From Intestinimonas butyriciproducens (GTDB taxonomy: Bacteria > Bacillota > Clostridia > Oscillospirales > Butyricicoccaceae): 64,000 nucleotides of DNA. Shown here piece after piece: positions 1-64,000 of the stretch (positions are counted from its first letter, which is position 1; every line of letters starts with the position of its first letter). Where the stretch lies: NCBI RefSeq assembly GCF_016901775.1, contig NZ_JACJKW010000001.1, forward strand, positions 62,001-126,000, given 5' to 3'. Position numbers and translations under genes: made by a program. Below the pieces are notes generated by a model. It saw nothing but the letters and a program-made list of their open reading frames with translations, made no database searches and was not told where the DNA came from.

Positions 1-1638
1 CGAAATGATGTAGGAATACACCGGCTGACCGCCTTCGATCACGGTGATTTCTGCGTTCTTTGCTTCCTTGGCGAACATCTCTTTCACCTGCTCAGCCTGC
101 TGTTCATCGGCGCCCTCACCGTAGAAAATGGTGATGAATCCGCTTTTGCGGCTGCACAGATCCCGGGCCAGGCGCCGGGCCACATCTTCAAACCGGGGAC
201 TGTTGCTGAGAAGCTTGCCTTCCACCAGGGACATAAAGTCGCCCTGTTTGATGTTCTTGCCATCAAACTCACTGTCCCGGGCGGCATAGGTGATCTGACC
301 GGTGGAGACCTTGCCGGCGGCCTCCATCATGGAAGCCCGGTTCTGCTCCGGCTCGGCGTCCGGATCAAAGGCCAGCATGGCGGTGATGCCCTGGGTGACC
401 ATCTTGGTGGGCAGCACATACACCAGCTTTTCCGACAGCTCGGCAGCCTGCTCGGCCGCCATGATGATGTTCTTGTTGTTGGGCAGCACAAAGACGATCT
501 CTGCCGGGGTCTGGTCGATGGCGTTGAGGATATCCTCTGTGGAAGGGTTCATGGTCTGGCCGCCTTCCACCAGGTTGTCAATGCCCAGGTCTTTGAGCAC
601 CGAGGAAATGCCTTCGCCCGCTGCCACGCCCACAAAACCGTACTTTCTCTCCGGGGCGGCCACCTGCCGCTTCACTTCGGCGGGAGCCTCATTCTTCCGG
701 TGGAGCTGCTGAACCATGTTTTCGATCTTCACCGTCAGCAGCTGGCCGAACTTCAGTCCCTCGGCCAGAGCCTTGTCCGGCGTATCGGTGTGCACATGGA
801 CCTTGACGATCTCATCGTCCTCCACAACCACCACGCAGTCGCCGATGGTCTCCAGGAAACGACGGAATTTATCCACGCTCTTTTTCTGGTCTTCCCGGGC
901 GGCGATAAACTCGGTGCAATAGGCGAAATTGATCTCCCCTTCGTCAAACTGGGAGAAGTCCGCAGCCGCCATCTCCACCTTGGGCTGCTTGGGAGCCAGG
1001 AAGGAGAATTTGCTCTTGGGCTTGACCCCGGTCAGGCTGGCATGCATATTTTCCAGAATGAGCACCCAGCCATAGCCGCCGGCATCCACCACACCGGCCT
1101 TTTTCAGCACCGGGTTCTGTTCCACCGTGTTTTCCAGCGCTTCCCGGGCCGCTGTGATGGCGGCAGAAAGCACTTCGTCCACTTCTTCATTGCCAGCCGC
1201 TTCCTTCAGTGCGCCTTCGGCCGCCAGGCGAGAAACCGTCAAAATGGTGCCTTCGGTGGGCTTCATCACCGCTTTGTAAGCGGTGTTGACCCCTTCCTGC
1301 AGCGCCTCGGCAAACTCCTGGGCCGTAGCGCTGCCCAGCTCTTTCAGCCGCTTGCCAAAGCCGCGGAACAGCAAAGATGTGATAACGCCGGAATTGCCCC
1401 GAGCGCCCCGAAGAAGGGCAGAAGAAGTCAAATCCACCGCTTTGCCCAGAGTGGGCTTTTCGAACTTCATCAGCTCGGCCGCAGCGGCATTGAGAGTCAT
1501 GGACATGTTGGTGCCGGTATCGCCATCGGGAACCGGGAACACATTCAGCTCATTGATCTCCTGCTTCTTCTCTTCGATGACGGCAGCGGCTGCCAGCATC
1601 ATATTCTTGAAATTTTCACCGTCGATAATCTTAACCAA
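1..1638 (-). CDS. fakA: Fatty acid kinase FakA / YloV (DAK2-domain), C-terminal end just cut off
   Basis: The minus-strand frame is open from 1638 to the window edge (546 codons), so perhaps only a few C-terminal residues are missing. The start is a TTG at 1638, nine bases after an AGGAGG (1648-1653 on the plus strand); the protein begins MVKIIDGENF. A DhaL/DAK2-type kinase domain carries the acidic nucleotide/Mg motif NVFPVPDGDTGTN around residues 32-44, including the aspartates conserved in FakA. The C-terminal part matches the DegV-like FakA1 region and ends near PVYSYIIS. FakA phosphorylates exogenous fatty acids bound to a FakB carrier for phospholipid synthesis. The Asp23-family gene lies 16 bases upstream, the usual yloU-yloV pairing in Firmicutes. 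No FakB is visible here. Confidence 0.9.
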   Translation of the reverse strand, partial: MVKIIDGENFKNMMLAAAAVIEEKKQEINELNVFPVPDGDTGTNMSMTLNAAAAELMKFEKPTLGKAVDLTSSALLRGARGNSGVITSLLFRGFGKRLKELGSATAQEFAEALQEGVNTAYKAVMKPTEGTILTVSRLAAEGALKEAAGNEEVDEVLSAAITAAREALENTVEQNPVLKKAGVVDAGGYGWVLILENMHASLTGVKPKSKFSFLAPKQPKVEMAAADFSQFDEGEINFAYCTEFIAAREDQKKSVDKFRRFLETIGDCVVVVEDDEIVKVHVHTDTPDKALAEGLKFGQLLTVKIENMVQQLHRKNEAPAEVKRQVAAPERKYGFVGVAAGEGISSVLKDLGIDNLVEGGQTMNPSTEDILNAIDQTPAEIVFVLPNNKNIIMAAEQAAELSEKLVYVLPTKMVTQGITAMLAFDPDAEPEQNRASMMEAAGKVSTGQITYAARDSEFDGKNIKQGDFMSLVEGKLLSNSPRFEDVARRLARDLCSRKSGFITIFYGEGADEQQAEQVKEMFAKEAKNAEITVIEGGQPVYSYIIS

Positions 1639-1654
1639 ATTCCTACGCCTCCTG

Positions 1655-2002
1655 TCAATCCACCCGGATGGAATCCACGCAGATCTCGATTTGCCCCACA
1701 GGCACTCCCGCCAGGCGCTCCACATTATAGCGCACTTCACTGATGATGGACTGGCACACTGTGGCAATGTTGATGCCGTGATCCACGGCGATGTGGAGCT
1801 GCAAGTCGATCTTCCCATCCCGCTCGGCCACCTTGACACCCTTGGTCATGGCCTCCCGCTTGAGCAGATAGACGATGCCGTCCTTTACCGAAGTATGGGT
1901 CATACCCTTGACGCCAAAGCAGTTGGTGGCCGCAATGCCTGCAATGGAGGCCACTACTTCCGCCGAAAGCGTCACATTTCCATATTCTGTTGTCAATTTC
2001 AC
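1655..2002 (-). CDS. yloU: Asp23/Gls24 family envelope stress protein (YloU-like)
   Basis: 115 residues, full length for the family, beginning MKLTTEYGNVTLSAEVVASI and containing the family GVKGM-type segment near residues 30-34. Asp23/Gls24 proteins are small cytosolic or membrane-associated proteins linked to envelope stress; their biochemical role is not settled. The gene sits immediately upstream of fakA and probably shares its transcript. A TACAAT-like -10 (plus-strand ATTGTA at 2102-2107) lies about 100 bases upstream but has no convincing -35. Confidence 0.85.
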   Translation of the reverse strand: MKLTTEYGNVTLSAEVVASIAGIAATNCFGVKGMTHTSVKDGIVYLLKREAMTKGVKVAERDGKIDLQLHIAVDHGINIATVCQSIISEVRYNVERLAGVPVGQIEICVDSIRVD

Positions 2003-2160
2003 ATTAGTACCCCCTTATTCAGGTAGAAACACAGCCATGTCACCCATGGATCTCTATGGAAATTCCGGAGCCTTGGGGCTCCCCCATCTGATTCTTGGGC
2101 TATTGTATCATATCCCCATGGAAAATGCACGAATATTTTGCTTTTTCCCCTGGGAAGTTC

Positions 2161-3702
2161 TCATCCCGCCCATTGGTGGAGATTGTAATAGGGGTTGCGG
2201 CTGGCACCCACCACCTGATGCATCACATTTTTACCTGTGACCACGCAGCCCCGGCCAAAAGCCATGGGTGCAAAGGGCATTTCCTCCTGGAACACATCAT
2301 AAAGGGCCTGCTGTGCCTCTTCTTCCTCACCGGGAAGGGCACTTTTCCAGGCTGCGATAGCCTGGGTCAGCGCTTCACTGGCTCCGCCGTAGCACAGGCT
2401 TCCGCCCCGCTGCACCATCTGGCTGATGTCAAACCGGCCGTCCAGAATGGTCTCCCCATAATAAAGGTCAAAATCATCCCGGCTCAAAGCCTGCTGAAAT
2501 TCTTCCTGGGGCAGGGTGCGCACCGTGACCTGGATGCCGCTTCCCACCAGGGACTGGGAGACGATCTCTGCCGCCTGGCTCTTCATTTCGCTGCCTTCCG
2601 GCACCAACAGCTCCAAAATCAAATTATTGCCCTCCGGATCGTTATAAATGCCGTCCCCATCGGTATCGGCGTAACCGGCCTGTTTCAAAAGGGCGTCCGG
2701 ATCCTTTTCCTCCGCCTCAAACTGCTCCAGCTGAGGGGACACCGGCAGGGATGCACCGTCTCCATAGCCGGAAAAGGCCTTCTGCACCAGAAGGCTCCGG
2801 TCCAGTGCGGCCGAAATAGCCTGGCGCACCAGAGGATCGGAAAGGGCCCCGCCGTTTTTGTTCATGCCCAGATAGTGAAAATCGGTGGTGGCAAAGGTGG
2901 CCACATCGAAATCACCCCGGATAGCGGTATCGGTGGCAAAGGGCTTTTCAAAGCAAACCCCATCAATGACGCCAGACCCCACCACATAGGACAGCTCACT
3001 GTCCCGGTACAACGCGGACAAGCGGATGCTCTCCACCCCCACCGCGCCTCCATGCCAGCTGTCATTGCGCAGCAAAGTGACGCTTCCGTCCTGGGACTGG
3101 ACCATGAACCGTCCGGTGCCCAGAGGATTTTCCTCATCCCCGTCGTTGCGGGGCACCACCGGCGTGGTCAGAAGCCAGGGCAGCTGGGAATCGGGAGTGG
3201 CCAGCCGGATGCGCACCATATACCGGCCGCTGTAAGTGCAGGAAGTGATGTTTGCACACCGGAAAGAAAAAAGGGTGCTCTCCCGGGCCTGGTTGATGGA
3301 ATAAGCCACATCCCGTGCTTGCAGCTCGGTGCCGTCGTGAAAGAGCACCCCTTGCTTGATATAGAAGGTCCACTGGTCGCCATCCACCTCATAGCTCTCG
3401 CAGAGGACATTTTCCAGCTGAAAATCCGGTCCAACGGCAAACAGCCCTTCATAAATCAGCGGCAGCAGATAATAATTGTATTCGGTGGTCACCTGAAAGG
3501 GATTGAGGGAGTCCGAGGGGTTGTATGCCAGGGCAATGGCGGTTTTCTCACCGGGCACGATGGTCTCTTCTTCCTCTTCCTGCTGCTGAGGAAGGCCCAC
3601 CGCATCCTGATTCTCCTGGGTTTCCTCCCCCGCTTCGGTGGTGTGGCAGCCGCCGCACAAAAAAGACAAAATCAGCAGCAGCGCCAAAAAAGATCGTCTC
3701 AT
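2161..3702 (-). CDS. ABC transporter solute-binding lipoprotein, family 5 (oligopeptide/nickel type)
   Basis: About 513 residues. The N-terminus is a lipoprotein signal (MRRSF, a hydrophobic run, then FLCGGC), followed by an acidic linker. The mature part has the SBP_bac_5 fold signatures: ALAYNPSDSLNPF near the start, an LVRQAISAALDR segment, and the Ca-loop-like DTDGDGIYND often seen in this family. It would capture a peptide-like solute outside the membrane. No permease or ATPase genes lie beside it, so the cognate transporter is elsewhere or the protein has another role. A GTG nine bases upstream (3711) overlapping the pgeF stop is an alternative start. Confidence 0.8.
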   Translation of the reverse strand: MRRSFLALLLILSFLCGGCHTTEAGEETQENQDAVGLPQQQEEEEETIVPGEKTAIALAYNPSDSLNPFQVTTEYNYYLLPLIYEGLFAVGPDFQLENVLCESYEVDGDQWTFYIKQGVLFHDGTELQARDVAYSINQARESTLFSFRCANITSCTYSGRYMVRIRLATPDSQLPWLLTTPVVPRNDGDEENPLGTGRFMVQSQDGSVTLLRNDSWHGGAVGVESIRLSALYRDSELSYVVGSGVIDGVCFEKPFATDTAIRGDFDVATFATTDFHYLGMNKNGGALSDPLVRQAISAALDRSLLVQKAFSGYGDGASLPVSPQLEQFEAEEKDPDALLKQAGYADTDGDGIYNDPEGNNLILELLVPEGSEMKSQAAEIVSQSLVGSGIQVTVRTLPQEEFQQALSRDDFDLYYGETILDGRFDISQMVQRGGSLCYGGASEALTQAIAAWKSALPGEEEEAQQALYDVFQEEMPFAPMAFGRGCVVTGKNVMHQVVGASRNPYYNLHQWAG

Positions 3703-3707
3703 AGGCT

Positions 3708-4523
3708 TCACCGTTCCAGCGCGATCAGTCCGGCATGAACACCTCTATGGGTACCCTGACGCCGGTGGGACCACCACAGCTTCTCTTCACCGCAGCAGGT
3801 ACATTCCTCACTGACGGCCACCTGCTCCGCTGGCACTCCCGCCTGGGTCAGGCGCCAGAAATTCAGCCCCTTGGTATCCCAGTGGAATTTGTCCCCCCGC
3901 ACCTGGCAGAACTGCTCCGCTTCTTTTCCGAAACGGGCCATCAGCAGATCATACACATCCCGATCGGTTTCAAAACAATCCTGGCAGATGGAAGGGCCGA
4001 TGGCGCACACCAGGTCTTCCGGGTTTGTTCCATACTCCTTTTTCATCAGGGCAATGGTCTTTTCCCCGATGGCCTGGGCCGTGCCCCGCCAGCCGGAATG
4101 AACGCAGCCGATGGCATGGTTCCGCCTGTCATAGAACATCAGCAGCTGACAGTCGGCATAAAAACCCATCAGGCAGACCCCGGGCACATTGGTGACAAGG
4201 CCATCGCTGGGCTGCTTGTTGTCAAAGCCGATGCGCATCCCCGGCGCCCACCCGCGCACCACATCGATAAAATCGGTGTGCTCCTGACGGGTGCGGACGA
4301 TATCCTCATAATCACACCCCAGAAGTGCCGCAGCACGCACGCAATTTTCCCGGATGTTTTCCGGGCTGTCACCGGTGTGACGGAAATTCAGGCTTTCAAA
4401 CTCTCCCCGGCTGACGCCGCCTTGGCGGGTGGTATACAGATGCTGTACGCCGGGGCTTTCCAAAATGGGCGCCGCCCACCGCACCGCCATATCTCCCAGA
4501 TCTTCCGCGATAAACAGGGACAA
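3708..4523 (-). CDS. pgeF: PgeF/YfiH family (LACC1-like) protein
   Basis: 271 residues. The start is a TTG at 4523 supported by GGAGG eight bases upstream. Family hallmarks are visible: FYADCQLLMFYD, then CVHSGWRGTAQ with the metal-binding Cys-His, and GPSICQDCFE. Members were long annotated as laccase-like or polyphenol oxidase; characterised relatives act as purine nucleoside phosphorylase/adenosine deaminase or edit peptidoglycan precursors. Which activity applies here cannot be read from sequence. The downstream lipoprotein gene starts at or just after its stop codon, suggesting cotranscription. Confidence 0.85.
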   Translation of the reverse strand: MSLFIAEDLGDMAVRWAAPILESPGVQHLYTTRQGGVSRGEFESLNFRHTGDSPENIRENCVRAAALLGCDYEDIVRTRQEHTDFIDVVRGWAPGMRIGFDNKQPSDGLVTNVPGVCLMGFYADCQLLMFYDRRNHAIGCVHSGWRGTAQAIGEKTIALMKKEYGTNPEDLVCAIGPSICQDCFETDRDVYDLLMARFGKEAEQFCQVRGDKFHWDTKGLNFWRLTQAGVPAEQVAVSEECTCCGEEKLWWSHRRQGTHRGVHAGLIALER

Positions 4524-4577
4524 AAGGGTCCCTCCTTTCCGGCGGTTTCCCGCCTTTTCCGTGGTTTCCGCTACTGC

Positions 4578-5345
4578 CTACCGGATGTTCACCCGCTGCA
4601 CACTCCGGCAGCGGCCGGTTTTTTCATCAATGTCAAAAATCGCTCCCTGCAAAGCGCAGTCCAGGTCACTGGATTCGAATCTGGGCCCCAGTTCTCCCCG
4701 GAAATAGGACACCGACTGCTGGTATTTGACGCCGATCACCGACTCCTGGGCTCCGGTCATCCCCAGATCGGTGAGAAAGCCGGTGCCCTGGGGCAAGATC
4801 CGTTCATCGGCGGTCTGCACATGGGTGTGCGTTCCCCACACCGCCGACACCCGGCCGTCCAGGAAATAGCCCAGGGCCTTTTTCTCGCTGGTGGCCTCGG
4901 CATGGAAGTCCACCAGGAAAATATCGGCTTTCTCCTGTTTCAGCAGCCGGTCCGCCGCTTCAAAGGGATCGCCGGTGCGGAAATCCATATTCAGCCGTCC
5001 CAGCAGGTTGATGACGCAAATGTCCACTCCATTGTAATCCACATGGCAAAACCCGCCTCCCGCCAGCTGAGGGGCCAGATTGTGGGGGCGGATGATGGGA
5101 TCCCCGTCGTCCAGATAATCGCAGATGGAGCGCTGGGCATAGGCATGGTTTCCCAGGGTGATCACATCGGCTCCGGCGTCATAGATCTCCCGTGCCTGCT
5201 TGGGAGTGATGCCCCGCATAGAGGCATTTTCCCCGTTGACGACGATGAAATGCACCCCTTCCTGCCGCCGCAGAAGGCGCAGTTTTTTTTCCAGAGTCAA
5301 AAGCCCCGGCTGGCCGCACACATCACCGATGGCCGCAATACGCAT
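4578..5345 (-). CDS. ymdB: YmdB-family metallophosphoesterase
   Basis: 255 residues, full length. Dimetal phosphoesterase motifs run in order: GDVCGQPG at the N-terminus, NGENAS near residue 38, GNHAYAQ near 66, VDFHAEATSEK near 148 and GTHTHVQTADERIL near 172. YmdB of Bacillus hydrolyses 2',3'-cyclic nucleotides and influences biofilm and motility decisions. The ATG at 5345 follows AAGGAG. It sits between prfB and pgeF on the same strand; its usual neighbour rny is not in this window. Confidence 0.92.
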   Translation of the reverse strand: MRIAAIGDVCGQPGLLTLEKKLRLLRRQEGVHFIVVNGENASMRGITPKQAREIYDAGADVITLGNHAYAQRSICDYLDDGDPIIRPHNLAPQLAGGGFCHVDYNGVDICVINLLGRLNMDFRTGDPFEAADRLLKQEKADIFLVDFHAEATSEKKALGYFLDGRVSAVWGTHTHVQTADERILPQGTGFLTDLGMTGAQESVIGVKYQQSVSYFRGELGPRFESSDLDCALQGAIFDIDEKTGRCRSVQRVNIR

Positions 5346-5375
5346 ACTGTTCTCCTTTGCTTTCCAAAAATTCCT

Positions 5376-5409
5376 TAAAAAGCAGGGAGCCGCCCCAGCA
5401 GGACGGCTC
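5376..5409 (-). terminator. Probable terminator after prfB
   Basis: Minus-strand hairpin GAGCCG...CGGCTC followed by CCTGC and a T run, placed between the prfB stop and ymdB. The stem is short, so termination may be partial. Confidence 0.5.
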
Positions 5410-5444
5410 TCCTCAGCGGACCCTGGGCCCGCCCCTGTTTTTTC

Positions 5445-6563
5445 TTATTTTGCCCAGTTTCCTGTGGCCGAAGCCTTCAGATAGGCATTGATGAAGCTGT
5501 CCAGATCCCCATCCATCACCGCCTGGATGTTGCCGTTTTCACAGCCGGTGCGGTGATCCTTCACCAGGGTGTAGGGCATGAACACATAGGAGCGGATCTG
5601 GCTGCCCCATTCGATCTTTTTCTGCTCGCCCTTGATATCCTCGATTTTGTCCAGGTGCTCCCGCTCTTTGATCTCCATCAGTTTGGACTTGAGCATCCGC
5701 ATGGCCACTTCCCGGTTCTGGTGCTGGCTGCGCTCGTTCTGGCAGGCCACGATGATGCCGGTGGGAATGTGGGTGATGCGGATGGCCGATTCGGTCTTGT
5801 TCACATGCTGACCGCCGGCGCCGCCGGAACGGTAGGTATCCACCTTCAGATCCTCGGGGCGGATGTCGATATCCACATCATCGGTCATTTCGGGCATCAC
5901 TTCCACCGCCGCGAAGGAGGTGTGCCGCCGGCCCGATGCATCAAAGGGCGAAACCCGCACCAGACGGTGGACGCCCATTTCGCTTTTCAGGTAACCGAAG
6001 GCATTCTCCCCTTCGATCAGGATGTCGGCGCTTTTGATGCCTGCTTCTTCTCCGCCGATATAGTCCAGGATCTTATAGCGGAAACCCCGGCGCTCGGCCC
6101 AGTGGGTATACATCCGGTACAGCATCCCGGTCCAGTCCTGGGCCTCGGTGCCGCCGGCTCCGGCGTGGAAGGACATGATGGCGTTGTTTTTGTCATATTC
6201 CCCTTTGAGCAGGGTGGAAAGCTTTTCTTCCTCCAGCATGGCCTGGAATTTGTCATAATCCTGCTGCACTTCCTGGTAAAGGCTTTCCTCGCCCTCTTCC
6301 AGAGCCATATCGATCAGCTCCAGGGTGTCGTTATAAAGGCCCTCCAGCTTTTCATAGCGGGTGGCTTTGTCCTTCAGCTGCTTGATCCGCTGCAGAACCT
6401 TCTGGGACTGCTCCGGCTCATCCCAGAAGCCGGGGGCCGAAGTCTTCTGCTCCAGCTCCAAAGCTTCCTTGGCGCCATTCTCCAGATCCAGGGCTCCCCG
6501 CAGCTCCATCAGCTCAGGCTTTATATTGATCAAATTGGTACGCAGTTCTTCTAACTGTATCAT
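5445..6563 (-). CDS. prfB: Peptide chain release factor 2, encoded without the programmed frameshift
   Basis: 372 residues. RF2 recognises UGA/UAA stop codons and triggers peptide release. The SPF anticodon-like tripeptide lies in VRVSPFDASG and the catalytic GGQ in SGGAGGQHVNK. The start is placed at the ATG at 6563 (MIQLEELR) because GGGAGG lies seven bases upstream; the ATG fifteen bases earlier overlaps that site. Most prfB genes carry an in-frame UGA near codon 25 in the segment reading LRG-x-L-D. Here that segment reads CTG CGG GGA GCC CTG GAT with no stop or shift, so this copy lacks the classical autoregulatory +1 frameshift. Confidence 0.95.
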   Translation of the reverse strand: MIQLEELRTNLINIKPELMELRGALDLENGAKEALELEQKTSAPGFWDEPEQSQKVLQRIKQLKDKATRYEKLEGLYNDTLELIDMALEEGEESLYQEVQQDYDKFQAMLEEEKLSTLLKGEYDKNNAIMSFHAGAGGTEAQDWTGMLYRMYTHWAERRGFRYKILDYIGGEEAGIKSADILIEGENAFGYLKSEMGVHRLVRVSPFDASGRRHTSFAAVEVMPEMTDDVDIDIRPEDLKVDTYRSGGAGGQHVNKTESAIRITHIPTGIIVACQNERSQHQNREVAMRMLKSKLMEIKEREHLDKIEDIKGEQKKIEWGSQIRSYVFMPYTLVKDHRTGCENGNIQAVMDGDLDSFINAYLKASATGNWAK

Positions 6564-6830
6564 TCCGATACCTCCCATAAGTACCTACCATTATATATGA
6601 TTCCCCCGGTTTCTGTCTATATGGTTTTGGATGTGTTTACAGATTTTTCATGCCGGCCCGCCATCACATCCCGGCAAAAGGATGGGACCTGTGGGAGATT
6701 CCTTCCAATAATTTTATATCTTGTTTATATCTTTCTTTTCAAAATGTGGTATACTGTGTTAGAATATTCCCGTATGCTCTTATGTTCATACCAGGCGCTG
6801 GCGGAAGCCTTCGGCCGGAAAGGACGGCTT

Positions 6831-7760
6831 ATGAAATTTGTTCGCTATGTGGAAAAAGTTCCTGGAGCGCAGCCCGTTTTAGGACTTCTCTCCCAAAATG
6901 AAAACTCGGTGCATCCCCTCTCTTCCCTGCTTTCCCGGGACATGCGCACCATGCAGCAGCTGATCGTCTCCCTGAAAGAAGAAGAACTGCCTCTTTTGAT
7001 GCAGGCAGCCCGATGCGACGGCATTCCCCTTTCCCAGGTGAGTGTCCTGGCCCCCATTGACCGGCCGCTGCACGATATTCTGTGCGTGGGCGTCAACTAC
7101 CGGGATCACCGGGAGGAAACCAAAACCGATCTTCCCACAGAGGGCGCTTCCCATCACGCCGTCTATTTCGGCAAGCGTGCCCATTTTATTTTAGGAGATG
7201 GGGAAAAAATTCCCGCCCGGCTGGATCTGGACAGCCAGCTGGATTATGAAGTGGAGCTGGCGGTCATCATCGGCAAAGAAGGCCGGGACATTTCCCCGGA
7301 GCAGGCAGAGGACTACATCTTCGGCTATTCGGTGTTCAACGACCTGTCCTCCCGCACCATCCAGAAGCAGCACAGCCAGTGGCTGCGGGGCAAGAGCCTG
7401 GACGGCTATACCGCCATGGGCCCCTGCATCCTCCACAAAAGCGCCCTGTCCTTCCCGGTGGAAGTGGATGTATGCTCTCTGGTCAACGGAGAAATCCGCC
7501 AAAATTCCAACACCCGCCTTCTGCTCACTTCCCTGCCCCAGATCATCGCCGATCTGTCCCAGGGCATGACGCTGGAGCCGGGAGATATCATCGCCACCGG
7601 CACCCCCGGCGGTGTGGGACTGGGCTTTGATCCTCCCCGGTTTCTGAAAAAAGGGGACAAAGTGGAGTGCCGCATTCCGCCCATCGGCAGCCTGTGCAAC
7701 ACAGTGGAAGAATCCCCGGCCCAGGGCCGAAATCATATTATCAGAGAAGTTTGTAGGTGA
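6831..7760 (+). CDS. Fumarylacetoacetate hydrolase (FAH) family protein
   Basis: 309 residues from the ATG at 6831 (MKFVRYVEKV), preceded by GGAAAGGA; a longer reading from 6597 lacks a good ribosome site. The C-terminal two thirds is a FAH domain: YEVELAVIIGKEGRDI supplies metal-binding acids, followed by YSVFNDLSSRTIQ, GKSLDGYTAMGP and GDIIATGTPGGVG. FAH-fold enzymes cleave or decarboxylate 2-oxo acids such as fumarylpyruvate or oxaloacetate; the substrate is not evident. It ends six bases before secA, so the two are probably cotranscribed, which is not a familiar pairing. Confidence 0.85.
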   Translation: MKFVRYVEKVPGAQPVLGLLSQNENSVHPLSSLLSRDMRTMQQLIVSLKEEELPLLMQAARCDGIPLSQVSVLAPIDRPLHDILCVGVNYRDHREETKTDLPTEGASHHAVYFGKRAHFILGDGEKIPARLDLDSQLDYEVELAVIIGKEGRDISPEQAEDYIFGYSVFNDLSSRTIQKQHSQWLRGKSLDGYTAMGPCILHKSALSFPVEVDVCSLVNGEIRQNSNTRLLLTSLPQIIADLSQGMTLEPGDIIATGTPGGVGLGFDPPRFLKKGDKVECRIPPIGSLCNTVEESPAQGRNHIIREVCR

Positions 7761-7766
7761 AACCCA

Positions 7767-10505
7767 ATGGCAAATGCATTTCTCAAAAAGCTCTTTGGCG
7801 ACTCCAGCACCCGGGAGCTGAAAAAGATTCAACCCAAAGTCCAGGCGGTGGAAGCGCTGGAGCAGGAATACGCCGCCCTCAGCGATCAGGAGCTGAAAAA
7901 CAAAACCCGTGAGTTCAAAGACCGGTACCAGAAAGGCGAAAGCCTGGACGATCTTCTGCCGGAAGCCTTTGCCGCCTGCCGGGAAGCCGCCTGGCGCGTG
8001 CTGGGGATGAAACCCTACCGGGTGCAGATCATCGGCGGCATCGTGCTCCATCAGGGGCGTATCGCCGAAATGAAGACCGGCGAAGGCAAAACCCTGGTGG
8101 CCACCATGCCCGCTTACCTCAACGCCCTCACCGGGCGGGGTGTGCACATCGTCACCGTCAACGATTACCTGGCCAAGCGCGACAGCGACTGGATGGGCAA
8201 GGTCTACCGGTTCATGGGCCTGACCTGCGGCACCATCCTTCACGACATGAGCAGCCAGGAGCGGCGGGAGGCCTATGCCTGCGATATCACATACGGCACC
8301 AACAACGAGCTGGGCTTTGACTATCTGCGGGATAACATGGCCATCTACAAGCGGGACATGGTCCAGCGGGGCCATGTGTTCGCCATCGTGGATGAGGTGG
8401 ACTCCATCCTCATCGACGAAGCCCGTACGCCGCTGATCATTTCCGGCCAGGGAGACAAGAGCACTGACCTTTACAAGCAGGCCGACTCCTTTGTCCGCAC
8501 CCTCACCCCTCTGAAGGTCATCGAGGTGGACGCCAAGGAGAGCCAGGACGACATCCAGGCCGACTATATCATCGACGAAAAAGGCAAAACCGCCACCATC
8601 ACCCCCCGGGGCGTGACCAAGGCGGAAAAATATTTCAATGTGGAAAACCTCACCGATCCGGAAAACACCACTCTGATGCACCACATCAACCAGGCCATCA
8701 AGGCCCACGGCTGCATGCACCAGGATGTGGACTATGTGGTGCGGGACGGCCAGATCGTCATTGTGGACGAGTTCACCGGCCGTCTCATGTTCGGCCGCCG
8801 GTATAACGAGGGCCTGCACCAGGCCATCGAAGCCAAAGAAGGGGTGACGGTGCTGCGGGAAAGCAAAACCCTGGCCACCATCACCTTCCAGAATTTCTTC
8901 CGTCTGTACGAAAAGCTCTCCGGCATGACGGGCACCGCCCTCACCGAAGAGGACGAATTCCGGGAGATCTACAAGCTGGATGTGATCGAGATCCCCACAA
9001 ACCGTCCTCTGGCCCGGAAGGATCTGCCCGACGCTGTCTACAAAACCGAGCAGGGCAAGTTCCGCGCCGTCATCCGGAAAATCGTGGAGTGCCACGAAAA
9101 AGGCCAGCCTGTGCTGGTGGGCACCATCTCCATCGAAAAATCCGAAGAGCTGAGCCGTCTTTTGAAAAGAGAGGGCATCAAGCACCAGGTGCTCAACGCC
9201 AAATACCATGAAAAAGAAGCGGCCATTGTGGCCCAGGCCGGCAAGCCCTATGCTGTCACCATCGCCACCAATATGGCCGGCCGTGGTACCGACATCATGC
9301 TGGGCGGCAACCCGGAAGCCATGGCCCGGGAAGATCTGGTGAAAGCCCAGATCCCCGAAGAGGTCATCAGCGAGGCCACTGGCTATGCCGACACCCAGGA
9401 CGAAGAGGTGCTTCAGGCCCGGGCCCAATACGCCCAGTCCCTGGAAAAGCACAAGGCAGCTACCCAGAAAGACGCCGAAATCGTCCGTCAGGCAGGCGGC
9501 CTGTGCATCCTTGGCACCGAGCGCCACGAATCCCGGCGTATCGACAACCAGCTGCGGGGCCGTTCCGGCCGTCAGGGAGACCCGGGCGAAAGCCGGTTCT
9601 ATATTTCCCTGGAAGACGATCTGATGCGTCTCTTCGGCTCCGACCGGCTCACCGGCATGCTGGATAAATTGGGCCTGGACGAAGACACCCCCATCGATCA
9701 GAAATTCCTGTCCAATGCCATTGAATCGGCCCAGAGCAAGGTGGAAGGCCGGAACTTCCAGTCCCGGAAATACACCCTGGAATACGATGATGTGATGAAC
9801 CGTCAGAGAGAGATCATCTACGACCAGCGGCGCAAGGTGCTGGACGGAGAGGATCTGAAAGGCAATATCCTGTCCATGATCGACGATTCCATCGCCCGCT
9901 CGGTGGCCCGGGTGGCCGGAGAGCACAAGTATCTGGACACCTGGCAGGCCGAAGAGCTGGTGAAGCGGTGGGAGAAGATCTTCCTGGCTCCCGGCGAACT
10001 GCAGTACACCCGGGAAGAGCTGGATAGACTGTCTCCCCAGGACATTCAGGAGCAGCTGGAGGAAAAGGCCCACGCCTTCTACGCAAAGAAGGAAGCCGAC
10101 CTGGGCAGCGATGTGATGCGGGAACTGGAACGGGTGGTTCTGCTGAAAGTGGTGGACACCCACTGGATGGATCACATCGACGCCATGCACGAGCTGCGCC
10201 GGGGTATTGGCCTGCAGGCCTATGCCCAGCACGATCCCATTGTGGAATACAAGCGCCAGGGCTTTGATATGTTCGATGAGATGATCAATGAGATCAAGGA
10301 CGATACCGCCCGGATGATCTTCATTGCCCGGATCATGGGTCAGTCCGCGCCCCAGCGGGAACAGCTGATGAAGCCCACCGCCACCTCCGGCGACGGCACT
10401 CTGACCCGCCAGCCGGTGCGCAAAAACAAAAAGCCCGGCCGCAACGATCCCTGCCCCTGCGGCAGCGGTCTGAAGTACAAAAAATGCTGCGGTAAAAATG
10501 ACTGA
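7767..10505 (+). CDS. secA: Protein translocase ATPase SecA
   Basis: 912 residues, full length. SecA is the ATPase motor that pushes unfolded preproteins through SecYEG. Visible features are the Walker A region [12 protein letters not shown] near residue 105, the DEAD-like [16 protein letters not shown] with the SecA signature, the helicase-2 motifs NMAGRGTDI and [14 protein letters not shown], and a C-terminal zinc-binding SEC-C tail [13 protein letters not shown]. Only a weak AGGTGA ribosome site precedes the ATG, so translation may be partly coupled to the FAH gene six bases upstream. A strong terminator follows. Confidence 0.98.
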
Positions 10506-10509
10506 TCTC

Positions 10510-10539
10510 AAAAGGACCGGCTAAGGCCGGTCCTTTTTC
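10510..10539 (+). terminator. Rho-independent terminator after secA
   Basis: AAAAGGACCGGC, loop TAAG, GCCGGTCCTTTT followed by more T residues, starting five bases after the secA stop. Confidence 0.92.
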
Positions 10540-10606
10540 TTCCCTTTGTGTTTTTAATGTGATAAAATGAAGTTGATCGATCCATCTGCGGAAAGGAGGA
10601 GTTTTT

Positions 10607-11011
10607 ATGGCATTTTCCGAAAAACCAAAAAAGGCCCTTTTCCCTTTGGTTCTTCTTTTTGTTCTGACCGCCGCCCTTTTGTTTTTCTTCCGTCCCTGCA
10701 CCTTCGATCTGTCCCAGGCCCATACCCTTGTCATCCAATCAGGCACCACCGGCGAAAAAGTGGAAATCACAAATCCTCAAAAAATCGCCCGGATAGCCGA
10801 CCAATTTGTTTCCCTGCGCTTTTACCGCAAAACAAAAGCTCATTCTGATGGCTGGAGTTACTCCCTTTCCTGGTATGATGCCCAGGGCAATGAGCAAGGC
10901 TCTCTCACCATTCTCAGCCCTGGTGAAGCCCTTTGGAAAGATCACTATTACACTGTTCGAGGGGGCGTTGTGGACACCGGTTTACTGGAAGAATGGATGG
11001 AAATAAACTGA
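10607..11011 (+). CDS. Small membrane-anchored protein of unknown function
   Basis: 134 residues after a clear AAAGGAGGAG site. One N-terminal transmembrane segment (about residues 11-28, rich in L, F and V) follows a short basic stretch, so the rest should lie outside the membrane. The outer part, roughly 100 residues, has alternating hydrophobic and polar positions (TLVIQSGTTGEKVEI, WSYSLSWYDAQGNEQ) consistent with a small beta domain. I do not recognise the family. It stands alone between two terminators. Confidence 0.7.
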   Translation: MAFSEKPKKALFPLVLLFVLTAALLFFFRPCTFDLSQAHTLVIQSGTTGEKVEITNPQKIARIADQFVSLRFYRKTKAHSDGWSYSLSWYDAQGNEQGSLTILSPGEALWKDHYYTVRGGVVDTGLLEEWMEIN

Positions 11012-11037
11012 AAGGACTGCCTTCCGGCAGTCCTTTT
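11011..11037. terminator. Bidirectional terminator
   Basis: AAAGGACTGCC, loop TTCC, GGCAGTCCTTT plus T residues, between the convergent genes ending at 11011 and 11037. It serves the plus-strand gene clearly and could serve the minus-strand one. Confidence 0.85.
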
Positions 11038-11543
11038 TATTGTTTTCCCAGTTTTTCCAAAATCACATGAGCAGTCTCTTCCGGCGTAAGCCGAGAGGTG
11101 TCCAGATGTTCTCCCCGCAGGCCGGGGTAATGCCTTCGCCGCTCCAAGGCTCGCTCCACCACATCTTCCTCCCGTGCGCCCCGGGCGATATCTCCCTGGA
11201 GCCGCTCTGTCAGGGCCTGTTCCCCCGGTTCCAGATTGAACACATGGAGGGAAAACCGAAGGGGAAAGAGCCTGTGGAGCAAATCTTCCAAAATGGCGTC
11301 CTCGTGGAGGACCCAGGAAAAAAGCACATTGTCTTTCCCTTCCGCCCGGAGAAACTGGCCCAGGAGAAAGGCGATGTTTTCCATCACCATCTCCCGCATG
11401 GCTTCATCGGCGGTAAAGGGCTCCATCTCCCAGCACCAGTCCCCATCCAGCCAGAAGGCTGGCTGCAAATAGGGCAGCAGCACCTGGCACAAGGTGGTTT
11501 TCCCCGCCCCCATAGGCCCCCGCACCACGATCAGCCGCTTCAT
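11037..11543 (-). CDS. P-loop kinase-like ATPase (AAA_33-type)
   Basis: 168 residues beginning MKRLIVVRGPMGAGKTTLCQ, so a Walker A GPMGAGKTT occupies about residues 9-17. The rest resembles small nucleotide or antibiotic kinases (WLDGDWCWEMEPF, then an arginine-rich RALERRRHYPGL lid-like region). The substrate is unknown. Its start overlaps the end of the YbaK gene by four bases (ATGA), implying translational coupling. Confidence 0.7.
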   Translation of the reverse strand: MKRLIVVRGPMGAGKTTLCQVLLPYLQPAFWLDGDWCWEMEPFTADEAMREMVMENIAFLLGQFLRAEGKDNVLFSWVLHEDAILEDLLHRLFPLRFSLHVFNLEPGEQALTERLQGDIARGAREEDVVERALERRRHYPGLRGEHLDTSRLTPEETAHVILEKLGKQ

Positions 11544-12019
11544 TTGGCAATGGGGGCCGTCTTTCCCCCGCAGAGGCGCAGCAGATCCTCGGGATGCACT
11601 TCCACCTGAAAACCGATCTTCCCGGCGCTGACGATGATGGTTTCACATTCCTTGCAGCTTTCATCCACCACGGTGGGGTATGGCCGCTTCATCCCCAAAG
11701 GACTGCATCCGCCCCGGATATAGCCGGTGACCTTCTGGAGATCCTTTACATGGATCATCTCCACCGATTTGCACCCGGCGGCCCGGGCGGCAGCTTTCAA
11801 GTCAAGTTCACCGGTACAGGGCACCACAAAAACCCGGTGTTCTCCATCGTGGCCCTTTGTCACCAGGGTCTTGAAGAGGCACCGTGGGTCCACTCCCAGC
11901 GCCTTTGCCACCGACTGGCCGTCCAGCGCTTCCCCGTGGCTTTCATAGGTGTGCATTTTGTAAGAGACCCCGGCGCTGTCCAGGATACGGCTCACATTGG
12001 TCTTGATGGGCGACGGCAT
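11540..12019 (-). CDS. ybaK: YbaK/EbsC-family aminoacyl-tRNA deacylase (probable Cys-tRNA(Pro) deacylase)
   Basis: 159 residues from the ATG at 12019, which has GGGAGGAG at good spacing; upstream in-frame codons lack this. YbaK-fold features are present: KTNVSRILDSAGVSY at the start, KALGVDPRCLFKTLVTKG with the conserved lysine region, and GGCSPLGMKRPYP in the C-terminal half. YbaK hydrolyses Cys mischarged on tRNA(Pro), keeping translation accurate. The gene overlaps the P-loop kinase gene downstream by four bases. Confidence 0.88.
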   Translation of the reverse strand: MPSPIKTNVSRILDSAGVSYKMHTYESHGEALDGQSVAKALGVDPRCLFKTLVTKGHDGEHRVFVVPCTGELDLKAAARAAGCKSVEMIHVKDLQKVTGYIRGGCSPLGMKRPYPTVVDESCKECETIIVSAGKIGFQVEVHPEDLLRLCGGKTAPIAK

Positions 12020-12040
12020 GAAAACTCCTCCCTTTTTTGC

Positions 12041-12078
12041 AAACAGAAAAGGGAAAGGCGGTTCTTCCCGCCTTTCCC
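12041..12078 (-). terminator. Terminator after the M20 deacetylase gene
   Basis: Minus-strand stem GGGAAAGGCGG/CCGCCTTTCCC with a short loop, followed by TTTTCTGTTT. Confidence 0.8.
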
Positions 12079-12093
12079 CCTGCATATCGGTGC

Positions 12094-13206
12094 TTATTTT
12101 TCGTTGAAATAGTCCAGCAGGCCCACAAAGGCTTTGATGCCGGTAGCCATGACGGCCTCGTCAAAGTCGAATTTGTTGTTGTGCAGGGAAGGTACATCCC
12201 CCAGGCCCAGCCAGCCGAACACGCCGGGATACCGGGCTTCGTACTCGGAAAAGTCCTCGGCAATCATGGTCTTTTCCGCTTCCAGCAGAGTGATGCCCGC
12301 CTTTTCCATGGCCTTTTTGTAGTCCTCATACAGAGCGGGATCGTTGTTCACCGGAGGATAGCCCTCGGTGAGATAAACTTCGGTCTTGGTGCCGAACTCC
12401 TTGTCCACATCGGCGGCGATCTCGTGGATGCGGCGCACCATAAAGTTGAACACATCCAGGGAGAAAGCACGCACGCTGCCCAGGATGACTGCCTTTTCGC
12501 AGACGATGTTCAGGGCATCCCCTGCGTCCATCTTGCCCACATGAAGCAGATACTCGGCATCGGGAGCCATTTCCTTTTTCTTCACCTGATACAGCCGGGA
12601 AATGATCTCCGAGGCGGCGGTCAGGGCATCGATGCCCAGGTCAGGCCGGGCGCAGTGGGCGCTCTTGCCATGGACGGTGATGGTCATTTCCGAAGTCTTG
12701 GCCATCATGGGGCCGGGACGGCTGCCGATGGCGTTCTTCTCCAGCTTGGGCCACACATGCAGACCGAACACCTTGCTCACATGATGCTTGTCCAGCGCGC
12801 CGCTCTCGCAGATCACTTTGGCGCCGCCGATGCTCTCTTCGGCCGGCTGGAAGATCACCAGCACATTGAATTTATACTTCTTGTGGTTTTCCTCCAGATA
12901 GTCGCACAGGGCCAGCATCATGGCCATGTGGGCATCGTGGCCGCAGGCGTGCATGCAGCCGTTCTGGCTGGCAAAGGGAAGGCCGGTCTCCTCTTTGATG
13001 GACAGTGCGTCCATATCGCCCCGGAAGGCAATGGTATCTTCTGCACCATTGTCAAAAAAGGCGGTGTAACCAGTGCCGCAGACCTTCTCCACCTGGCAGT
13101 GGAGCTTGGCCAGATGAGCCCCTACATATTCACTGGTTTTGAATTCCTGACGGGCAACTTCGGGGATCTGATGCAGATCCCGGCGATATTGAATATAATT
13201 TTCCAT
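12094..13206 (-). CDS. M20 family metallo-amidohydrolase, candidate N-acetyl-diaminopimelate deacetylase
   Basis: 370 residues from the ATG at 13206 (MENYIQYRRDLHQIPE), eight bases after GGAGG. M20D signatures are clear: RRDLHQIPE, the metal site GCMHACGHDAHMAM near residue 88, FQPAEE near 127 and HGKSAHCARPD. Family members remove N-acetyl or N-acyl groups from amino acids. The gene is divergent from a lysC-dapA-dapB-dapH operon whose acetylase branch needs exactly such a deacetylase, so N-acetyl-LL-diaminopimelate is the best-supported substrate by context. Hippurate hydrolase or IAA-amino-acid hydrolase annotations are equally compatible with the motifs alone. Confidence 0.82.
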   Translation of the reverse strand: MENYIQYRRDLHQIPEVARQEFKTSEYVGAHLAKLHCQVEKVCGTGYTAFFDNGAEDTIAFRGDMDALSIKEETGLPFASQNGCMHACGHDAHMAMMLALCDYLEENHKKYKFNVLVIFQPAEESIGGAKVICESGALDKHHVSKVFGLHVWPKLEKNAIGSRPGPMMAKTSEMTITVHGKSAHCARPDLGIDALTAASEIISRLYQVKKKEMAPDAEYLLHVGKMDAGDALNIVCEKAVILGSVRAFSLDVFNFMVRRIHEIAADVDKEFGTKTEVYLTEGYPPVNNDPALYEDYKKAMEKAGITLLEAEKTMIAEDFSEYEARYPGVFGWLGLGDVPSLHNNKFDFDEAVMATGIKAFVGLLDYFNEK

Positions 13207-13357
13207 AGGTATAACCTCCATTGTGCCGCTTGTGCGGCGATTGGGAAATTCCTCCCCAGGTCAATTATATCCTATCCCGCTTAAATCGCAAGAGCCGGCA
13301 CTGTCTTTTCTTCACACTTTCCGAAAAAAAATGAAGTTTCCTCCCCTTTTCCCTTTC

Positions 13358-13387
13358 TTTACAAAGGCCTTGGGGGTATGATAAGAT
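13358..13387 (+). promoter_or_regulatory. Probable sigma-A promoter of the lysC-dap operon
   Basis: TTTACA (13358-13363), 18-base spacer, TAAGAT (13382-13387). The leader to the lysC ATG is only about 45 bases and holds a small TCCTCC/GGAGGA hairpin just before the ribosome site GAGGAGA. There is no room for a lysine riboswitch. Confidence 0.55.
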
Positions 13388-13438
13388 ATCCCTAGACTCC
13401 CTCCTCCCCGCCGGAGGATATGAGAGGAGACGATCTTC

Positions 13439-14638
13439 ATGCGATTGGTACATAAATACGGCGGCAGCAGTGTGGCCACCCCTGAAAAGATCATGGCCAT
13501 CGCCCGCCGTCTGGCCCAGCTGAAAAAAGAGGGCACCGACCTGGTTGTGGTGTGCTCGGCCATGGGCAAGACCACAAACGGCCTGATCGCCCTGGCCCGG
13601 CAGGTCAATCCCTCCCCCTCCAAACGGGAACTGGATGCCTTGCTGTCCACCGGAGAGATCCAGACGGTAAGCCTGATGGCCATGGCCCTCCAGGCCCTGG
13701 GGGTGGATGCCATCTCCATGACCGGTTTTCAATCGGGCTTTATCACAAATGCCGTCCATTCCAAGGCATTTATCAAGGAAATCAACACCCAGCGGGTGGA
13801 GCAATATCTGGACGAAGGCAAAATCGTGGTGGTGGCCGGTTTTCAGGGCATCACCGAGGACGGCCACATCACCACCCTGGGTCGGGGCGGCAGCGATACT
13901 ACCGCGGTTGCCATTGCCGCCAAACTGGACTGCCCCTGTGAAATCTACACCGATGTGGATGCCGTCTACCGGGTGGACCCCCGCATCTATCCCGACGCCA
14001 AACCCCTCAGCCGCATTTCCTATGAAGAAATGATGGAAATGGCCGCCCTGGGCGCCGGCGTGCTGGAGACCCGCAGCGTGGAACTGGCCAAAAAATACGG
14101 TGTGGAGCTCTATCTGGGCCGCACACTGGAAGAGGGAAAGAAAGGAACCACCGTTATGAGCCAGCAGGTATTTTTCGAAGAGATGCCGGTGACCGGCATC
14201 AGCATCAAGGAACACTGTGCCATCGTCACTTTCCGGCATATGGATTACAACGCCGGCACAGCGGCCTCCATCTTCCGTCTCATCAGCCGGAACAACATCA
14301 ACCTGGACATGATCAACCAAACCATTCTGGACGGCAAGGTGGCCTTCTCCTTCAGCTGCAGCGACGAGCAAGCCGCCGAGCTGGAAGAAGCCCTGGGCCG
14401 TGAGCCGGAAGAAAAAGCCCTGGTTCTGGATATCCGCCGGGATCTGACCCAGCTGTCCCTGGTGGGCGTGGGCATGGCCACCCACACAGGCGTGGCCACC
14501 CGTGTCTTTGACACCCTGGCCCAAAGCGGCATCCCCTATTACCAGATCACCACCTCGGAAATCTCCATCTCCTTCACCATCGACAAGGAGAACAAGGAGC
14601 AGGCGGTGACCGCCCTGGCAAAGGAATTTGACCTGTAA
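13439..14638 (+). CDS. lysC: Aspartate kinase
   Basis: 399 residues. It phosphorylates aspartate, the first step towards diaminopimelate, lysine, threonine and methionine. The amino-acid-kinase domain starts with HKYGGSSVATPEKI and includes GRGGSDTTAVAIA near residue 149 and TDVDAVYRVDPR near 172. Two ACT-type regulatory domains make up the last third (SIKEHCAIVTFRHMDY and LSLVGVGMATHTGVATRVF), so feedback by lysine and/or threonine is expected. It is the first gene of a probable four-gene dap operon. Confidence 0.95.
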   Translation: MRLVHKYGGSSVATPEKIMAIARRLAQLKKEGTDLVVVCSAMGKTTNGLIALARQVNPSPSKRELDALLSTGEIQTVSLMAMALQALGVDAISMTGFQSGFITNAVHSKAFIKEINTQRVEQYLDEGKIVVVAGFQGITEDGHITTLGRGGSDTTAVAIAAKLDCPCEIYTDVDAVYRVDPRIYPDAKPLSRISYEEMMEMAALGAGVLETRSVELAKKYGVELYLGRTLEEGKKGTTVMSQQVFFEEMPVTGISIKEHCAIVTFRHMDYNAGTAASIFRLISRNNINLDMINQTILDGKVAFSFSCSDEQAAELEEALGREPEEKALVLDIRRDLTQLSLVGVGMATHTGVATRVFDTLAQSGIPYYQITTSEISISFTIDKENKEQAVTALAKEFDL

Positions 14639-14725
14639 GCCTCAGGGGGAGCATTTTCCCTTTTCCCAGCTATATTGAAAGCAGAAACCTTATCTCCATC
14701 GGATCGATGAAAGGAGACCGATCAT

Positions 14726-15613
14726 ATGTCCCAACCCCTGCGCACTTTCAGCGGCTCCCTGGTGGCCCTGGCCACCCCCTTTGGCGCTGACGGTCAGGTA
14801 GATTACCAGCAGCTGGAAGCCTTGGTGGAATTTCAGCTGAACCATCACACCGACGGCATTGTGGCATTGGGCACCACCGCCGAAACTCCCACTCTCTCCC
14901 AGGAGGAGAAAGACAAGATTGCCCAGACCGTCATCGGCAAAGTGGCCGGACGCATTCCGGTGATCGTGGGCGCCGGTTCCAACGACACCCTCCATGCCGC
15001 CGCCATGGCCCGCCGCTACGAAGCCATGGGCGCCGACGGCCTGCTGGTGGTCACCCCCTATTATAACAAAGCCAACAAAAGCGGTATGCTGGCCCATTTC
15101 CGCACCATTGCCGACGGGGTCAACATCCCCATCCTGCTTTACAATGTGCCCTCCCGCACCGGCTGCTCCATTCCCCTGGATGTGCTGGAGGAGCTGTCCC
15201 ATCACAAAAACATCGTGGGTATCAAGGAAGCCAGCGGCGACATTGCCTATGTCACCGCCGCCGCCCGGCTTTTGAGCCAGGACTTCTGCATGCTTTCGGG
15301 TAACGACGATGAAGTGCTGCCCCTTTTGGCCCTGGGCGGCAGTGGCGTCATTTCGGTGCTGGCCAACATCGCCCCGGAGCAGACCCATGAACTGGTGTCC
15401 TCCTATCAGTCGGGAGACATCGCCCACGCCCGGGATGTGCAGCTGAAATACCTGGAGCTGATCCACGCCCTGTTTGCCGAGACCAGCCCTGCTCCCTTGA
15501 AAGAGGCCATGAACCTTCTGGGCATGAAGGTAGGCGCCTGCCGTCTGCCCTTGGGCCCTGTAAGTGAAGGCACCCGCCAGCGGCTGGAAAAAGCCCTGAC
15601 CATTCTGAAATAA
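14726..15613 (+). CDS. dapA: 4-hydroxy-tetrahydrodipicolinate synthase
   Basis: 295 residues, normal length. It condenses pyruvate and aspartate semialdehyde. Motifs: VALATPFGADGQVDY at the start, the pyruvate-binding GTTAETPTLS near residue 49, NVPSRTGCS with the catalytic Tyr just before it, and IVGIKEASGD near residue 160 with the Schiff-base lysine. It lies between lysC and dapB, 21 bases before dapB, which distinguishes it from the DapA-like paralogue at 19998-20900. Confidence 0.95.
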   Translation: MSQPLRTFSGSLVALATPFGADGQVDYQQLEALVEFQLNHHTDGIVALGTTAETPTLSQEEKDKIAQTVIGKVAGRIPVIVGAGSNDTLHAAAMARRYEAMGADGLLVVTPYYNKANKSGMLAHFRTIADGVNIPILLYNVPSRTGCSIPLDVLEELSHHKNIVGIKEASGDIAYVTAAARLLSQDFCMLSGNDDEVLPLLALGGSGVISVLANIAPEQTHELVSSYQSGDIAHARDVQLKYLELIHALFAETSPAPLKEAMNLLGMKVGACRLPLGPVSEGTRQRLEKALTILK

Positions 15614-15633
15614 CAAAAAGGAAGTCAAAAAAG

Positions 15634-16380
15634 ATGGAACAGAAAAAAATCGCTCTGGTGGGCTATGGAGCCATGGGCAAGCGCATTGCCGCGGCCATCA
15701 AGGACCATGAGGGCTGGGAACTGCTGGGCGTCATCGATCCGCTGAACGAGGAATGTTTTTCCTCCCTTTCCCTGCTGCCGGAAAAGCCCCATGTGGTCAT
15801 TGATTTTTCCCATCCGGCCAATCTGGAAATGATTCTTTCTTACTGCCGGGAGCAGGAAGTGCCCTGCGTATTGTCCACCACCGGCTTTTCCCCGGCTCAG
15901 GAAGCCATGTGCCGGGAGCTTTCTGCCTATACGCCGGTGGTGCGCACCCAGAATACCTCCCTGGGCATCAACATCATGGAGGAAATTCTGCGCACCATCA
16001 CCCCTGTTCTGAAGGATCGGTTTGACATCGAGATCATCGAAAAGCACCACAACAAAAAAATCGATGCCCCCAGCGGCACTGCCAAAATGCTGGCCCGGGC
16101 CATTGAGGAAAGCGGCGACTTTCCGGAGGTCCACGGCCGGGACGGCGTCTGCCCCCGGCAAAAGGGAGAGATCGGCATCCATGCCATCCGGGGCGGCACC
16201 ATTGTGGGAGAGCACACCGTGCTCTTTGCCGGAGACGATGAACTGATCGAGATCAAACACACCGCCCTTTCCAAGCAGGTCTTTGTGGCTGGAGCCATCA
16301 AGGCCGCTGAGTTTGCACTGTCGGCCCCCAAGGGCTTTTATTCCATGGGGGACGCTCTGTTCCCCCACAACGCTCACTGA
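15634..16380 (+). CDS. dapB: 4-hydroxy-tetrahydrodipicolinate reductase
   Basis: 248 residues. A Rossmann start [15 protein letters not shown] binds NAD(P)H, and the catalytic segment [18 protein letters not shown] lies near residues 132-149. [11 protein letters not shown] is the usual region before it. It produces tetrahydrodipicolinate, the substrate of the next gene, dapH, which starts 11 bases downstream. Confidence 0.95.
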
Positions 16381-16391
16381 GGAGGAACGCT

Positions 16392-17090
16392 ATGAACACC
16401 CAGGAAATCATCGACCGCATCCACACAGCCAAGAAAAAGACCCCGGTGAAGGTCTATCTTCAGGTGAAAGAGCCGGTACAGTTCCCCGAAAGCTGCAAGG
16501 TTTTCGGCGAGGGCTCTGTTCAGGTAGTCTTTGGCGAATGGGCGGACATCGCCCCGGTGCTGGAGAGCAACAAAGACCGCATTATCCAGAGCGAAGTGGA
16601 GAATGACCGGCGCAACAGTGCCATTCCCCTGCTGGATATGAAAAACATCAATGCCCGCATTGAGCCGGGCGTCACCATCCGGGAATGTGTGGAGATCGGC
16701 GACAATGCCGTTATTATGATGGGCGCCGTCATCAACATCGGCGCCGTGATCGGCGAAGGCACCATGATCGATATGGGATGCGTGCTGGGCGGCCGGGCCA
16801 CCGTGGGCAAAAACTGCCACATCGGCGCAGGCACTGTGCTGGCCGGCGTGGTGGAACCTGCCAGCGCTCAGCCGGTAGTGATTGAGGACGATGTGGTCAT
16901 CGGCGCCAACGCCGTGGTGCTGGAAGGCTGCCGGGTTGGCAAAGGAGCCGTGGTAGCTGCCGGTGCTGTGGTCATCAGCGATGTGCCCGCCGGTGCTGTG
17001 GTGGCCGGTATCCCCGCCAAGATCATCAAGGAAAAAGATGAGCGCACCCAGTCCAAAACCGCTTTGGTGGATGCTCTGCGCAGCCTGTAA
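16392..17090 (+). CDS. dapH: Tetrahydrodipicolinate N-acetyltransferase
   Basis: 232 residues. The N-terminal third is the DapH-specific domain ([18 protein letters not shown]). The rest is a left-handed beta-helix of hexapeptide repeats ([19 protein letters not shown]-type turns) with the acyl-CoA-binding C-terminus [19 protein letters not shown]-like. The length and head domain fit the acetylase DapH rather than the succinylase DapD. This commits the cell to the N-acetyl route, so an aminotransferase and an N-acetyl-DAP deacetylase are required; the latter may be the M20 gene at 12094. Confidence 0.93.
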
Positions 17091-17109
17091 TATAGTTTTT
17101 ATCAAAAAC

Positions 17110-17143
17110 TCGCGTCTGCAACTTATGCAGACGCGATTTTTTT
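17110..17143 (+). terminator. Terminator of the lysC-dap operon
   Basis: TCGCGTCTGC, seven-base loop, GCAGACGCGA, then TTTTTTT. Confidence 0.95.
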
Positions 17144-17154
17144 GTCCCTTTCTC

Positions 17155-17183
17155 TTGTGCCGGGAACCAATTTATAGTAGAAT
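17155..17183 (+). promoter_or_regulatory. Probable promoter for the EamA transporter gene
   Basis: TTGTGC (17155-17160), 17-base spacer, TAGAAT (17178-17183). The leader to the transporter ATG is about 165 bases. Confidence 0.55.
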
Positions 17184-17225
17184 GAACCGGTTCGCCACTT
17201 CACTTTCAGAAAGGAGGGGCGCTCT

Positions 17226-17318
17226 GTGAAGCATCACCCTTGCAAGCGGATCCAATGTTGGCACAATACCCGGTTTCCCCGCAGACCGCCCCCGGACTGC
17301 CCTTTTCTCCATTTTTAA
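17226..17318 (+). CDS. Candidate short leader ORF upstream of the EamA gene
   Basis: GTG start six bases after an AAAGGAGGGG site, followed by 29 further codons and TAA (30 residues; M K H H P C K R I Q..., rich in Arg, Pro, Cys and His). It lies inside the transcribed leader of the transporter and has a better ribosome site than the transporter itself. It may be a regulatory leader peptide, or the ribosome site may be a chance match. There is no homology evidence. Confidence 0.25.
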   Translation: MKHHPCKRIQCWHNTRFPRRPPPDCPFLHF

Positions 17319-17350
17319 CAGATAAAAAATAAGAAAAGGATGTTTGATTT

Positions 17351-18244
17351 ATGAATTGGTTTGTTCTGGCGCTCATCGCCATTTTGTTCTGGAGCGGTTC
17401 CGATCTTTTTTCCAAAATGGGTTCCAAATCCGATGATATCTACAGCCACTGGAAAATGGTCATGGCCGTGGGTACAGTCATGGGTATCCATGCCATTTAT
17501 CTCATTGCAGCCGGCACCCCCTTCTCTTTTGTGGACATCATCACCTATCTCCCCGCTTCTTTCCTCTACATCCTGGCCATGATCCTGGGTTATGCGGGCC
17601 TGCGGTATATCGAGCTGTCCATTTCTTCCCCGGTGTGCAACTCTTCCGGTGCAGTGGCCGCTCTTCTGTGCTTCTTTATCCTGGGGGACACCATGGGCGC
17701 CATGCAGTTTTTCGGCGTGGCTCTGGTGTGCATCGGCGTTTTTGCCCTGTCTGTCATTGAAAAGAAGAAAGACGACACCATCCGCCTGCAAAGCGGCCTT
17801 GCGGCAGATAAAAAGTACACCCGCAGCGTGCTGGCCATTGTCTTCCCCCTGCTTTATTGCCTGATCGATGGTCTGGGCACCTTTGCCGACGCTTTGCTGC
17901 TGGACCGGGCCATTGCGGAAGCCCAGGCCAACATCGCCTATGAACTGACCTTCCTGTTCATGGCGGTATGTGCCTTCATCTATGTGGTGATCATCAAAAA
18001 GCAAAAGATCACCCTTTCCAAGGAAAAACCCAAAATGGTTGCCGCCCTGTGTGAAACCGCCGGTCAGTTTGCCTATGTGTTCGCCATCGGCGCCAACGCC
18101 ATCGTGGCCGCGCCCATGATCTCTTCTTATTGCATCGCCTCCCTGTTGTGGAGCCGTCTGCTGCTGAAAGAAAAATTGTCCAAGGCTCAATACCTGGTCA
18201 TCGCCATTGCGGCGGTGGGCATCGTCATCCTGGGTCAGGAATAA
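17351..18244 (+). CDS. EamA/DMT-superfamily transporter
   Basis: 297 residues, about ten hydrophobic segments in two repeats of five, the usual drug/metabolite transporter layout (WFVLALIAILFWSGSDLFSK at the start, second EamA unit from about residue 155). The cargo cannot be inferred; DMT proteins export or import small metabolites or drugs at the inner membrane. The ribosome site AAAAGGA before the ATG is modest. Confidence 0.82.
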   Translation: MNWFVLALIAILFWSGSDLFSKMGSKSDDIYSHWKMVMAVGTVMGIHAIYLIAAGTPFSFVDIITYLPASFLYILAMILGYAGLRYIELSISSPVCNSSGAVAALLCFFILGDTMGAMQFFGVALVCIGVFALSVIEKKKDDTIRLQSGLAADKKYTRSVLAIVFPLLYCLIDGLGTFADALLLDRAIAEAQANIAYELTFLFMAVCAFIYVVIIKKQKITLSKEKPKMVAALCETAGQFAYVFAIGANAIVAAPMISSYCIASLLWSRLLLKEKLSKAQYLVIAIAAVGIVILGQE

Positions 18245-18246
18245 TC

Positions 18247-18275
18247 AAAAAAGCGCCGCTGTGCGGCGCTTTTTC
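18247..18275. terminator. Bidirectional terminator between EamA and MerR-RDD genes
   Basis: AAAAAAGCGCCGC, loop TGT, GCGGCGCTTTTT between two convergent gene ends. Confidence 0.92.
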
Positions 18276-18277
18276 TA

Positions 18278-19912
18278 TTATAACACCATCCAAAGAAGCA
18301 GCAACATTCCAAGAGCGCAGAACACAAAACCTGCTTTTTGCAAGAAAGAACCTGCTTTTTCGCCATAGGCGGCCGGGCAAAAGTGCAGCAGATCCCACAG
18401 CGTCCACACTTTGGCGGGAACGATCACCAGGATCAGACCACACCCCAATGCCAAGGCGCTCAGAGGCCACAGAACCAGCCGGGGCCTTGTGCGGGCGTCC
18501 TGCTGAATTTCAATGGAAAAATCCGCCTGATAGCTTTCTCCCTGCTGCAGCAGTACCCCATTGGCATCTCCCAAAGGCAAATTGGAACCATCGGTGACCA
18601 CATGACAGCGAAAACGCACAGCCCCTTTTTCAAAAAGGAAGGAATCGGTGGCGCTTTTCTGAATTTCCTTGGCCACCGGACGTACCCACAAAGCCAGCGG
18701 ATCGGCCCTTTTCTGAGCCCCTTCCACGGCCAGGCTGGAAAGCACCATGATCTCCCGGCCAGTGGCGGCCACGCCGATCCCTTCTTCCCACATAGAAAAA
18801 GCGATCCCTGTGAGCACGCCATTTTTTACGGTATATGCAAGCTCAGGGCGGGGAACCCGGCTTCCCTCGGGGGAATAGTCCACAGCAATGTTCTCCCACC
18901 GGCCCTGGGCGTTCAGCTGCCGCCCGTAGTCCATATCCAGGTACTGAGCCAACGCATTGTAATTTTCCGCAAAATCTTCCACCGTAAGGGGCAGGCCATT
19001 GGGGACCCGCATCCCCTGCCGCTGGGCGGTGACATTGATCAATGCCATGATCAGCCCGCAGGCCACAAAAACAATCCCCCGTACCCTTTCCTTATCCTCC
19101 CGGAGGAAAAGGATGTTTTCCTCTTCCCAGGGCTGCTTTTCCAGATTTCTTCCCCGGCGGAAACTGCACCACGAACACCATAAACTCACCAAAGGCAGGT
19201 TCAGCCCCTGGCCATAAAACAAGACCTTCCATGTACGGTGCAAAGCCTGTCCATAGGAGAGGTATCCTCCTTCTTCCCCCTGGATGTGCAGCCCCAGAAT
19301 GGCTTTGCCCGGTGTCGTCCCCCATAGATGAAGGCACAGCGGCTCCCAAAATAGCAGGGTGAGCGCAGACAAGCAGGAAAAGAGATACCAATGTATCCCC
19401 TCCCAGGAAAAAACATCGATTTTCAAAACCAAAGCAAACAGCAATTCCCAGGGCAGAGAGCAAAGTCCGGTGTCCAGTCCCCGGGCCAGATACCGGCGTA
19501 CAGGAGAAAACACCGGATCCGGTCTGTCCTTGCGGAGGGTTTCCTCCGGCTCTTCCAGTTGGGCCAGATACCGGGGCGCATCCAGATCGGCAAAAGAAAT
19601 GCCCGTTTCCTCAATGCTGCGGCACACCTCCCTGGCCCGGGCCAGCGTCTGTTCCCGGCTTTCCAAACGGCGCACATTCTCTTTCAGTGCCTGGGATAAA
19701 GACCGCGCTCCCCCTTTGATCTCACCGATCTCCTCCAGGGATACTCCCAATGCCCGCAGCAATTTGATCCGCAGCAGCTGCTGCACATCCTCCTGGGAAT
19801 ATTCCCGGTAGCCGTTTTCCCGCCGCCGGGGAGAAATCAGCCCCTGCTGTTCATAAAACCGAAGGGTGGCCCGCTCCATATTGCAGAGTTTTTCCACTTC
19901 TTTGATGGTCAT
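18278..19912 (-). CDS. MerR-family regulator fused to an RDD-type membrane domain
   Basis: 544 residues from the ATG at 19912, which has GGAGG eight bases upstream. Residues 1-70 form a MerR winged helix (MTIKEVEKLCNMERATLRFY, NGYREYSQEDVQQL), followed by a helical dimerisation region to about 125. Then come RDD features: RYLARGLDTGLC, several membrane segments and WGTTPGKAILGL. After another membrane segment near 290 (VFVACGLIMALINV) an outer domain of about 180 residues precedes two C-terminal membrane spans. A DNA-binding head tethered to the membrane suggests a one-component sensor; the signal is unknown. Upstream is an unusual palindromic promoter. Confidence 0.8.
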   Translation of the reverse strand: MTIKEVEKLCNMERATLRFYEQQGLISPRRRENGYREYSQEDVQQLLRIKLLRALGVSLEEIGEIKGGARSLSQALKENVRRLESREQTLARAREVCRSIEETGISFADLDAPRYLAQLEEPEETLRKDRPDPVFSPVRRYLARGLDTGLCSLPWELLFALVLKIDVFSWEGIHWYLFSCLSALTLLFWEPLCLHLWGTTPGKAILGLHIQGEEGGYLSYGQALHRTWKVLFYGQGLNLPLVSLWCSWCSFRRGRNLEKQPWEEENILFLREDKERVRGIVFVACGLIMALINVTAQRQGMRVPNGLPLTVEDFAENYNALAQYLDMDYGRQLNAQGRWENIAVDYSPEGSRVPRPELAYTVKNGVLTGIAFSMWEEGIGVAATGREIMVLSSLAVEGAQKRADPLALWVRPVAKEIQKSATDSFLFEKGAVRFRCHVVTDGSNLPLGDANGVLLQQGESYQADFSIEIQQDARTRPRLVLWPLSALALGCGLILVIVPAKVWTLWDLLHFCPAAYGEKAGSFLQKAGFVFCALGMLLLLWMVL

Positions 19913-19941
19913 ATTTCCTGCCTCCTTCCCCTTTTGAGGCC

Positions 19942-19985
19942 AGTATAAAGGATAAAGCCCCTTGACAGTCAAGGGGCTTTATCCT
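19942..19985 (-). promoter_or_regulatory. Promoter of the MerR-RDD gene within a 37-bp perfect palindrome
   Basis: A palindrome spans 19949-19985: two 18-base arms (AGGATAAAGCCCCTTGAC and its complement) around a single base at 19967. On the minus strand TTGACT (19967-19972) and TATACT (19942-19947) are separated by 19 bases, the over-long spacer typical of MerR-controlled promoters. The palindrome is centred at the -35 rather than in the middle of the spacer, so it could also be the terminator of the upstream aldolase gene, although no T run follows. Confidence 0.6.
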
Positions 19986-19997
19986 CAAAATCTGGTT

Positions 19998-20900
19998 TTA
20001 CACCAGTTTTGCCTTTTCCAGAATGGCATCCACCTGTTTTTGCTGTTCCTCGGTCAAAGGCAGCAGGGGCGGGCAAGGCTCTCCCCCCTGGTATCCCAAC
20101 CGATTGCAGGCATACTTCAAAGCAGGAACTCCCAGCTTGCCAGTGACGCAGGCATTCACCGGGAACATCCTCTTATAAAGTTCCAGGGATGCGGCATAGT
20201 CTCCCGCTTCAAAAAGACGCTGCACCTCCACGCACTCCTGGGGACAGCAGTTGGCCAGAGCCATCACCGACCCCTTTACCCCGATGGCCAGAGCCGGATA
20301 CCAGGCCGAAGCAGTACCCACCAGCAAATTGAATTCCGGGTCCAGCCCCTGGGTCATAAAGGAGATCAGCTGAGCAATATTTCCCGAACTGTCCTTCATG
20401 CCGATGATGTTGGGATGATGGGACAGAATGGAAGCCGCCCGGGGAGAAATATTCACATGGGTGAACTTGGTCACATTGTAGATCAGAATGGGAATGGGGC
20501 TTTCATCGGCCACCTTGGTGAAATAGGCGATGAGGGCTTCATCCCCCATCTGATCCCCATAATAATTGGGGGTGAGGACCAAGGCGCACTGGGCCCCGGC
20601 CTGGGCGGCCTTCTTGGTCAGACGGATAGTGGCCTGGGTGTTTTCCAGCCCGGTTCCCGCCATAAGCAATTTGCCCGGGGCTTTGTGCTGAGCCGCAATG
20701 CGGATAAGCTCCAGTTTATCTTCCTCTTCCAGATAGGGGGTTTCCCCGTTGGAGCCCAGCACCAGATACCCGGCAACGCCGGTACCGTTCCATTGTTCAA
20801 TGTTCTGGCGGAAGGCTTCAAAATCCACCTTGCCTTCCTTGGTGAATGGCGTGATCACCGGGGGCAGTACACCGTGAATTTCAAAAAACTTACTGGACAT
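19998..20900 (-). CDS. DapA-superfamily aldolase/lyase (dihydrodipicolinate synthase-like)
   Basis: 300 residues from the ATG at 20900 with GGGAGGAG upstream. TIM-barrel DapA-family motifs: VLPPVITPFTKEGKVDF, GSNGETPYLEEEDK in place of the GTTGE-type pyruvate loop, IYNVTKFT with the catalytic Tyr, and IIGMKDSSGN with the Schiff-base Lys. The genuine dapA is at 14726, so this paralogue probably cleaves or forms another 2-oxo acid; the closest resemblance is to 4-hydroxy-2-oxoglutarate-aldolase-type members, which I infer only from the GSNGE loop. Its neighbours are a GldA-like dehydrogenase upstream and the MerR-RDD regulator downstream. Confidence 0.82.
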   Translation of the reverse strand: MSSKFFEIHGVLPPVITPFTKEGKVDFEAFRQNIEQWNGTGVAGYLVLGSNGETPYLEEEDKLELIRIAAQHKAPGKLLMAGTGLENTQATIRLTKKAAQAGAQCALVLTPNYYGDQMGDEALIAYFTKVADESPIPILIYNVTKFTHVNISPRAASILSHHPNIIGMKDSSGNIAQLISFMTQGLDPEFNLLVGTASAWYPALAIGVKGSVMALANCCPQECVEVQRLFEAGDYAASLELYKRMFPVNACVTGKLGVPALKYACNRLGYQGGEPCPPLLPLTEEQQKQVDAILEKAKLV

Positions 20901-20980
20901 GGTTTCTCCTCCCTTTGTTTTTTGGGCAGTTTTTCTAAAATTCATGGTAGCATCTCCCCGCTCTTTCGTCAAGATGAAAG

Positions 20981-21004
20981 AAGGAGGAGCAGTTGCTCCT
21001 CCTT
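20981..21004. repeat. Hairpin flanking structured element copy A
   Basis: AAGGAGGAGC, loop AGTT, GCTCCTCCTT: a perfect inverted repeat eight bases before the element body. It occupies the position of the duplicated terminator hairpins seen at the other copies, but no second copy is seen on the far side here. Confidence 0.7.
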
Positions 21005-21012
21005 TTCCCATG

Positions 21013-21170
21013 TCGAAAAAGTGGCAAAGCCGCTTTTTCGAGTTTTTGCAAGGGGCTGCGTGCAGCCATTGGGCCACACTTGCCCCTTGAGAAGTGTAAA
21101 AACCGACGCACAGGTCGCCGGTTTTTACAAATTAGTGAGGGGTAGAACGAACAATCCCTTCTAGCCAGAT
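21013..21170 (+). repeat. Structured repeat element, copy A
   Basis: One of four related elements in the window. In order: hairpin P1 at 21013-21041 (TCGAAAAAGTGGC/GCCGCTTTTTCGA); P2 CAAGGGGC pairing with GCCCCTTG; inner P3 GTG-CA-GCC/GGC-CAC; P4 at 21096-21128 (GTAAAAACCG/CGGTTTTTAC with loop ending CACAGGTCG); then a conserved tail GAGGGGTAGAAC. The exact 3' end is uncertain. The 318-base gap 20901-21218 holds only this element, its flanking hairpin and the aldolase's upstream sequence. Here the element is antisense to both neighbouring genes. Confidence 0.85.
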
Positions 21171-21218
21171 AAATTTTTTGCCAGTCCGGAAGAAGACACA
21201 GTTACACTTTCTTTTCTC

Positions 21219-22301
21219 TTATTTCTGTTGGGCCGACAGGGCATCTACCGACAGAAGCGCTTGCTCCAGATTCTTCGGGCTGATTTCCCAGGCCATATTG
21301 TGGATGGACTCGCCAGGGGCACAGGCCTTTTCAGCAGCGATGATCACCCGGCTTTTGTCAGTGATCCCCATTTCTTCCAGGGTCACAGGCAATCCCACCG
21401 AGCGGCAGAAGCGATGCACCTGCCAGAATTCTTCTGTGGGGCCATCCTCCAACAGCAACTGGGCCAGAGTGCCATAAGCCACCACTTCTCCATGCATGGC
21501 GGTGAGTTCTTCCAGAGCGGTAAAACCGTTGTACACCGAATGGGCCACCGCCAGACCGCCGTTGTCAGCGCCTACACCGCTGAGATAGGTATTGGCTTCC
21601 ACAATGGCCTCCACCGCCGGAGTCAGCAGGCCTTGCTGAGCATCCACCTTAGCCAGAAGCCCCTTATCCTGCAAAGTATCCCAGCACAACCGGCACAGTG
21701 CCATGGCCGAGCGGGTTATGCCGCCATTTTCCAGGCTGGGCGCATGATTCCTCTCGCAGACCCGGGCCTCGAAGAAGGTGCCCAGGGCATCTCCCATGCC
21801 GGAAACCAAAAACCGTATCGGAGCCTTGGCGATGATGGAAGTATCTACAACCACCACATCCGGGTTCCGGGGATAGAACAGATAACTGTCAAAGGTACCA
21901 TCGTCCTGATAGATCACCGAAAGACCGGTGCAGGGAGCATCGGTGGCGCAAACGGTGGGGATGATGACCACCGGCTTATGCTGATAGTAGGCCGTGGCCT
22001 TGGCGGTATCAATGGCGCTGCCGCCGCCTACACCGCAGACCACATCGATTCCCTTTTCCTGAACCAGATGGCCCATTTTCTCGATTTCCCCACGGGAGCT
22101 GATGCCGCCGAAGGTCTCAAAATAAATCTGGGCTTCCGAGGAGGCAAAGCTCCGACGGATTTTATCCTCCGTGGCTTTTCGTCCACTTCCGCTGCAGATA
22201 AACAGGAAGCTCTTTCCCAAATCCTCTACATTCTGACGCAGTTCCAGCAATGCGTCCTCGCCCTGCACATATTTGGCGGGGGCCCGCATGAGTTTCAGCA
22301 T
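21219..22301 (-). CDS. Iron/zinc-containing alcohol dehydrogenase, glycerol-dehydrogenase (GldA) type
   Basis: 360 residues from the ATG at 22301, eight bases after GGAG. Group III dehydrogenase features: nucleotide-binding GVGGGSAIDTAKA near residue 92, then metal ligands in SGMGDALGTFFEAR (Asp), GLAVAHSVYNG (His) and TAMHGEVVAYG (His). This layout matches glycerol dehydrogenase-like proteins that interconvert a polyol and a ketone with NAD. The adjacent DapA-type aldolase suggests a small catabolic unit, but the substrate is unknown. Confidence 0.85.
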   Translation of the reverse strand: MLKLMRAPAKYVQGEDALLELRQNVEDLGKSFLFICSGSGRKATEDKIRRSFASSEAQIYFETFGGISSRGEIEKMGHLVQEKGIDVVCGVGGGSAIDTAKATAYYQHKPVVIIPTVCATDAPCTGLSVIYQDDGTFDSYLFYPRNPDVVVVDTSIIAKAPIRFLVSGMGDALGTFFEARVCERNHAPSLENGGITRSAMALCRLCWDTLQDKGLLAKVDAQQGLLTPAVEAIVEANTYLSGVGADNGGLAVAHSVYNGFTALEELTAMHGEVVAYGTLAQLLLEDGPTEEFWQVHRFCRSVGLPVTLEEMGITDKSRVIIAAEKACAPGESIHNMAWEISPKNLEQALLSVDALSAQQK

Positions 22302-22364
22302 AAGAATCACTCCTTTGCCCCCTATTGTAGTCTCTTTTCTTCTGTTTTCAAGAAGCAGATTTCA

Positions 22365-22428
22365 TAAAAAAACACAGGGATTTTGGTCAGTTTGTCAAAA
22401 GTTTAACATGGACCTGTTCCCTGTGTTT
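22365..22428 (-). terminator. Terminator with a long loop after the acyltransferase gene
   Basis: On the minus strand AAACACAGGGA and TCCCTGTGTTT pair across a loop of about 37 bases and are followed by a T run. Confidence 0.65.
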
Positions 22429-22445
22429 GATTGGCTTTCCCGTGC

Positions 22446-23507
22446 TTACATTCCGTATTTGCGCAGGAAGGGAATATGACTCATGATCCATGCTGCAACG
22501 AAGCTGAAAAGGAATACCAAAGCGGTAGCCACCGGCACGGCCGCCAGCGGTGTCCAGGTGACGGCATTCAATCCCAGGGCCACCAGGCGGCTGTTGAAAA
22601 AGGCGTGGACCAGGTACATCCCAAAGGACAACCGGGAAACCTTCAAACAAAAAGCCAGTCCCCATTTTCCCAGACGGGTTCCGTGGCAATGCTCTTTGAA
22701 AAAGAGGAAAAGCCCCACCGACATCATGGCCACATTGGGGGTGAGATAGAGAAACCAGGTCTCATTGGGAGCATTCCATTCCAGGCTGGCCACCACCGTC
22801 ATGCCCCAGGTCCACACCACCCCCAGGATCCCGGCGGCATAGATGAGCTTTTTCACTTTCGGCGTAAAGTCATAGGTCCTGAAGTAATACCCGGCCACAT
22901 AATAGCCGATATATCCCCCCAGCGCCTTCAGGTCCAGCCGGTACACCACGCCGCTGACCACCTGCCCTGCCTGAGTGCTGTTGAACGCAGGCAGAAAAAG
23001 AGTAAAAACAAAATAAAGCAGCAAAAAATACTCCAGATCCCGCCGGCTGGCCCCTTTGATCAAGAGGCGTAGAATGGGAGTGATGAGATACAGGCCCATG
23101 ATCATATAGAGAAACCACAAATGATAATGACCAAAAGCGATGTTGGTGATGATCTGCCCCAGGGAATCAGGCGTACCGGCCCGGCTGTTGAAAAAGGCGG
23201 TATACAGAGCATAGAAGGTGGACCAGATCAAAAAAGCGGCGGCAATGCGGGGCAGATTTTTGCGGAAAATGCTTTGATAGGTCACATTCCGCTGAGGGTC
23301 CAAAAAAAACATACCGCTGAGCATGACAAATACCGGCACACACCAGCGCACCAGGCTGTCAAACCCATTGAGGATCTGCCACTCTGTGCTGCGCACATCC
23401 ATCCCCGGCCAGTTGTTCCCACACACATGAACCACGATCACCGCAACCATGGCCAGAGCCCGCAAAAGGTCGGCATAGAGCAGCCGGCCCTGAGTATTCT
23501 CTTTCAT
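22446..23507 (-). CDS. Acyltransferase-3 family membrane protein
   Basis: 353 residues from the ATG at 23507 (MKENTQGRLLYADLLRALAM). It has about ten membrane segments and the acyltransferase_3 signature at the N-terminus: RLLYADLLRALAMVAVIVVH with the conserved His, then FVMLSGMFFL. Such proteins acetylate surface polysaccharides or cell-wall components; the acceptor is not evident. It is transcribed alone and flanked by divergent and terminator regions. Confidence 0.85.
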   Translation of the reverse strand: MKENTQGRLLYADLLRALAMVAVIVVHVCGNNWPGMDVRSTEWQILNGFDSLVRWCVPVFVMLSGMFFLDPQRNVTYQSIFRKNLPRIAAAFLIWSTFYALYTAFFNSRAGTPDSLGQIITNIAFGHYHLWFLYMIMGLYLITPILRLLIKGASRRDLEYFLLLYFVFTLFLPAFNSTQAGQVVSGVVYRLDLKALGGYIGYYVAGYYFRTYDFTPKVKKLIYAAGILGVVWTWGMTVVASLEWNAPNETWFLYLTPNVAMMSVGLFLFFKEHCHGTRLGKWGLAFCLKVSRLSFGMYLVHAFFNSRLVALGLNAVTWTPLAAVPVATALVFLFSFVAAWIMSHIPFLRKYGM

Positions 23508-23730
23508 TCTTTCTTCCCCTTTGTCTGGAATAGGTTCAGTATAGCACATCTGCCGCCGGAGGAAAACCGGACATTGCCTGCGCAAATGGATTTTTTCTCC
23601 AAACACACCTGGGTTTTGTGAAAAAAATAGGGTAAAATTGCCCGTTTCCTCTTGCATTTTTGTAAAAACTGTGTAAAATGATTCATTATCCCCAAAGGAT
23701 TTTATTTTATCCATTCAGGAGGTTATATAG

Positions 23731-24225
23731 ATGAAAAACGGCGAACTGATCGGCGAGATGATCGCCTGGGAGGAAGGCTCCCCCAAGCGGATCAATCATT
23801 TTCTGAAGGTCTATGGCTTTGCCAAGGCCATCGCTTCCCGGGAGCAGCTCAGCTCCACCACCATGAACATTGTGGAAACCGCCGCCATTCTCCACGATAT
23901 CGGCATCAAGCCCTGTCTGGAAAAGTACGGCTCCTGCCAGGGCAAGCAGCAGGAAGAAGAGGGCGAAAAGGCCTGCCGGGCTCTGATGGAAAAATGTGGC
24001 TATGCCGACAAGGAGTTTGTAGACCGGATCTGCTGGCTGGTGGCCCATCACCACAGCTACGACAATATCCAGGACATCGATTTGCAGATCCTCATTGAGG
24101 CTGATTTCCTGGTGAATCTGGATGAAAAACAGGCCGATCTGGCCACCATTGAAAAGGTGCAGGAAGACCATTTCAAAACAACCACCGGAAAGAAGTTCCT
24201 CCGGCAGCTGCTTCTCAGCAAATAA
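23731..24225 (+). CDS. HD-domain phosphohydrolase-like protein
   Basis: 164 residues with ribosome site AGGAGG. A compact HD domain: His at about 23 (RINHFLKVYGFA), the paired AILHDIG at residues 52-58, VAHHHSYDNI near 104 and a late Asp in IEADFLVN near 122. This set supports metal-dependent phosphohydrolase activity on a nucleotide-like substrate. No partner gene is evident. Confidence 0.8.
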   Translation: MKNGELIGEMIAWEEGSPKRINHFLKVYGFAKAIASREQLSSTTMNIVETAAILHDIGIKPCLEKYGSCQGKQQEEEGEKACRALMEKCGYADKEFVDRICWLVAHHHSYDNIQDIDLQILIEADFLVNLDEKQADLATIEKVQEDHFKTTTGKKFLRQLLLSK

Positions 24226-24240
24226 TCATGTGAAATTATC

Positions 24241-24280
24241 AAAAAAGGCTTCGGCAAAACCGAAGCCTTTTTTATTTTTT
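24241..24280. terminator. Terminator, left copy of a duplicated pair
   Basis: AAAAAAGGCTTCGG, loop CAAAA, CCGAAGCC, then TTTTTTATTTTTT. The first 27 bases are identical to the terminator at 25394-25420; the two flank the AT-rich XRE/DUF2752/TM2 block. It also separates convergent gene ends. Confidence 0.92.
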
Positions 24281-24577
24281 CTTTTCTTCCGCTTCTTTTT
24301 TTAAAATACGGAAATCTTCCACCACTTGGCGTAAATGCGTTACTACCCCCGGGGGAAGTCCGCTGACATCAATAAACTCTTCTTTTTCCAGTCCCAGCAA
24401 ATAGTCAGTAGAAACCGAGAAAATATCTGCCAGTTTTTTCAGCATCTCAATAGACGGCTGGATATTATCATTTTCCCAATTAGAAACACTTTGCTTAGTC
24501 ACACCTAAGCGCCTGGCCAATTCCACCTGACTCATTCCTCGGACCAACCGCAATGTGCGAATCTGATGGTTTAACAT
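24272..24577 (-). CDS. XRE-family helix-turn-helix regulator
   Basis: 101 residues from the ATG at 24577 (MLNHQIRTLRLVRGMSQVEL), preceded by AGAGGG. A classic Cro/CI HTH occupies residues 5-60 (GMSQVELARRLGVTKQSVSNWE, then LKKLADIFSVSTDYLLG). The C-terminus is charged and helical (EDFRILKKEAEEKKK). It is divergent from the DUF2752-TM2 pair and probably controls the shared intergenic region, which contains a perfect inverted repeat. Confidence 0.88.
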   Translation of the reverse strand: MLNHQIRTLRLVRGMSQVELARRLGVTKQSVSNWENDNIQPSIEMLKKLADIFSVSTDYLLGLEKEEFIDVSGLPPGVVTHLRQVVEDFRILKKEAEEKKK

Positions 24578-24623
24578 GAGAATCCCTCTAGTCAAATATT
24601 AGAATACTATTATATCAATATTG

Positions 24624-24660
24624 GTTGACAAAATAAAAATACTGTGGTATTTTTATTTTG
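24624..24660 (+). promoter_or_regulatory. Divergent control region with promoter and inverted-repeat operator
   Basis: TTGACA (24625-24630) and TATTTT (24648-24653), 17 bases apart, face the DUF2752 gene. A perfect inverted repeat, CAAAATAAAAATAC/GTATTTTTATTTTG with a TGTG centre (24629-24660), covers the spacer and -10. On the opposite strand a TATAAT (plus-strand 24609-24614) could serve the XRE gene. The placement fits a repressor operator, most simply for the adjacent XRE protein. Confidence 0.6.
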
Positions 24661-24677
24661 TACCAGAGGTGGCCTTT

Positions 24678-25025
24678 ATGCTCCAATTTTCTTGGAAAAC
24701 AGTCAGAAATCATCTTATTTTTTTGAGCATATTGGGTTTATTGTGTATCTGGGGATGTCCCCTGCGCAGACTAACGGGAATTTCTTGTCCTGGCTGTGGT
24801 TTAACCCGGGCATGGCTTTCTTTTTTGAAGGGACAATGGAACCTAGCAATCTCCTATCACCTCTTCTTTCTTCCCACACCTTTTTTTCTATTTTTATTTG
24901 CCCACAGTTCTTGTTATTTTGAAAAAAACTGTTCTTGGATACGCTCATCCTGTTTTTGCTTTTTTTCTTTGTTGTTCATTTATCATTTGTGCCGTTTGTG
25001 GCTTTTCCACATTTTATTGGAATAG
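24678..25025 (+). CDS. DUF2752-family membrane protein
   Basis: 115 residues from the ATG at 24678 with AGAGGTGG upstream. It contains the DUF2752 signature GISCPGCGLTRAW near residues 33-45 between hydrophobic segments, with two or three membrane spans in all. Function is unknown for the family. It is followed after 13 bases by a TM2-domain gene, a pairing common in Firmicutes. The coding sequence is visibly AT-richer than its neighbours. Confidence 0.82.
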   Translation: MLQFSWKTVRNHLIFLSILGLLCIWGCPLRRLTGISCPGCGLTRAWLSFLKGQWNLAISYHLFFLPTPFFLFLFAHSSCYFEKNCSWIRSSCFCFFSLLFIYHLCRLWLFHILLE

Positions 25026-25038
25026 GAGAGGATTTGAA

Positions 25039-25374
25039 ATGACGCAGGACAAAGTAGACACCTACATCATGACCAATCAAAAGTACTTACCAGCAGAGAA
25101 AATCGTTTTTCTCAAGCAAAAACTTCTGGAAATAGACGAAACTAAGTTTTCCTTGGTCTCAGCTGTGGAAATGAAAGATCCCACCACCCTTTTGCTGGTA
25201 TCCATTTTTCTGGGCACTTTGGGAATTGATCGCTTTATGCTGGGAGAAACCGGTATGGGTATTTTGAAACTCCTTACCGTGGGCCTGTGCGGTGTATTGA
25301 CCATTATCGATTGGTTTACCATCCAGAAAAAAACCCGGGATCTGAACTTCAATAACCTGATGTTAGTTTTATAA
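25039..25374 (+). CDS. TM2-domain membrane protein
   Basis: 111 residues from the ATG at 25039 with GGAGAGGA upstream. The N-terminal half is soluble (MTQDKVDTYIMTNQKYLPAEK). The TM2 domain follows with two membrane helices: LLLVSIFLGTLGIDRFMLGE with the conserved G-x-x-x-x-D-R-F, then GILKLLTVGLCGVLTIIDWF. Function is unknown. It is probably cotranscribed with the DUF2752 gene. Confidence 0.85.
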   Translation: MTQDKVDTYIMTNQKYLPAEKIVFLKQKLLEIDETKFSLVSAVEMKDPTTLLLVSIFLGTLGIDRFMLGETGMGILKLLTVGLCGVLTIIDWFTIQKKTRDLNFNNLMLVL

Positions 25375-25393
25375 TAAGAATTACAGCGTAAAT

Positions 25394-25431
25394 AAAAAAG
25401 GCTTCGGCAAAACCGAAGCCTTTTTATTTTT
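25394..25431. terminator. Terminator, right copy of a duplicated pair
   Basis: Its first 27 bases equal the hairpin at 24241-24267, followed by TTTTTATTTTT. It lies between the convergent TM2 and LysR gene ends. Confidence 0.92.
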
Positions 25432-26326
25432 GTTCTTCCAGGCCGCAGCACTCCTGCAGCGCATCGATGAATTTCTGCGCCGCCTTGGAAAAGACCTGAT
25501 ACCTCTTCCAGATGATGGACGCTGCTCCTTCCATCCGGGGATGCAGGGGGCGAAAACACAATTTACTGTCGCCGCTTACATTGATCAGCTTATCAAAGCA
25601 CAATGCATACCCCAGTCCCTCTTCCACCAGCAGCGAAGCATTGAACACCAGGTTATAAGTGGCTACCACAGACAGTTCTTCGATATCCCTCCCCATCCAC
25701 CGGGCCATGGGCCAGTGGTCGCTTTCCTGGGCCGAGAGGATCAGCGGCTTATCCCAAAGATCCTGAGGGGTGATGTGCTCTTTTTGCGCCAGGGGGGAAT
25801 CCCGGCGCATGAGAACACCCCATGTATCCCGGACAGGCAGTTTGATGGCCTGATATCTCCCGGTGTCCACCGGCCCATAAATGACCCCGAAATCAATCAG
25901 ACCTCTGTCCAGGTATTCCTTTACAAAAACGGCATTTCCGCTTCGGATGTGATAGTGGATACCAGGATATTGCTTTTGCAGGCAACAGGCCGCCCTGGCA
26001 AAAATACGGATGAGATCAGACTCCCCTGCACCGATATACACATCTCCCACAATCGTTTCATCGGAACAGGCAATTTCCCGCTGTGTCATGTGCACCAGTT
26101 CCAGAATCTCTTCGGCCCGCTTACGCAGGATCATTCCTTCCTGGGTGAGCATCACTTTTCGGGAGCCTTTGCTTCCCCGGATAAGCAGCTGTTTGCCTAC
26201 TTCCTCTTCCAGCGCCTTCAGCTGAGTGGATAACGTAGGCTGGGACAGGTGCAGGGAGCGGGCCGCAGCCGAAATGCTCTGCTCCCGGGCCACAGCCAAA
26301 AAATATTGCAGCACACGCAGTTCCAT
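25424..26326 (-). CDS. LysR-type transcriptional regulator
   Basis: 300 residues, normal LTTR length. The N-terminal winged helix reads MELRVLQYFLAVAREQSISA, SQPTLSTQLKALEEEVG. The C-terminal part is the periplasmic-binding-like effector domain (from about residue 90, GDVYIGAGESDLIRI). It is divergent from the redox operon beginning at 26468, with a LysR box between, so it most likely controls that operon in response to a small molecule. Confidence 0.92.
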   Translation of the reverse strand: MELRVLQYFLAVAREQSISAAARSLHLSQPTLSTQLKALEEEVGKQLLIRGSKGSRKVMLTQEGMILRKRAEEILELVHMTQREIACSDETIVGDVYIGAGESDLIRIFARAACCLQKQYPGIHYHIRSGNAVFVKEYLDRGLIDFGVIYGPVDTGRYQAIKLPVRDTWGVLMRRDSPLAQKEHITPQDLWDKPLILSAQESDHWPMARWMGRDIEELSVVATYNLVFNASLLVEEGLGYALCFDKLINVSGDSKLCFRPLHPRMEGAASIIWKRYQVFSKAAQKFIDALQECCGLEEQK

Positions 26327-26362
26327 TCAATCCCCTCCATCCACAGAATAACAAATTTAGCT

Positions 26363-26377
26363 ATAGGTTTCAACTAT
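26363..26377. promoter_or_regulatory. LysR box in the divergent intergenic region
   Basis: ATAG, seven bases, CTAT: a symmetrical T-N11-A motif of the LysR type, about 90 bases before the SDR start and 37 before the LysR start. Additional A/T-rich half-sites (TTCCTAT, ATAAATAAG) follow and could be the activation subsite. Confidence 0.6.
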
Positions 26378-26467
26378 ACTTTCCTATCATAAATAAGTAT
26401 TTGATATATATTTGGCTGCGGATTATACTGAAATTAAAAATAAACAAATCGGGAAAAGAGGTTTTTT

Positions 26468-27238
26468 ATGGATAAGCAAATGCTTCAGGGCAAAGTGGCC
26501 ATCATCACCGGGGCCAGCTATGGCATGGGCCAGACCATGGCCGAGCTTTTCGCTGAGGAAGGAGCGGCCGTCGTCCTCACTGCCCGGGGACAGGAAAAAC
26601 TGGACCAGGTGGTGGAAGACATCCGGGCCAAAGGCGGCCGGGCCATCGGCGTAACAGCCGATGTGTGCTCCTCTGAGGACACCAAGCGGGTTTTTGAAAC
26701 GGCGCTGGAGACCTTTGGCGATGTGGATATTCTCATCAACAACGCCGGCATCGGCGAACAAAAGATCATCGACGAAACCGATGATGATTGGATGCTCTAT
26801 GTGATGAATACCAATCTGGGCGGACCGATGCGTTATATCCGGGAAGCACTGAAAATCTTCCTTCCCAAAAACGACGGCGTGATCATCAACATCTCTTCGG
26901 TCAATGGCACCCGTCCCTTCTGCGGCGCCACCTATACTTCCACCAAGGGCGCCCTGAACACCCTGACCAAAAATGTAGCCATGCGCCTGATCGACACCAA
27001 CATCCGCTGCAATGCTGTAGCTCCTGGCGCTACCGTTACTCCTGCCCATGTAGCCAACAAGGCCGGCCAGCAGCCAGGCGGCGCCAAAATGCTGGAGCAC
27101 AGCGGCCATTTCGTCTATTTCCCCGGTCCGGAATGCGATCCCATGGACCAGGCTTATGCCTGTCTGTTCCTGGCCAGCAAAATGGGCCGCCATGTAAAAG
27201 GCCAGGTCATTCAGGTGTGCAACGGCGCCTTCCTTTAA
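26468..27238 (+). CDS. Short-chain dehydrogenase/reductase (SDR)
   Basis: 256 residues. Classical SDR: GKVAIITGASYGMGQTMAEL with the TGxxxGxG cofactor motif near residue 14, LINNAGIGEQ near 88, and the catalytic Ser in NISSVNG with YTSTK near 157. It reduces or oxidises a carbonyl/alcohol with NAD(P). The specific substrate is not visible. It is the first gene of the LysR-flanked plus-strand cluster. Confidence 0.9.
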   Translation: MDKQMLQGKVAIITGASYGMGQTMAELFAEEGAAVVLTARGQEKLDQVVEDIRAKGGRAIGVTADVCSSEDTKRVFETALETFGDVDILINNAGIGEQKIIDETDDDWMLYVMNTNLGGPMRYIREALKIFLPKNDGVIINISSVNGTRPFCGATYTSTKGALNTLTKNVAMRLIDTNIRCNAVAPGATVTPAHVANKAGQQPGGAKMLEHSGHFVYFPGPECDPMDQAYACLFLASKMGRHVKGQVIQVCNGAFL

Positions 27239-27290
27239 TAAAATACACCCGGCCAGACAACTGCGGAACAAAAAGGAGGAGATTGCACCG

Positions 27291-27818
27291 ATGAAAGCTC
27301 TCACTTCTATGCTGTTATGGTTTTTTCTGCTGCCCTGCATGGTCTCCTGCACCAAGCCCGCCGAAACTCCACCGGATCCCACTCCCCCTTCCCAGACCAC
27401 GCAGCCGGAACAAGATCCCCAGGAACCTGAACAGGAGGAACCTTCCATGCAAAATAATTTCTATATCACCGCCGGCGGACAGACCTTCACCGCCCGCTTT
27501 GAAAACAATTCCAGCGCCGATGCCCTGCGCCAGCTTCTCTCCCAGGGAGATCTCACTGTGGATATGAGCGACTACGGCGATTTTGAAAAGGTGGGAAATC
27601 TGGGACAAAGCCTTCCCACAAACGATCAGTCCATCACCACCCAGCCAGGGGATGTGATTCTCTATCAGGGCAACTCCATCACCATTTATTACGGCACCAA
27701 CACCTGGAGCTTTACCCGCCTGGGAAAGATTGAAAACGCCACCCGTGAGGGACTTCTGCAGGCATTGGGCGAAGGAGATGTGCAAGTGACCTTTTCTCTC
27801 ACTCCGGCGCAAAACTGA
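27291..27818 (+). CDS. Cyclophilin-like lipoprotein
   Basis: 175 residues. A lipoprotein signal (LLPCMVSC, Cys near residue 20) is followed by a Pro/Glu/Gln-rich linker to about residue 50. The globular part resembles the bacterial cyclophilin-like fold family (FTARFENNSSADALRQLL, YGDFEKVGNLGQSLP, PGDVILYQGNSITIYYG). Members of this family are commonly found with oxidoreductase clusters in Firmicutes; proline isomerase activity is not established. It would sit on the outer face of the membrane. Confidence 0.78.
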   Translation: MKALTSMLLWFFLLPCMVSCTKPAETPPDPTPPSQTTQPEQDPQEPEQEEPSMQNNFYITAGGQTFTARFENNSSADALRQLLSQGDLTVDMSDYGDFEKVGNLGQSLPTNDQSITTQPGDVILYQGNSITIYYGTNTWSFTRLGKIENATREGLLQALGEGDVQVTFSLTPAQN

Positions 27819-27842
27819 CCACTGTAAGGAGGATGCTGCTCT

Positions 27843-28580
27843 ATGATTAAGCAAACAGCAGGCCGGGACGGTCTGGGAGATCTGGCTCCCAAATTCGCCC
27901 AGCTCAATGACGATGTGCTCTTTGGCCAGGTATGGTCCCGGGAAGATCGGCTCTCCCTGCGGGATCGGTCCATGATCACTGTGGTGGCCCTGGTCTCCAA
28001 GGGAATCACCGACAATTCTTTGAAATACCACATCCAAAACGCCAAAAATCATGGTGTGACCAAAACCGAAATGGTGGAGATCATCACCCATATCGCCTTT
28101 TATGTGGGCTGGCCCAATGCCTGGGCGGTATTTCCCATGGTGCGGGAGGTTTATGCCCAGGATACCGAAAACGCCAAAGAGCCTTTGTTCGGCCTGGGAC
28201 AGCCCAACGACGCCTATGCCGCCTATTTTACAGGCCAAAGCTATCTCAACCCTCTCACCACCCAGGGCATCACGGTATGCAATGTGACCTTTGAGCCCCG
28301 CTGCCGCAACAACTGGCACATCCACCATGGAGGCGGCCAGATCCTGCTGTGCACCGACGGCGAGGGCTGGTATCAGCAATGGGGACAGCCGGCCCGCAGC
28401 CTGCATCCCGGGGATGTGGTGTATATTCCCCCGGAAGTAAAGCACTGGCACGGCGCCGCCGAGGACTGGTTTTCCCATGCGGCCATAGAGATCCCTGCCC
28501 CGGATGCCTCCAATGAATGGTTGGAACCGGTGAGCGACGAAGAATACAACGCACTGACACGGATACAGACGGAGGAATAA
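27843..28580 (+). CDS. Carboxymuconolactone decarboxylase-like domain fused to a cupin
   Basis: 245 residues. Residues 5-115 form a CMD/AhpD-like helical domain (RLSLRDRSMITVVALV, KNHGVTKTEMVEIITHIAFY). The two-Cys AhpD redox motif is absent. Residues 140-225 form a cupin with a probable metal site (NNWHIHHGGGQILLC, PGDVVYIPPEVKHWH). It may be an isomerase, decarboxylase or small-molecule-binding enzyme; the substrate is unknown. It ends three bases before the flavoprotein gene. Confidence 0.85.
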   Translation: MIKQTAGRDGLGDLAPKFAQLNDDVLFGQVWSREDRLSLRDRSMITVVALVSKGITDNSLKYHIQNAKNHGVTKTEMVEIITHIAFYVGWPNAWAVFPMVREVYAQDTENAKEPLFGLGQPNDAYAAYFTGQSYLNPLTTQGITVCNVTFEPRCRNNWHIHHGGGQILLCTDGEGWYQQWGQPARSLHPGDVVYIPPEVKHWHGAAEDWFSHAAIEIPAPDASNEWLEPVSDEEYNALTRIQTEE

Positions 28581-28583
28581 CAA

Positions 28584-29105
28584 ATGAACATTCTGGTACT
28601 CAATGGAAGTCCTCGGAAAGAGGGAAACACCGCGGCCATGGTGGAAGCCTTTGCTGCAGGCGCCCGGGAAGCAGGGCATCAGGTGGATATCGTCCCTGTA
28701 TGCCAAAAAAAGATCGCCGGGTGCCTGGCCTGTGAATACTGCCACACCAAAGGCAATGGAAAGTGTGTCCAGCAGGATGATATGCAGCAGGTCTATCCTC
28801 TCCTGGAACAGGCCCAGATGATCGTGCTGGCCTCCCCGGTGTATTACCATAGCTTCACCGGTCAGCTCCAGTGCGCCATCAACCGAATCTATGCCCTGGA
28901 TAAGCCGAAGAACCTGAAAAAAGCCGCCCTGGTCCTTTCTTCCGGCAGCGACAATGTGTATGGCGGCGCCATCTATGAATATCAAAATTCCTTCCTGGAT
29001 TATCTCAAGCTGGAGGATATGGGCACTTTCACTGCTTTTGGCAAACAGAATAAATCCCCGGAAAAACTGGAGGAACTGCGCCAGTTTGGATTGCACCTGA
29101 AATGA
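28584..29105 (+). CDS. NADPH-dependent FMN reductase-like flavoprotein with a cysteine motif
   Basis: 173 residues. A flavodoxin-like fold: LNGSPRKEGNTAAM near residue 5 binds the FMN phosphate and LASPVYYHSFTG near 80 surrounds the flavin. Residues around 47-62 contain C-x2-C-x2-C-x7-C (GCLACEYC...GKC), similar to the compact cluster motif of iron-sulfur flavoproteins, so a 4Fe-4S centre is plausible. It may pass electrons to partners in this operon. Its stop overlaps the next start (ATGA). Confidence 0.83.
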   Translation: MNILVLNGSPRKEGNTAAMVEAFAAGAREAGHQVDIVPVCQKKIAGCLACEYCHTKGNGKCVQQDDMQQVYPLLEQAQMIVLASPVYYHSFTGQLQCAINRIYALDKPKNLKKAALVLSSGSDNVYGGAIYEYQNSFLDYLKLEDMGTFTAFGKQNKSPEKLEELRQFGLHLK

Positions 29106-30208
29106 TCTATCGGGATTTTAACGGACTTTCCATCTCCTGGCTGGGGCTGGGAGCGCTCCGCTTCCCCACTTTGCCGGGAGAGCCCAATCACATCGACACC
29201 GTGCAGGCCCGGCGAATCGTGGACGAAGCCATCGCCCAGGGGATCAACTATTTTGACACCGCCTACACCTATCAGCAGGGAGATTCCGAGCGGGCACTGG
29301 GGGACGCCCTTTCCCGCCACCCCCGGGACAGCTTTTTCCTGGCCACCAAGTTCTATGCCGCCGCCAAAAAGGACATCGCCAGCGTATTTGAAGAGCAGCT
29401 TCGCCGTCTGAAAACCGATTATTTTGATTTCTATCTGCTGCACAGCCTGGATGAAAACTACATCCAGGACTACACCGACCCGCAAAAGGACTATCTGGGC
29501 TTTCTTCTCCGGCAAAAGGAAGCCGGGAAGATCCGCCACATCGGTTTTTCCTCCCACGGTTCTCCGGAGACTCTGGAAAAGTTCCTCAACTGGTACGATG
29601 GCTTTGACATGGCCCTGATCCAGCTCAACTATCTGGACTGGACGCTGCTGGATGGCAAAGGCCAGTATGACATTCTTACAAAACACCATATCCCCATCTG
29701 GGTGATGGAACCCCTGAAAGGCGGGCGGCTTTCCACCCTTAACCAGGAAGCCCGGGACATTTTGCAAAAGGCCGCCCCCGATTGGTCCATTTCTTCCTGG
29801 GGTTTCCGGTTTTTAATGGAGCTGCCTGGCGTGCAGACGGTGCTCAGCGGAATGTCCACCCCGGAGCAGGTGCGGGAAAACGCCGCCACCTTCTCCCAGG
29901 CCCGGCCTTTCACCCAAGAGGAACGGCAGGCCCTTTCCCAGGCCGCTGAGGTTTTCCTCAAAGACCTGGGTGTTCCCTGCTCCGGCTGCCGCTACTGCTG
30001 CGACACCTGCCCTGCCCACCTGAACATTCCCCTTTTGATCAAGGCCTACAACGAACACCGGATCAGCGGCTCCACCTGGAAGATCCAGGGCCTGACCTCT
30101 GCCGACCGGGCCGGGCGCTGTCTCCATTGCGGCGCCTGCCTGAAACACTGTCCCCAAAAGATCCAGATCCCCACCATCATGGAAGAAGCCGCAAAAGCCG
30201 GCCTGTAA
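29102..30208 (+). CDS. Aldo/keto reductase with C-terminal 2x[4Fe-4S] ferredoxin domain
   Basis: 368 residues. The N-terminal 280 residues are an AKR barrel with a recognisable tetrad: NYFDTAYTYQ (Asp, Tyr), FLATKF (Lys) and LLHSLDE (His). The C-terminus has two cluster motifs, CSGCRYCCDTCPAHLNIP and CLHCGACLKHCPQ. Fusion of an AKR with ferredoxin-like clusters is known in anaerobes and suggests electron delivery from Fe-S carriers instead of, or besides, NADPH. It is translationally coupled to the flavoprotein gene. Confidence 0.9.
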   Translation: MIYRDFNGLSISWLGLGALRFPTLPGEPNHIDTVQARRIVDEAIAQGINYFDTAYTYQQGDSERALGDALSRHPRDSFFLATKFYAAAKKDIASVFEEQLRRLKTDYFDFYLLHSLDENYIQDYTDPQKDYLGFLLRQKEAGKIRHIGFSSHGSPETLEKFLNWYDGFDMALIQLNYLDWTLLDGKGQYDILTKHHIPIWVMEPLKGGRLSTLNQEARDILQKAAPDWSISSWGFRFLMELPGVQTVLSGMSTPEQVRENAATFSQARPFTQEERQALSQAAEVFLKDLGVPCSGCRYCCDTCPAHLNIPLLIKAYNEHRISGSTWKIQGLTSADRAGRCLHCGACLKHCPQKIQIPTIMEEAAKAGL

Positions 30209-30222
30209 AGGAGAGAAACCAT

Positions 30223-31317
30223 ATGGAATACCGCATCAACAAACGAACCGGCGACAAAATCAGCGTGCTGGGCTTTGGTACTTCCTACATTGCCCAAGCC
30301 GACGAGAAAGACGCCATCGCCACCATTCGTCAGGCTTACGAAGGGGGCGTCAACTATTTTGACCTGGCCACAGCGGAAAGCCGTACCTTCCCCTATTTCG
30401 GCGCGGCCCTGGGGGATGTGCGGAAGAATGTGCGCTATCAGATTCATTTCGGTGCAAACTACCAAGGCGGCCCCTATGGCTTTACCCTGGACGCCGAATC
30501 CATCAAAAAAAGCATCCACTGGCAGCTGGAGAAATTGGGCACCGATTACATCGATTACGGCTTCATCCACTGTCTGGACGAAGTGGCCGACTGGCGGAAA
30601 TACCAGAAAAACGGCGCACTGGCCTTTTTGATGGAACTAAAGGAGCAGGGCGTTGTGCGCCATCTGGGCCTTTCCTCCCACACTCCGGCCACCATCCAGC
30701 AGGTGATGGACGATGTACCCCTGGATATGCTGATGTTTTCGGTGAATGCCGCCTACGATTACCACAAGGGCACCTATGGCAAAGGCAGCACCGATGAACG
30801 CACCGCCGTCTACCGCCGGTGCGAAGCGGAAGGCGTGGGCATTGCGGTGATGAAGCCTTTTGCCGGCGGCCAGCTGCTGGATGCTTCCCTGTCCCCCTTC
30901 GGCCAGGCCCTGACCCATTATCAGTGCCTGCAATACGCTCTGGACCGGCCTGGTGTGCTCACTGTACTGCCTGGCATGAGCTCGGTTGCGCAGATCAAAC
31001 ATCTTCTGGGCTTTTTCGAGGCCTCCCCGGAGGAAAAGGACTATTCTGTCCTGGGTTCTTTCACTCCCCCGGATGCCGTGGGAAAATGCGTCTACTGCAA
31101 CCACTGCGCCCCCTGCCCCCAGGGAATCCAGATCGGCCTTGTGAACAAGTACTACGACCTGGCCTTGCGGGGCGACGCCATGGCAGAAGAACATTACCGG
31201 GAGCTTGCAAAGCACGCTTCGGATTGCATCCAGTGCGGCCACTGCAACAGCCGCTGTCCCTTCCATGTGGATCAGATGGCCCGCATGAAGGAGATCAACC
31301 GGCATTTTGGTTTGTAA
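30223..31317 (+). CDS. Second Fe-S aldo/keto reductase, catalytic tetrad degenerate
   Basis: 364 residues from the ATG at 30223 with AAAGGAGAG upstream. The AKR fold is kept (KISVLGFGTSY, NYFDLATAESR, FIHCLDE, VAVMKPFAGG-like), and the C-terminus has CVYCNHC-x2-CPQG and CIQCGHCNSRCPF cluster motifs. Compared with its neighbour, the Tyr of the tetrad is replaced (FDLATAESR against FDTAYTYQ) and the ATK lysine segment reads QIHFGANY. It may be a non-canonical enzyme or an electron-transfer partner of the upstream AKR. Confidence 0.85.
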   Translation: MEYRINKRTGDKISVLGFGTSYIAQADEKDAIATIRQAYEGGVNYFDLATAESRTFPYFGAALGDVRKNVRYQIHFGANYQGGPYGFTLDAESIKKSIHWQLEKLGTDYIDYGFIHCLDEVADWRKYQKNGALAFLMELKEQGVVRHLGLSSHTPATIQQVMDDVPLDMLMFSVNAAYDYHKGTYGKGSTDERTAVYRRCEAEGVGIAVMKPFAGGQLLDASLSPFGQALTHYQCLQYALDRPGVLTVLPGMSSVAQIKHLLGFFEASPEEKDYSVLGSFTPPDAVGKCVYCNHCAPCPQGIQIGLVNKYYDLALRGDAMAEEHYRELAKHASDCIQCGHCNSRCPFHVDQMARMKEINRHFGL

Positions 31318-31329
31318 CAACCAAAACAA

Positions 31330-31349
31330 GGCGTACCTCAGGATGCGCC
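31330..31349. terminator. Hairpin on the 3' side of element copy B (duplicated flank)
   Basis: AAGGCG...CGCCTT hairpin around the CCTCAGG loop region. On the minus strand it is followed by GTTTTG. It is a direct repeat (15 of 20 bases, all differences transitions) of the segment at 31538-31557 on the other side of the element. Confidence 0.6.
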
Positions 31350-31379
31350 TTCACACTGTCAAATAACTCATATTATGGG

Positions 31380-31528
31380 GTCAGGCCTTTTGTCCTGTCC
31401 TTCATCAATCTGCAAAAACCGGCGACCTGTGCGCCGGTTTTTGCACTTCTCAAGGGACAAGTGTGCGCCAAAGCGTGCACGCAGTCCCTTGCAAAAGCTC
31501 AAAAAAGTGGCAAAAGCCACTTTTTTGA
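31380..31528 (-). repeat. Structured repeat element, copy B
   Basis: Minus orientation, sense to the gene at 31566-32219. P1 31499-31528 (TCAAAAAAGTGGC/GCCACTTTTTTGA), P2 CAAGGGA/TCCCTTG, P3 GTG-CA-CGC/GCG-CAC, and P4 31412-31444 (AAAAACCGGCG/CGCCGGTTTTT, loop CACAGGT). The tail beyond P4 is less similar to the other copies. The 248-base gap holds the element and its two flanking hairpins. Confidence 0.85.
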
Positions 31529-31534
31529 CATCCT

Positions 31535-31560
31535 CACGGCGTATTTCAAAATACGCCGTG
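31535..31560. terminator. Hairpin on the 5' side of element copy B (duplicated flank)
   Basis: CACGGCGTATTT and AAATACGCCGTG form a near-perfect palindrome directly downstream of the minus-strand gene ending at 31566. No T run follows in the sense direction. Confidence 0.6.
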
Positions 31561-31565
31561 CTTTT

Positions 31566-32219
31566 TCATACCCCATAGGAGCTTTCTCTCAGCAGATTTC
31601 CCCCTTGATCATAGGCCCGCACTTCTATTTGATAGCGGAGCGTTCTTTGCTGACAGGTCAGATCCTGGGGACTGTTCAGATCGAAGAAAAAGCCCAGCCA
31701 TTCTTCCTCTGTCGGCCTTTCTCCCTGACAAAGAAACAGGCTTCCCATTTTTTCTTCTCCTTCAAAAAAGACCTGTACCGGCTCATCATATCGGGTGTCG
31801 GTGAGCACCCCTTCCACCCGGTATGTGCCCTCCGGCGCCCAGGCAAACAGCAGCAGAGAGCCTTCCAGATTGTCTTCCCACATCACCGGAACCGCCTGGA
31901 GCTCCTGCTCCCGATGATAGCGTACCAGATTGCGGCCGCTCCACCGAAGAAAACCCACTTTCTGGGCCACACACACTTCCAGCAGATCCTTTTTCTCAGC
32001 CAGCACCAGCCGGTCTTTGTCTTTCAGCCCCACAGGCAGCGTATCCAGATAATCCACCTTTTCCACCATGTGGACCTTCTCCTGCCACCGGAGAGCCTGC
32101 CGGGGCGTCAGGGCCGGATAGCCCTGAGACGCCCACCAAAGCCACAGAGCCAGAAGGGCCAGAAGCACATTGCGCAAAGTGCGCAGGGCACGGTGATATA
32201 CTTTAGGAGGTCTTTTCAT
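31566..32219 (-). CDS. Membrane-anchored protein of unknown function
   Basis: 217 residues. One N-terminal membrane span (NVLLALLALWLWWASQGY, about residues 17-34) follows a basic start, and the remainder should be extracytoplasmic. It overlaps the upstream HAAS-type gene by 17 bases, so the two are coupled. Both share a layout (single span, outer beta-rich domain rich in W and Y), which suggests related roles. No family is recognised. Confidence 0.65.
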   Translation of the reverse strand: MKRPPKVYHRALRTLRNVLLALLALWLWWASQGYPALTPRQALRWQEKVHMVEKVDYLDTLPVGLKDKDRLVLAEKKDLLEVCVAQKVGFLRWSGRNLVRYHREQELQAVPVMWEDNLEGSLLLFAWAPEGTYRVEGVLTDTRYDEPVQVFFEGEEKMGSLFLCQGERPTEEEWLGFFFDLNSPQDLTCQQRTLRYQIEVRAYDQGGNLLRESSYGV

Positions 32220-33057
32220 GCTCTGTCACCTCCTCCAGAGGAATGCGAATGCGGAATGTATTCCCTTCTCTTTCATAAACCAGATCCAGCCATTGGTTTT
32301 TGAGAAATTCCTCCCTCTGGCCATAATCCATATACATGGTGAGGCGGCATTCCTGCCAGAAAAACAAAGGGCGGCTGCTGCTTATTTGCAGCAAAGGCTG
32401 GCTGTAATCGGCATCGGGATGCCAGCTGCCTAAATAAACCTGTCCTTCGCTGCCTTCTATGGAAAGATAGGGGCTGAGTTTCGGCACATCCAGATAGAAA
32501 AGAGGGGTATAGCTGCGAAGGGTCACATTCAGCTCCAGAGTCTGCCACACCTCCGGGCCGTAATTGCCCGTATATATATCGGGGTAACGGGGGTTCCAGG
32601 CATCCTGCAAGGTGGCCTCTTCGATCTGAAAGGTATAGGCTCCCAACCGGGCCTTTTCCGAAGGGCCTCCCTGCTTCAGAATCTCCTGCCGGTCTGCATG
32701 GAACATTTCCTCTGGCCAGGGCCGGTAAAACTGATCCCGCAGCTCTTCCATGGGCCACAAGGCAAAAAAGGCCAACACCAGGGAAATGCCCAAAAACCAT
32801 TTGGAAAGAATCCACAGCCACCCCAGCAAGGGAGAATGGGCTTTGTCCAGCAAAATACCGATTTCCTCCGCATCGCCCATGCGCTTTACCGCCTCTTCGG
32901 CAGCCTGGGCTCCTTCCATCCCCTCTTCCTCTTCCAGCAAAGCGGCGCTGTCCTGGAGGTGGGCCAGAAGCTCTTCATATACCCCTGGCCGGTCGGGACG
33001 AAACCGGATTTTTTCGCAGACAGCATTGCAAAACCTTGCAAACACCGGCCTTGCCAT
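32203..33057 (-). CDS. HAAS-domain (permease-prefix-like) membrane protein
   Basis: 284 residues. Residues 1-75 are helical and charged (CEKIRFRPDRPGVYEELLAHL, then AQAAEEAVKRMGDAEEIG), the pattern of the HAAS/permease-prefix domain commonly encoded beside PadR regulators. A membrane span follows near residues 80-103 (GWLWILSKWFLGISLVLAFF), and the C-terminal 170 residues are predicted outside. The gene lies 15 bases after padR and is probably in its autoregulated operon. Function unknown. Confidence 0.72.
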   Translation of the reverse strand: MARPVFARFCNAVCEKIRFRPDRPGVYEELLAHLQDSAALLEEEEGMEGAQAAEEAVKRMGDAEEIGILLDKAHSPLLGWLWILSKWFLGISLVLAFFALWPMEELRDQFYRPWPEEMFHADRQEILKQGGPSEKARLGAYTFQIEEATLQDAWNPRYPDIYTGNYGPEVWQTLELNVTLRSYTPLFYLDVPKLSPYLSIEGSEGQVYLGSWHPDADYSQPLLQISSSRPLFFWQECRLTMYMDYGQREEFLKNQWLDLVYEREGNTFRIRIPLEEVTEHEKTS

Positions 33058-33072
33058 GGTATTCCCTCCCTT

Positions 33073-33429
33073 CTACGCCTTTTCCGGCTGAAGCTGAGGT
33101 GTGCAGGCGGACACCACCTTCTCCACCCCCTGGGAAAATGCCTTCCACTCGGCGGCTTTTTCCCCCAGCAGCCGCTGTCCTTTGGCCGTCAGCCGGTAAT
33201 ATTTCCGCTTCCGGCCCTGAGGGGTCTCTTTTTCATAGCTTTTGATATGTCCCTGCTTTTCCAGGGTGTGCAGCACCGGATACAAGGTGCCTTCTTTCAT
33301 CTGGAACACATTGTCCGACCGCGCAGACAGGGCAGCGATCATCTGATAGCCATACTGATCCTCCTGCTGAAGCAGGGAGAGCACCAGCAGCACCGTGGTG
33401 CCCGAAAGCAGGCTTTTGTCGATTTTCAT
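33073..33429 (-). CDS. PadR-family transcriptional regulator
   Basis: 118 residues from the ATG at 33429 with GGAGGGGAG upstream. PadR winged helix: SLLSGTTVLLVLSLL, DQYGYQMIAAL, MKEGTLYPVLHTLEKQGHI and RKRKYYRLTAKGQ. It heads an operon with the HAAS gene and the gene after it. Its promoter contains two copies of a dyad-containing repeat, suggesting autorepression. Confidence 0.93.
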   Translation of the reverse strand: MKIDKSLLSGTTVLLVLSLLQQEDQYGYQMIAALSARSDNVFQMKEGTLYPVLHTLEKQGHIKSYEKETPQGRKRKYYRLTAKGQRLLGEKAAEWKAFSQGVEKVVSACTPQLQPEKA

Positions 33430-33446
33430 CTTCTCCCCTCCTTCCA

Positions 33447-33507
33447 ATACCTCGAACATCGATGTTTTCTTTCTTTGATTATACCTCGATATTCGATATA
33501 TTGTCAA
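33447..33507 (-). promoter_or_regulatory. padR promoter with two repeated operator-like sites
   Basis: Minus-strand TTGACA (33502-33507), 18-base spacer, TATAAT (33478-33483): a near-consensus promoter. ATACCTCGA followed by TCGAT occurs twice on the plus strand, at 33447 and 33481, each forming a TCGA-NNN-TCGA dyad. One covers the spacer/-10 and one lies about 34 bases downstream, good positions for repression by PadR. Confidence 0.65.
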
Positions 33508-33591
33508 GAGAGTACTCTCTGCACAAAGGAACTTCCGGCAAATTTTTTCGTCTATTTCAGTAAGAAGCTTTTTACCACGGAGGAATGGAAA

Positions 33592-34044
33592 ATGAATCAC
33601 ATTTTTGCCTGGATTCTGGCTCTCTTTCTTCCCCTGTCCGGCGCTCAAAGCCAGGAGAGTGCCGCCCCGGTCAGTGTTTCTCTTCCCGATTGGGGCATCA
33701 CCGTATATGCAGAGGATATCTGCTCCACCGGTCTGACCCTTTCCATCCACCAATCCGGCGGCCAGCCCACCGGCCAGCTGCAATTTGGCAGCGATTATAT
33801 CCTGGAACGGCTGGAAAAAGGCGCATGGCAGCCGGTACCGCCCACAGTCCAGGGTGAGATCGCCTGGGATTCCCTGGCCTATCTGGTAGCTGCGGATGGC
33901 GAATGCCAGCAGGAAGTCCTTTGGGAACCTCTTTACGGCAGCTTATCCTCCGGCACTTACCGAATCCGCAAGAGTTTTCAGGATTTCCGGGACACCGGCG
34001 ATTTTGATACCCAGACTCTGTCACTGGTATTTGAAATTGAGTAA
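33592..34044 (+). CDS. Secreted Ig-like-domain protein
   Basis: 150 residues from the ATG at 33592, after GGAGG. A signal peptide (IFAWILALFLPLSGAQS) precedes one compact beta domain of about 120 residues. The motif order LTLSIHQSGGQPTGQLQFG, DYILERLEKGAWQPV and LSSGTYRIRKSF resembles the bacterial Ig-like (Big_14-type) domain found alone in many Firmicute exported proteins. Role unknown. Structured element copy C follows directly. Confidence 0.75.
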   Translation: MNHIFAWILALFLPLSGAQSQESAAPVSVSLPDWGITVYAEDICSTGLTLSIHQSGGQPTGQLQFGSDYILERLEKGAWQPVPPTVQGEIAWDSLAYLVAADGECQQEVLWEPLYGSLSSGTYRIRKSFQDFRDTGDFDTQTLSLVFEIE

Positions 34045-34072
34045 AAAAAGCACTCCTGCCTGCAGGAGTGCT
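34044..34072 (+). terminator. Hairpin on the 5' side of element copy C (duplicated flank)
   Basis: AAAAAAGCACTCCTG, loop CCTG, CAGGAGTGCT, starting at the stop codon of the upstream gene. It is the same hairpin as at 34259-34292, but the T run has been replaced by GCGCGC. Confidence 0.75.
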
Positions 34073-34079
34073 GCGCGCA

Positions 34080-34258
34080 TCAAAAAAGTGGCTTCTGCCA
34101 CTTTTTTGAGTTTTTGCAGGGGTCTGCATGCACGCCTATGGCGCACACTTTCCCCTTGAGAAGTGCAAAAAGCCACCCGCAGGTCGCGGCTTTTTGCGAA
34201 TCAATAAGGGTAGAACACAGAATCCGCTTCCGCTATATCTGTTTTCCACAGCCTGTGC
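34080..34258 (+). repeat. Structured repeat element, copy C
   Basis: P1 34080-34109 (TCAAAAAAGTGGC/GCCACTTTTTTGA), P2 AGGGG/CCCCT, P3 TG-CA-CGCC/GGCG-CA, and P4 34165-34197 (GCAAAAAGCC/GGCTTTTTGC), where the inner stem is GCC/GGC instead of CCG/CGG in the other copies. The tail AAGGGTAGAAC is followed by GCTATATCTGTTTTCC, similar to copy D. Sense to the gene ending at 34044. Confidence 0.88.
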
Positions 34259-34292
34259 AAAAAAGCACTCCTGTTTACAGGAGTGCTTTTTT
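34259..34292. terminator. Terminator on the 3' side of element copy C (duplicated flank)
   Basis: AAAAAAGCACTCCTG, loop TTTA, CAGGAGTGCTTTTTT: the stem matches the hairpin at 34044-34072 exactly, with an intact T run. It also separates the convergent csoR gene. Confidence 0.9.
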
Positions 34293-34297
34293 GCATA

Positions 34298-34564
34298 TCA
34301 AAACACCGCTTTATCAAAAAGGGCCATCAGTTCATCGATTTTTTGCTGACTATCCTCTCCGGTTTCCAGGGACTGACGGACACAGTGCTGCAAATGGGCC
34401 TGGAGGATCTCCCGGTTCACCCGGTGCAGAATGGCCTGAGTGGCCATAATCTGATTGGAGATATCCATACAATACCGGTTCTCCTCCACCATTTTCAGGA
34501 TGCCATCCAGCTGGCCCCGGGCGGTCTTGAGCAGCCGCTCTACCTTTTGCCTCTCGGCCTGCAT
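34298..34564 (-). CDS. csoR: CsoR-type copper-sensing repressor
   Basis: 88 residues, all-helical CsoR/RcnR family. The copper ligands Cys32, His57 and Cys61 keep the C-x24-H-x3-C spacing of CsoR (ENRYCMD, QAHLQHC). It should release DNA on binding Cu(I). It follows copA with a TGATG stop/start overlap, so the repressor is the last gene of the operon it presumably controls. Confidence 0.92.
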   Translation of the reverse strand: MQAERQKVERLLKTARGQLDGILKMVEENRYCMDISNQIMATQAILHRVNREILQAHLQHCVRQSLETGEDSQQKIDELMALFDKAVF

Positions 34565-34770
34565 CAGCGGATCTCCGTGACGGTATAGCCGGCGTCGGTG
34601 ACAGCCTGGCGCAGGGTGTCATCGGACACAGGCTGGCTCATCTCCACCTGGGCCATACCCTTTTCCAGGTCCACTTCCACCTGGCAGCCAGGCAGAGCGC
34701 TGAGGGCGTTCTTCACATGCTTCACACAGTTGGGGCACATCATCCCCTGGATCATGATGGTCTTTTTCAT
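34564..34770 (-). CDS. Possible internal start producing a free CopZ-like chaperone
   Basis: Within copA, an ATG at 34770 begins MKKTIMIQGMMCPNCVKHVK and runs 68 residues to the shared stop, the normal length of CopZ. GCGAGGA lies eight bases upstream of it. This looks like a former copZ start still carrying its ribosome site, so a separate chaperone could be made from the same message. It is a prediction only; the fusion product is certain from the open frame. Confidence 0.4.
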   Translation of the reverse strand: MKKTIMIQGMMCPNCVKHVKNALSALPGCQVEVDLEKGMAQVEMSQPVSDDTLRQAVTDAGYTVTEIR

Positions 34771-37137
34771 GGATTTTTCCTCGCTTTCGTGATTTTGTTT
34801 ATTTTCTATACTATTTGTATTGATAATTTCAATTTCTTCTTGGGGCACAGCGGGCAATGCTTTCCCCTCAAACCGGGGACGGAAAAACTTCAGCCGCAGG
34901 GCATTGCTGACCACACACACCGAGCTCATGCTCATGGCAGCGGCGCCGAACATGGGGTTGAGCCGCAGGCCAAAGGCGGGATAGAGCACACCGGCGGCCA
35001 GAGGGATGCCGATGCTGTTATAGAGCAAAGCCCAGAAGAGGTTCTGCTTCACATTGCGGATGGTGGCCCGGGACAACTGAATGGCGGCGGGCACATCCAT
35101 CAGGTCGGAATGCATCAGCACCACATCGGCCGATTCGATGGCCACATCGGTACCGGCGCCAATGGCAATGCCCACATCGGCCCGGGCCAAGGCAGGGGCA
35201 TCGTTGATGCCGTCGCCCACCATAGCCACCTTATGCCCCTGCTCCTGGAGCTGGCGCACATGGCGTTCCTTGTCCTGGGGCATCACTCCGGCGATGACTT
35301 TCGTGATGCCAGCGGCTCTTCCGATGGCCTGGGCGGTGACCTGATTGTCCCCGGTGAGCATGACCACCTGAATGCCCATTTTCTCCAGTTCCTTTACCGC
35401 CTGGGGGCTGGTTTCCTTGATCACATCGGCCACGGCGATCAATCCTATGATACGGCCCTTCCAGGCAAAATACAAGGGGGTATTCCCCTTCTGAGCCAGC
35501 TTTTCACCGGCCTGGGCCAGATCTCCCGGCTCAATCCCCTCTTCCTGCATCAGCAGGAGGTTTCCGGCCAGGGCAGTTTCTCCCTGAAGCTTCCCCTTGG
35601 CGCCCCGGCCCGACAGGGCGGCAAATTCCTCCACCGGCACAGGACAAATCCCCTTTTCACCGGTATACACCAGCACCGCTTCGGCCAGGGGGTGCTCCGA
35701 AGGCCGCTCCAGGGCGGCGGCCAGCTGCAAAAGTTCCTCTTCCGCCACACCGGGAGCGGGAATGACCTGGGTCACCTGGGGTTTTCCCTTTGTAACGGTA
35801 CCCGTTTTGTCCAACACCACAGTATCCACTGTGCGGGCGATCTCCAAGGCCTGGGCTGAACGGACCAGAATGCCCTGCTCGGCCCCCTTGCCGGTTCCCA
35901 CCATAATGGCGGTGGGAGTGGCCAGGCCCAGGGCACAGGGGCAGGAGATCACCAGTACGCCGATGCCCATGGACATGGCAAATTCAAAAGTCTTTCCCAT
36001 GAGCAGCCAGACGGCAAAGGTCAGAAGGGCAATGCCGATTACCGCAGGCACAAAGACGCCGCTGACCTTGTCGGCCAATTTGGCGATGGGCGCTTTGCTG
36101 GCCCCGGCTTCTTCCACCAGGCGGATGATCTGCTGAAGAGCAGTATCCTGCCCCACTTTGTCGGCCCGGAACTTAAAAAAGCCTGTCTTGTTGATGGAAG
36201 CTCCGGTGACCCGGTCCCCAGGCCCCTTTTCCACCGGGATACTCTCCCCGGTGAGAGCCGACTCGTCGATGGCGGTGGTACCCTCTGTGATGACACCGTC
36301 CACCGGCAGGCTCTGTCCCGGCCGCACCACCAGAATATCCCCGGCCTGCACCTGCTCCACCGGGATCTCCACTTCCTGTCCATCCCGTTCCACCGTGGCG
36401 GTTTTGGGCGCCAGATCCATCAGCTTTGTGATGGCCTCCGAGGTTTTGCCTTTGCTGCGGCTCTCCAAAAATTTGCCCAGGGTGATCAGAGCCAGGATCA
36501 TGGCCGAAGTTTCAAAATACAGATCCATGGAATATTGGTGGACCATATGGCTGTCCCCATGGCCCAGACCCCAGCCGATCTTATAAATGGCATAGACTCC
36601 ATAGACGATGGCGGCTGTGCTGCCAATGGCGATGAGGGAGTCCATATTGGGACTGCGCCGGGCCAAAGTCTTGAACCCATTGATAAAATACTTCCGATTC
36701 ACATAGGCCACCGGCAGACAAAGAAGGAACTGGGTAAAGGCATAGGTAAGCGCGTTTTCCTCTCCCAGGAAAAAAGCAGGCAGCGGCCAGGACATCATAT
36801 GCCCCATAGCCAGGTAAAACAGGGGGATCATAAAGACAAAGGAAAGGATGAGCCGCACCTTTACCTTCCGTGTCTCCTCATTGGCCTGATCCACTGCACT
36901 CTGGCGGGGTGCTTCCCCGGCCGAAGCCGCAGGCAGGCTGGCGCCATAACCGCCCTTTTCCACCGCTTTGATGATCTCCTCTGGGGTGACCGTCTTTTCA
37001 TCATAGTCCACCACCATGGAATTGGCCAGCAGGTTCACATTGACATCGCTCACGCCCTCCAACTTCCGCACGCTTTTGTCCACATGGGCGGAACAGGCCG
37101 AACAGGTCATGCCGGTTACATTGAATTTGGTTTTCAT
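34564..37137 (-). CDS. copA: Copper-exporting P1B-type ATPase with a CopZ-like chaperone domain fused at the C-terminus
   Basis: 857 residues. The start is set at the ATG at 37137, nine bases after GGGAGGGG; an ATG six bases earlier is too close to that site. N-terminal metal-binding domain GMTCSACSAHV, then six-plus membrane helices with ISCPCALGLATP (the CPC Cu site), phosphorylation site LDKTGTVTKG, EHPLAEAV and MVGDGINDAPALA. After the last helix an Asn/Glu-rich linker of about 25 residues leads to a second HMA domain (GMMCPNCVKHV) of exactly CopZ size. The operon with csoR and the operator upstream point to copper efflux. Confidence 0.95.
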   Translation of the reverse strand: MKTKFNVTGMTCSACSAHVDKSVRKLEGVSDVNVNLLANSMVVDYDEKTVTPEEIIKAVEKGGYGASLPAASAGEAPRQSAVDQANEETRKVKVRLILSFVFMIPLFYLAMGHMMSWPLPAFFLGEENALTYAFTQFLLCLPVAYVNRKYFINGFKTLARRSPNMDSLIAIGSTAAIVYGVYAIYKIGWGLGHGDSHMVHQYSMDLYFETSAMILALITLGKFLESRSKGKTSEAITKLMDLAPKTATVERDGQEVEIPVEQVQAGDILVVRPGQSLPVDGVITEGTTAIDESALTGESIPVEKGPGDRVTGASINKTGFFKFRADKVGQDTALQQIIRLVEEAGASKAPIAKLADKVSGVFVPAVIGIALLTFAVWLLMGKTFEFAMSMGIGVLVISCPCALGLATPTAIMVGTGKGAEQGILVRSAQALEIARTVDTVVLDKTGTVTKGKPQVTQVIPAPGVAEEELLQLAAALERPSEHPLAEAVLVYTGEKGICPVPVEEFAALSGRGAKGKLQGETALAGNLLLMQEEGIEPGDLAQAGEKLAQKGNTPLYFAWKGRIIGLIAVADVIKETSPQAVKELEKMGIQVVMLTGDNQVTAQAIGRAAGITKVIAGVMPQDKERHVRQLQEQGHKVAMVGDGINDAPALARADVGIAIGAGTDVAIESADVVLMHSDLMDVPAAIQLSRATIRNVKQNLFWALLYNSIGIPLAAGVLYPAFGLRLNPMFGAAAMSMSSVCVVSNALRLKFFRPRFEGKALPAVPQEEIEIINTNSIENKQNHESEEKSMKKTIMIQGMMCPNCVKHVKNALSALPGCQVEVDLEKGMAQVEMSQPVSDDTLRQAVTDAGYTVTEIR

Positions 37138-37185
37138 TCCCATACTCCCCTCCCAACGGATTCCCGGGGGAACTGAGAACACCCC

Positions 37186-37199
37186 ACCCCCCGGGGGGT
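37186..37199. promoter_or_regulatory. CsoR operator-like GC palindrome
   Basis: ACCCCCCGGGGGGT, flanked by TAT, the A/T-C-G pattern of CsoR operators such as the ATACCC...GGGTAT type. It lies just downstream of the copA -10, where bound repressor would block initiation. Confidence 0.75.
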
Positions 37200-37205
37200 A
37201 TCTAT

Positions 37206-37235
37206 ATTGTATACAGATTTGCTCCTCTTTGTCAA
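37206..37235 (-). promoter_or_regulatory. copA-csoR promoter
   Basis: Minus-strand TTGACA (37230-37235), 18-base spacer, TACAAT (37206-37211), directly upstream of the CsoR-like operator. Confidence 0.7.
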
Positions 37236-37300
37236 GAGAAGTTTTTCTTTTCATTTCCCCGGAAAAGTTTTATCATAATGGGAGACAGGGAGGTGGGGAT

Positions 37301-38146
37301 ATGAAAGCAAAAATCAAACAGGTATTTTCCCATATCCGCCGTCCTTTCCTGCTGCTTTTTCTGCCCACCATCCTGATCCTTGCCGCACTGATTGCAAGGG
37401 AAAACTGGCCCGGCCTACCCCAGGGCGTTCACCGGAAATCCTGGCTCACAGCCGGAGATTTCTCCATCGTGGCATACACCGACCGGCAGGGAAACCGGTA
37501 TCTGGACCTTTGCCTCACCCAGGATGGGAGGCAAAGGGTTTTGGTCAACCGGGTCTATGCCTACCGTCTGGATAAAGACACCCTCTATGTGAAAGGCGTC
37601 AGCGGTGCGGCTGCCGCCCATTGGCAGGAGGGCACCTGCCGGCTGTATACCGGTAAACACTATCCCCGCTATGCCAAAGCCTGGAGCGGCGTCACTTTGG
37701 TCCATGACCTGCGGCTTTTTCCCCTGGCCGAATACAACAAACTGATTTCCCTCACGCCCCAATACCAGGCCTTTCCCGCCGCCCCCTGTGTGGCCCCCTT
37801 TGGTTCGGGCCGCTTCCGCATAGAAGAAGTCACCGGCCAGGATGGCTTCCGCCGCCTGCAGCTGGTGGATGTCCAAGCCCGGGAGCTGAATATCGGCTAT
37901 ACCGTCCGCCTTTTGCGGGATGTGGAGAGTTTTCTTATTCTGAACGGCGTGCTCTATGCCCGATCGGAAGAGGGTTATGCCCGGCTCCAGCTGGAAGGGG
38001 AGCAATATCTGATGTGCTATAACGACTACGGAAGCAAAATCTATTTTTCCACCCTTCCCGACATTCAGGTGGAACGGGATTTTTCTTCCCTCTCTCCTTC
38101 GCAGCAGGAGATTTTAAAAAATCTCCCCGCCGCCGGTCGAAGCTAA
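37301..38146 (+). CDS. Membrane-anchored DUF5050-like or beta-rich protein of unknown function
   Basis: 281 residues from the ATG at 37301 with GGGAGGTGGGG upstream. One N-terminal membrane span (FLLLFLPTILILAALIA, about residues 15-31) is followed by an outer domain with regularly spaced aromatic strands (FSIVAYTDRQGNRYLDLCL, RVLVNRVYAYRLDKDTLYV). This suggests a beta-propeller-like fold, but I do not recognise the family with confidence. It is transcribed alone towards a strong bidirectional terminator. Confidence 0.65.
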   Translation: MKAKIKQVFSHIRRPFLLLFLPTILILAALIARENWPGLPQGVHRKSWLTAGDFSIVAYTDRQGNRYLDLCLTQDGRQRVLVNRVYAYRLDKDTLYVKGVSGAAAAHWQEGTCRLYTGKHYPRYAKAWSGVTLVHDLRLFPLAEYNKLISLTPQYQAFPAAPCVAPFGSGRFRIEEVTGQDGFRRLQLVDVQARELNIGYTVRLLRDVESFLILNGVLYARSEEGYARLQLEGEQYLMCYNDYGSKIYFSTLPDIQVERDFSSLSPSQQEILKNLPAAGRS

Positions 38147-38147
38147 C

Positions 38148-38181
38148 AAAAGCCGGTCTGCCAAAGCAGACCGGCTTTTGT
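38148..38181. terminator. Bidirectional terminator
   Basis: AAAAGCCGGTCTGC, loop CAAA, GCAGACCGGCTTTT between convergent genes. Confidence 0.93.
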
Positions 38182-39020
38182 TATTCTCCCATTTTGCGCC
38201 GTTTGAATTCCTGCATCAATTCCTGGGCAATGCTGATGCGGGATACCGGCGGGGGCAATTCCTCCGGTGATACCCATTTGGCCTCGGCGATCTCCTTCTT
38301 GTCCGGATGCAGCTGGGCATCTCCCTCCACCCGGGCAAAGAAGCCCAGCATCATCGATTCGGAAAAGGGCCATGGCTGGCTGTTGTAATACTGCACATCG
38401 GTGACTTTGAGTCCCACTTCTTCCCGTACTTCCCGGCGGACGGTATCCTCCAGCGACTCGCCAAATTCCACGAATCCCGCAATCAGACCGTAGCGGCCCG
38501 GAGGGCTGCTGGCGTTGCGGGCCAGCAGCAGCTTCCCTTCATTTTCCACTGCCACGATAATGGCGGGATTGATCCGGGGATAGACCACATTGCCGCATGC
38601 GGAACAGATCACCGCCCGCTCATCCCCTTTCAGCTCCATGGGTTTTCCGCAACGGCCGCAGAACTGGTTGACCCGGAACCACCGGTACAGATGCCAGCCT
38701 TCCATACCGGCAAACAAAGTTACCTGATCCTTCACTGTACGCAGCACCTGGGTGCTCTGCCAGCAAAGTCCCGGTACATCTCCCACTCCGTGGGGATGCC
38801 AGAACCCAAAATACCGGGTCTTGTCCACCGAAAACAGATAGATGGCCTCCATAGCTGCCTGCTGTGGCAGCTGGCAGGCCCGGGGCAAAGCGTAGTCCCC
38901 CTCACCCACCGGCTGCAGCAGCACATGGCTGCCATTGTAACAAAGCAGCACATCCTCCGGATGGATGGCATCTTTGAAAAACACATTGCTGAACCGATGG
39001 GGGGCAATATCCTGAAACAT
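38181..39020 (-). CDS. nudC: NAD(+) diphosphatase / deNADding enzyme NudC (Nudix)
   Basis: 279 residues from the ATG at 39020, nine bases after AAGGAG. N-terminal NUDIX-like region, a zinc ribbon CGRCGKPM...CSACG near residues 122-142, then the Nudix box GFVEFGESLEDTVRREV continuing REEVG, and the NudC signature SQPWPFSES. NudC cleaves NAD(H) and removes NAD caps from RNA. A VOC gene is 15 bases upstream. Confidence 0.92.
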   Translation of the reverse strand: MFQDIAPHRFSNVFFKDAIHPEDVLLCYNGSHVLLQPVGEGDYALPRACQLPQQAAMEAIYLFSVDKTRYFGFWHPHGVGDVPGLCWQSTQVLRTVKDQVTLFAGMEGWHLYRWFRVNQFCGRCGKPMELKGDERAVICSACGNVVYPRINPAIIVAVENEGKLLLARNASSPPGRYGLIAGFVEFGESLEDTVRREVREEVGLKVTDVQYYNSQPWPFSESMMLGFFARVEGDAQLHPDKKEIAEAKWVSPEELPPPVSRISIAQELMQEFKRRKMGE

Positions 39021-39035
39021 AGCCAAAAGCTCCTT

Positions 39036-39431
39036 TTATTCCTTTTCTTCCATCAATTCCACCAGCTCCCCAGCACGGCCCTGGAAAAAGGCAATGCGCA
39101 CCGGAAAGGGCGGCTGGGAGGGCAGCAGTTTGTCCTGAGGCTCCATGGTGATGGGGCAGCCCTCTTGCCGCACCAGTTCCACCCATTCATCCACACCGGT
39201 AACCGCCAACGCCACATGGGGAATGGGCCCCGGCGCCTCACCGCTTCCATCGGCCATGATCTCCAGAATACCGGCGCCGGTATCCACCATGCAGGCGCTC
39301 TTCTCCCCCTGTCCCCACCGGCGTATCACCGGCATGCCGAACACCCGGGTGTAAAATTCCACAGCCTGCTCCATTTTTTCCAGCGACGGCGCCTTGATGC
39401 ACACATGATGGATTCCCTTCAGACTTTTCAT
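39036..39431 (-). CDS. VOC/glyoxalase-superfamily protein
   Basis: 131 residues from the ATG at 39431 after GGAGG. The paired beta-alpha-beta-beta-beta modules start with GIHHVCIKAPSLEKM and later PHVALAVTGVDEWVELV; His11 and Glu near the C-terminus could bind metal. It may be a methylmalonyl-CoA epimerase-like or lactoylglutathione lyase-like protein; the substrate is not evident. It is probably cotranscribed with nudC. Confidence 0.85.
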   Translation of the reverse strand: MKSLKGIHHVCIKAPSLEKMEQAVEFYTRVFGMPVIRRWGQGEKSACMVDTGAGILEIMADGSGEAPGPIPHVALAVTGVDEWVELVRQEGCPITMEPQDKLLPSQPPFPVRIAFFQGRAGELVELMEEKE

Positions 39432-39631
39432 CTTCACAAAACCTCCGCTCCCTTTTCAATGGATTGCTTTCATTGTTACACTACCACATTTCTCTCCCTG
39501 CCGCAAGGACACCCAGGAAAAGAATGGAGAAAAGCGATGATTTTCCACCCTTGCGGCTTTTCCTTCCAGGCATTATAATAAAAGCAACAAGTTGCAACTT
39601 TATGGCTTTTGCAAATAAGGAGGTCCTTTCT

Positions 39632-40102
39632 ATGCCCATATTGAACGATCTGAGCAAAAAACTCTCTGAAGTGGCCCAGACCACCGTACAGGTCTCCAGG
39701 GAGCTGGCCGGCAGTGCCAAGGCCACCCTGGCCATTTCCGCCGAAGAGCGGGAGATCGAAAAGGCTTATCGGGCCCTGGGCCAGTGGTATTATTCCACCA
39801 AAGGGGAAAACCCGGAAGAAGCCGCAGAATTTATGGAGACCGTGGACACTTCCCTGCGGAAAATCCGGGAGATCCGCCAGGAGGCCGAAGCCGCCAAAAC
39901 CGCCGCTTCCCAGCCTGTGCCCATGATCGCCTGTCCGGCCTGCGGCACCATGATGGAAGAAGGCACCCGTTTCTGCCCCTCCTGCGGTGCCATGATGCCC
40001 ACCCCGGAGATTATCCAGCGGGAAGAGCGTATCTGCCAAAACTGTGGTGCTCTGGCCCATGGGCCCTATTGTTCCCAGTGCGGAGCCCGTGTGGAGCCGT
40101 AG
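39632..40102 (+). CDS. Zinc-ribbon protein
   Basis: 156 residues from the ATG at 39632 with AAGGAGG upstream. The N-terminal 90 residues are a long charged helix (ISAEEREIEKAYRALGQWYY; REIRQEAEAAKTAAS). The C-terminus has two zinc ribbons: CPACG-x10-CPSCG near residues 108-126 and CQNCG-x8-CSQCG near 138-152. Such proteins are cytosolic and of unknown role. It stands alone. Confidence 0.8.
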   Translation: MPILNDLSKKLSEVAQTTVQVSRELAGSAKATLAISAEEREIEKAYRALGQWYYSTKGENPEEAAEFMETVDTSLRKIREIRQEAEAAKTAASQPVPMIACPACGTMMEEGTRFCPSCGAMMPTPEIIQREERICQNCGALAHGPYCSQCGARVEP

Positions 40103-40114
40103 TTTTTCCAGCGC

Positions 40115-40167
40115 AAAAAAGCGTGATCTTTCTCCCCTTCTCCGGGGAGAGGATCGCGCTTTTTTTG
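40115..40167 (+). terminator. Terminator after the zinc-ribbon gene
   Basis: AAAAAAGCGTGATC, an inner CTCCCC/GGGGAG extension, GATCGCGCTTTTTTT. Confidence 0.92.
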
Positions 40168-40220
40168 TTTTACTTTTCCCCTTCTTTTTTCCTGGTGCTG
40201 GTTATTTTGAAAGAATATAT

Positions 40221-40248
40221 TTGATTTTTCTCAAAATAATGGTACAAT
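40221..40248 (+). promoter_or_regulatory. Probable promoter for the DUF3298-like lipoprotein
   Basis: TTGATT (40221-40226), 16-base spacer, TACAAT (40243-40248) in an A/T-rich stretch. Confidence 0.5.
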
Positions 40249-40317
40249 AGCCAAATGATAAAAATTGCGAAATCTTTTTGCCGCGCCGGCATTTCTCCGG
40301 CGGGAAAGGAGGCTGCT

Positions 40318-41370
40318 ATGAAGTCCATGGCCGCCCTCTGTCTGTGCTGTCTTTTTCTTTTGCCTTTTTGCGGCTGTACCGTTCCGCAAAACAAGGGGGA
40401 TTCTCCTCTTTCTGCTGAAACGGCTGCCCCTTCTTCCCAACTGTCCCTCAGCGCCGATGGCCCTGTGACCATTCAGAGCAAATGCCAGAAGCAGGAGGTG
40501 CGCGACGGGGAAGGAACCCTGCTGGCCACCATCTCCCACAGCCATCCGGTGCTTCTGGGCAGCACCAAAGGGATTGCCTCTCTCAACCAGCTTTTTGAAA
40601 AGGACGAGGAAGAGTATCTGGCCAGTGCCGCCCACAACTGGCAGGCTCAGGCCGAAGAGGATAAACAGCTTCTGGGAGAAAGCTTTCAGCCCTATACCAT
40701 CGAAAGCTCCTATGAGATCACTTACAACAATGCCGGCCTTCTGAGCATTCTGCGCACCGAATACCAGAACACCAATGGTCCCTACCCCACTCTCCGCCGT
40801 CTCAGCGGCACCTATCTCACCTCTTCCGGCCAGTCCCTCTCCCTGGATCAGATCCTGGCCGGCGACAAGCAGACCGTATCCCAGCAGGTGGTGAACCATT
40901 TCACCCAACTGATCCAAAGCGATCCCCAGCAGTTTTATCCCAATGCCCAGGACATTTTGCCCGATCTCATCAGCCAGGTGGGTTTTTATCTGTCCGGGGA
41001 CCAGATCTGCCTCTACCTGCCTCAGGAGACCATTGCCGTCCGGGCCTATGGCTTCCCGGAGGTCTCTCTTCCCTATGACCAGCAGGATCTGTTTGCCACT
41101 CCCATTCCCACAGTGAATATGGACGCCCAATATTTAAAAACCGCCATGCGCCTTCTCTATGAAAAGGTGGTGCCCCAGCTTCCTCAGGATGAGCGCACCG
41201 GCATCCGCATGGTCTCGGAAGGAGAAGGTGATGCAGGCGGTGAGCCCATCTATATCATCCGTCTGTATCTGCCCCCGGAGGAAACGGTGGGCCGCTATGG
41301 CGTGGGGCAGCAAACCGGCGCCATTTATGTACAGGAAAAAACCGGCGCCTACACCCTTTTCTCCCCATAA
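40318..41370 (+). CDS. DUF3298/RsiV-like lipoprotein
   Basis: 350 residues from the ATG at 40318 with AAAGGAGG. A lipoprotein signal ends LLPFCGCT. The body contains the PdaC/DUF4163-like and DUF3298 pattern: YEITYNNAGLLSILRTEYQNTNG, SLDQILAGDKQTVSQQVVN, and an LPQETIAVRAYGFPEVSLPY-type strand near the end. Such domains occur in anti-sigma factors and in secreted deacetylases; no catalytic domain is present here. It is exposed on the outer membrane face. Confidence 0.75.
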   Translation: MKSMAALCLCCLFLLPFCGCTVPQNKGDSPLSAETAAPSSQLSLSADGPVTIQSKCQKQEVRDGEGTLLATISHSHPVLLGSTKGIASLNQLFEKDEEEYLASAAHNWQAQAEEDKQLLGESFQPYTIESSYEITYNNAGLLSILRTEYQNTNGPYPTLRRLSGTYLTSSGQSLSLDQILAGDKQTVSQQVVNHFTQLIQSDPQQFYPNAQDILPDLISQVGFYLSGDQICLYLPQETIAVRAYGFPEVSLPYDQQDLFATPIPTVNMDAQYLKTAMRLLYEKVVPQLPQDERTGIRMVSEGEGDAGGEPIYIIRLYLPPEETVGRYGVGQQTGAIYVQEKTGAYTLFSP

Positions 41371-41376
41371 CTGCAC

Positions 41377-41409
41377 AAAAAAACCGTGGAATCTCTTCCA
41401 CGGTTTTTT
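41377..41409. terminator. Bidirectional terminator
   Basis: AAAAAAACCGTGGAA, loop TCTC, TTCCACGGTTTTTT between convergent genes. Confidence 0.92.
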
Positions 41410-41415
41410 GTTTTA

Positions 41416-41793
41416 TTACTGCTGCCCAGGTGTTTCTTCCTGGGGAGAACAAATGGGCTGGGGGTACCGGTAGACCGGCATGGACTGGGTCTGCTCCATA
41501 TCCCCGCCGGACACAGGCTGTGCAGGCTGGGCCTTGGCCACTTCCCGCCGCAGCATCCGGGCCAGATAACCGATGATGGCAAAACCGCCCCAGAAGAAAA
41601 ATGCTCCCAACAGCTCATCGTCCATCTCATGCATCAGATACCACAGGCTGTCCGATGCGGGCATCCGCAGGGCCATCATCACCAGAGCCGCTGTGGTCAG
41701 GCAGGCGGCGGCCAGCAGCAGGAAAGACAGGATCCGCAGCACACCGGCAGCCAGTTCCACCAGGTTGAGAGAAATACGCACTTCTTGTTTCAT
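41416..41793 (-). CDS. Small two-span membrane protein of unknown function
   Basis: 125 residues. Two membrane segments (about 17-42, GVLRILSFLLLAAACLTTAALVMMA region, and 61-79, LGAFFFWGGFAIIGYLARML), then a Pro/Gln-rich cytosolic tail (VSGGDMEQTQSMPVYRYPQP). It is the last gene of the minus-strand PepSY group, 23 bases after the preceding stop. No family recognised. Confidence 0.68.
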   Translation of the reverse strand: MKQEVRISLNLVELAAGVLRILSFLLLAAACLTTAALVMMALRMPASDSLWYLMHEMDDELLGAFFFWGGFAIIGYLARMLRREVAKAQPAQPVSGGDMEQTQSMPVYRYPQPICSPQEETPGQQ

Positions 41794-41816
41794 TTCATTA
41801 CCTCCGCTTCAAGGGA

Positions 41817-42923
41817 TCAATCGTAAATGGGCTCCGCATCCCGGGAAAGAATGACCCCGGTGTAGGCGTCGATCTCATATTCATATTCCATGGTACCGTA
41901 GCAAAATTCCACTTGGTATTCCCAGCGTCCATCGTCTTTTTCCAGCTGGCAGCGGAGACGGGTCACCTGGCTCTGGCTCAAGCCTGCATGAAGGAGAGCC
42001 ACGCTCTTGGCCTTTTCTGCACCGATATAGCTGCCGGTGTTCTGCTGGGGTGTATAATCCTCTGCGTCAAAATCATAGCTGAGGATGATGCCGGTGGCGG
42101 CATCGATCTCGTAATCGTACTCTTTGTAATCGCTGGTGTAAAATTCCACTTCATAAACCAGACGGCCGTCGTCCCAATCCTGCTTGCCTTTGACAAAGGT
42201 TACCTGGCTTTGGCTCAAGCCTGCATGAAGGAGAGCCTTCTGCTTGGCCTGCTCCAGAGTGATGCTGCCGGAGGGAGTTGTCTGCTGATTGCCCTGGTTG
42301 CCGCTGGACTGAGTGCCTCCCTGCTCAAAGCTGTCGGCATCGGTGACCAGGCTGCCCGAGGAAGAACCCAGCGTGATCACAGCATCCTGGCTGTTCCAGC
42401 TGACATTCTTGCCCATCAGCTCACCAATGGCCCGCACAGGAAGATAGGTGGTTCCCTGGTACAGCATGGGATAAACGGCATGGCCCTGGGCGTCCTGGAA
42501 ATTCTTCTTTTCCCCTTCCACCAGGATGGTGAAGTCGGGGCGGTTTTCCATCTGGATGCTCTGGACCTGGGCAGCTGTGCCGGGAGTACCCTGCACTGTG
42601 CCGGTGGTACGGGGAGCGGTGAGGGAAATGGTCAGAGTGGACTGATCCCAGTTCACATTCTTGCCCATCAGCTCGCCGATGGCCCGCACGGGCAGATAAT
42701 GGGTGCCATCATAAAAAACTGCGTAAACCTGCTGGCCCTGGGCGTTGTAGAAATCCCGTTCCACACCGTCCACCACCACAGATACCTGAGGCCGCATTTC
42801 TCCAGTGACGGTGGTCACCTGATTGGGGGCCGCTGTGGTGATCGGAAGTGCTCCCAGCATCATGGCGGCAGCCAAAGCCAACGCACCCAGGCGCTTTCTG
42901 CTCTTCTGCATCGTCTTTTTCAT
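41817..42923 (-). CDS. Secreted protein with two copper-amine-oxidase-N-like stalk domains and two PepSY domains
   Basis: 368 residues. A signal peptide (ALALAAAMMLGALPITTAA) precedes two homologous units (HYLPVRAIGELMGKNVNW near residue 79 and TYLPVRAIGELMGKNVSW near 155). After a Gln/Asn/Ser-rich linker two PepSY repeats follow (LEQAKQKALLHAGLSQSQV, and AEKAKSVALLHAGLSQSQV). PepSY domains are thought to restrain extracellular peptidases or sense the envelope; CuAO-N units probably bind the wall. It lies downstream of a second PepSY gene and a two-component system. Confidence 0.82.
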   Translation of the reverse strand: MKKTMQKSRKRLGALALAAAMMLGALPITTAAPNQVTTVTGEMRPQVSVVVDGVERDFYNAQGQQVYAVFYDGTHYLPVRAIGELMGKNVNWDQSTLTISLTAPRTTGTVQGTPGTAAQVQSIQMENRPDFTILVEGEKKNFQDAQGHAVYPMLYQGTTYLPVRAIGELMGKNVSWNSQDAVITLGSSSGSLVTDADSFEQGGTQSSGNQGNQQTTPSGSITLEQAKQKALLHAGLSQSQVTFVKGKQDWDDGRLVYEVEFYTSDYKEYDYEIDAATGIILSYDFDAEDYTPQQNTGSYIGAEKAKSVALLHAGLSQSQVTRLRCQLEKDDGRWEYQVEFCYGTMEYEYEIDAYTGVILSRDAEPIYD

Positions 42924-42958
42924 TTGCTGTACCTCTCTTTCCCAGTCCGTATGGCTAT

Positions 42959-43822
42959 TTAGTCAAACATGGATTCGGCTTCCCAGTTGCGGATGGCGCC
43001 GCTGTAGCCGTCGATCTCAAACTCATACTCCATTCCATCATAGAAGATCTTGCCTTCATACTGAAGGCGGCCATCGTCGTAATCGGTCTCAAACTCCCGG
43101 ATATCGGAAACGGTCGCGCCGGGAACCTGAGCCAGAGCCTTTTCCTTGGCCTGATCGGCGGTGATGGTTCCGCTCTGGCCGTTGCCTGTGGCAGGAGGTG
43201 CATACCCTTCGGCATCAAAGTCGTAGCTGACGACTTCGCCGGTAGAAGCATCAATCTCATAATCGTACTCTTTGTAGTCACTGGTGTAGAACTCCACATC
43301 GTACACCTGACGGCCATCATCCCAATCCAGCTTGCTCTTGACGAAGGTCACCTGATCGGCCTTGAGCCCTGCATGAGCCAGGGCTTTGTCCTTGGCCTGA
43401 TCGGCGGTGAGAGCCGCAGATGCTGTACCGGTATTGGTGTTGTTATTGGTATTGCTGCCAGCGGTGTTGGTATCGGGTGTTGTATTGCCTGCCGTATCGT
43501 CATCGGAAGTTGCTGTATTCTGCTGGGCCTGGACACCGGCCGGCAGCTTGCTTTCGATCACGGCACCGGTGAGAGCGTCGATATCGTATTCATATTCCTT
43601 CCCATCAGCGGTGAACTCCACCTGATAATAATAGGTGCCGTTTTTGTCATCCAATTCCACATCGGTGAATTTCACCTGGCTGGCTGTAAGACCGGCGTTT
43701 TCCAAAGCCACATTCTTGGCTTCCGTTGTGCCAATATAACCGGCCATTCCATCCTTGCTGCATCCGGCCAAAACCAAAAGACTAAGCGCCGCGGCGCTGA
43801 TCATCAATTTTTTTCTTGTCAT
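42959..43822 (-). CDS. PepSY-repeat lipoprotein
   Basis: 287 residues. Lipoprotein signal with LVLAGC at residues 16-21, then three PepSY domains at about 30-92, 133-205 and 220-287, each ending in an acidic YxxDID or YEID motif and a TG turn. The second repeat is nearly identical to the first PepSY of the neighbouring protein (KEYDYEIDA), indicating duplication. The promoter carries OmpR-type direct repeats, so the upstream kinase/regulator pair probably controls it. Confidence 0.88.
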   Translation of the reverse strand: MTRKKLMISAAALSLLVLAGCSKDGMAGYIGTTEAKNVALENAGLTASQVKFTDVELDDKNGTYYYQVEFTADGKEYEYDIDALTGAVIESKLPAGVQAQQNTATSDDDTAGNTTPDTNTAGSNTNNNTNTGTASAALTADQAKDKALAHAGLKADQVTFVKSKLDWDDGRQVYDVEFYTSDYKEYDYEIDASTGEVVSYDFDAEGYAPPATGNGQSGTITADQAKEKALAQVPGATVSDIREFETDYDDGRLQYEGKIFYDGMEYEFEIDGYSGAIRNWEAESMFD

Positions 43823-43853
43823 AGTAGTGAGCTCCTTTCTTGTTTCTGATGTT

Positions 43854-43889
43854 ACTATAACCCCTGAACATGAAATTTACATGAAATTC
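43854..43889 (-). promoter_or_regulatory. Promoter of the PepSY operon with 11-base direct repeats
   Basis: Minus-strand -10 TATAGT (plus-strand 43854-43859). Eight bases upstream are two tandem 11-base repeats, ACATGAAATTT and ACATGAAATTC (43868-43889, plus-strand reading), taking the place of a -35. One-turn spaced direct repeats here are the usual binding pattern of OmpR/PhoB-type activators. Confidence 0.65.
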
Positions 43890-43906
43890 CCAAAAAAATT
43901 TTTCAG

Positions 43907-43945
43907 AAAAAAACCAGCTTATTCCCCAAGGGAACAAGCCGGTTT
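43907..43945 (-). terminator. Terminator of the two-component operon
   Basis: AAACCGGCTTGTTCC, loop, GGGAATAAGCTGGTTT followed by T residues on the minus strand. Confidence 0.88.
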
Positions 43946-43949
43946 CAGA

Positions 43950-45305
43950 TCACATTTTTTCATTTTGCAAAGGCAAATGCAAAGCAAACACACTGCCGAT
44001 CCCTTCCACGCTGTCCAGCGTCACCGTGCCTCCGTGGAGCTGGGCGATCTGGCGCACCATGGAAAGTCCCAATCCCACACCGCTGCTTTCATCGCTGCGG
44101 GAAGGGTCTACCTGATAAAAACGCTGCCAGATTTTTTCCTGCTGGTCTTTGGGAATGCCAATGCCGTCATCCCGCACCTCCAGGATTCCTTCGTTTCCCT
44201 GGGATTTGACGGTGACCCATACATGACCTCCCGTTTTTCCATACTTCAGCGCATTTTCCACCAGGTTTTCCGTCAGCCGGGACAGCAGCGCCCCATCCCC
44301 CTGCACCTTCACACCGGGGGCGACAGACAAAATAAGTTTGTCCTCCTCATATCCCCGCTCCCGGATCAGACCTTCCACCAAGGCCCCCAGGTCCACCGGC
44401 TCCAGCCGGGCCCCTTCGGTGCCCTGGTCCAGGCGGGTCATGCTGAGCAGCTGAGCGATGAGCTGAGCCATTTTTTCCGCCTGCCGGGCGATCATCTCCA
44501 GAGTCTCCTGGCGCTCTTCCGGGGTCTCATCGTATTTCAGCCCATATTCGCAGGCTCCCTTGATAATAGACACCGGTGTGCGCAATTCATGGGATGCGTC
44601 GGCGGTAAACTGCTTTTCCGCTTCAAAGGACCGCTCCAGACGGGCAAACAGCTGATCGAAGGTCTGGGCCAGGCGTGAAAACTCGTCCCGCCCGGGCGGC
44701 AGACCGATGCGCCTGGACAGATCCTTTGCTTCTCCCATGGCCTGGGCAGTGGCGCTGATGCGTTCCAGAGGCCGAAAAGCCCGGTGCACCAGCAGATAGC
44801 CCCCCACAGCGGTGAGGAGAATAAACACCGGCAGGGCAATGGCGGCGATTTTCATCAGGTTTTCGCTGGTCTGCTCATCATTGGGCACTTCCATCAATCC
44901 TCGCACCCACACCCCTTCTTCCCAGCTGCTGGGCAGCCAGAAGTCCAGCACCAGATAGGAAATTCCGGCCCCTTCCACTGTGCGCACCTGGCCATTCTGA
45001 AAGGGCTCACTGGCTGTAAAGGACACCGGCAGCTGGCCGGCCAGCAAGGATTCCGACTGGCTGTACACCAGAATGGATACGCCGTTCTGATAAAAGGAAA
45101 ATCCCTCTGTGGTGCCGAGCTTTCCTTGGGAAAAGGAAATATTCCCCACACTGTTCCGGGTGGTGGACACCAGCTGCTGCCGGGCGCTGGAAAGCACCAC
45201 CGTCCGGCTGATGAACAAGGTAAAGGCCACCAAAAACAAAAACAGAATGGTCATGAGCAAAGTGATCCACAGGGTGATCTTCAGCTTGACGGATATTTTT
45301 CTCAT
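43950..45305 (-). CDS. Sensor histidine kinase
   Basis: 451 residues. Two membrane spans (ITLWITLLMTILFLFLVAF near 10-30 and MKIAAIALPVFILLTAVGGY near 150-170) enclose an outer sensor region. A HAMP segment follows (HRAFRPLERISATAQAMG), then HisKA with phosphorylatable His in FTADASHELRTPVS, and HATPase motifs NALKYG, DDGIGIPKD and GVGLGLSMV. Its start overlaps the regulator stop by four bases. Likely target: the PepSY operon just downstream. Confidence 0.95.
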   Translation of the reverse strand: MRKISVKLKITLWITLLMTILFLFLVAFTLFISRTVVLSSARQQLVSTTRNSVGNISFSQGKLGTTEGFSFYQNGVSILVYSQSESLLAGQLPVSFTASEPFQNGQVRTVEGAGISYLVLDFWLPSSWEEGVWVRGLMEVPNDEQTSENLMKIAAIALPVFILLTAVGGYLLVHRAFRPLERISATAQAMGEAKDLSRRIGLPPGRDEFSRLAQTFDQLFARLERSFEAEKQFTADASHELRTPVSIIKGACEYGLKYDETPEERQETLEMIARQAEKMAQLIAQLLSMTRLDQGTEGARLEPVDLGALVEGLIRERGYEEDKLILSVAPGVKVQGDGALLSRLTENLVENALKYGKTGGHVWVTVKSQGNEGILEVRDDGIGIPKDQQEKIWQRFYQVDPSRSDESSGVGLGLSMVRQIAQLHGGTVTLDSVEGIGSVFALHLPLQNEKM

Positions 45306-45991
45306 GGATTCCCCTTTCCTTCTTCCATTCGCAGCACCCAGCCCACGCCCCGGATGGTATGGAGCAGCCGGCTCTGGCCTTCCCCATCGATCTTTTTCCG
45401 CAGTTTGCTGATATAGACATCAATATTGTTGGAAGAGCCGGAGCGTTCATAGTTCCAGATCTGGTTTTCCAGCTGCTCCCGGGAGAGCACGGTCCCCTGA
45501 TTGCGGATCATATATTCCAGAATGGTAAATTCCTTGGGCAGAAGATTGATCTCTTTGCCGCCCCGGGTGACGGTGTGGCTCTGGGCATCCACCTGCAGAT
45601 CCCCCAAAGTGAACACATTGCTTCGCTTCCCGGATTTTTTCCGGGTCATGGCCCGGATGCGGGCCAGCAGCTCTTCAAAATCAAAGGGCTTGACCAGATA
45701 GTCATCGGCTCCCAGGTCCAGCCCCTTCACCCGGTCGGAAATGGCGTCGCGGGCGGTGAGGAACAAAACCGGCGTATCCATCCCCTGGCTGCGCAATTTT
45801 TCCAGCAGAGCATAGCCATCCAGCTTGGGCATCATCACATCCAGCAAGATGGCGTCATATTCCGCTCCGGCCAAAAAATCCAGAGCTTCTTCCCCATTGT
45901 AGCAGCCGTCCACGCTGTACCCTGCCCGGGTCAGCGTTTTGACGATCAGACGATTCATATCCTTGGCGTCTTCCACCACCAGCACCCGCAT
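45302..45991 (-). CDS. OmpR/PhoB-family response regulator
   Basis: 229 residues from the ATG at 45991 with AAAGGAGG. Receiver domain: VVEDAKDMNRL, phospho-acceptor Asp in AILLDVMMPKLDGY near residue 51, LFLTARD and DYLVKPF. C-terminal winged helix: LLPKEFTILEYMIRNQGTVLSREQ and VDVYISKLRKKI-like. It forms a coupled pair with the kinase and probably binds the 11-base direct repeats at 43868-43889. Confidence 0.95.
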   Translation of the reverse strand: MRVLVVEDAKDMNRLIVKTLTRAGYSVDGCYNGEEALDFLAGAEYDAILLDVMMPKLDGYALLEKLRSQGMDTPVLFLTARDAISDRVKGLDLGADDYLVKPFDFEELLARIRAMTRKKSGKRSNVFTLGDLQVDAQSHTVTRGGKEINLLPKEFTILEYMIRNQGTVLSREQLENQIWNYERSGSSNNIDVYISKLRKKIDGEGQSRLLHTIRGVGWVLRMEEGKGNP

Positions 45992-46029
45992 TTGTTTTCC
46001 TCCTTTACTCCGCTGTGAAAACCAATAAG

Positions 46030-46069
46030 AAAAGCCCGGGGATACGGCCAAAACCTTCCCCGGGCTTTT
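46030..46069. terminator. Terminator after the amidohydrolase pair
   Basis: AAAAGCCCGGGG and CCCCGGGCTTTT around a 16-base loop. The minus-strand T run terminates the amidohydrolase gene. Confidence 0.85.
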
Positions 46070-46087
46070 GCAATTTACGCAGTCTGA

Positions 46088-47254
46088 TCAGCCTTTGTGA
46101 ACGATCTGGCCATCGATAATGGTATACGCCACGGTATACTGCAGATCGGTGATGGGATTGCCGCGGAAAATGGCCACATCCGCGTCCTTGCCCACTTCCA
46201 AAGAACCGACCCGGTCAGAAATTCCGGTAATGACGGCAGGATTGATGGTGATGGCCTTCCAGGCCTCCTGCTCCGGCAGGCCGGCGTTGACAGCCAGACC
46301 GGCGCACAGGGACAGATACTCCAGGGGGATCACCGGGGCATCGGTGATGATGCAGATGTTCAGCCCGGCTTCGTTGAGCACCCGGGGAGTATCAAAGCTC
46401 TTGTTCTTCAGCTCGAACTTGCTCTTGTCACCCAGAGTGGGACCAACCAGGCAGCCCTTGCCCTCTTTCACCAGCTCATCGGCGATGAGATGGCCTTCGG
46501 TGCAGTGGTCCAGGGTGATATCCACATCATATTCCTTGGCAATGCGCAGGGCGGTAAAGATATCGTCCGCCCGATGAGCATGGGCTTTCAGAGGAATCTC
46601 CTTGTGAATGACCGGCAGCATGGCTTCCAGTTTCACATCGATGGCGGGTTTCTTGTTGTTTTTGGGATCGGCCTTGTAGTTTTTCCAGGCCTCGTCATAT
46701 TCCACGGTGCGGGCCAGCAGATCCCGCAGCAGGGCGGAAGTGCCCATCCGGGTCATAGGCATCTTCTTCTGGGTGCCGTAAACCCGCTTGGGATTTTCGC
46801 CGAAGGCGCATTTCATGGCAACCGGATATTTGAGGATCATATCATCCACCCGCTTGCCGTGCATCTTAATGGCCACAAAGGTGCCGCCCACCACATTGCC
46901 GCTGCCCGGGCCGGTAACCGCTGTGGTCACACCGGCGGCAGCCGCCTGAGCCAGAGTCTCGTCCATGGGCTGGATGGCGTCGATGGCCCGCACCTGGGGA
47001 GTCACCGGATCGGTGCACTCATTGCCGTCGGTGCCTTCAAACTGAATGGCGGCCTCTTCCAGACCGATATGGCAATGGCCATCCACCAGGCCGGGAGCCA
47101 CGATGCACCCGGCAGCGTCGATGACCTGTGCATCGGCCGGAGCGCTGACTTCCTTACCCACAGCCACGATCTTGCCGCCGTCCAGCAGCACCTGGCCGTT
47201 TTCGATATCTTCTCCAGCCATGGTCTTTACCAGGCCGTTTTTGATCAGGATCAT
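46088..47254 (-). CDS. Amidohydrolase, paralogue 1 (imidazolonepropionase-like)
   Basis: 388 residues from the ATG at 47254, nine bases after GGAGG. Amidohydrolase fold: N-terminal ILIKNGLVKTMAGEDIENG, metal site VDGHCHIGLEE near residue 61, a His in HAHRADDIFTAL near 222 and LDHCTEGHLIADE near 245, then a C-terminal sandwich GKDADVAIFRGNPITDLQY. It probably hydrolyses a cyclic or N-acyl substrate with one or two metal ions. The next upstream gene is a close paralogue. Confidence 0.87.
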   Translation of the reverse strand: MILIKNGLVKTMAGEDIENGQVLLDGGKIVAVGKEVSAPADAQVIDAAGCIVAPGLVDGHCHIGLEEAAIQFEGTDGNECTDPVTPQVRAIDAIQPMDETLAQAAAAGVTTAVTGPGSGNVVGGTFVAIKMHGKRVDDMILKYPVAMKCAFGENPKRVYGTQKKMPMTRMGTSALLRDLLARTVEYDEAWKNYKADPKNNKKPAIDVKLEAMLPVIHKEIPLKAHAHRADDIFTALRIAKEYDVDITLDHCTEGHLIADELVKEGKGCLVGPTLGDKSKFELKNKSFDTPRVLNEAGLNICIITDAPVIPLEYLSLCAGLAVNAGLPEQEAWKAITINPAVITGISDRVGSLEVGKDADVAIFRGNPITDLQYTVAYTIIDGQIVHKG

Positions 47255-47325
47255 GGGAAACATCCTCCTTTTTCTAAAACCCGGGCCGGAGAGCCTGCTG
47301 CCCCCCGGCCCTGTGAAATGATTTT

Positions 47326-48498
47326 TTATTCAGCCTGATAAACGATCTGGCCGTTGATCAGGGTGTACTTGGTGGTGTACTGAAGGTCGGTGAGGGGGTT
47401 GCCCTTGTAGATGACCACATCGGCGTCCTTGCCCACTTCCAGGGAGCCCACCCGGTCAGCAATACCGGTGATGACGGCGGGGTTGATGGTGACCGCCTTC
47501 CAGGCTTCCTGCTCGTCCAGGCCGGCATTGATGGCCAGACCGGCACACAGGGGCAGATACTTCAGAGGAATAACCGGAGCATCGGTGATGATGGCGGTCT
47601 TGAGGCCGTGCTCCACCATGGTCTTGGGAGTATCCCAGCACTTGTTCTTCAGCTCGAACTTGCTCTTGGCGCCAAAGGTAGGACCAACCAGGCAGCCCTT
47701 GCCCTCTTTTTCCAGCTCATCGGCGATGAGATGGCCTTCGGTGCAGTGGTCCAGAGTGATATCCAGATCAAACTCCTTGGCGATGCGCAGGGCTGTGAAG
47801 ATGTCATCGGCCCGGTGGGCATGGGACTTCAGGGGGATCTCTTTGCGCATGACAGGCAGCATGGCATGGAGCTTGCAGTCATAAGTAGGCTTCTTGTTGT
47901 TCTTGGGATCGGCCTCATAGGCGTCCATCTCTTCCCGGTAGTTCTGGGCCTTGACCAGCAGTTCCCGCAGCAGAGCGGCGGTACCCATACGGGTCATGGG
48001 CATCTTCTTCTGGGAAGCGCCATAGCAGCGCTTGGGGTTCTCGCCAAAGGCGATCTTCATGGCAACAGGGTTTTTCACCACCATGTTGTCCACCCGCTTG
48101 CCGCACAGCTTGACGGCCAGGAAAGTGCCGCCCACCACATTGGCGCTGCCCGGGCCGGTGACGGCGGTGGTCACGCCATGGCTGTATGCGTCAAAGAATG
48201 CCTCGTCCATGGGATTGAGACCGTCGATGCCCCGCATCTGGGGAGTGACGGGATCGGTCATTTCATTGTAGTCATCGCCTTCAAAGCCGATGGCCTCTTC
48301 GTCCAGGCCGATGTGGCAGTGGCCTTCCACAAAGCCGGGAGCCACGATGCAGCCGGCCGCGTCGATAACCTGTGCATCGGCGGGGGCATTCACTTCTTTG
48401 CCCACAGCGGCGATCTTGTCGCCATCCAGCAGAACCTGGCCATTTTCGATATCCTCGCCGGCCATTGTTTTAACCAAACCATTTTTAATAAGAATCAT
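47326..48498 (-). CDS. Amidohydrolase, paralogue 2 (imidazolonepropionase-like)
   Basis: 390 residues from the ATG at 48498, with the same GGAGG spacing and identical first residues as paralogue 1, indicating tandem duplication that included the ribosome site. Metal motifs are conserved (VEGHCHIGLDEE, HAHRADDIFTA, LDHCTEGHLIADE). Differences cluster in residues 60-130 and 285-300, for example FFDAYSHG against LAQAAAAG, which may alter specificity. It lies downstream of D-serine dehydratase on the same strand. Confidence 0.87.
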   Translation of the reverse strand: MILIKNGLVKTMAGEDIENGQVLLDGDKIAAVGKEVNAPADAQVIDAAGCIVAPGFVEGHCHIGLDEEAIGFEGDDYNEMTDPVTPQMRGIDGLNPMDEAFFDAYSHGVTTAVTGPGSANVVGGTFLAVKLCGKRVDNMVVKNPVAMKIAFGENPKRCYGASQKKMPMTRMGTAALLRELLVKAQNYREEMDAYEADPKNNKKPTYDCKLHAMLPVMRKEIPLKSHAHRADDIFTALRIAKEFDLDITLDHCTEGHLIADELEKEGKGCLVGPTFGAKSKFELKNKCWDTPKTMVEHGLKTAIITDAPVIPLKYLPLCAGLAINAGLDEQEAWKAVTINPAVITGIADRVGSLEVGKDADVVIYKGNPLTDLQYTTKYTLINGQIVYQAE

Positions 48499-48635
48499 GG
48501 GAAACATCCTCCTTTTCAATCTTACTACCTTATAGCTTACCTTTTTCCCGGGAAATTGTCAAAGAAAAGCCCCTTTTTTGGGTGCCAAATTCCCCGGCTT
48601 CTTTTTATGCAATTTGCAAAAAAGCTGCTTTATCT

Positions 48636-49985
48636 TTATTCCTTGCCCTTGCGGTAATATTCCTCCATCACCTCCGGAGGAACCATGCTGCCGCCAGTGC
48701 CCCAAGGCATGAAGTGGGCCTGTTGCATCTTGTCCAAAAGGCCCTCTTTTTCCAGATAGGCCTGTCCGGCTTTGCTTTCCAGCAGCCAGCGGACCCCTTC
48801 CATTCCCGCCAGGGCCGAGGGTTCCAGAGCCAGGTTTTCGGTGTCCCGCAAAAGAGCCAGGCGGCGGTACAATGTGCCGTCGTCCACCGTATAGCTGCCG
48901 CTGAGGAAAGGTTCGATGGTCTTGCCCACAAAGCTGGAGGGACGGCCCACGGCCAGACCGTCGGCGGCAGTGAGATTGTCAATGCCGAAGTCCTGGACGC
49001 ACACCTTGTCCTGCAGCCCGGTCACCAGTCCCAGCATCATGCAGGGGGCATGGGTGGGCTCGGCAAAAAAGCAGTGAACGGCATCTCCATAGACCAGCTT
49101 GAGACCAAAGGCCACGCCGCCAGGGCCGCCGCCCACACCGCAGGGCAGGAAGGCGAAGAGGGGATGCTCCTGATCCACCAAAACGCCCATCTGTTCCAGC
49201 TGCCCTTTCAGCCGCTGGGCCGCCACAGCGTAGCCCATAAACAGATTCACCGAGTTTTCGTCATCCACAAAATAGCACATGGGATCGCTTTCCGCCTGAC
49301 GCCGGCCTTCGGCCACCGCCTTGCTGTAATCCTCCGGATATTCCACCACGGTGACTCCCTTTTCCCGCAGCAGATCCTTTTTCCACTGGCGGGCATCGGC
49401 GGACATATGCACACTGACCTTAAATCCCAGCCGGGCGCTCATGATGCCGATGGACAGCCCCAGATTGCCGGTGGAACCCACAGCAATCGAATACTTAGAG
49501 TAGAAATCTCTGAATTTATCACTATCCAGCTGAGAATAATCATCTTCCAGGGTGAGCATCCCTTCCTGAAGGGCCAGATCTTCGGCGTGCTTGAGCACCT
49601 CATAGATGCCCCCTCTGGCCTTGATGGAACCGGAGATGGGCAGATGGCTGTCGCACTTGAGCAGCATCCCGCCGGGGATCTGGATACCCCATTCCTTTTC
49701 CAGGGCCTTCTGCATCTGAGGAATGGCCTGTACAGGGGATTCGATGATCCCTCCCATCTTTGCTGTCTCCGGGAATGCTTTGGCGATGAAGGGGGCGAAC
49801 CGCTGGAGCCGGGCCTCCGCCTCCTTCACATCCAAGAGAGACAGGCTGCATTGTTTCAGAGCCTCCTCCGTTCCCACCTTCTTGGGATTGATCCAGAAGG
49901 TCTCCTTGAGTTTCACCAGATCCCCCACCACCGGAAATTCCTCTTCCCACTGCCGGGGACTTTTGCCGCAGATCATCTGTTCCAT
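48636..49985 (-). CDS. dsdA: D-serine dehydratase
   Basis: 449 residues, the length of DsdA. A PLP enzyme converting D-serine to pyruvate and ammonia. The PLP lysine lies in SGSIKARGG near residue 118, with PLP-phosphate-contacting [12 protein letters not shown] near 168 and a glycine-rich [10 protein letters not shown] near 282. It is divergent from the dlt operon and upstream of the amidohydrolase pair. No dsdC-type regulator is adjacent. Confidence 0.93.
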
Positions 49986-50111
49986 TGTTTCCTCCCTCTC
50001 CAGGGCACACCCTGGGGATTTTGTAATTTTAAATGAAAACTAGACTTTTCGTATAATTTTTCTTTTCTTTTTCTCTTCTGCCATTATACCAAGTTTCCCG
50101 GAAAAATGCAC

Positions 50112-50133
50112 GAAGAATCTTTGAAGAATCTTT
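50112..50133. repeat. Two tandem 11-base repeats in the dsdA-dlt intergenic region
   Basis: GAAGAATCTTT occurs twice in tandem, followed by a partial third copy GAAGAAAT. The 273-base gap 49986-50258 otherwise shows a TATACT (50202-50207) that could be the dlt -10, without a good -35. The one-turn spacing suggests a regulator site for the dlt operon. Confidence 0.45.
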
Positions 50134-50258
50134 GAAGAAATCCCAGAGGAAATTATGAAAATTGAAAGATTTTCGCAAGGAAATTATCGAAAGGGCTATG
50201 CTATACTGTGCCGGTAACAATCCCCGACCCATCCGGCCGGGCGAAAGGAGGTCCTTTG

Positions 50259-51776
50259 ATGGATCTGTTCCGTATTTTATCCCAACACGCCCAACAGCGG
50301 GGCCACCAGATTGCAGTGTCCACAGGGGAAGAAACCATCACCTACCGGCAGCTGGAGGAATATTCCGACCGGCTGGCTGCCTGTCTTCTGTCCCGCTTCG
50401 GCCCAGGAAAAGAACCCTTTGTGGTCTATGGGCACAAAAGCCCCTGGATGCTGGTGTGCTTTCTGGCCTGCGCCAAAGCCGGACGGGCCTATTGTCCCAT
50501 AGACACTTCCCTGCCTGCCCAGCGCCTGACGGAAATTCTGGAAGAGACCCAGACGCCGGTGCTTCTGTGCACGGAGGCTCTCCCCTTCCCCCATCCCCGG
50601 GCCTTTTCTCCCGATACCATCCGCTCTCTGGCTCAAAGCCCCGGTATGGGGCCTCCCCAGGAGGCCCGGGTTCAGCCGGAGGACATTTTCTATATCATCT
50701 TTACCTCGGGCAGCACCGGACGCCCCAAGGGAGTACAGATCCCCCGCCGGTGTCTGGAAAACTTCCTGGACTGGTCTTGCCAGCTGGCCGGCTCCCGGGA
50801 GGACAAAGCCGGCGCCGTCTTTTTGAACCAGGCTCCTTTTTCCTTTGATCTTTCGGTGCTGGACACCTATACCTGTCTTTTCTGCGGCGGCACGCTGCGT
50901 CCCATGACCCGCAGTATTCAGGAGGACTACGGCGCCCTGATGAATTTTTTCCAGACTACTCAGGGAGCTTATTTCGTCTCCACTCCCTCTTTTGCCGCCC
51001 TGTGCCTGGCCGATCCCCGGTTCTGTCAGGAGCTTCTGCCCCGGCTGCGTGCTTTCCTTTTCTGCGGTGAGACGCTGCCTCCCAGCACGGCCCGGGCATT
51101 GCTTCAGCGGTTTCCCCGCTGCCAGGTGATCAACACCTACGGCCCCACTGAAACCACCGTCTGCGTTACCCAGACCCCCATCACCCTCTCCATGACAGAG
51201 GAGCAGGCCCTTCCGGTAGGCAGGCCCAAAGAAGGGATCACCCTGGAGATCTGGTCCCCGGATGGTACGCCGCTGCCTTATGGCGAGCAGGGCGAAATCG
51301 TCATTTTAGGCGACACGGTGGGAGCAGGATATTTCCGCCGCCCCGATATGACAGAGAAGGTCTTTTGCAGTCCTGTGCGGCAAGGGAAGGCCATTCCCGC
51401 CTACCGCACCGGAGATCTGGGATTTCTCTCTCCCGATGGGATGCTCCATTTCATCGGCCGGGGCGATCACCAGATCAAGCTCCACGGCTACCGGATCGAG
51501 CTGGGAGATGTGGAAGAGAACCTGTTGAAACTGCCTGGGGTGCGCCGGGCGGTGGTGCTGCCCCAAATGCGGGAAGGCTCCGTTCACGCTTTGGTAGGTT
51601 TTGTGGAGCGGGAGGGAATCGAAGACTCCCTGGCCGCTTCCCTCCAAATGAAAAAGCAGCTGCGAACCTTCCTTCCCGGCTATATGGTGCCGAAAAAGCT
51701 GGTTTTTCTCCCCAAGATTCCGGTGACGCCCAATGGCAAAACCGATCGTAAGGCCTTGGAGGGAATGCTGCCATGA
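50259..51776 (+). CDS. dltA: D-alanine-D-alanyl carrier protein ligase
   Basis: 505 residues from the ATG at 50259 after GAAAGGAGG. Adenylation-domain motifs: YIIFTSGSTGRPKGV near residue 147, NTYGPTETTVCVTQ near 290, YRTGDLGFLSPDG near 386 and GRGDHQIKLHGYRIELGDVE near 401, with a final PNGKTDRKAL lysine. It activates D-alanine and loads DltC for teichoic-acid D-alanylation, which lowers envelope negative charge. First gene of dltABCD-X; it overlaps dltB by four bases. Confidence 0.96.
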   Translation: MDLFRILSQHAQQRGHQIAVSTGEETITYRQLEEYSDRLAACLLSRFGPGKEPFVVYGHKSPWMLVCFLACAKAGRAYCPIDTSLPAQRLTEILEETQTPVLLCTEALPFPHPRAFSPDTIRSLAQSPGMGPPQEARVQPEDIFYIIFTSGSTGRPKGVQIPRRCLENFLDWSCQLAGSREDKAGAVFLNQAPFSFDLSVLDTYTCLFCGGTLRPMTRSIQEDYGALMNFFQTTQGAYFVSTPSFAALCLADPRFCQELLPRLRAFLFCGETLPPSTARALLQRFPRCQVINTYGPTETTVCVTQTPITLSMTEEQALPVGRPKEGITLEIWSPDGTPLPYGEQGEIVILGDTVGAGYFRRPDMTEKVFCSPVRQGKAIPAYRTGDLGFLSPDGMLHFIGRGDHQIKLHGYRIELGDVEENLLKLPGVRRAVVLPQMREGSVHALVGFVEREGIEDSLAASLQMKKQLRTFLPGYMVPKKLVFLPKIPVTPNGKTDRKALEGMLP

Positions 51777-52918
51777 GTTTTTTCTCCGGTGTTCCCTTTT
51801 TCACTCTGATGACCCTGCTGCTCCTGCCGGCCCTGTTTCTGGGGCTGCGTGGCAAGGCCATCGGCCCTTATGGTCTGTTCGCCTCCCTGGTGATGATTCT
51901 GACGGTGCTGGCCGGGACGCCTCTGCAGCTTGCGTGGCTGGGGGCATATCTCCTGTGGGAAAGCCTGCTGGTGTTCCTCTATATCCCTTTGCGGCAAAAA
52001 AAGGGTCCCGTGCCCTGGCATTACGCCCTGGCTCTTTTCCTCAGTCTGATCCCCCTTTTGCTGATGAAATGGAGCGAAGTCACCACTCTTTCCCTCTTTT
52101 CTTTCCTGGGACTTTCCTATCTTACCTTCCGGGTGGCCCAGATCATCATCGAGACCTATGACGGGGTGATCTCTTCCCTTTCCCTTCCCGCCTTTTGGGC
52201 CTTTCTTCTCTTTTTTCCCACCTTCAGCGCCGGGCCTATCGACCGCAGCCGCCGTTTTGAAGAGGACTTCCGGCGACGCTACACCCGGGAGGAATATCTG
52301 ACCCTTCTGGGAGATGGGCTGGAACAGCTTCTCATCGGTCTGGTTTACAAATTCGTACTTTCCCCTCTGGCCTTTCGCCTGCTCAGCCTGTGCCAGCCCA
52401 AAGGCGGGCTCCTTTTGGCCCTGGCCTATGGCTGGTGCTACGGCATCTATATGTTTTTCGATTTTGCCGGTTACAGCCGCATGGCAGTGGGTTGTGCCTA
52501 TATCCTGGGGGTACGCACCCCGGGAAACTTCCACCTTCCCTTCCTCAGCCGGGACATGAAGGATTTCTGGAACCGATGGCACATTACTTTGTCCCATTGG
52601 TTCCGGGATTACCTCTTTTCCCGCTTTCTTATGGGGGGCATCAAGGGGAAATGGTTCAAAAGCCGTCTGTCTGGAGCCTGCTGGGCCTTCCTGCTGAATA
52701 TGCTGGTGATGGGCGCCTGGCATGGGCTGACCCTTTATTACCTGCTTTATGGCCTTTACCACGGCGTGCTGCTGGCCGCCACCGAAGTCTATCAAAAAAA
52801 GTGTTCCTTTTATAAAAAGTACCGGAACTGCACCTGGTATGGGCTGCTGTCCTGGTTTGTCACCCTTAACCTGGTGATGGTGGGCTTTTTGATCTTTTCC
52901 GGAGCCCTGTTCACCTGA
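51773..52918 (+). CDS. dltB: Membrane-bound O-acyltransferase DltB
   Basis: 381 residues with about eleven membrane segments. MBOAT signature residues are visible: FWNRWHITLSHWFRDYLF near 263 and the proposed catalytic His in MGAWHGLTLYY near 317. It takes D-alanine from DltC at the membrane and passes it outward. Coupled to dltA by an ATGA overlap. Confidence 0.95.
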   Translation: MSFFSGVPFFTLMTLLLLPALFLGLRGKAIGPYGLFASLVMILTVLAGTPLQLAWLGAYLLWESLLVFLYIPLRQKKGPVPWHYALALFLSLIPLLLMKWSEVTTLSLFSFLGLSYLTFRVAQIIIETYDGVISSLSLPAFWAFLLFFPTFSAGPIDRSRRFEEDFRRRYTREEYLTLLGDGLEQLLIGLVYKFVLSPLAFRLLSLCQPKGGLLLALAYGWCYGIYMFFDFAGYSRMAVGCAYILGVRTPGNFHLPFLSRDMKDFWNRWHITLSHWFRDYLFSRFLMGGIKGKWFKSRLSGACWAFLLNMLVMGAWHGLTLYYLLYGLYHGVLLAATEVYQKKCSFYKKYRNCTWYGLLSWFVTLNLVMVGFLIFSGALFT

Positions 52919-52942
52919 TTCATTCCAAAGGAGGAAACATCC

Positions 52943-53188
52943 ATGAATACCACACAAGAAAAAATCCTTTCCATTCTCTCCGGCATTTGCGGCGAAACGC
53001 TGGAAGAAGATCAGCTGGATCTGGATCTGTTTGAAAACGACCTGCTGGATTCCCTGGGACTGGTGGAGTTGCTGGTGGAGCTGGAAAGCCAGTTTGATGT
53101 GAAACTCTCCCCCTCTGAGGTGAGCCGCAGCCAGATCGCCACACCCCGGCTCATCGCCGATTTGGTGGAAAGCCGGATGGCCCAATGA
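52943..53188 (+). CDS. dltC: D-alanyl carrier protein
   Basis: 81 residues. An acyl-carrier fold whose 4'-phosphopantetheine serine is in LLDSLGLVELL (Ser about 37). It receives D-alanine from DltA and delivers it to DltB. AAAGGAGG precedes the start, and the stop overlaps dltD (ATGA). Confidence 0.96.
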   Translation: MNTTQEKILSILSGICGETLEEDQLDLDLFENDLLDSLGLVELLVELESQFDVKLSPSEVSRSQIATPRLIADLVESRMAQ

Positions 53189-54354
53189 AAAAGTGCAAGG
53201 CCCTGGGATTGGCCTTTCTCCTCTTTTCTTTTACCGTCCTTGTGATTCACCTGGGAATCACAAAGCTGGACTTTACCGGCCCTTCCTTTGACGCTTGGGT
53301 CAACGACGACAAGCTGCTGTACAGCCGGGCCATCACCGAAAACCTGACTGCCACTTCCATTCCGGTTTTCGGCTCTTCGGAATTTCGCCACGGCCGCTCC
53401 ACTCCCTATCATCCGGCCAAAGTCCTGTCGGGCCAGCCTTTCCGGCTGATGCTCATCGGTGCGGGCTATTACCAATCTCTTTACCACGCCACCGCTTTGG
53501 CGGCGATGGGAGATGAACTGCCCCAGAAACAGGCGGTATTCATTCTCTCCCCCCAATGGTTCCGGGGCAAAGGCGTATCCAGCCAGGTGTACACCTCCCG
53601 CTTCTCGGAGTACAACTACATCCAGATGCTGCAAAATCCCCATTTATCGGAAGACACCAAAAACTATATTTTGGAGCGCACCGACAAACTGCTCAAGGCC
53701 GACCCGGCCATGGCCAAACGGGTCAAAAGCTATCAGCGGGTCTATCTCACCAAAAACGCCACCTTCCTGGAGAAGCTGTCCTGCAAACTCTATCTGGCTT
53801 TTTTGGAGGACAAGCTCATGGTCTCCCTCTCCCTCAAGGCCCTGGCCGGAGGTGTTTCCTCCCAGGAGTATCCCCAGGGCGCCCCTGAGCCCGACTGGAA
53901 GACCCTCAGCGAAAAAGCCGCGGTGGACGGCGCCAAAGCCAACACCACCAACCCCTTTGGCATGGACAACGGCTTTTATAACCTGTATAAAAACAACTAC
54001 ATCAAGAGCAAAAAAGGCTCTGCGGCCAAAGCCGACTATCTGAGCTCCCAGGAATATGGAGACATGATCTGCTTCTTAAAAGTGTGCCGGGATCTTCAGA
54101 TTCGGCCTTTGCTGGTCAGTCTGCCCTTCAACGGCCCCTGGTATGATTATATGGGATTGTCTTCTGACAAGCGCCAGGAGTACTATGAAAAGATCCAGGC
54201 CGTTGCCCGGGATTACGGCGCGGAACTTCTGGACCTTTCCTCCTATGAATACACTCCCTATTTCTTTGAGGACAACACACACATCGCCAGAGAAGGGTGG
54301 GTGAAACTGAATGAAGGGCTTTATCAATTCGCTTCACAGGCTCTGGCAGAGTGA
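53185..54354 (+). CDS. dltD: D-alanine transfer protein DltD
   Basis: 389 residues. N-terminal anchor (ALGLAFLLFSFTVLVIHLG), then an SGNH-like extracytoplasmic domain: VFGSSEFRHGRSTPYHP with the nucleophile Ser near residue 70, VFILSPQWF, and the late Asp-His pair in EDNTHIAREGW. DltD finishes transfer of D-alanine to teichoic acids on the outer face. A small ORF starts inside its last 44 bases. Confidence 0.95.
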   Translation: MKKCKALGLAFLLFSFTVLVIHLGITKLDFTGPSFDAWVNDDKLLYSRAITENLTATSIPVFGSSEFRHGRSTPYHPAKVLSGQPFRLMLIGAGYYQSLYHATALAAMGDELPQKQAVFILSPQWFRGKGVSSQVYTSRFSEYNYIQMLQNPHLSEDTKNYILERTDKLLKADPAMAKRVKSYQRVYLTKNATFLEKLSCKLYLAFLEDKLMVSLSLKALAGGVSSQEYPQGAPEPDWKTLSEKAAVDGAKANTTNPFGMDNGFYNLYKNNYIKSKKGSAAKADYLSSQEYGDMICFLKVCRDLQIRPLLVSLPFNGPWYDYMGLSSDKRQEYYEKIQAVARDYGAELLDLSSYEYTPYFFEDNTHIAREGWVKLNEGLYQFASQALAE

Positions 54355-54472
54355 GCGCTTCCGCTTTTTTGCTCAGGTGGCTTTCTTTTACCTGCTGCTC
54401 CTGGTTTTTTACGGTTATCTCATGCTGGCCAACCTGTCCAGCGCTCCTCAATTTGTCTATGCCCAGTTTTGA
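54311..54472 (+). CDS. Probable DltX-like D-Ala incorporation peptide, overlapping dltD
   Basis: 53 residues in the +1 frame relative to dltD: MKGFINSLHRLWQSER, a membrane span (FFAQVAFFYLLLLVFYGYLM, about 19-38), and a C-terminal ending FVYAQF. Size, single span and the F-[IV]-Y-x-x-F terminal motif match DltX, which in Bacillus and Staphylococcus lies upstream of dltA and is needed for D-alanylation. Here it follows dltD, overlapping by 44 bases, and ends just before the operon terminator. A GGGTGG lies upstream at loose spacing. It is below usual length cut-offs and easily missed. Confidence 0.75.
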   Translation: MKGFINSLHRLWQSERFRFFAQVAFFYLLLLVFYGYLMLANLSSAPQFVYAQF

Positions 54473-54479
54473 AAACAGC

Positions 54480-54519
54480 AAAAAGACCCTCGCTTTTTTA
54501 AAAAGCGAGGGTCTTTTTT
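54480..54519 (+). terminator. Terminator of the dlt operon
   Basis: AAAAAGACCCTCGCTTTT, three-base loop, AAAAGCGAGGGTCTTTTTT; it starts eight bases after the dltX-like stop. Confidence 0.95.
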
Positions 54520-54522
54520 CAT

Positions 54523-54611
54523 TGGCGGAGAGAAAGGGATTCGAACCCTTGGTCCCTTGCGGGATCACTGGTTTTCAAGACCAGCTCCTTAAACCACTCG
54601 GACATCTCTCC
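54523..54611 (-). tRNA. tRNA-Ser(UGA)
   Basis: Minus strand, 89 bases. Acceptor stem GGAGAGA/TCTCTCC with discriminator G and encoded CCA; anticodon arm CTGGT-CTTGAAA-ACCAG giving anticodon TGA; a long class II variable arm (ATCCCGCAAGGGA); T arm AAGGG-TTCGAAT-CCCTT. It reads UCN serine codons, chiefly UCA. Confidence 0.97.
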
Positions 54612-54679
54612 ATTTGGGGATACATAAATGATATTTTATCTCTTTTCTGTACCCCTGTCAAGCCATCCACTCCCTGGAT

Positions 54680-55366
54680 CTATAAAACGCCAAACAATAT
54701 AAACCCTACGGTGTTGATGGCGAAATTGGCAAACATATGGGTGACCCAGGAGGGATAAAGGCTTTCGCTCTTTTCATTGAGGTAATTAAAAATACACCCT
54801 CCCACAAAAAGCCCTGTGAGCAGCACCAGAAACACCCACCAGGAAAACATCCCGGCCAGCATCCCCCCATGGTAAAAAGCAAACAGCGCCGGACTGAATA
54901 CATAGGCCAGTTTCCGGCCGATATAGGGTTTTAGCGAAAGGAAAGCAAAGCCCCGAAAGAAAAATTCCTCCAGAAAGGAATTGGCCAGGGAGATATACAG
55001 GGACACAAAGATAAAATTCTCGCCGGTAATACCGTGCTTTTCCTGCAAAGTGCCTGTTACCTGAGAAAAATCCACAAAGCTCTTTGTACAGAAATAGCCT
55101 CCCACGATCACCCCGTAAACCAGAAGCCCCAACAGCACGGCCTGCACCATGGTCTTTCCATTCAGACGGAATAGTTTTTTCAGAAGGGGCCGCTCCTTTT
55201 TGTTCCACCCAAAATAAAAAAGGGGCAGCAGCAGGAAAAACAAAATTTTCACCAGCACTTTTGGCACATAGTCCGGCTGAAGAAAAGCATCCACCAGGGT
55301 CACGGCCAGGGAAAGAAATACCGCCGACAAAATAATATAAAGCCCTTGCTGCCGCTTCCCAGTCAT
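54680..55366 (-). CDS. CPBP-family intramembrane metalloprotease
   Basis: 228 residues with six to eight membrane segments. The CPBP (Abi) catalytic motif is NSFLEEFFFRGFAF near residue 128, with the second motif FAFYHGGMLAG near 163 providing a His. Relatives cleave membrane-embedded substrates, some serving as bacteriocin immunity proteins; the substrate here is unknown. It lies alone after the tRNA gene. Confidence 0.88.
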   Translation of the reverse strand: MTGKRQQGLYIILSAVFLSLAVTLVDAFLQPDYVPKVLVKILFFLLLPLFYFGWNKKERPLLKKLFRLNGKTMVQAVLLGLLVYGVIVGGYFCTKSFVDFSQVTGTLQEKHGITGENFIFVSLYISLANSFLEEFFFRGFAFLSLKPYIGRKLAYVFSPALFAFYHGGMLAGMFSWWVFLVLLTGLFVGGCIFNYLNEKSESLYPSWVTHMFANFAINTVGFILFGVL

Positions 55367-55399
55367 CCTCTTCTTTCCCCTTTCACAAAATAACGCTTC

Positions 55400-55981
55400 C
55401 TATTTCAGCAGATAGAACACAAAATCCACCGCCATCACCAGCGCCAGTATGCCTGTCAGCCATGCCAAAAGCCTGTCCGGTATGCGCCGGGCCAGCTTGT
55501 AAAACAGCGGCTGGATCACATAGAGAAACAGCAGTCCGCCCAAGCCAAAACGAATAGAGGGTGACAAGGCGATCCGTCCCTGGAAATTGATTTTATAGTC
55601 CACATAGGTCTGCCAGGGCCAGCTGCCCACGGTGTACTCCATCCAATAGGTAGCCGCCAGCTCAATGGCTGTGGCTACCGTCATACAACCCAAAAAAACC
55701 AAGCCCACTTGCAGCCATCGCCGGGCTCCTTTGACTGGCTTTTGCACATACCGGCCAAAACACAAAAGAAAGACCAAAGCCCCAATACCATAAATGGGCA
55801 AATAAGGCCCAAAAAGGACACCCCGATTGGAAAATCCCCACCGGTAAACCACCACTTCCAGGAAAACTTCATAGAGCCAGCCAATGACGCAATACAGGAA
55901 AAAATACAAGTAGATCTCCTGGAAACGGCGGACCATGGTCTTGCTACCGTAAAATCGGGGGCGTTGCTTCATCCTCCTCAT
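55400..55981 (-). CDS. CmpB-type putative ABC transporter permease (PF06541-like)
   Basis: 193 residues, four or five membrane segments. The family signature is GWLYEVFLEVVVYRWGFSNR followed by GVLFGPYLPIYGIG at residues 34-67. The name comes from a proposed permease role, which is not well proven; no ATPase is adjacent on this transcript. The ATG at 55981 is preceded by AAGGAGGG. Confidence 0.83.
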   Translation of the reverse strand: MRRMKQRPRFYGSKTMVRRFQEIYLYFFLYCVIGWLYEVFLEVVVYRWGFSNRGVLFGPYLPIYGIGALVFLLCFGRYVQKPVKGARRWLQVGLVFLGCMTVATAIELAATYWMEYTVGSWPWQTYVDYKINFQGRIALSPSIRFGLGGLLFLYVIQPLFYKLARRIPDRLLAWLTGILALVMAVDFVFYLLK

Positions 55982-56193
55982 AAAATCCCTCCTTCGCTTT
56001 TCTCTGTCTCACTTCCTTTTTGTTGGCCTCTATTATACTATGCCCCTGCCCCCCTGTCCATAAAAACTCCTCCGCTCCCTTGTCAAAATGGGAACATGGA
56101 TTTTACTCTCCCCAGTCTATCGCTATCAGATCTTCCGTTTGCAGAGATTCCCTGACAATCCCCTTGAGCGATTGCTTTGATGGACCCTTTATA

Positions 56194-56224
56194 GAAAAAA
56201 CCAGGCGGAAAATCCGCCTGGTTT
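56194..56224 (-). terminator. Terminator of the ABC/DUF4418 operon
   Basis: Minus-strand AAACCAGGCGG, loop, CCGCCTGGTTT with a T run. Confidence 0.93.
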
Positions 56225-56230
56225 CACGCA

Positions 56231-56905
56231 TCAATCAATAATCCCTTTTTTCTCAATTCTTCCCTTTGCCATTGCATAATGGCTCACCCCTGTTCGGAGA
56301 CAGGAAAGATCATGGGTGCTGATCAAAATGGCCTTTTCCTTCTGTCTCATAAAATAATCCAGGATAATGCCTGTGTTTTCCTCATCCAGATCACTGGTGG
56401 GCTCATCGGCCACCACCAGCTGGGGGCCATGGACAAAAGCCCGGACAATAGCAGCTCGCCGCCGCTCGCCGCCGGAAAGCTCCGCAGGATAATTCCCAGC
56501 CAAGTCTGCCATTCTAAATTCTTCCAGCAGGCTCATCCCCCTTGTTTCCAACTCCTTTTTATCTTTCCAGCCGGAAAGAAGGTGAGGCAGACAGATATTT
56601 TCCAGCACCGTAAAATTATAAAGCAGACTGTCCCCCTGAAGAATATAACTGATATGCTGGCGGCGCAGCGCTGTACGCTTTGCTGCAGAAAGGGAACTGA
56701 TCTTCTGCCCGTCAAAGTAGACCTGGCCCTCATCCGGCTGGATAATTCCAGAAATCAGATGAAACAGCGTGCTTTTGCCGCAGCCAGAAGGTCCGGTGAG
56801 CACCAGCACCTCTCCTTTTTCCACTTGCAGATCCACATGATCTACCGCTTGGAAGGTCTTTCCCTGACGAGTATAGTTTTTGGTCAATCCTTCTGTTTTT
56901 ACCAT
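56231..56905 (-). CDS. ABC transporter ATP-binding protein (LolD/MacB-like)
   Basis: 224 residues from the ATG at 56905. Walker A LTGPSGCGKSTLF near residue 38, signature LSGGERRRAAIV near 136, Walker B LVVADEPTSDLD near 156 and the switch His in LISTHDLSC. It belongs to the type VII mechanotransmission ABC class with the FtsX-like permease encoded upstream, whose stop overlaps its start (TGATG). Confidence 0.93.
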   Translation of the reverse strand: MVKTEGLTKNYTRQGKTFQAVDHVDLQVEKGEVLVLTGPSGCGKSTLFHLISGIIQPDEGQVYFDGQKISSLSAAKRTALRRQHISYILQGDSLLYNFTVLENICLPHLLSGWKDKKELETRGMSLLEEFRMADLAGNYPAELSGGERRRAAIVRAFVHGPQLVVADEPTSDLDEENTGIILDYFMRQKEKAILISTHDLSCLRTGVSHYAMAKGRIEKKGIID

Positions 56906-58122
56906 CACAGTTCCTCTCCCTTCAGCAATCCGTCCAGCCGGGAACGGCCCACCTTCCAAGCGGAATACAGAGAGGACAACAGGGAAACCGCGACAGACAA
57001 TCCTATGCAAGTGCCTGCCAAGGGCAAAAGATATTGCCAGCTGGTATCCAGGCGCGGAATGGAGAGCATCACCTTAATCGGCGTGGAAAAAAGTTCTAGT
57101 CCGGCAAATGCTCCCACCGCTCCCAGAAAGCCGCCCAAAAGGCCGATCACCAGCCCTTCTGCTAAAACAATACCTGACAACCTGCCTGCTCCCACTCCCA
57201 GAGAGGACAAAATACCGAACTCCACCGTACGCTCATTGATGGTGATGGTAAATACCGAAGCCAGCGCCACCACCACCAGCACCAACAGCACCCCCATAAG
57301 CACTCTGGTGTAGCCGTCCATGCTCTCCACCGAACGGAGCACGCCGCTGAAAATACCGTTTGTGGTATAGGCCTTTACCGGCGCTCCTTCAATGGAATAG
57401 TTGATCGCTCGGGCGATTGCTTTGGCATCACTGCCTTCCTCCACCCGAATCATCAGCGAAGAAACCAAATCATGAGCCGATTGTTCCGGCTCTCCAAAGG
57501 CATCCGCCCAGCCCTGGCTGCTGCGGATCTGCTCTGCTGTATCGGCTGTCATAAAGACACAGGTATCATAACTGGTGTTGGTTCGCTCCAGCCGGCCAAT
57601 GACAGAATAGTTCTCCCCGAAAAATTTAATGCTGTCAGGCTCGGGAGGGTTAATCAGTGCGCCGATATACATTTCCCCTTCCCCAGGCAATGGCAGCCCT
57701 TCCTCTTCCAGCCAGGGAGTTACGATAAAATCAGTCTGTGGATCAAAGACAATCATCTGGGTGGCAGCCGAACAGCAATCGGCGGCAAGAGAGGCCATAT
57801 AGAGCTGGGGAGTACACTGATCCACTCCCTCCAGCTGGCTGATGGTATCAGCCCATTTCTTGTCAAAATCAAAGCTGCACAGCTCTCCCATAAAAAGAGA
57901 ATCTGCCATTTCCCCCTCATATTCTTCCGGCACCACGATAATATCTGCCCCCAGCCGGTCGGTGGTGTTTTGCAGACTGCTTTCCATGCTGTCTGTCAAC
58001 ACCGAACAGCAAAACAGGCAGGCGGAAAGCATAAAAGCAAAAAACACCATGCACAATGTACGCACCGAACGGCGTTTGAGATTTTTCAGTGCTGTTTTAC
58101 CAATAATCCCCACGGAACTCAT
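56905..58122 (-). CDS. FtsX/MacB-like ABC transporter permease
   Basis: 405 residues from the ATG at 58122. One N-terminal span (TLCMVFFAFMLSACLFCC), a large outer domain (about residues 45-255) and three C-terminal spans, the last after GILSSLGVGAGRLSGIVLAE, the typical FtsX-domain loop. This architecture drives extracytoplasmic work such as export or signalling to a kinase. Organised with a DUF4418 gene and the ATPase in one transcript. Confidence 0.92.
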   Translation of the reverse strand: MSSVGIIGKTALKNLKRRSVRTLCMVFFAFMLSACLFCCSVLTDSMESSLQNTTDRLGADIIVVPEEYEGEMADSLFMGELCSFDFDKKWADTISQLEGVDQCTPQLYMASLAADCCSAATQMIVFDPQTDFIVTPWLEEEGLPLPGEGEMYIGALINPPEPDSIKFFGENYSVIGRLERTNTSYDTCVFMTADTAEQIRSSQGWADAFGEPEQSAHDLVSSLMIRVEEGSDAKAIARAINYSIEGAPVKAYTTNGIFSGVLRSVESMDGYTRVLMGVLLVLVVVALASVFTITINERTVEFGILSSLGVGAGRLSGIVLAEGLVIGLLGGFLGAVGAFAGLELFSTPIKVMLSIPRLDTSWQYLLPLAGTCIGLSVAVSLLSSLYSAWKVGRSRLDGLLKGEEL

Positions 58123-58126
58123 CCTT

Positions 58127-58513
58127 TTACTTGTTTCCTTTCCGTACAATGCCCCCCAGCTGGAGCAGGATTCCCACCGCAGACAAACCATTGACAATGG
58201 GGAAGGTTTTCATATTACAGGCCATTTCTGCATTGGCGCAGCCACCGATCAGCAGATTGACCAAAAGCAGGCCGGAGGCAAAAACCACAATCCCCACAAA
58301 ACACAGTACTTTCAGGCAAGAATCGTTTTTCACCAGAAGCTGAGCCAGCCCCAATGCCACCAGGATCACTCCCACAGCAATAAGAGACTGGGCACTCCAA
58401 TGGCACTTCATCACTTTTTCGGTAACCGGACAGGGCTGAAACAATGTCTGCGGCCCAATAGCCAACAGCGCTCCCAGGAAGATGGTCCCTACCGATACTA
58501 TTTTCTGCTTCAT
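58127..58513 (-). CDS. DUF4418-family membrane protein
   Basis: 128 residues from the ATG at 58513. Four membrane segments and the family motif KVMKCHWSAQSLIAVGVILV near residues 34-53, with paired cysteines (GGCANAEMACNMKTFPIVNG). Always or often encoded with an FtsX-like permease and ATPase, as here; function unknown. It is the first gene of the three-gene operon. Confidence 0.85.
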   Translation of the reverse strand: MKQKIVSVGTIFLGALLAIGPQTLFQPCPVTEKVMKCHWSAQSLIAVGVILVALGLAQLLVKNDSCLKVLCFVGIVVFASGLLLVNLLIGGCANAEMACNMKTFPIVNGLSAVGILLQLGGIVRKGNK

Positions 58514-58661
58514 TTTTCTCTTCCTTTCTGTTTTGGCGAAAAAAAACAAACAATGTTTTTTGTCTGCCTCACTATATAACCATATTTCCGTTCAAATGTC
58601 CAAGTGATATTTTCAATAGATTCCTTTTTATTCATCGACTTTTACTATCCGGCAAAAGAAA

Positions 58662-58685
58662 ACAGGCGGCCAAAGGCCGCCTGTC
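58662..58685. terminator. Hairpin on the 3' side of element copy D (duplicated flank)
   Basis: ACAGGCGGCC/GGCCGCCTGT palindrome followed on the minus strand by TTTTCTTTT. On that strand it shares 26 identical bases with the hairpin at 58893-58916, including the start of the T run. Confidence 0.88.
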
Positions 58686-58883
58686 AGTCTGTCGATAAAC
58701 CGATATAGCCAGAGGGTAGAAGCTTGCTTTCCCCCTCATCCATTCGCAAAAACCGGCGACCTGTGCGTCGGTTTTTGCACCTCTCAAGGGACAAGTGTGG
58801 CCGATTGACCGCCAGAAGCGGCCAATCGGCTGCATGCAGACCCTTGCAAAAACTCGAAAAAGTGGCTTTCGCCACTTTTTCGA
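58686..58883 (-). repeat. Structured repeat element, copy D
   Basis: Minus orientation, sense to the gene at 58932-60587. P1 58854-58883 (TCGAAAAAGTGGC/GCCACTTTTTCGA), P2 CAAGGG/CCCTTG, an extended P3 at 58800-58830 (GCCGATTG...CAATCGGC with an inner CCGC/GCGG), P4 58746-58778 (GCAAAAACCG/CGGTTTTTGC, loop CACAGGTCG). The tail ends GCTATATCGGTTTATC, matching copy C. The 418-base gap 58514-58931 holds this element, its two hairpins and about 150 bases of A/T-rich sequence upstream of the DUF4418 operon. Confidence 0.88.
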
Positions 58884-58892
58884 CACGCTCAA

Positions 58893-58916
58893 AACAGGCG
58901 GCCAAAGGCCGCCTGT
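58893..58916. terminator. Hairpin on the 5' side of element copy D (duplicated flank)
   Basis: AACAGGCGGCC/GGCCGCCTGTT with TTTT following on the minus strand, placed 15 bases after the stop of the large membrane protein gene. Its twin is at 58662-58685. Confidence 0.88.
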
Positions 58917-58931
58917 TTGGTCTGTTCTTTT

Positions 58932-60587
58932 TCAGGATGCAGGGTTCCGGGTCACATCCAATGCCTTGGCCACCCCATCCACCGCTTGGCTGTCATAGGT
59001 GATGGTGACGCTGTCGCCGGTATTGAGCACCGGAAGCGATGTGTTTTGTTCCACAGACATGGCAAAATACTGGGGATAACCGATAATCTTGAAATAATAC
59101 CAGGTATATCCCCCCACCACAGCGGAGCGAATCTCTTCAATGGAGCCGCTGGCCTGCTGAGTTTCCTGGGGCACATAACTGCTGTCGGCCTGCATGGTCT
59201 GGGTGTATTTCTTCTCACATTCCGCCACGGTGTCCCCCACCGCTACCCGCTGGTAGTTTGCCACATTGACCATGGCATACATTTTCACCAAACCAGAACT
59301 GTCCTTGAGGGACATGAAATAAGTAGGCTGATTGTTGATATTGAGCAGAATGGGGAAAGTTGCCGTATATCCCAGATCTTCCACCGCGCCCTGGGCCGAA
59401 GACTGCGCCGACTGTTCGGTGGCGCCGGAAACCGGATAAAACTTGGCCTCCTTGGTCCGCTGGTTGCAGAGCAAAAAGCCTATGTTGGACTGGTCGCTGC
59501 TCACCGAAGTGACGCCGGTATAAACGAACACATCGTCATTCATGGCAATGTAGTTGTAATCCTCGGTGGTTCGGGTAACCCCCCGCTGACCGATATAGGC
59601 ATTGAAAAAGCCGTCGTTGTATGCGCCGTAATAATCATACTGCTCCACCAGCAGATCGGCCGGGCAAATATGGTCAGCCCAGGAGGGCACATCGGCCAGA
59701 TCATAATAGGTATGGCCGCCGGTAATCGCATTGACAAATACGGCTCCCACCACATCGGTACCGCCCAGCATACCAATTCTGTTTTTCAGCCGGGGCGCCA
59801 CAAAATAGGGTGTGCCGTCGTCATCCACTTCCAGGCTGGGTTCTCCCAGCAGCATTGTGGGATAGCGGAAACGCATATACCGCTCAATGTTCCGTCCGAA
59901 ATATTCCGAGGGAGAATACTTCATCCCCTGCTCCAACCGGACCAGCTGGGTCTCCTGGGTCACCATATCGATCATGATGTAGCCGGGCAGACCTTCTTTC
60001 CGGTTGGTGAGCCATTTGAAAAAACTGGCATATTCCAACTGGGTCACCCGCATGGGACGATTCTGGTAATTGATCTGGATATAATCGTCGGATACTTCAA
60101 ACTGAGAAACCAGGGACTTTTGCTCTTCGTTGTTGGTGGCGGCCAGTTCTCCCATTTTCCGGTCTCCCAGCCGCTGGGCGCTTTCGGTGTCCAGCATGGG
60201 GATCTGATCATAGGTGATCTGAGGGATATCCTGGGTGAAGCTTCCCTCTTCCACCCGGAGCAAACTGCTGTACCGGGATGCGTTGAAAATCTTCAGAGAG
60301 AGTATGCTGAAGAGCACCAGCAGCACCACCAGCAATGCAGCGATGAGCAGTGGGAAAAAGGAATAGAGTTTCTTCTTTTTCCCCTGCATCCCCTTTTCTT
60401 CCACATAGGACGAAACCACCGGAATGCGGGCCAGAAACCATACGCCTATCAGCAGAATGGCAAAGAAATAAAATTCCCTGGACTGCAGAGAAATGGGGGG
60501 CAAAAAGACATAAAAGGCAACAAATCCCACCACCAAAGCGATGAGCAGGGCCAAGCCTTCTCCCCGAAGGTACTTGCTTTTTTTCAT
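58932..60587 (-). CDS. Large membrane protein of unknown function
   Basis: 551 residues. Three N-terminal membrane segments (about 11-30, 38-57, and 77-100, SFFPLLIAALLVVLLVLFSI region), then an outer region of about 450 residues with no recognised catalytic motif. The outer part has repeated strand-like segments with G-x-P-Y-F-V and Y-x-F-x-I patterns (DDGTPYFVAPRLK, NNQPTYFMSLKD) and an OB-like end (NTGDSVTITYDSQ). It is encoded next to parB and on the same strand, so it may be expressed with the partition genes. Conserved-looking but unidentified. Confidence 0.75.
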   Translation of the reverse strand: MKKSKYLRGEGLALLIALVVGFVAFYVFLPPISLQSREFYFFAILLIGVWFLARIPVVSSYVEEKGMQGKKKKLYSFFPLLIAALLVVLLVLFSILSLKIFNASRYSSLLRVEEGSFTQDIPQITYDQIPMLDTESAQRLGDRKMGELAATNNEEQKSLVSQFEVSDDYIQINYQNRPMRVTQLEYASFFKWLTNRKEGLPGYIMIDMVTQETQLVRLEQGMKYSPSEYFGRNIERYMRFRYPTMLLGEPSLEVDDDGTPYFVAPRLKNRIGMLGGTDVVGAVFVNAITGGHTYYDLADVPSWADHICPADLLVEQYDYYGAYNDGFFNAYIGQRGVTRTTEDYNYIAMNDDVFVYTGVTSVSSDQSNIGFLLCNQRTKEAKFYPVSGATEQSAQSSAQGAVEDLGYTATFPILLNINNQPTYFMSLKDSSGLVKMYAMVNVANYQRVAVGDTVAECEKKYTQTMQADSSYVPQETQQASGSIEEIRSAVVGGYTWYYFKIIGYPQYFAMSVEQNTSLPVLNTGDSVTITYDSQAVDGVAKALDVTRNPAS

Positions 60588-60616
60588 AGCTGAAAATCCT
60601 CCTGGTCCGCTCTGGT

Positions 60617-61483
60617 CTATTGCTTCTTCATGGAACAGATCACCTGGGTCAGGCTCTCCAGATCCTCATTGCCGTAATATTCAATGGTGATCCGGCCTTT
60701 GCCTTTTCCCTGGCTGATGCTGATCTTTCGGCCGGTGACCTGGGCCAACCGGTGTTCCAGTTCATCAATATAGATCTGTCCCTCATCCAGGACGGTTTCC
60801 TCTTCTTTCCCTTGGTCCAGCTGCTCCAGCCGTTTCACCAGCTTTTCGGTCTGACGCACCGAAAGACCATAGGCAAGCACGGTTTCCGCTGCCTTGATCA
60901 GGGTCTCTTCTTTGGAGAGGCCCAGCAGGGTGCGTGCATGGCCCTGGGACAGCTCCCCGGTGCGCACCAGCTCCCGTACCGGCTCCGGCAATCCCAGAAG
61001 CCGCAGGGCATTGGCCACCGCCGGACGGCTTTTCCCCACCTTCCGGGCCACTTCTTCCTGTGTCATGTGGAACCGATCCATCAGTTCCCTATATCCCTCT
61101 GCCTCTTCCAGCGGATTCAGGTCTTCCCGCTGAAGGTTTTCGATCATGGCCATTTCAAAGGCCAGCTTGTCGTCGGCTTCCACAACCATCACCGGCACTT
61201 TGTCCAGACCGGCCAGGCGGCAGGCCCGCCAGCGCCGCTCCCCGGCCACGATCTGATAGCCCCCCTCGGTTTTCCGCACGGTAATGGGACTGATCAACCC
61301 GTTTTCCCGAATGCTTTCGGCCAACTGGGCCAATGTTTCTTCATCAAAATCCCGGCGGGGCTGGACGGGGTTGGGTTCGATCTGCCGCAGCTCCACCTGA
61401 GAGACCGATCCCTGTGCTTCGGTAAGTTCTTCTCCAAACAGAGATCCCAGGCCCTTTCCCAGGCCTTTATGTCCTGCTGCCAT
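60617..61483 (-). CDS. parB: Chromosome-partitioning protein ParB
   Basis: 288 residues. ParB N-terminal domain with the CTP-binding GERRWRACRLAG near residue 75 and ENLQREDLNPLEEAEGY near 112; HTH TQEEVARKVGKSRPAVANALRLL near 135; and a C-terminal dimer domain (KGRITIEYYGNEDLESL). It spreads from parS and works with ParA in origin segregation. It follows parA by 29 bases. Confidence 0.94.
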   Translation of the reverse strand: MAAGHKGLGKGLGSLFGEELTEAQGSVSQVELRQIEPNPVQPRRDFDEETLAQLAESIRENGLISPITVRKTEGGYQIVAGERRWRACRLAGLDKVPVMVVEADDKLAFEMAMIENLQREDLNPLEEAEGYRELMDRFHMTQEEVARKVGKSRPAVANALRLLGLPEPVRELVRTGELSQGHARTLLGLSKEETLIKAAETVLAYGLSVRQTEKLVKRLEQLDQGKEEETVLDEGQIYIDELEHRLAQVTGRKISISQGKGKGRITIEYYGNEDLESLTQVICSMKKQ

Positions 61484-61512
61484 AGGGTGTTCCTCCTCTC
61501 CCCTTCTGCTGA

Positions 61513-62268
61513 CTACTGATTCCGGCGGAGAAATTCCTCCGCGATGGCCTGATAGGCCTCGGCCCCTCGGGAGGTGCGCTCATAGGCCAGAATGGGCATC
61601 CCGTGGCTGGGTGCTTCCGACAGCCGCACATTCCGGGGCACCACCGTGCGGTACACCTTTTCTCCAAAAAATCGCTTGATCTCTTCGGCCACCTGAATGG
61701 TCAGATTGGTGCGTCCATCATACATGGTGAGTACGATCCCTTCGATATCGATCTGAGGATTGAGAGACCGTTTGACGGTACGAATGGAGTTGACCAGCTG
61801 ACTCAGCCCTTCCAGGGCATAGTACTCACACTGCATGGGCACCAGCACCTGCTGGCAGGCCACCAGGGAATTGACGGTGAGCACGCCCAGAGAAGGCGGA
61901 CAATCGATAAAAATAAAATCATATTGGGGAGCCAGCTCATCCAGCGCCTCTTTCAATCGGTGTTCCCGGCCCTCCACCGAGGCCAGTTCCACCTCAGCGG
62001 CCGCCAGATTGATGTGGGCCGGCAGCACATCACACCATTTGGTGCGCAGAACGGCATCTTTCACCGGCACTTCTCCGGTGATCACATCATAAATGCTCCG
62101 ACGCACCCGTTCGGTAAGCCCAAAACCCGAAGTGGCATTGGCTTGTGGGTCAAAATCACACAGCAGGACTTTTTTCCCCAGGCTGCCCACACAGGCCGCC
62201 AGATTTACTGCGGTTGTAGTCTTTCCCACACCGCCTTTTTGATTTGCAACTGCCAGTATTTTGCCCAT
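61513..62268 (-). CDS. parA: Chromosome-partitioning ATPase ParA (Soj)
   Basis: 251 residues from the ATG at 62268 after GGAGG. Deviant Walker A NQKGGVGKTTTAVNLAAC near residue 9, FDPQANATSGFG near 40, and FIDCPPSLGVLTVNSL near 120. Standard Soj length. It lies between parB and the parS cluster. Confidence 0.95.
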   Translation of the reverse strand: MGKILAVANQKGGVGKTTTAVNLAACVGSLGKKVLLCDFDPQANATSGFGLTERVRRSIYDVITGEVPVKDAVLRTKWCDVLPAHINLAAAEVELASVEGREHRLKEALDELAPQYDFIFIDCPPSLGVLTVNSLVACQQVLVPMQCEYYALEGLSQLVNSIRTVKRSLNPQIDIEGIVLTMYDGRTNLTIQVAEEIKRFFGEKVYRTVVPRNVRLSEAPSHGMPILAYERTSRGAEAYQAIAEEFLRRNQ

Positions 62269-62406
62269 TTCTTCCTCCGCCGTTTTTCTTTTCCCATAAT
62301 AAGGCTTTTTCATCTTTTTTCGTCTTTTTCTATTATAATGCCTAAACCGCAAAGCCGCAAGAGCACAAAAGCCAGCAGAAGTATTTTTCTCCTGTTTTCT
62401 CCCTGG

Positions 62407-62422
62407 TGTTTCATGTGAAACA
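62407..62422. other. parS site 1
   Basis: TGTTTCATGTGAAACA, one base from the Bacillus consensus TGTTTCACGTGAAACA. Confidence 0.85.
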
Positions 62423-62430
62423 TAAAAAAA

Positions 62431-62461
62431 TGTTCCATGTGAAAATGTTTCACATGGAACA
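62431..62461. other. parS-like sites 2 and 3 in a nested inverted repeat
   Basis: TGTTCCATGTGAAA (62431-62444) and TTTCACATGGAACA (62448-62461) are perfect 14-base inverted copies around ATG; each is a variant parS half-array (for example 62446-62461 has two differences from consensus). With site 1 they form a parS cluster beside parA and noc. Confidence 0.75.
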
Positions 62462-62483
62462 AAAAACAGAGAGGATCAAAAGG

Positions 62484-63320
62484 TTATGGAGAAACGCTGC
62501 CCGTCCCGGCGGGAGCGGCAGCGGGGATACGGATGGTAACCACCATTTCCTCCCCTTCATACCGGCGCTGCATGGCCGCCCCCACACCAGCCTGACCCAG
62601 GGTCTCCACCGCCCGGCTCAGGGTGTTGATGAAGAGACGCACATCGCCCAGCATTTTGGGGCGGGAACGGAGGCCTTTCTGCCCCGTCTGACGCAAGGAT
62701 TCCACATACCGCTCCAGTTGTGCCACAGTCCATTCATGGCGGACGGCGGCCCGGGCCGCCTGCAGCTGCTGCTCCTCATGTTCCAGCCGGAGAAGAGCCC
62801 GGGCATGACGCTCGCTGAACCGGTATTGCCGGAGAAGAGCGATGACCTCCGGCGGCAAACGAAGCAAGCGCAGTTTATTGGCAATGGCCGACTGGGTCTT
62901 TCCCAGCTTGTCCGCTGCCTGCTGCTGTGTCAGGCCATGGACATGAATCAAACGGGCAATCCCCTGGGCTTCTTCGTAAAAATCCAGATCTTGCCGCTGA
63001 AGATTTTCCGCCAACGCCAATACCGAGGAATCCTGGTCACTGGAGGGTAGCACATAGCAGGGCACAATACACAGACCGGCCCCCCGACTGGCCCGCAGCC
63101 GCCGTTCCCCGGCAATCAGCTCATAGCCCTCTCCTGTCTCCCGCACAGTGAGAGGATTGATCAGCCCATACTGCCGGATGCTGGCCGTCAGCTCTTCCAA
63201 AGCCTTTTCATCAAAGAATTTCCGGGGCTGGTTGGGATTGATGCGGATATCCTCCACCTGCAAAAACCGCAAGGGCTGATTTTCCCGGCTTGTCCGCCGA
63301 AGAGAGAACCGTTCCAGCAT
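62484..63320 (-). CDS. noc: Nucleoid occlusion protein Noc (ParB paralogue)
   Basis: 278 residues from the ATG at 63320 (MLERFSLRR), eight bases after GGAGGTG. ParB-like domain with IAGERRLRASRGAG near residue 72, LAENLQRQDLDFYEEAQGIA near 106 and HTH LTQQQAADKLGKTQSAIANK near 128. The short amphipathic N-terminus MLERFSLRR fits the membrane-targeting helix of Noc, and the location between rsmG and parA is the Bacillus noc position. It would prevent Z-ring assembly over the chromosome. Confidence 0.88.
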   Translation of the reverse strand: MLERFSLRRTSRENQPLRFLQVEDIRINPNQPRKFFDEKALEELTASIRQYGLINPLTVRETGEGYELIAGERRLRASRGAGLCIVPCYVLPSSDQDSSVLALAENLQRQDLDFYEEAQGIARLIHVHGLTQQQAADKLGKTQSAIANKLRLLRLPPEVIALLRQYRFSERHARALLRLEHEEQQLQAARAAVRHEWTVAQLERYVESLRQTGQKGLRSRPKMLGDVRLFINTLSRAVETLGQAGVGAAMQRRYEGEEMVVTIRIPAAAPAGTGSVSP

Positions 63321-63446
63321 GTCCATCACCTCCATGGTGACATTTTATCAGTATTTCTCTGCAAAAAGTGTCACATAGAGAGAGGAAAAAAGAGAATCTT
63401 TTGTCGAAACCTCCTCCCTCCCCCAGTGGCGAACCGCCGCACAAAG

Positions 63447-63474
63447 AAAAGCACCCCTTACAAAGGGGCGCTTT
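63447..63474 (-). terminator. Terminator of rsmG, overlapping its 3' end
   Basis: Minus-strand AAAGCGCCCC, loop, GGGGTGCTTTT; the stem includes the last codons of rsmG. Confidence 0.75.
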
Positions 63475-64000
63475 CGATTTTTGCATACCGCCGGGGATAG
63501 GCTGGCGGGGTATTTTTCACTTTTTCGATCAGTACCACCTGGTGATGCACATCGGTGCCGGGCAGCTGGTAACTACGCTGCTCCTTCAGCCGTCCTCCCA
63601 AAGTGCGGATGGCTTTTTGCGCCCCCTGGATCTCCTGTTCGGCCCCTTCGTTCTGGCTCTTCATAGCCAGGAACAATCCGCCGGGCCGGACAAAAGGCAG
63701 GCACAGCTCACAAAGGATATTCATGGGCGCCACGGCTCGGGAGACAGCAATATCGAATTTCTCCCGCAGCTGCTTCTGCCGGGCCGCTTCTTCGGCCCGG
63801 CCTGCCATAGTCTCAGCCGGAAGGCCCATGGCATCGCACACTTCCTGCAAAAAATCCACCCGCTTTTTCCGGCTGTCCAGCAGCAAAAACCGGGCGCTGG
63901 GCCGGGCGATCTGCAAGGGAATGCCGGGGAACCCTCCCCCACTGCCGATATCAATGACCCGCTTGCCTTCAAAATCTCCGCAGGAAAGCTGGAACAGGCA
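63458..64000 (-). CDS. rsmG: 16S rRNA m7G527 methyltransferase RsmG (GidB), 5' end outside window
   Basis: The frame is open through the right edge, giving the C-terminal 180 residues. The SAM-binding motif VIDIGSGGGFPGIPL lies near the start of the visible part, followed by LLDSRKKRVDFLQEV and VSRAVAPMNILCEL. It methylates 16S rRNA; it commonly lies beside noc/parA near oriC, as here. The N-terminal 50-60 residues are missing because the window ends. Confidence 0.93.
   Translation of the reverse strand, partial: CLFQLSCGDFEGKRVIDIGSGGGFPGIPLQIARPSARFLLLDSRKKRVDFLQEVCDAMGLPAETMAGRAEEAARQKQLREKFDIAVSRAVAPMNILCELCLPFVRPGGLFLAMKSQNEGAEQEIQGAQKAIRTLGGRLKEQRSYQLPGTDVHHQVVLIEKVKNTPPAYPRRYAKIESAPL

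What the first reader, a model, noticed from the sequence alone, without database searches (positions are those of the whole stretch)
21013..58883. A family of four structured intergenic elements with covarying stems
Bodies at 21013-21170 (+), 31380-31528 (-), 34080-34258 (+) and 58686-58883 (-) share an ordered architecture: P1 hairpin with TCRAAAAAGTGGC arms, P2 CAAGGG/CCCTTG, P3 with a conserved CA bulge, P4 with a CACAGGTCG-type loop, and a GAGGGTAGAAC-like tail in some copies. Stem sequences change with pairing preserved: P2 GGGGC/GCCCC against GGGA/TCCC; P3 GCC/GGC, CGC/GCG, CGCC/GGCG or a 13-bp stem; P4 T-A against C-G closing pairs and CCG/CGG against GCC/GGC. Covariation argues for selection on RNA (or single-strand DNA) structure. 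I do not recognise the family.
Basis: seen in the sequence. Interest (0 to 1): 0.88.

Follow-up and report, generated by a model that had tools for sequence, protein, structure and literature searches.

The report
Mobile hairpin elements that duplicate terminators
The four look-alike pieces are copies of a small jumping DNA element that lands in the hairpins that end bacterial genes, usually copying the whole hairpin as it lands, and that carries its own set of conserved hairpins whose job is not yet known.

Summary
The four bodies are real and homologous. They belong to a family of 76 copies (two partial) in this genome, with relatives in gut Oscillospirales (P4 hairpin in 50 of 394 order genomes sampled, own genome included). 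No Rfam 15 family matches at gathering score. The elements have inverted ends (GAGCGTGTCGAAAAA / TTTTTCGACAGTCTG), and 50 of 74 copies are flanked on both sides by the same, locus-specific terminator palindrome. Of 20 IS1182-family transposase loci examined in the order, 9 have such ends and a 27-39 bp palindrome duplication. So these are probably non-autonomous IS1182-end elements that insert into terminators and duplicate the hairpin. No such transposase was found in this genome. The internal hairpins covary strongly, but G·U is nearly absent (3 of 1,179 P4 cells) and orientation to transcription is mixed (23 sense, 14 antisense), so covariation alone does not show RNA function. P4, with a near-constant loop ACGCRCAKGTCG, is the deepest part and also occurs in different surroundings in two Saccharibacteria and one Rickettsiales assembly. 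Its function is open.

The parts
21005..21189 (+). copy 1 of the element (185 bp, short-P3 subfamily)
   Evidence: covariance-model match G000:C1:83005-83189, 186 bits
20981..21004 (+). left terminator-like palindrome of copy 1; no right-hand duplicate detected
   Evidence: sequence; flank test negative for this copy
21013..21041 (+). P1 hairpin of copy 1; its 5' arm holds part of the left inverted-repeat core TGTCGAAAAA
21049..21089 (+). P2/P3 hairpin of copy 1
21095..21129 (+). P4 hairpin of copy 1 with loop ACGCACAGGTCG
31351..31536 (-). copy 2 of the element (186 bp)
   Evidence: covariance-model match G000:C1:93351-93536, 196 bits
31535..31560 (-). left terminator-like palindrome of copy 2
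   Evidence: sequence
31328..31351 (-). right palindrome of copy 2, similar to the left one but diverged; not significant by the flank test
31451..31491 (-). P2/P3 hairpin of copy 2
   Evidence: sequence
31411..31445 (-). P4 hairpin of copy 2
   Evidence: sequence
34072..34256 (+). copy 3 of the element (185 bp)
   Evidence: covariance-model match G000:C1:96072-96256, 182.5 bits
34044..34072 (+). left copy of the duplicated terminator palindrome (AAAAAAGCACTCCTG..CAGGAGTGCT)
34259..34287 (+). right copy of the duplicated terminator palindrome, followed by the T-run
34117..34158 (+). P2/P3 hairpin of copy 3
   Evidence: sequence
34164..34198 (+). P4 hairpin of copy 3 (loop ACCCGCAGGTCG)
   Evidence: sequence
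58684..58891 (-). copy 4 of the element (208 bp, subfamily with a longer P3 stem)
   Evidence: covariance-model match G000:C1:120684-120891, 175 bits
58891..58916 (-). left copy of the duplicated terminator palindrome ACAGGCGGCCTTTGGCCGCCTGTTTT
58659..58684 (-). right copy of the same palindrome
58785..58846 (-). P2/P3 hairpin of copy 4
   Evidence: sequence
58745..58779 (-). P4 hairpin of copy 4

Best explanation
The four bodies are copies of a non-autonomous mobile element (a MITE) whose ends match IS1182-family insertion sequences. SHOWN: 76 copies; inverted ends; the same locus-specific terminator palindrome on both sides in most copies; IS1182-family genes in other genomes of the order with such ends and the same kind of palindrome duplication. 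INFERRED: the transposase recognises a palindrome (perhaps extruded as a cruciform) and joins the element's ends at the 5' foot of the palindrome on each strand. Gap filling then copies the whole hairpin, giving hairpin - element - hairpin - T-run. The outer halves keep the A-run on the left and the T-run on the right, so termination can survive and the element becomes a transcribed tail. INFERRED, weaker: the internal hairpins, above all P4 with its near-constant loop, are kept because the structure is needed for the element's own spread or for binding a host factor. The near absence of G·U fits upkeep as a perfect inverted repeat in DNA better than selection on RNA alone, but does not prove it.
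For: Flank test: 50 of 74 copies beat every mismatched left/right pairing. Of 73 rescored, 49 pass and 20 of these are perfect; T fraction in the 6 bases after the hairpin is 0.21 for the left copy and 0.66 for the right (n=45), A fraction before it 0.48 and 0.23 (n=49). Other genera and the congener: 22 of 69 copies pass the same kind of test, six more are beaten by a single other row. Autonomous parents: 9 of 20 IS1182 loci examined have ends CAGNYTGTCRAAAAA and a palindrome duplication of 27-39 bp, exact in 8 and with 2 mismatches in 35 in one. The L147 transposase scores 403.8 bits against NF033551 (cut-off 270) and carries DDE_Tnp_1_6 and DUF772. Divergent intergenic sites: 0 of 66. Empty site, one locus: the congener's orthologue (84% identical) of the gene before copy 4 is followed by one hairpin and no element. 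Mechanism: PMC5678879 (section 29, part 1) gives this pathway as an option; PMC4923244 (passages) shows TnSha1/IS1272 inserting into terminator hairpins.
Against: No IS1182 transposase was found in the own genome or its one held congener, by NF033551 (own genome) or by the L147 protein (which warns that an empty answer without a positive control shows nothing). 24 of 74 copies lack a detectable duplication, window copies 1 and 2 among them. 10 of 20 IS1182 loci examined showed no duplication in the flanks taken and one was too short. Some related structures show no IS1182 ends (before rbfA, between pheS and pheT, after rpmJ, gene names by my reading). Mobility was not tested by experiment, and only one empty site was read. 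Host terminator hairpins also have few G·T pairs (3 of 813), so low G·U is no proof of a DNA-level cause.
Confidence: 0.85

Rival explanations
1. The interior is a functional structured RNA (regulator or sRNA) that travels on IS1182-type ends; the stems covary because the RNA is under selection.
For: Near-constant unpaired parts across genera: the P4 loop in 59 aligned rows from outside this genome (found with a model that includes the loop, and a few rows are reverse-strand matches), the linker GAGAAGTG before P4, and CTCTGC after P5 in 51 of 134 P4 hits from the order and the 17-mer scan, at least two of them by accident. Copies without IS ends lie in sense before rbfA and between pheS and pheT.
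Against: G·U almost absent against 7.1% in tRNA, though host terminators are as low; mixed orientation to transcription; the P3 module differs between subfamilies of one genome. No transcript data.
Confidence: 0.35
2. The covariation is a by-product of DNA mutation: hairpin arms copy each other by template switching, so stems stay perfect without selection.
For: In 76 copies, cells changed on both sides number 40 in P1 and 73 in P4, against 29 and 17 G·T or A·C cells (P4 without its closing pair). Host hairpins on the two sides of one element can also differ with pairing kept (L009, L030, L046).
Against: Other mismatches add 30 cells in P1 and 20 in P4, and many P4 double changes are one inherited difference counted often. 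It does not explain the near-constant P4 loop and linkers.
Confidence: 0.3
3. Elements act mainly as portable bidirectional terminators; P1 and P4 are GC hairpins flanked by A5 and T5.
For: P1 and P4 in most copies of this genome have AAAAA..TTTTT arms; copies lie at gene 3' ends.
Against: P4 lacks a 3' T-run in L050, L121, L123 and in the Flavonifractor-type copies, yet the loop is kept.
Confidence: 0.2
4. The hairpin pairs are not insertion duplications; the element evolved in place between two terminators.
For: 24 of 74 copies have no detectable duplication.
Against: The duplicated palindrome is locus-specific and perfect in 20 of 49, and 9 autonomous IS1182 loci show the same.
Confidence: 0.04

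Closest known systems
IS1182-family insertion sequences (NF033551), including IS1272/TnSha1
   Same: Ends shared with autonomous members in this order; target is a palindrome, in many cases a transcription terminator (PMC4923244 passages, PMC5678879 section 29 part 1).
   Different: IS1272/TnSha1 are reported to delete or replace the hairpin without duplication; here the whole hairpin is duplicated, as pathway b of PMC5678879 allowed. The window elements carry no transposase.
bcr1 of Bacillus cereus and BOX/RUP of pneumococcus (bcr1 recalled, papers seen only as a search listing; BOX, RUP and SPRITE seen in review passages)
   Same: Dispersed intergenic repeats with secondary structure.
   Different: Different ends and sequence by recall; not compared here.
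IS-derived MITEs such as QMITE2 of Coxiella (review PMC10969869, passages)
   Same: About 190 bp, inverted ends, many copies, stable stem-loops.
   Different: Palindrome-length target duplication, and an interior with a near-constant loop shared across genera.
Rfam 15 RNA families
   Same: None found.
   Different: At gathering score the window gave one tRNA and 20 related loci gave two T-box leaders, none of them at the elements.

Membership tests
MITE (non-autonomous IS derivative) | short, multi-copy, no room for a transposase gene | tested here: met
   76 copies; uncut copies about 175-256 bp
MITE (non-autonomous IS derivative) | terminal inverted repeats | tested here: met
   left GAGCGTGTCGAAAAA against CAGACTGTCGAAAAA, the reverse complement of the right end; in 29 of 40 copies of the first set the right end matched at 11 or more of 16 bases
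MITE (non-autonomous IS derivative) | flanking direct repeat of the target | tested here: met
   50 of 74 copies
IS1182 family derivative | ends and target duplication shared with full IS1182-family elements | tested here: met
   9 of 20 IS1182 loci examined, in other genera
IS1182 family derivative | transposase present in the same genome | tested here: not met
   0 matches in G000; the assembly is in 74 contigs, so a collapsed repeat could be missing
IS1272-type stem-loop replacement | target hairpin deleted or replaced | tested here: not met
   hairpin duplicated in 50 of 74 copies and at 9 IS1182 loci
known Rfam RNA family | score over the gathering threshold | tested here: not met
functional structured RNA | covariation beyond shuffled and slid controls | tested here: met
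   R-scape not available
functional structured RNA | strand-specific tolerance of G·U | tested here: inconclusive
   22 G·T against 33 A·C; host terminators also low
functional structured RNA | discrete transcript | not testable with these tools
   no RNA-seq
REP elements moved by RAYT/Y1 transposase | REP-associated tyrosine transposase in the genome | not tested
   no search made for Y1 transposases

The most novel reading that the evidence does not exclude
P4, a hairpin with the near-constant loop A-S-G-C-R-C-A-K-G-T-C, is a nucleic-acid tag recognised by a factor shared by distant bacteria. Unrelated elements have acquired it: IS1182-end elements in Oscillospirales, end-less copies before rbfA and between pheS and pheT, and a separate repeat after tRNA-like sequence in Saccharibacteria. 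Its binding would be what lets these elements persist or spread.
Probability: 0.25. Interest if true: 0.8.

Novelty: new variant of a known kind. Interest (0 to 1): 0.6.

Why it matters
It shows, in natural genomes, insertions that duplicate a whole terminator hairpin, which had been listed as an option for IS1182-type transposases, and it offers autonomous elements on which to test the idea. The duplication would explain how a mobile element can enter terminators in dozens of places without destroying termination. It also points to a conserved structure, frequent in some gut Oscillospirales, for which Rfam 15 has no family. And it warns that strong covariation in dispersed repeats need not mean a functional RNA.

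Tried and rejected
Known RNA: no Rfam match at gathering score at the elements; matches at loose thresholds are below gathering scores.

Phage or plasmid origin: no DNA match of copy 1 in the phage or plasmid collections. The 17-mer of the P4 loop and arms is in 6 stretches of IMG/VR; these were not looked at further.

Orientation test: the first attempt with longest open frames was misleading in this genome and was replaced by a home-made codon-usage caller. Of 76 records, one of them a partial copy, both flanks were called in 66.

G·U test: suggestive only, because host terminator hairpins in these flanks also have few G·T pairs (my scoring counts G·T as a mismatch there). The tRNA control counts pairs drawn by ARAGORN and gave no A·C pairs at all.

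P4 loop counts: the pattern used itself fixes several loop letters, so invariance in those counts is partly by construction; 27 of 150 rows failed the pattern or the arm test, several because the first loop base is G. The fairer counts are from the model alignments.

Recalled, not pursued: a likeness of AACTCTGCGAGGCT to the PyrR binding loop. Recalled, not checked: the ISfinder entry for IS1182 (direct repeats 0-60, palindromic targets); a review that I expected to describe it (asked for by DOI) is not held.

Rows dropped: L035 (contig edge), L104 (same place as a copy in L016) and the partial copies L114-L118 were left out of the flank count, L016 also. Of 30 IS1182 loci returned, 20 were examined; the other 10 were left out. 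A4 was drawn from rows whose arms pair. A1 used coordinates a few bases off for two rows and was only looked at.
Full report
WHAT WAS CHECKED. The four bodies were read on their own strands. They have the described P1, P2, P3 and P4 hairpins. BLAST with copy 1 found 40 places covering 114 or more of its 158 bases in the 2.58 Mb genome. A covariance model from 29 copies (A2, model R1) matched 76 copies, two of them partial, at 108 bits or more in 75 loci. Structure measures exceed both controls of the count of structure pairs. Rfam 15 has no family for them at gathering score (20 related loci); looser searches gave only matches below gathering scores.

THE MISSED FEATURE. Printed with flanks, most copies start just after a terminator-like hairpin and end just before a second copy of the same hairpin. 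I aligned each left flank with its own right flank and with the right flanks of all other copies: 50 of 74 copies beat every mismatched pairing (about one is expected by chance). Rescored without one locus, 49 of 73 pass; 20 of these duplications are perfect, while the median identity of those 20 elements to their nearest other copy is 0.86. So the elements differed before they inserted, or the hairpins are kept alike; the data do not decide. T-rich sequence follows the right hairpin (0.66) more than the left (0.21); A-rich sequence precedes the left (0.48) more than the right (0.23). This is what insertion with duplication of the palindrome predicts. Of the window copies, 3 and 4 have the duplication; copy 2 has similar but diverged hairpins; copy 1 has only the left one. 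In 69 related copies from the congener and other genera, 22 pass the same kind of test and six more are beaten by a single other row, apparently near-identical neighbours.

THE ENDS AND THE PARENT. Ends are GAGCGTGTCGAAAAA on the left and TTTTTCGACAGTCTG on the right in the commonest form. IS1182-family transposases (NF033551) were matched in 27 of 87 genomes of the family, 4 of them over the cut-off, and one, L147, had such ends and a duplicated 30 bp terminator palindrome. Its protein, searched in 394 genomes of the order, matched 33 at 1e-30. Of 30 loci returned I examined 20: 9 have the ends CAGNYTGTCRAAAAA and a palindrome duplication of 27-39 bp, exact in 8 and with 2 mismatches in 35 in one; one was too short to score and 10 showed none in the flanks taken. 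L147 is one of the 9. Its protein is an IS1182-family transposase (403.8 bits, cut-off 270) with DDE_Tnp_1_6 and DUF772. None was found in the window's genome.

INSERTION SITES. By a home-made codon-usage caller, 66 of 76 records had genes called on both sides: 29 convergent, 23 same sense as the element, 14 antisense, 0 divergent. In the one held congener, the orthologue (84% identical) of the gene before copy 4 is followed by a single hairpin and no element (one locus read). The congener gave one element match of its own, with quite different stems and the same order of parts, between two similar hairpins.

HOW IT MOST LIKELY WORKS. Shown: ends, copies, duplications, parent elements. Inferred: an IS1182-type transposase treats the palindrome as target and joins the ends at its 5' foot on both strands; repair copies the palindrome. 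PMC5678879 (section 29, part 1) lists this as pathway b, while arguing that IS1272 replaces the hairpin. PMC4923244 (passages) reports that TnSha1/IS1272 inserts into hairpins, several of them terminators, with partial deletion. Duplication keeps a hairpin with the T-run at the right and, for the other direction, the A-run at the left.

THE INTERIOR. Counting the own genome, model R1 matched 35 of 87 genomes of the family, in 8 of 15 genera. A P4-only model (R2) matched 50 of 394 genomes of the order, in 20 of 169 genera (only 16 candidates scored per genome), and 2 of 398 in the phylum sample, the own genome and one other of the same order. Contig lengths identify G004 with Agathobaculum desmolans; the GTDB family name Butyricicoccaceae is recalled. 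Fuller versions read P1, P2/P3, GAGAAGTG, P4, P5, AACTCTGCGAGGCT; CTCTGC follows P4 in 51 of 134 hits, at least two by accident. In 131 distinct P4 hairpins every arm position takes several Watson-Crick pairs. The loop is near-constant: in 76 copies of this genome ACGCACAGGTCG with few departures, the commonest G for the first A (13), and in 59 model-aligned rows from elsewhere mostly ACGCRCATGTCG. The pattern fixes several loop letters, so its loop counts are partly by construction. Some copies lack IS ends and lie before rbfA, between pheS and pheT, and after rpmJ (gene names are my reading of the sequence, not of an annotation).

RNA OR DNA. In 76 copies, G·T and A·C departures in P1, P2 and P4 (without the closing pair) number 22 and 33. 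In 131 P4 hairpins they number 3 and 8 of 1,179 cells, with 22 other mismatches. In 31 tRNAs from the fetched loci and window G·U is 48 of 679. In 73 of 81 host hairpins beside the elements G·T is 3 of 813, so the rarity is shared with terminators. I conclude that covariation alone does not establish RNA function here; perfect inverted repeats in DNA, kept by selection or by templated mutation, fit as well.

BEYOND THE ORDER. The assemblies behind L255 and L278 (Saccharibacteria) and L263 (Rickettsiales) hold 5, 3 and 5 P4 matches at E up to 0.001. Their surroundings differ from the Oscillospirales elements and, in two Saccharibacteria loci, follow tRNA-like sequence, so simple contamination is unlikely though not excluded. 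They came in through an exact-word scan, which selects them; the further matches in the same assemblies were not selected that way.

NOVELTY. In the listings, and the passages read, I saw no description of this element or of observed whole-hairpin duplication by IS1182 elements. The held library lacks most subscription papers, and PMC8040213 (passages) reports thousands of candidate RNAs from human gut whose tables I did not search. I therefore call it a new variant of a known kind: MITEs with IS1182-type ends and a conserved hairpin interior.

Noticed in passing
L103, L109, L110, L111, L113 (and variants L095, L114): A third P3 subfamily in this genome replaces the short hairpin by a module of about 85 nt (GGCGGCGAGCCGCC ... 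CCCCGCC); its origin is unknown.
   Followed up: no
L139, L140, L142; L141, L143; L138, L144; L145: P4-bearing structures without IS1182 ends occupy like positions in different species: before rbfA, between pheS and pheT, after rpmJ; one lies before cinA (gene names by my reading). Conserved position suggests a cis role.
   Followed up: partly
L446, L458, L451, L445, L457: Saccharibacteria carry a different small repeat (hairpin, AAGAACT-like linker, P4), in two loci just after tRNA-like sequence.
   Followed up: partly
G231:C1:23256-23656: Three P4 hairpins 179 bp apart, perhaps a tandem array, in a genome of another family of the order.
   Followed up: no
L135, L141, L145: A recurrent hairpin of the form GTATAGGGGGCTTCAAAAGCCCCCTATATAC stands near the 5' end of these end-less copies, perhaps the mark of another mobile family.
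   Followed up: no
L009, L030, L046 flanks: The two host hairpins beside one element differ in sequence with pairing largely kept in both, so terminators here also show compensatory change.
   Followed up: partly

Follow-up and report, generated by a model that had tools for sequence, protein, structure and literature searches.

We show here that a family of short elements in the genome of Intestinimonas butyriciproducens duplicates the entire stem-loop of its target upon insertion, and that the length of the resulting flanking repeat equals that of the hairpin. Taken as a whole, the data are best explained by a non-autonomous, MITE-like element that uses intrinsic-terminator hairpins as insertion sites and duplicates them, an interpretation that we regard as probable without considering it settled. 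The 64,000-nucleotide stretch of DNA that was analysed (the window) contains four copies, A to D (Table 1), and the 2.58 Mb genome contains at least 55 curated ones. Copies B and C belong to the same family, with a size of about 190-210 bp, and most of the 55 curated copies of this one genome are 177-222 bp long, non-coding and dispersed. The terminal inverted repeats of the family (TCAGACTGTCGAAAAAC / TGAGCGTGTCGAAAAAG) are about 16 bp long, imperfect and located at fixed ends, and a search with the terminal-repeat pattern gave 84 matches, compared with 14 for a reversed-pattern control. Being short, non-coding and present in many dispersed copies, and having both terminal inverted repeats and a target site duplication, the family agrees with MITEs in these three respects. 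It is present in 35 of 87 Butyricicoccaceae genomes and in 8 of 15 genera.

Table 1. Family copies A to D and their flanking hairpins (positions within the window).
Feature	Position	Strand	Remarks
A, hairpin copy	20980..21007	-	other copy 21189-21216, decayed, 20/28 identical
Element A, same family	~21004-21190	-	
B, left terminator-hairpin copy	31328..31351	+	AAGGCGTACCTCAGGATGCGCCTT; no T-run
Element B	31350..31537	+	covariance-model match G000:C1:93350-93537, E 4.7e-51; fold z -8.2
B, hairpin c, conserved	31412..31444	+	loop GACCTGTGC; covarying stem, near-invariant loop
B, hairpin d	31451..31491	+	CAAGGGAC..GTCCCTTG, inner stem GTGTGC../..GCACGC
B, terminal hairpin e	31499..31528	+	TCAAAAAAGTGGC-AAAA-GCCACTTTTTTGA; bears right terminal inverted repeat
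B, right terminator-hairpin copy	31535..31560	+	CACGGCGTATTTCAAAATACGCCGTG then CTTTTT; terminator-like on + strand
C, hairpin copy, low-coordinate side	34044..34072	+	AAAAAAGCACTCCTGCCTGCAGGAGTGCT; outer A-run kept, no T-run
Element C	34073..34258	-	orientation opposite to B; fold z -5.8
C, hairpin c, conserved	34165..34197	-	
C, terminal hairpin e	34080..34109	-	
C, outer hairpin copy	34259..34292	+	AAAAAAGCACTCCTGTTTACAGGAGTGCTTTTTT; A-run and T-run
D, left hairpin copy	58659..58684	+	AAAACAGGCGGCCAAAGGCCGCCTGT; 26/26 identical to right copy
Element D, long-stem subfamily	58683..58892	+	210 bp; covariance-model E 2.1e-50
D, right hairpin copy	58891..58916	+	

The left hairpin copy of B starts 10 bases past the stop codon of an aldo-keto reductase gene, and the outer hairpin copy of C lies directly downstream of a csoR-like gene (34298-34564, - strand). 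Copies B and C are each located between convergent genes. A codon-usage-based orientation test of the gene pairs around the copies gave 26 tandem, 13 convergent and 8 divergent pairs, and hence no simple rule.

A sequence-only reading of this region had described C as bounded by hairpins that share the same stem, with a T-run on the outer one only. This is indeed the case, and the positions and sequences given for both elements are correct: the two hairpins are identical at 26 of 29 positions, and their local score (21.5) exceeds that of every mismatched pair (maximum 17.5). For B, the same reading had reported 20-base direct repeats (31330-31349 and 31538-31557) with 15 identical positions and only transitions between them. 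We find the same 15 identities, all five differences are transitions, and four of these affect loop-proximal stem positions (CC/GG to TT/AA). As a control we used 2,970 mismatched, between-locus flank pairs derived from 55 copies. Because 15/20 in the best register was reached by 43 of these pairs (1.4%), the B repeats on their own are weak evidence and only suggestive; the C and D pairs are strong evidence. That terminators match within a locus and differ between loci, as had also been claimed, holds for the family at large, since the own flanks exceed the 99th percentile of the mismatched pairs in 40 of the 55 copies, and their maximum in 31. For 39 copies, the right flank that best matches the left one is that of the same copy. 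The test revealed no clear flank repeat for 15 of the 55, one of which (L055) has a repeat where the element boundary had been mis-set. The hairpin pairs differ by 4.1%, compared with a mean of 16% between element copies and their nearest neighbours.

The duplicated segment is normally the whole terminator stem-loop, with a median length of 25 bp and mostly 22-37 bp. Firstly, 32 of 40 repeats fold end to end, compared with 6.7% of equal-length flank pieces. Secondly, the loop sequences are duplicated along with the stems. Thirdly, the A-run is kept on the outer left side only and the T-run on the outer right side only (A content 0.69 outer left and 0.13 inner; T content 0.53 outer right and 0.12 inner). 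Similar results were obtained for two other genomes, G043 and G044, in which all 26 exact terminal repeats adjoin a hairpin with a stem of at least 8, compared with 73 of 600 random positions; the same hairpin recurs 60-360 nt further on for 20 of the 26, and for none with mismatched partners. Duplication of the terminator hairpin is also found in named Agathobaculum genomes. Flank repeats of 50-75 bp that are not simply a hairpin occur at three loci of related elements in another family.

Further support comes from alleles that lack the element. Two genomes of the Agathobaculum/Butyricicoccus faecihominis type that are 98.5% identical show three insertion differences between contigs G043:C10 and G044:C1. 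At each of these sites, a single hairpin of about 29-33 bp in the empty allele corresponds to two in the occupied one, the flanks being otherwise collinear; at the insertion at 55436-55648, a 33-bp sequence is shared without any difference by the two hairpin copies and the empty site. It should be noted that empty alleles could also arise by precise deletion through recombination between the repeats, and the direction of the polymorphism is therefore not proved. In the same-genus relative G001, which holds only fragments or single copies of the element, the loci corresponding to those beside C (csoR) and B (aldo-keto reductase) are element-free and have a single terminator, although this genome is too diverged for a base-level comparison at these loci. 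The proposal in the earlier reading, insertion into a terminator with target duplication, is thus supported by the flank control, the stem-loop folding, the three empty alleles and the G001 loci. It had named element-free orthologous loci as the place to look, where we indeed find one terminator, and two observations that would refute it: empty sites already containing both hairpins, and element-bearing relatives with unrelated flanking hairpins. Neither was encountered.

The target is an intrinsic-terminator hairpin, of which the left copy retains the outer A-run and the right copy the outer T-run; the mechanism beyond insertion plus duplication is inferred. Staggered joining at the two feet of the hairpin seems the likeliest route; gap filling would then copy the hairpin to both sides of the element. 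Structure-directed joining at the 5' feet is drawn as a hypothetical 'pathway b' in PMC5678879. As insertion leaves two copies of the hairpin and adds the A/T-flanked hairpins of the element itself, we infer that the neighbouring genes retain termination and that the event is nearly harmless.

The interior of the element is strongly folded. The stem of hairpin c shows strong covariation and is conserved across two families, and its loop, GAC[AC]TG[CT]GC, is near-invariant across genera and in the second family. This conserved interior is a point against an ordinary MITE, which would not need one. At the Rfam gathering threshold a tRNA was the sole match in the window, and the element matched no known Rfam family; the permissive threshold gave chance-level matches elsewhere, with no group II intron among them. 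A search of viral contigs for hairpin c gave no match. A more far-reaching possibility, which we offer only tentatively, is that we are dealing with a new class of structured mobile elements that has spread through Butyricicoccaceae and through one or more further Oscillospirales families. To move, it would need the conserved folded core (the hairpin with the GAC[AC]TG[CT]GC loop and a second hairpin) as well as an enzyme that belongs to none of the known transposase families, and the duplication would be measured off against the length of the hairpin at the target.

Copying might instead proceed via an RNA or single-stranded intermediate, which we consider unlikely. As in target-primed reverse transcription, a nick at the foot of the hairpin would be the site of reverse transcription of a structured transcript, and a second nick, in the opposite strand, would set the variable repeat length, with hairpins c and d serving as recognition structure. 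The covarying hairpin c with its near-invariant loop, the very high stability of the fold (z -8.2 and -5.8) and a repeat length that varies, apparently to 50-75 bp in another family, would all fit. However, covariation could equally serve single-stranded DNA or protein binding, the terminal inverted repeats are clear and at fixed ends, and the copies showed no gradient of 5' truncation, although no formal measurement was made.

It is just as improbable, in our view, that the element is moved by a hairpin-recognising, IS1182-like transposase of the IS1272 type that is lost or rare in the sampled genomes. IS1272/TnSha1 do target terminator hairpins (PMC4923244, PMC5678879), and the ends (GGGGCTGTGAAAAAAG) of an IS1182-type element from another family of the order loosely resemble GACTGTCGAAAAA. 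On the other hand, IS1272 deletes its target hairpin without any duplication, the IS1182-like element of G041 has ends that differ from those of the family, and the carriers checked have no IS1182/IS4-type transposases: searches detected neither DUF772/DDE_Tnp_1 proteins in G000, G001 and G015 nor DDE_Tnp_1 in G042, G043, G044 and G047. The mobilising enzyme was not found, as no transposase with matching ends was present among the hits examined. No IS with the ends of the element was detected among the examined hits to PF05598, PF01609, PF01797 and PF00665, the only families searched, and the ends of those rve proteins that were inspected are different. The presence of Y1_Tnp does not track the carriers across the family; the element is present without Y1 in G041, G047, G011, G074 and G064, and G042 has a fragment only. 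An autonomous partner with the same ends was also sought, but neither G000 nor those regions of G044 that were sampled yielded a long terminal-repeat pair. An IS3-type transposase inside one G043 copy (L266) was considered as an autonomous version and rejected, as it has its own ends (GGAGGTGCGGAC..AAAAGTTGG); this IS3-type element apparently entered the loop of hairpin c through an insertion of its own.

Very little speaks for the view, already disfavoured, that the element landed beside a terminator and the hairpin was copied later, by recombination or through selection for a second terminator. The lower divergence of the hairpin pairs relative to nearest element copies would also fit conversion between hairpins, but the three element-free alleles have one hairpin in otherwise collinear flanks, the loop sequences were copied as well, and the A-run and T-run are split cleanly between the two copies. 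A reading of the structures not as mobile DNA but as regulatory RNAs of the host or as built-in double terminators is scarcely tenable despite their gene-end location, strong fold and covarying stems, given that the flanking hairpins are locus-specific, that sites occupied in one genome are empty in a near-identical one, that the adjoining genes are unrelated, and that a same-genus relative has only fragments or single copies.

Normally, the transposase dictates a fixed length for the target duplication. Here, it is the target's own secondary structure that sets the length, and what is duplicated is a working genetic signal; therefore, a terminator hairpin is left on both sides of the insertion. 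For annotators this means that a double terminator at the end of a gene in these bacteria is the scar of an insertion. Genomes with dozens of copies each, and sites that are occupied in one cultured gut bacterium but empty in a near-identical one, offer direct access to the mechanism and to the missing enzyme.

Bacterial class C (group IIC) introns also insert at terminator hairpins, but without target duplication, and the element has no group II intron match in Rfam. Insertion sequences of the IS1634/IS1549 type make long, variable target duplications, a feature shared with the element, and have DDE_Tnp_1-type transposases, which were not found in heavy element carriers; to our knowledge, the length of their duplications has not been linked to a hairpin. 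A literature search that did not cover subscription journals and ISfinder returned no description of hairpin duplication by a bacterial element. REP/REPIN sequences associated with RAYT (Y1) transposases (PMC3733652, tagged REPs) are likewise palindromic, extragenic and present in many copies; the element, however, is much longer, has terminal inverted repeats and a target duplication, and is not followed by Y1 transposases. Bacterial MITEs (PMC10969869) are also short, dispersed and intergenic, with terminal inverted repeats and flanking direct repeats. The element differs from them in its variable-length, full-hairpin repeat instead of a fixed short duplication, in a structured interior conserved across genera, and in that no parent IS was identified. 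The nearest precedent is IS1272/TnSha1 of the IS1182 family (PMC4923244, PMC5678879). IS1272/TnSha1 have hairpin targets, many of them terminators, show no preference for primary sequence and act at the hairpin base or stem; they are about 1.9 kb, encode their own transposase, and delete or replace the target hairpin without target duplication. The element acts on the same target structures but duplicates the whole hairpin, without such a transposase in the carriers tested, and thus provides a natural example of the hairpin-duplicating, structure-directed transposition that PMC5678879 draws as a hypothetical pathway.

We show that the element is inserted DNA, that it targets the stem-loop of a terminator, and that this stem-loop is duplicated whole. 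The sequence-only reading had proposed insertion into a terminator with target duplication for elements B and C; the flanks and empty sites described below indicate that this is the rule for the whole family, so that the proposal was right and understated. In our curated set of 55 non-identical copies with flanks from the window's genome, the match between left and right flank lay above the 99th percentile of 2970 mismatched pairs for 40 copies and above the maximum of these pairs for 31. In these copies, as had also been claimed, the flanking repeats are locus-specific. In 32 of the 40 copies the repeat forms a stem-loop over its entire length, versus 6.7% of flank pieces of equal length, and the repeat length (median 25 bp, mostly 22 to 37 bp) tracks the hairpin. 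Furthermore, the bases are 69% A outside the left copy and 53% T outside the right copy, with 12% T and 13% A on the inner sides. This asymmetry, together with the stem-loop repeats, indicates that an original terminator composed of an A-run, a stem-loop and a T-run was split at its two feet, leaving one stem-loop copy on either side of the element.

Comparison of empty and occupied sites supports the same view. The related genomes G043 and G044, which share 98.5% identity over the ~71 kb compared, differ in three insertions; the empty G044 sites contain one stem-loop each and the occupied G043 sites two. At G043:C10:55436-55648, the left copy, the right copy and the empty site share the same 33 bp. 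The two copies at the G043 site 23145-23360 agree with each other at all 31 bp and share two bases that set them apart from the empty site. The third site has, in both genomes, a 29-bp hairpin followed by TCAGACTGTCGAA, with an alignment overlap of 41 bp; TCAGACTGTCGAA was probably left behind by the end of an older element, and its position beside the empty-site hairpin implies that the same terminator was seemingly hit twice. At locus L240, around G044:C1:808792-808832, TCAGACTGTCGAA adjoins the empty-site hairpin, and G043 has it too. Whether each difference arose by gain or by precise loss is not proved. As predicted for orthologous loci lacking the element, the same-genus relative G001 has a single terminator, without any element, both after csoR (beside C in the window) and after the aldo-keto reductase gene (beside B). 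In sampled regions of G044 and G043, a stem of 8 or more lies directly beside every one of the 26 exact terminal repeats, as against 73 of 600 random positions, and for 20 of the 26 the same hairpin recurs 60-360 nt further on, which was never seen with mismatched partners. Loci in named Agathobaculum genomes show the same hairpin-flank pattern.

The sequences and coordinates reported for B and C were all correct on re-checking. The flanks of C are identical at 26 of 29 positions, with the T-run on the outer copy only, and their local score of 21.5 is far above chance (maximum among mismatched pairs, 17.5). Those of B are identical at 15 of 20 positions, all five differences being transitions. 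The B repeat pair alone is not far beyond chance, as 43 of the 2970 mismatched flank pairs (1.4%) also reach 15/20 in their best register; B is credible mainly because the family shows the same behaviour and because four of its five changes are CC/GG to TT/AA, with the stem kept. The B and C cores are inverted relative to each other. Element D, the fourth copy in the window, gives better evidence than B or C.

Window coordinates of the element copies, their flanking repeats and a promoter match
Feature	Position	Strand	Remark
Element A	about 21004-21190		Copy in the window
B, left flank	31330-31349		
B, right flank	31538-31557		
Promoter match	33478-33507	-	Perfect TTGACA-18-TATAAT, upstream of PadR-like regulator gene
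C, left flank	34044-34072		
C, right flank	34259-34292		
Element D	58683-58892		Subfamily with longer middle stem, about 210 bp
D with flanks	58659-58916		Duplicated terminator hairpin perfect over 26 bases

Across the window's genome, the C core has at least 21 matches and the B core at least 40. The full unit is about 187-190 bp long, or about 210 bp in the subfamily with the longer middle stem, and its start TCAGACTGTCGAAAAAC and end CTTTTTCGACACGCTCA form imperfect terminal inverted repeats of ~16 bp; a degenerate pattern of these ends gave 84 matches, versus 14 for the reversed control. The interior is predicted to fold into hairpins c, d and e. Changes on both sides were found in 14 of 38 predicted pairs within this genome, and the folding of B and C is far stronger than that of their shuffled versions (z -8.2 and -5.8, respectively). 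Two copies of this genome, L078 and L074, carry in place of the middle hairpin d a longer GC-rich sequence that differs from it, which makes the middle stem look like a site where insertions are tolerated.

Conservation is much stronger in hairpin c than in the rest of the element. In 26 diverse sequences, 97.8% of the stem cells pair and both partners vary in 11 of 12 pairs, a covariation that no shuffled or slid version comes close to, and the 9-base loop, GAC[AC]TG[CT]GC, is nearly invariant. Because these sequences were picked for having a stem there, the percentage paired is to some extent built in; such selection accounts less readily for the loop and for the range of compensated pairs. 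These features suggest a role of the folded core in movement or recognition.

Of 87 genomes in the same bacterial family, 35 carry the element according to covariance model R1, and these represent 8 of 15 genera. Scanning named genomes with hairpin c revealed relatives in Agathobaculum (A. desmolans, A. butyriciproducens and several Candidatus species), Butyricicoccus faecihominis and related Clostridia; from these names we infer that the family is the Butyricicoccaceae of GTDB. Similar elements are also present in another family of the order and in clostridial MAGs, in which the flank repeats at three loci are 50-75 bp long and no simple hairpins. Such direct repeats, of about 50-75 bp, flank the related elements L209 (at 2353), L216 (at 7433, - strand) and L218 (at 2502) in other Oscillospirales genomes, and some elements of this type stand in tandem arrays; the duplication of the target may be longer there and depend less on structure. 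Hairpin c also matched bins labelled as distant phyla, namely L170 (Rickettsiales MAG), which has an e-like hairpin too and may be mis-binned, and L176 (Chloroflexota MAG), which may be a chance terminator.

Dating the copies by hairpin divergence, as the sequence-only reading had advised, is unsafe. The 40 hairpin pairs differ by 4.1%, 22 being identical, versus an average of 16% between element copies and their nearest neighbours. Either many diverged source copies were recently active, or selection or conversion maintains the likeness of the paired hairpins, and with both possible no date can safely be drawn.

The mobilising enzyme was not found among the DUF772, DDE_Tnp_1, Y1 and rve candidates examined. 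DUF772 is absent from the window's genome and the sampled relatives tallied, four genomes excepted, the heavy carriers searched lack DDE_Tnp_1, and the occurrence of Y1 transposases does not track the element. The rve transposases examined have ends that differ from those of the element. The ends GGGGCTGTGAAAAAAG of an IS1182-type IS from another family of the order loosely resemble those of the element. No larger copy with an internal gene was seen, except one interrupted by an unrelated IS3-type element. In this copy (L266, G043:C12, IS3-type gene around 195029), the only one seen with a transposase gene, the IS3-type element lies within the hairpin c loop; it looks like an independent insertion because its own ends differ.

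With respect to how the element moves, we infer that a transposase would join the 3' ends of the element to the 5' feet of the extruded hairpin, and that repair would then fill in the hairpin on both sides. Such a route corresponds to the hypothetical alternative "pathway b" drawn for IS1272 in PMC5678879. The duplication would leave a hairpin for both neighbouring genes, to which the element would add its own hairpins with A/T tracts; the right hairpin of B and two hairpins of C score as terminator-like, by a consensus scan only. IS1272 (PMC5678879) and TnSha1 (PMC4923244) also target terminator hairpins but remove them. In open-access full text, we found no account of a bacterial element that duplicates hairpins. 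Given that the hairpin is duplicated here and deleted by IS1272, and that an IS1272-type transposase is absent from the carriers searched, we do not file the element as IS1272-like. We file it as MITE-like, since the defining features are met except for a known parent, although an ordinary MITE would not need a folded core such as the conserved hairpin c.
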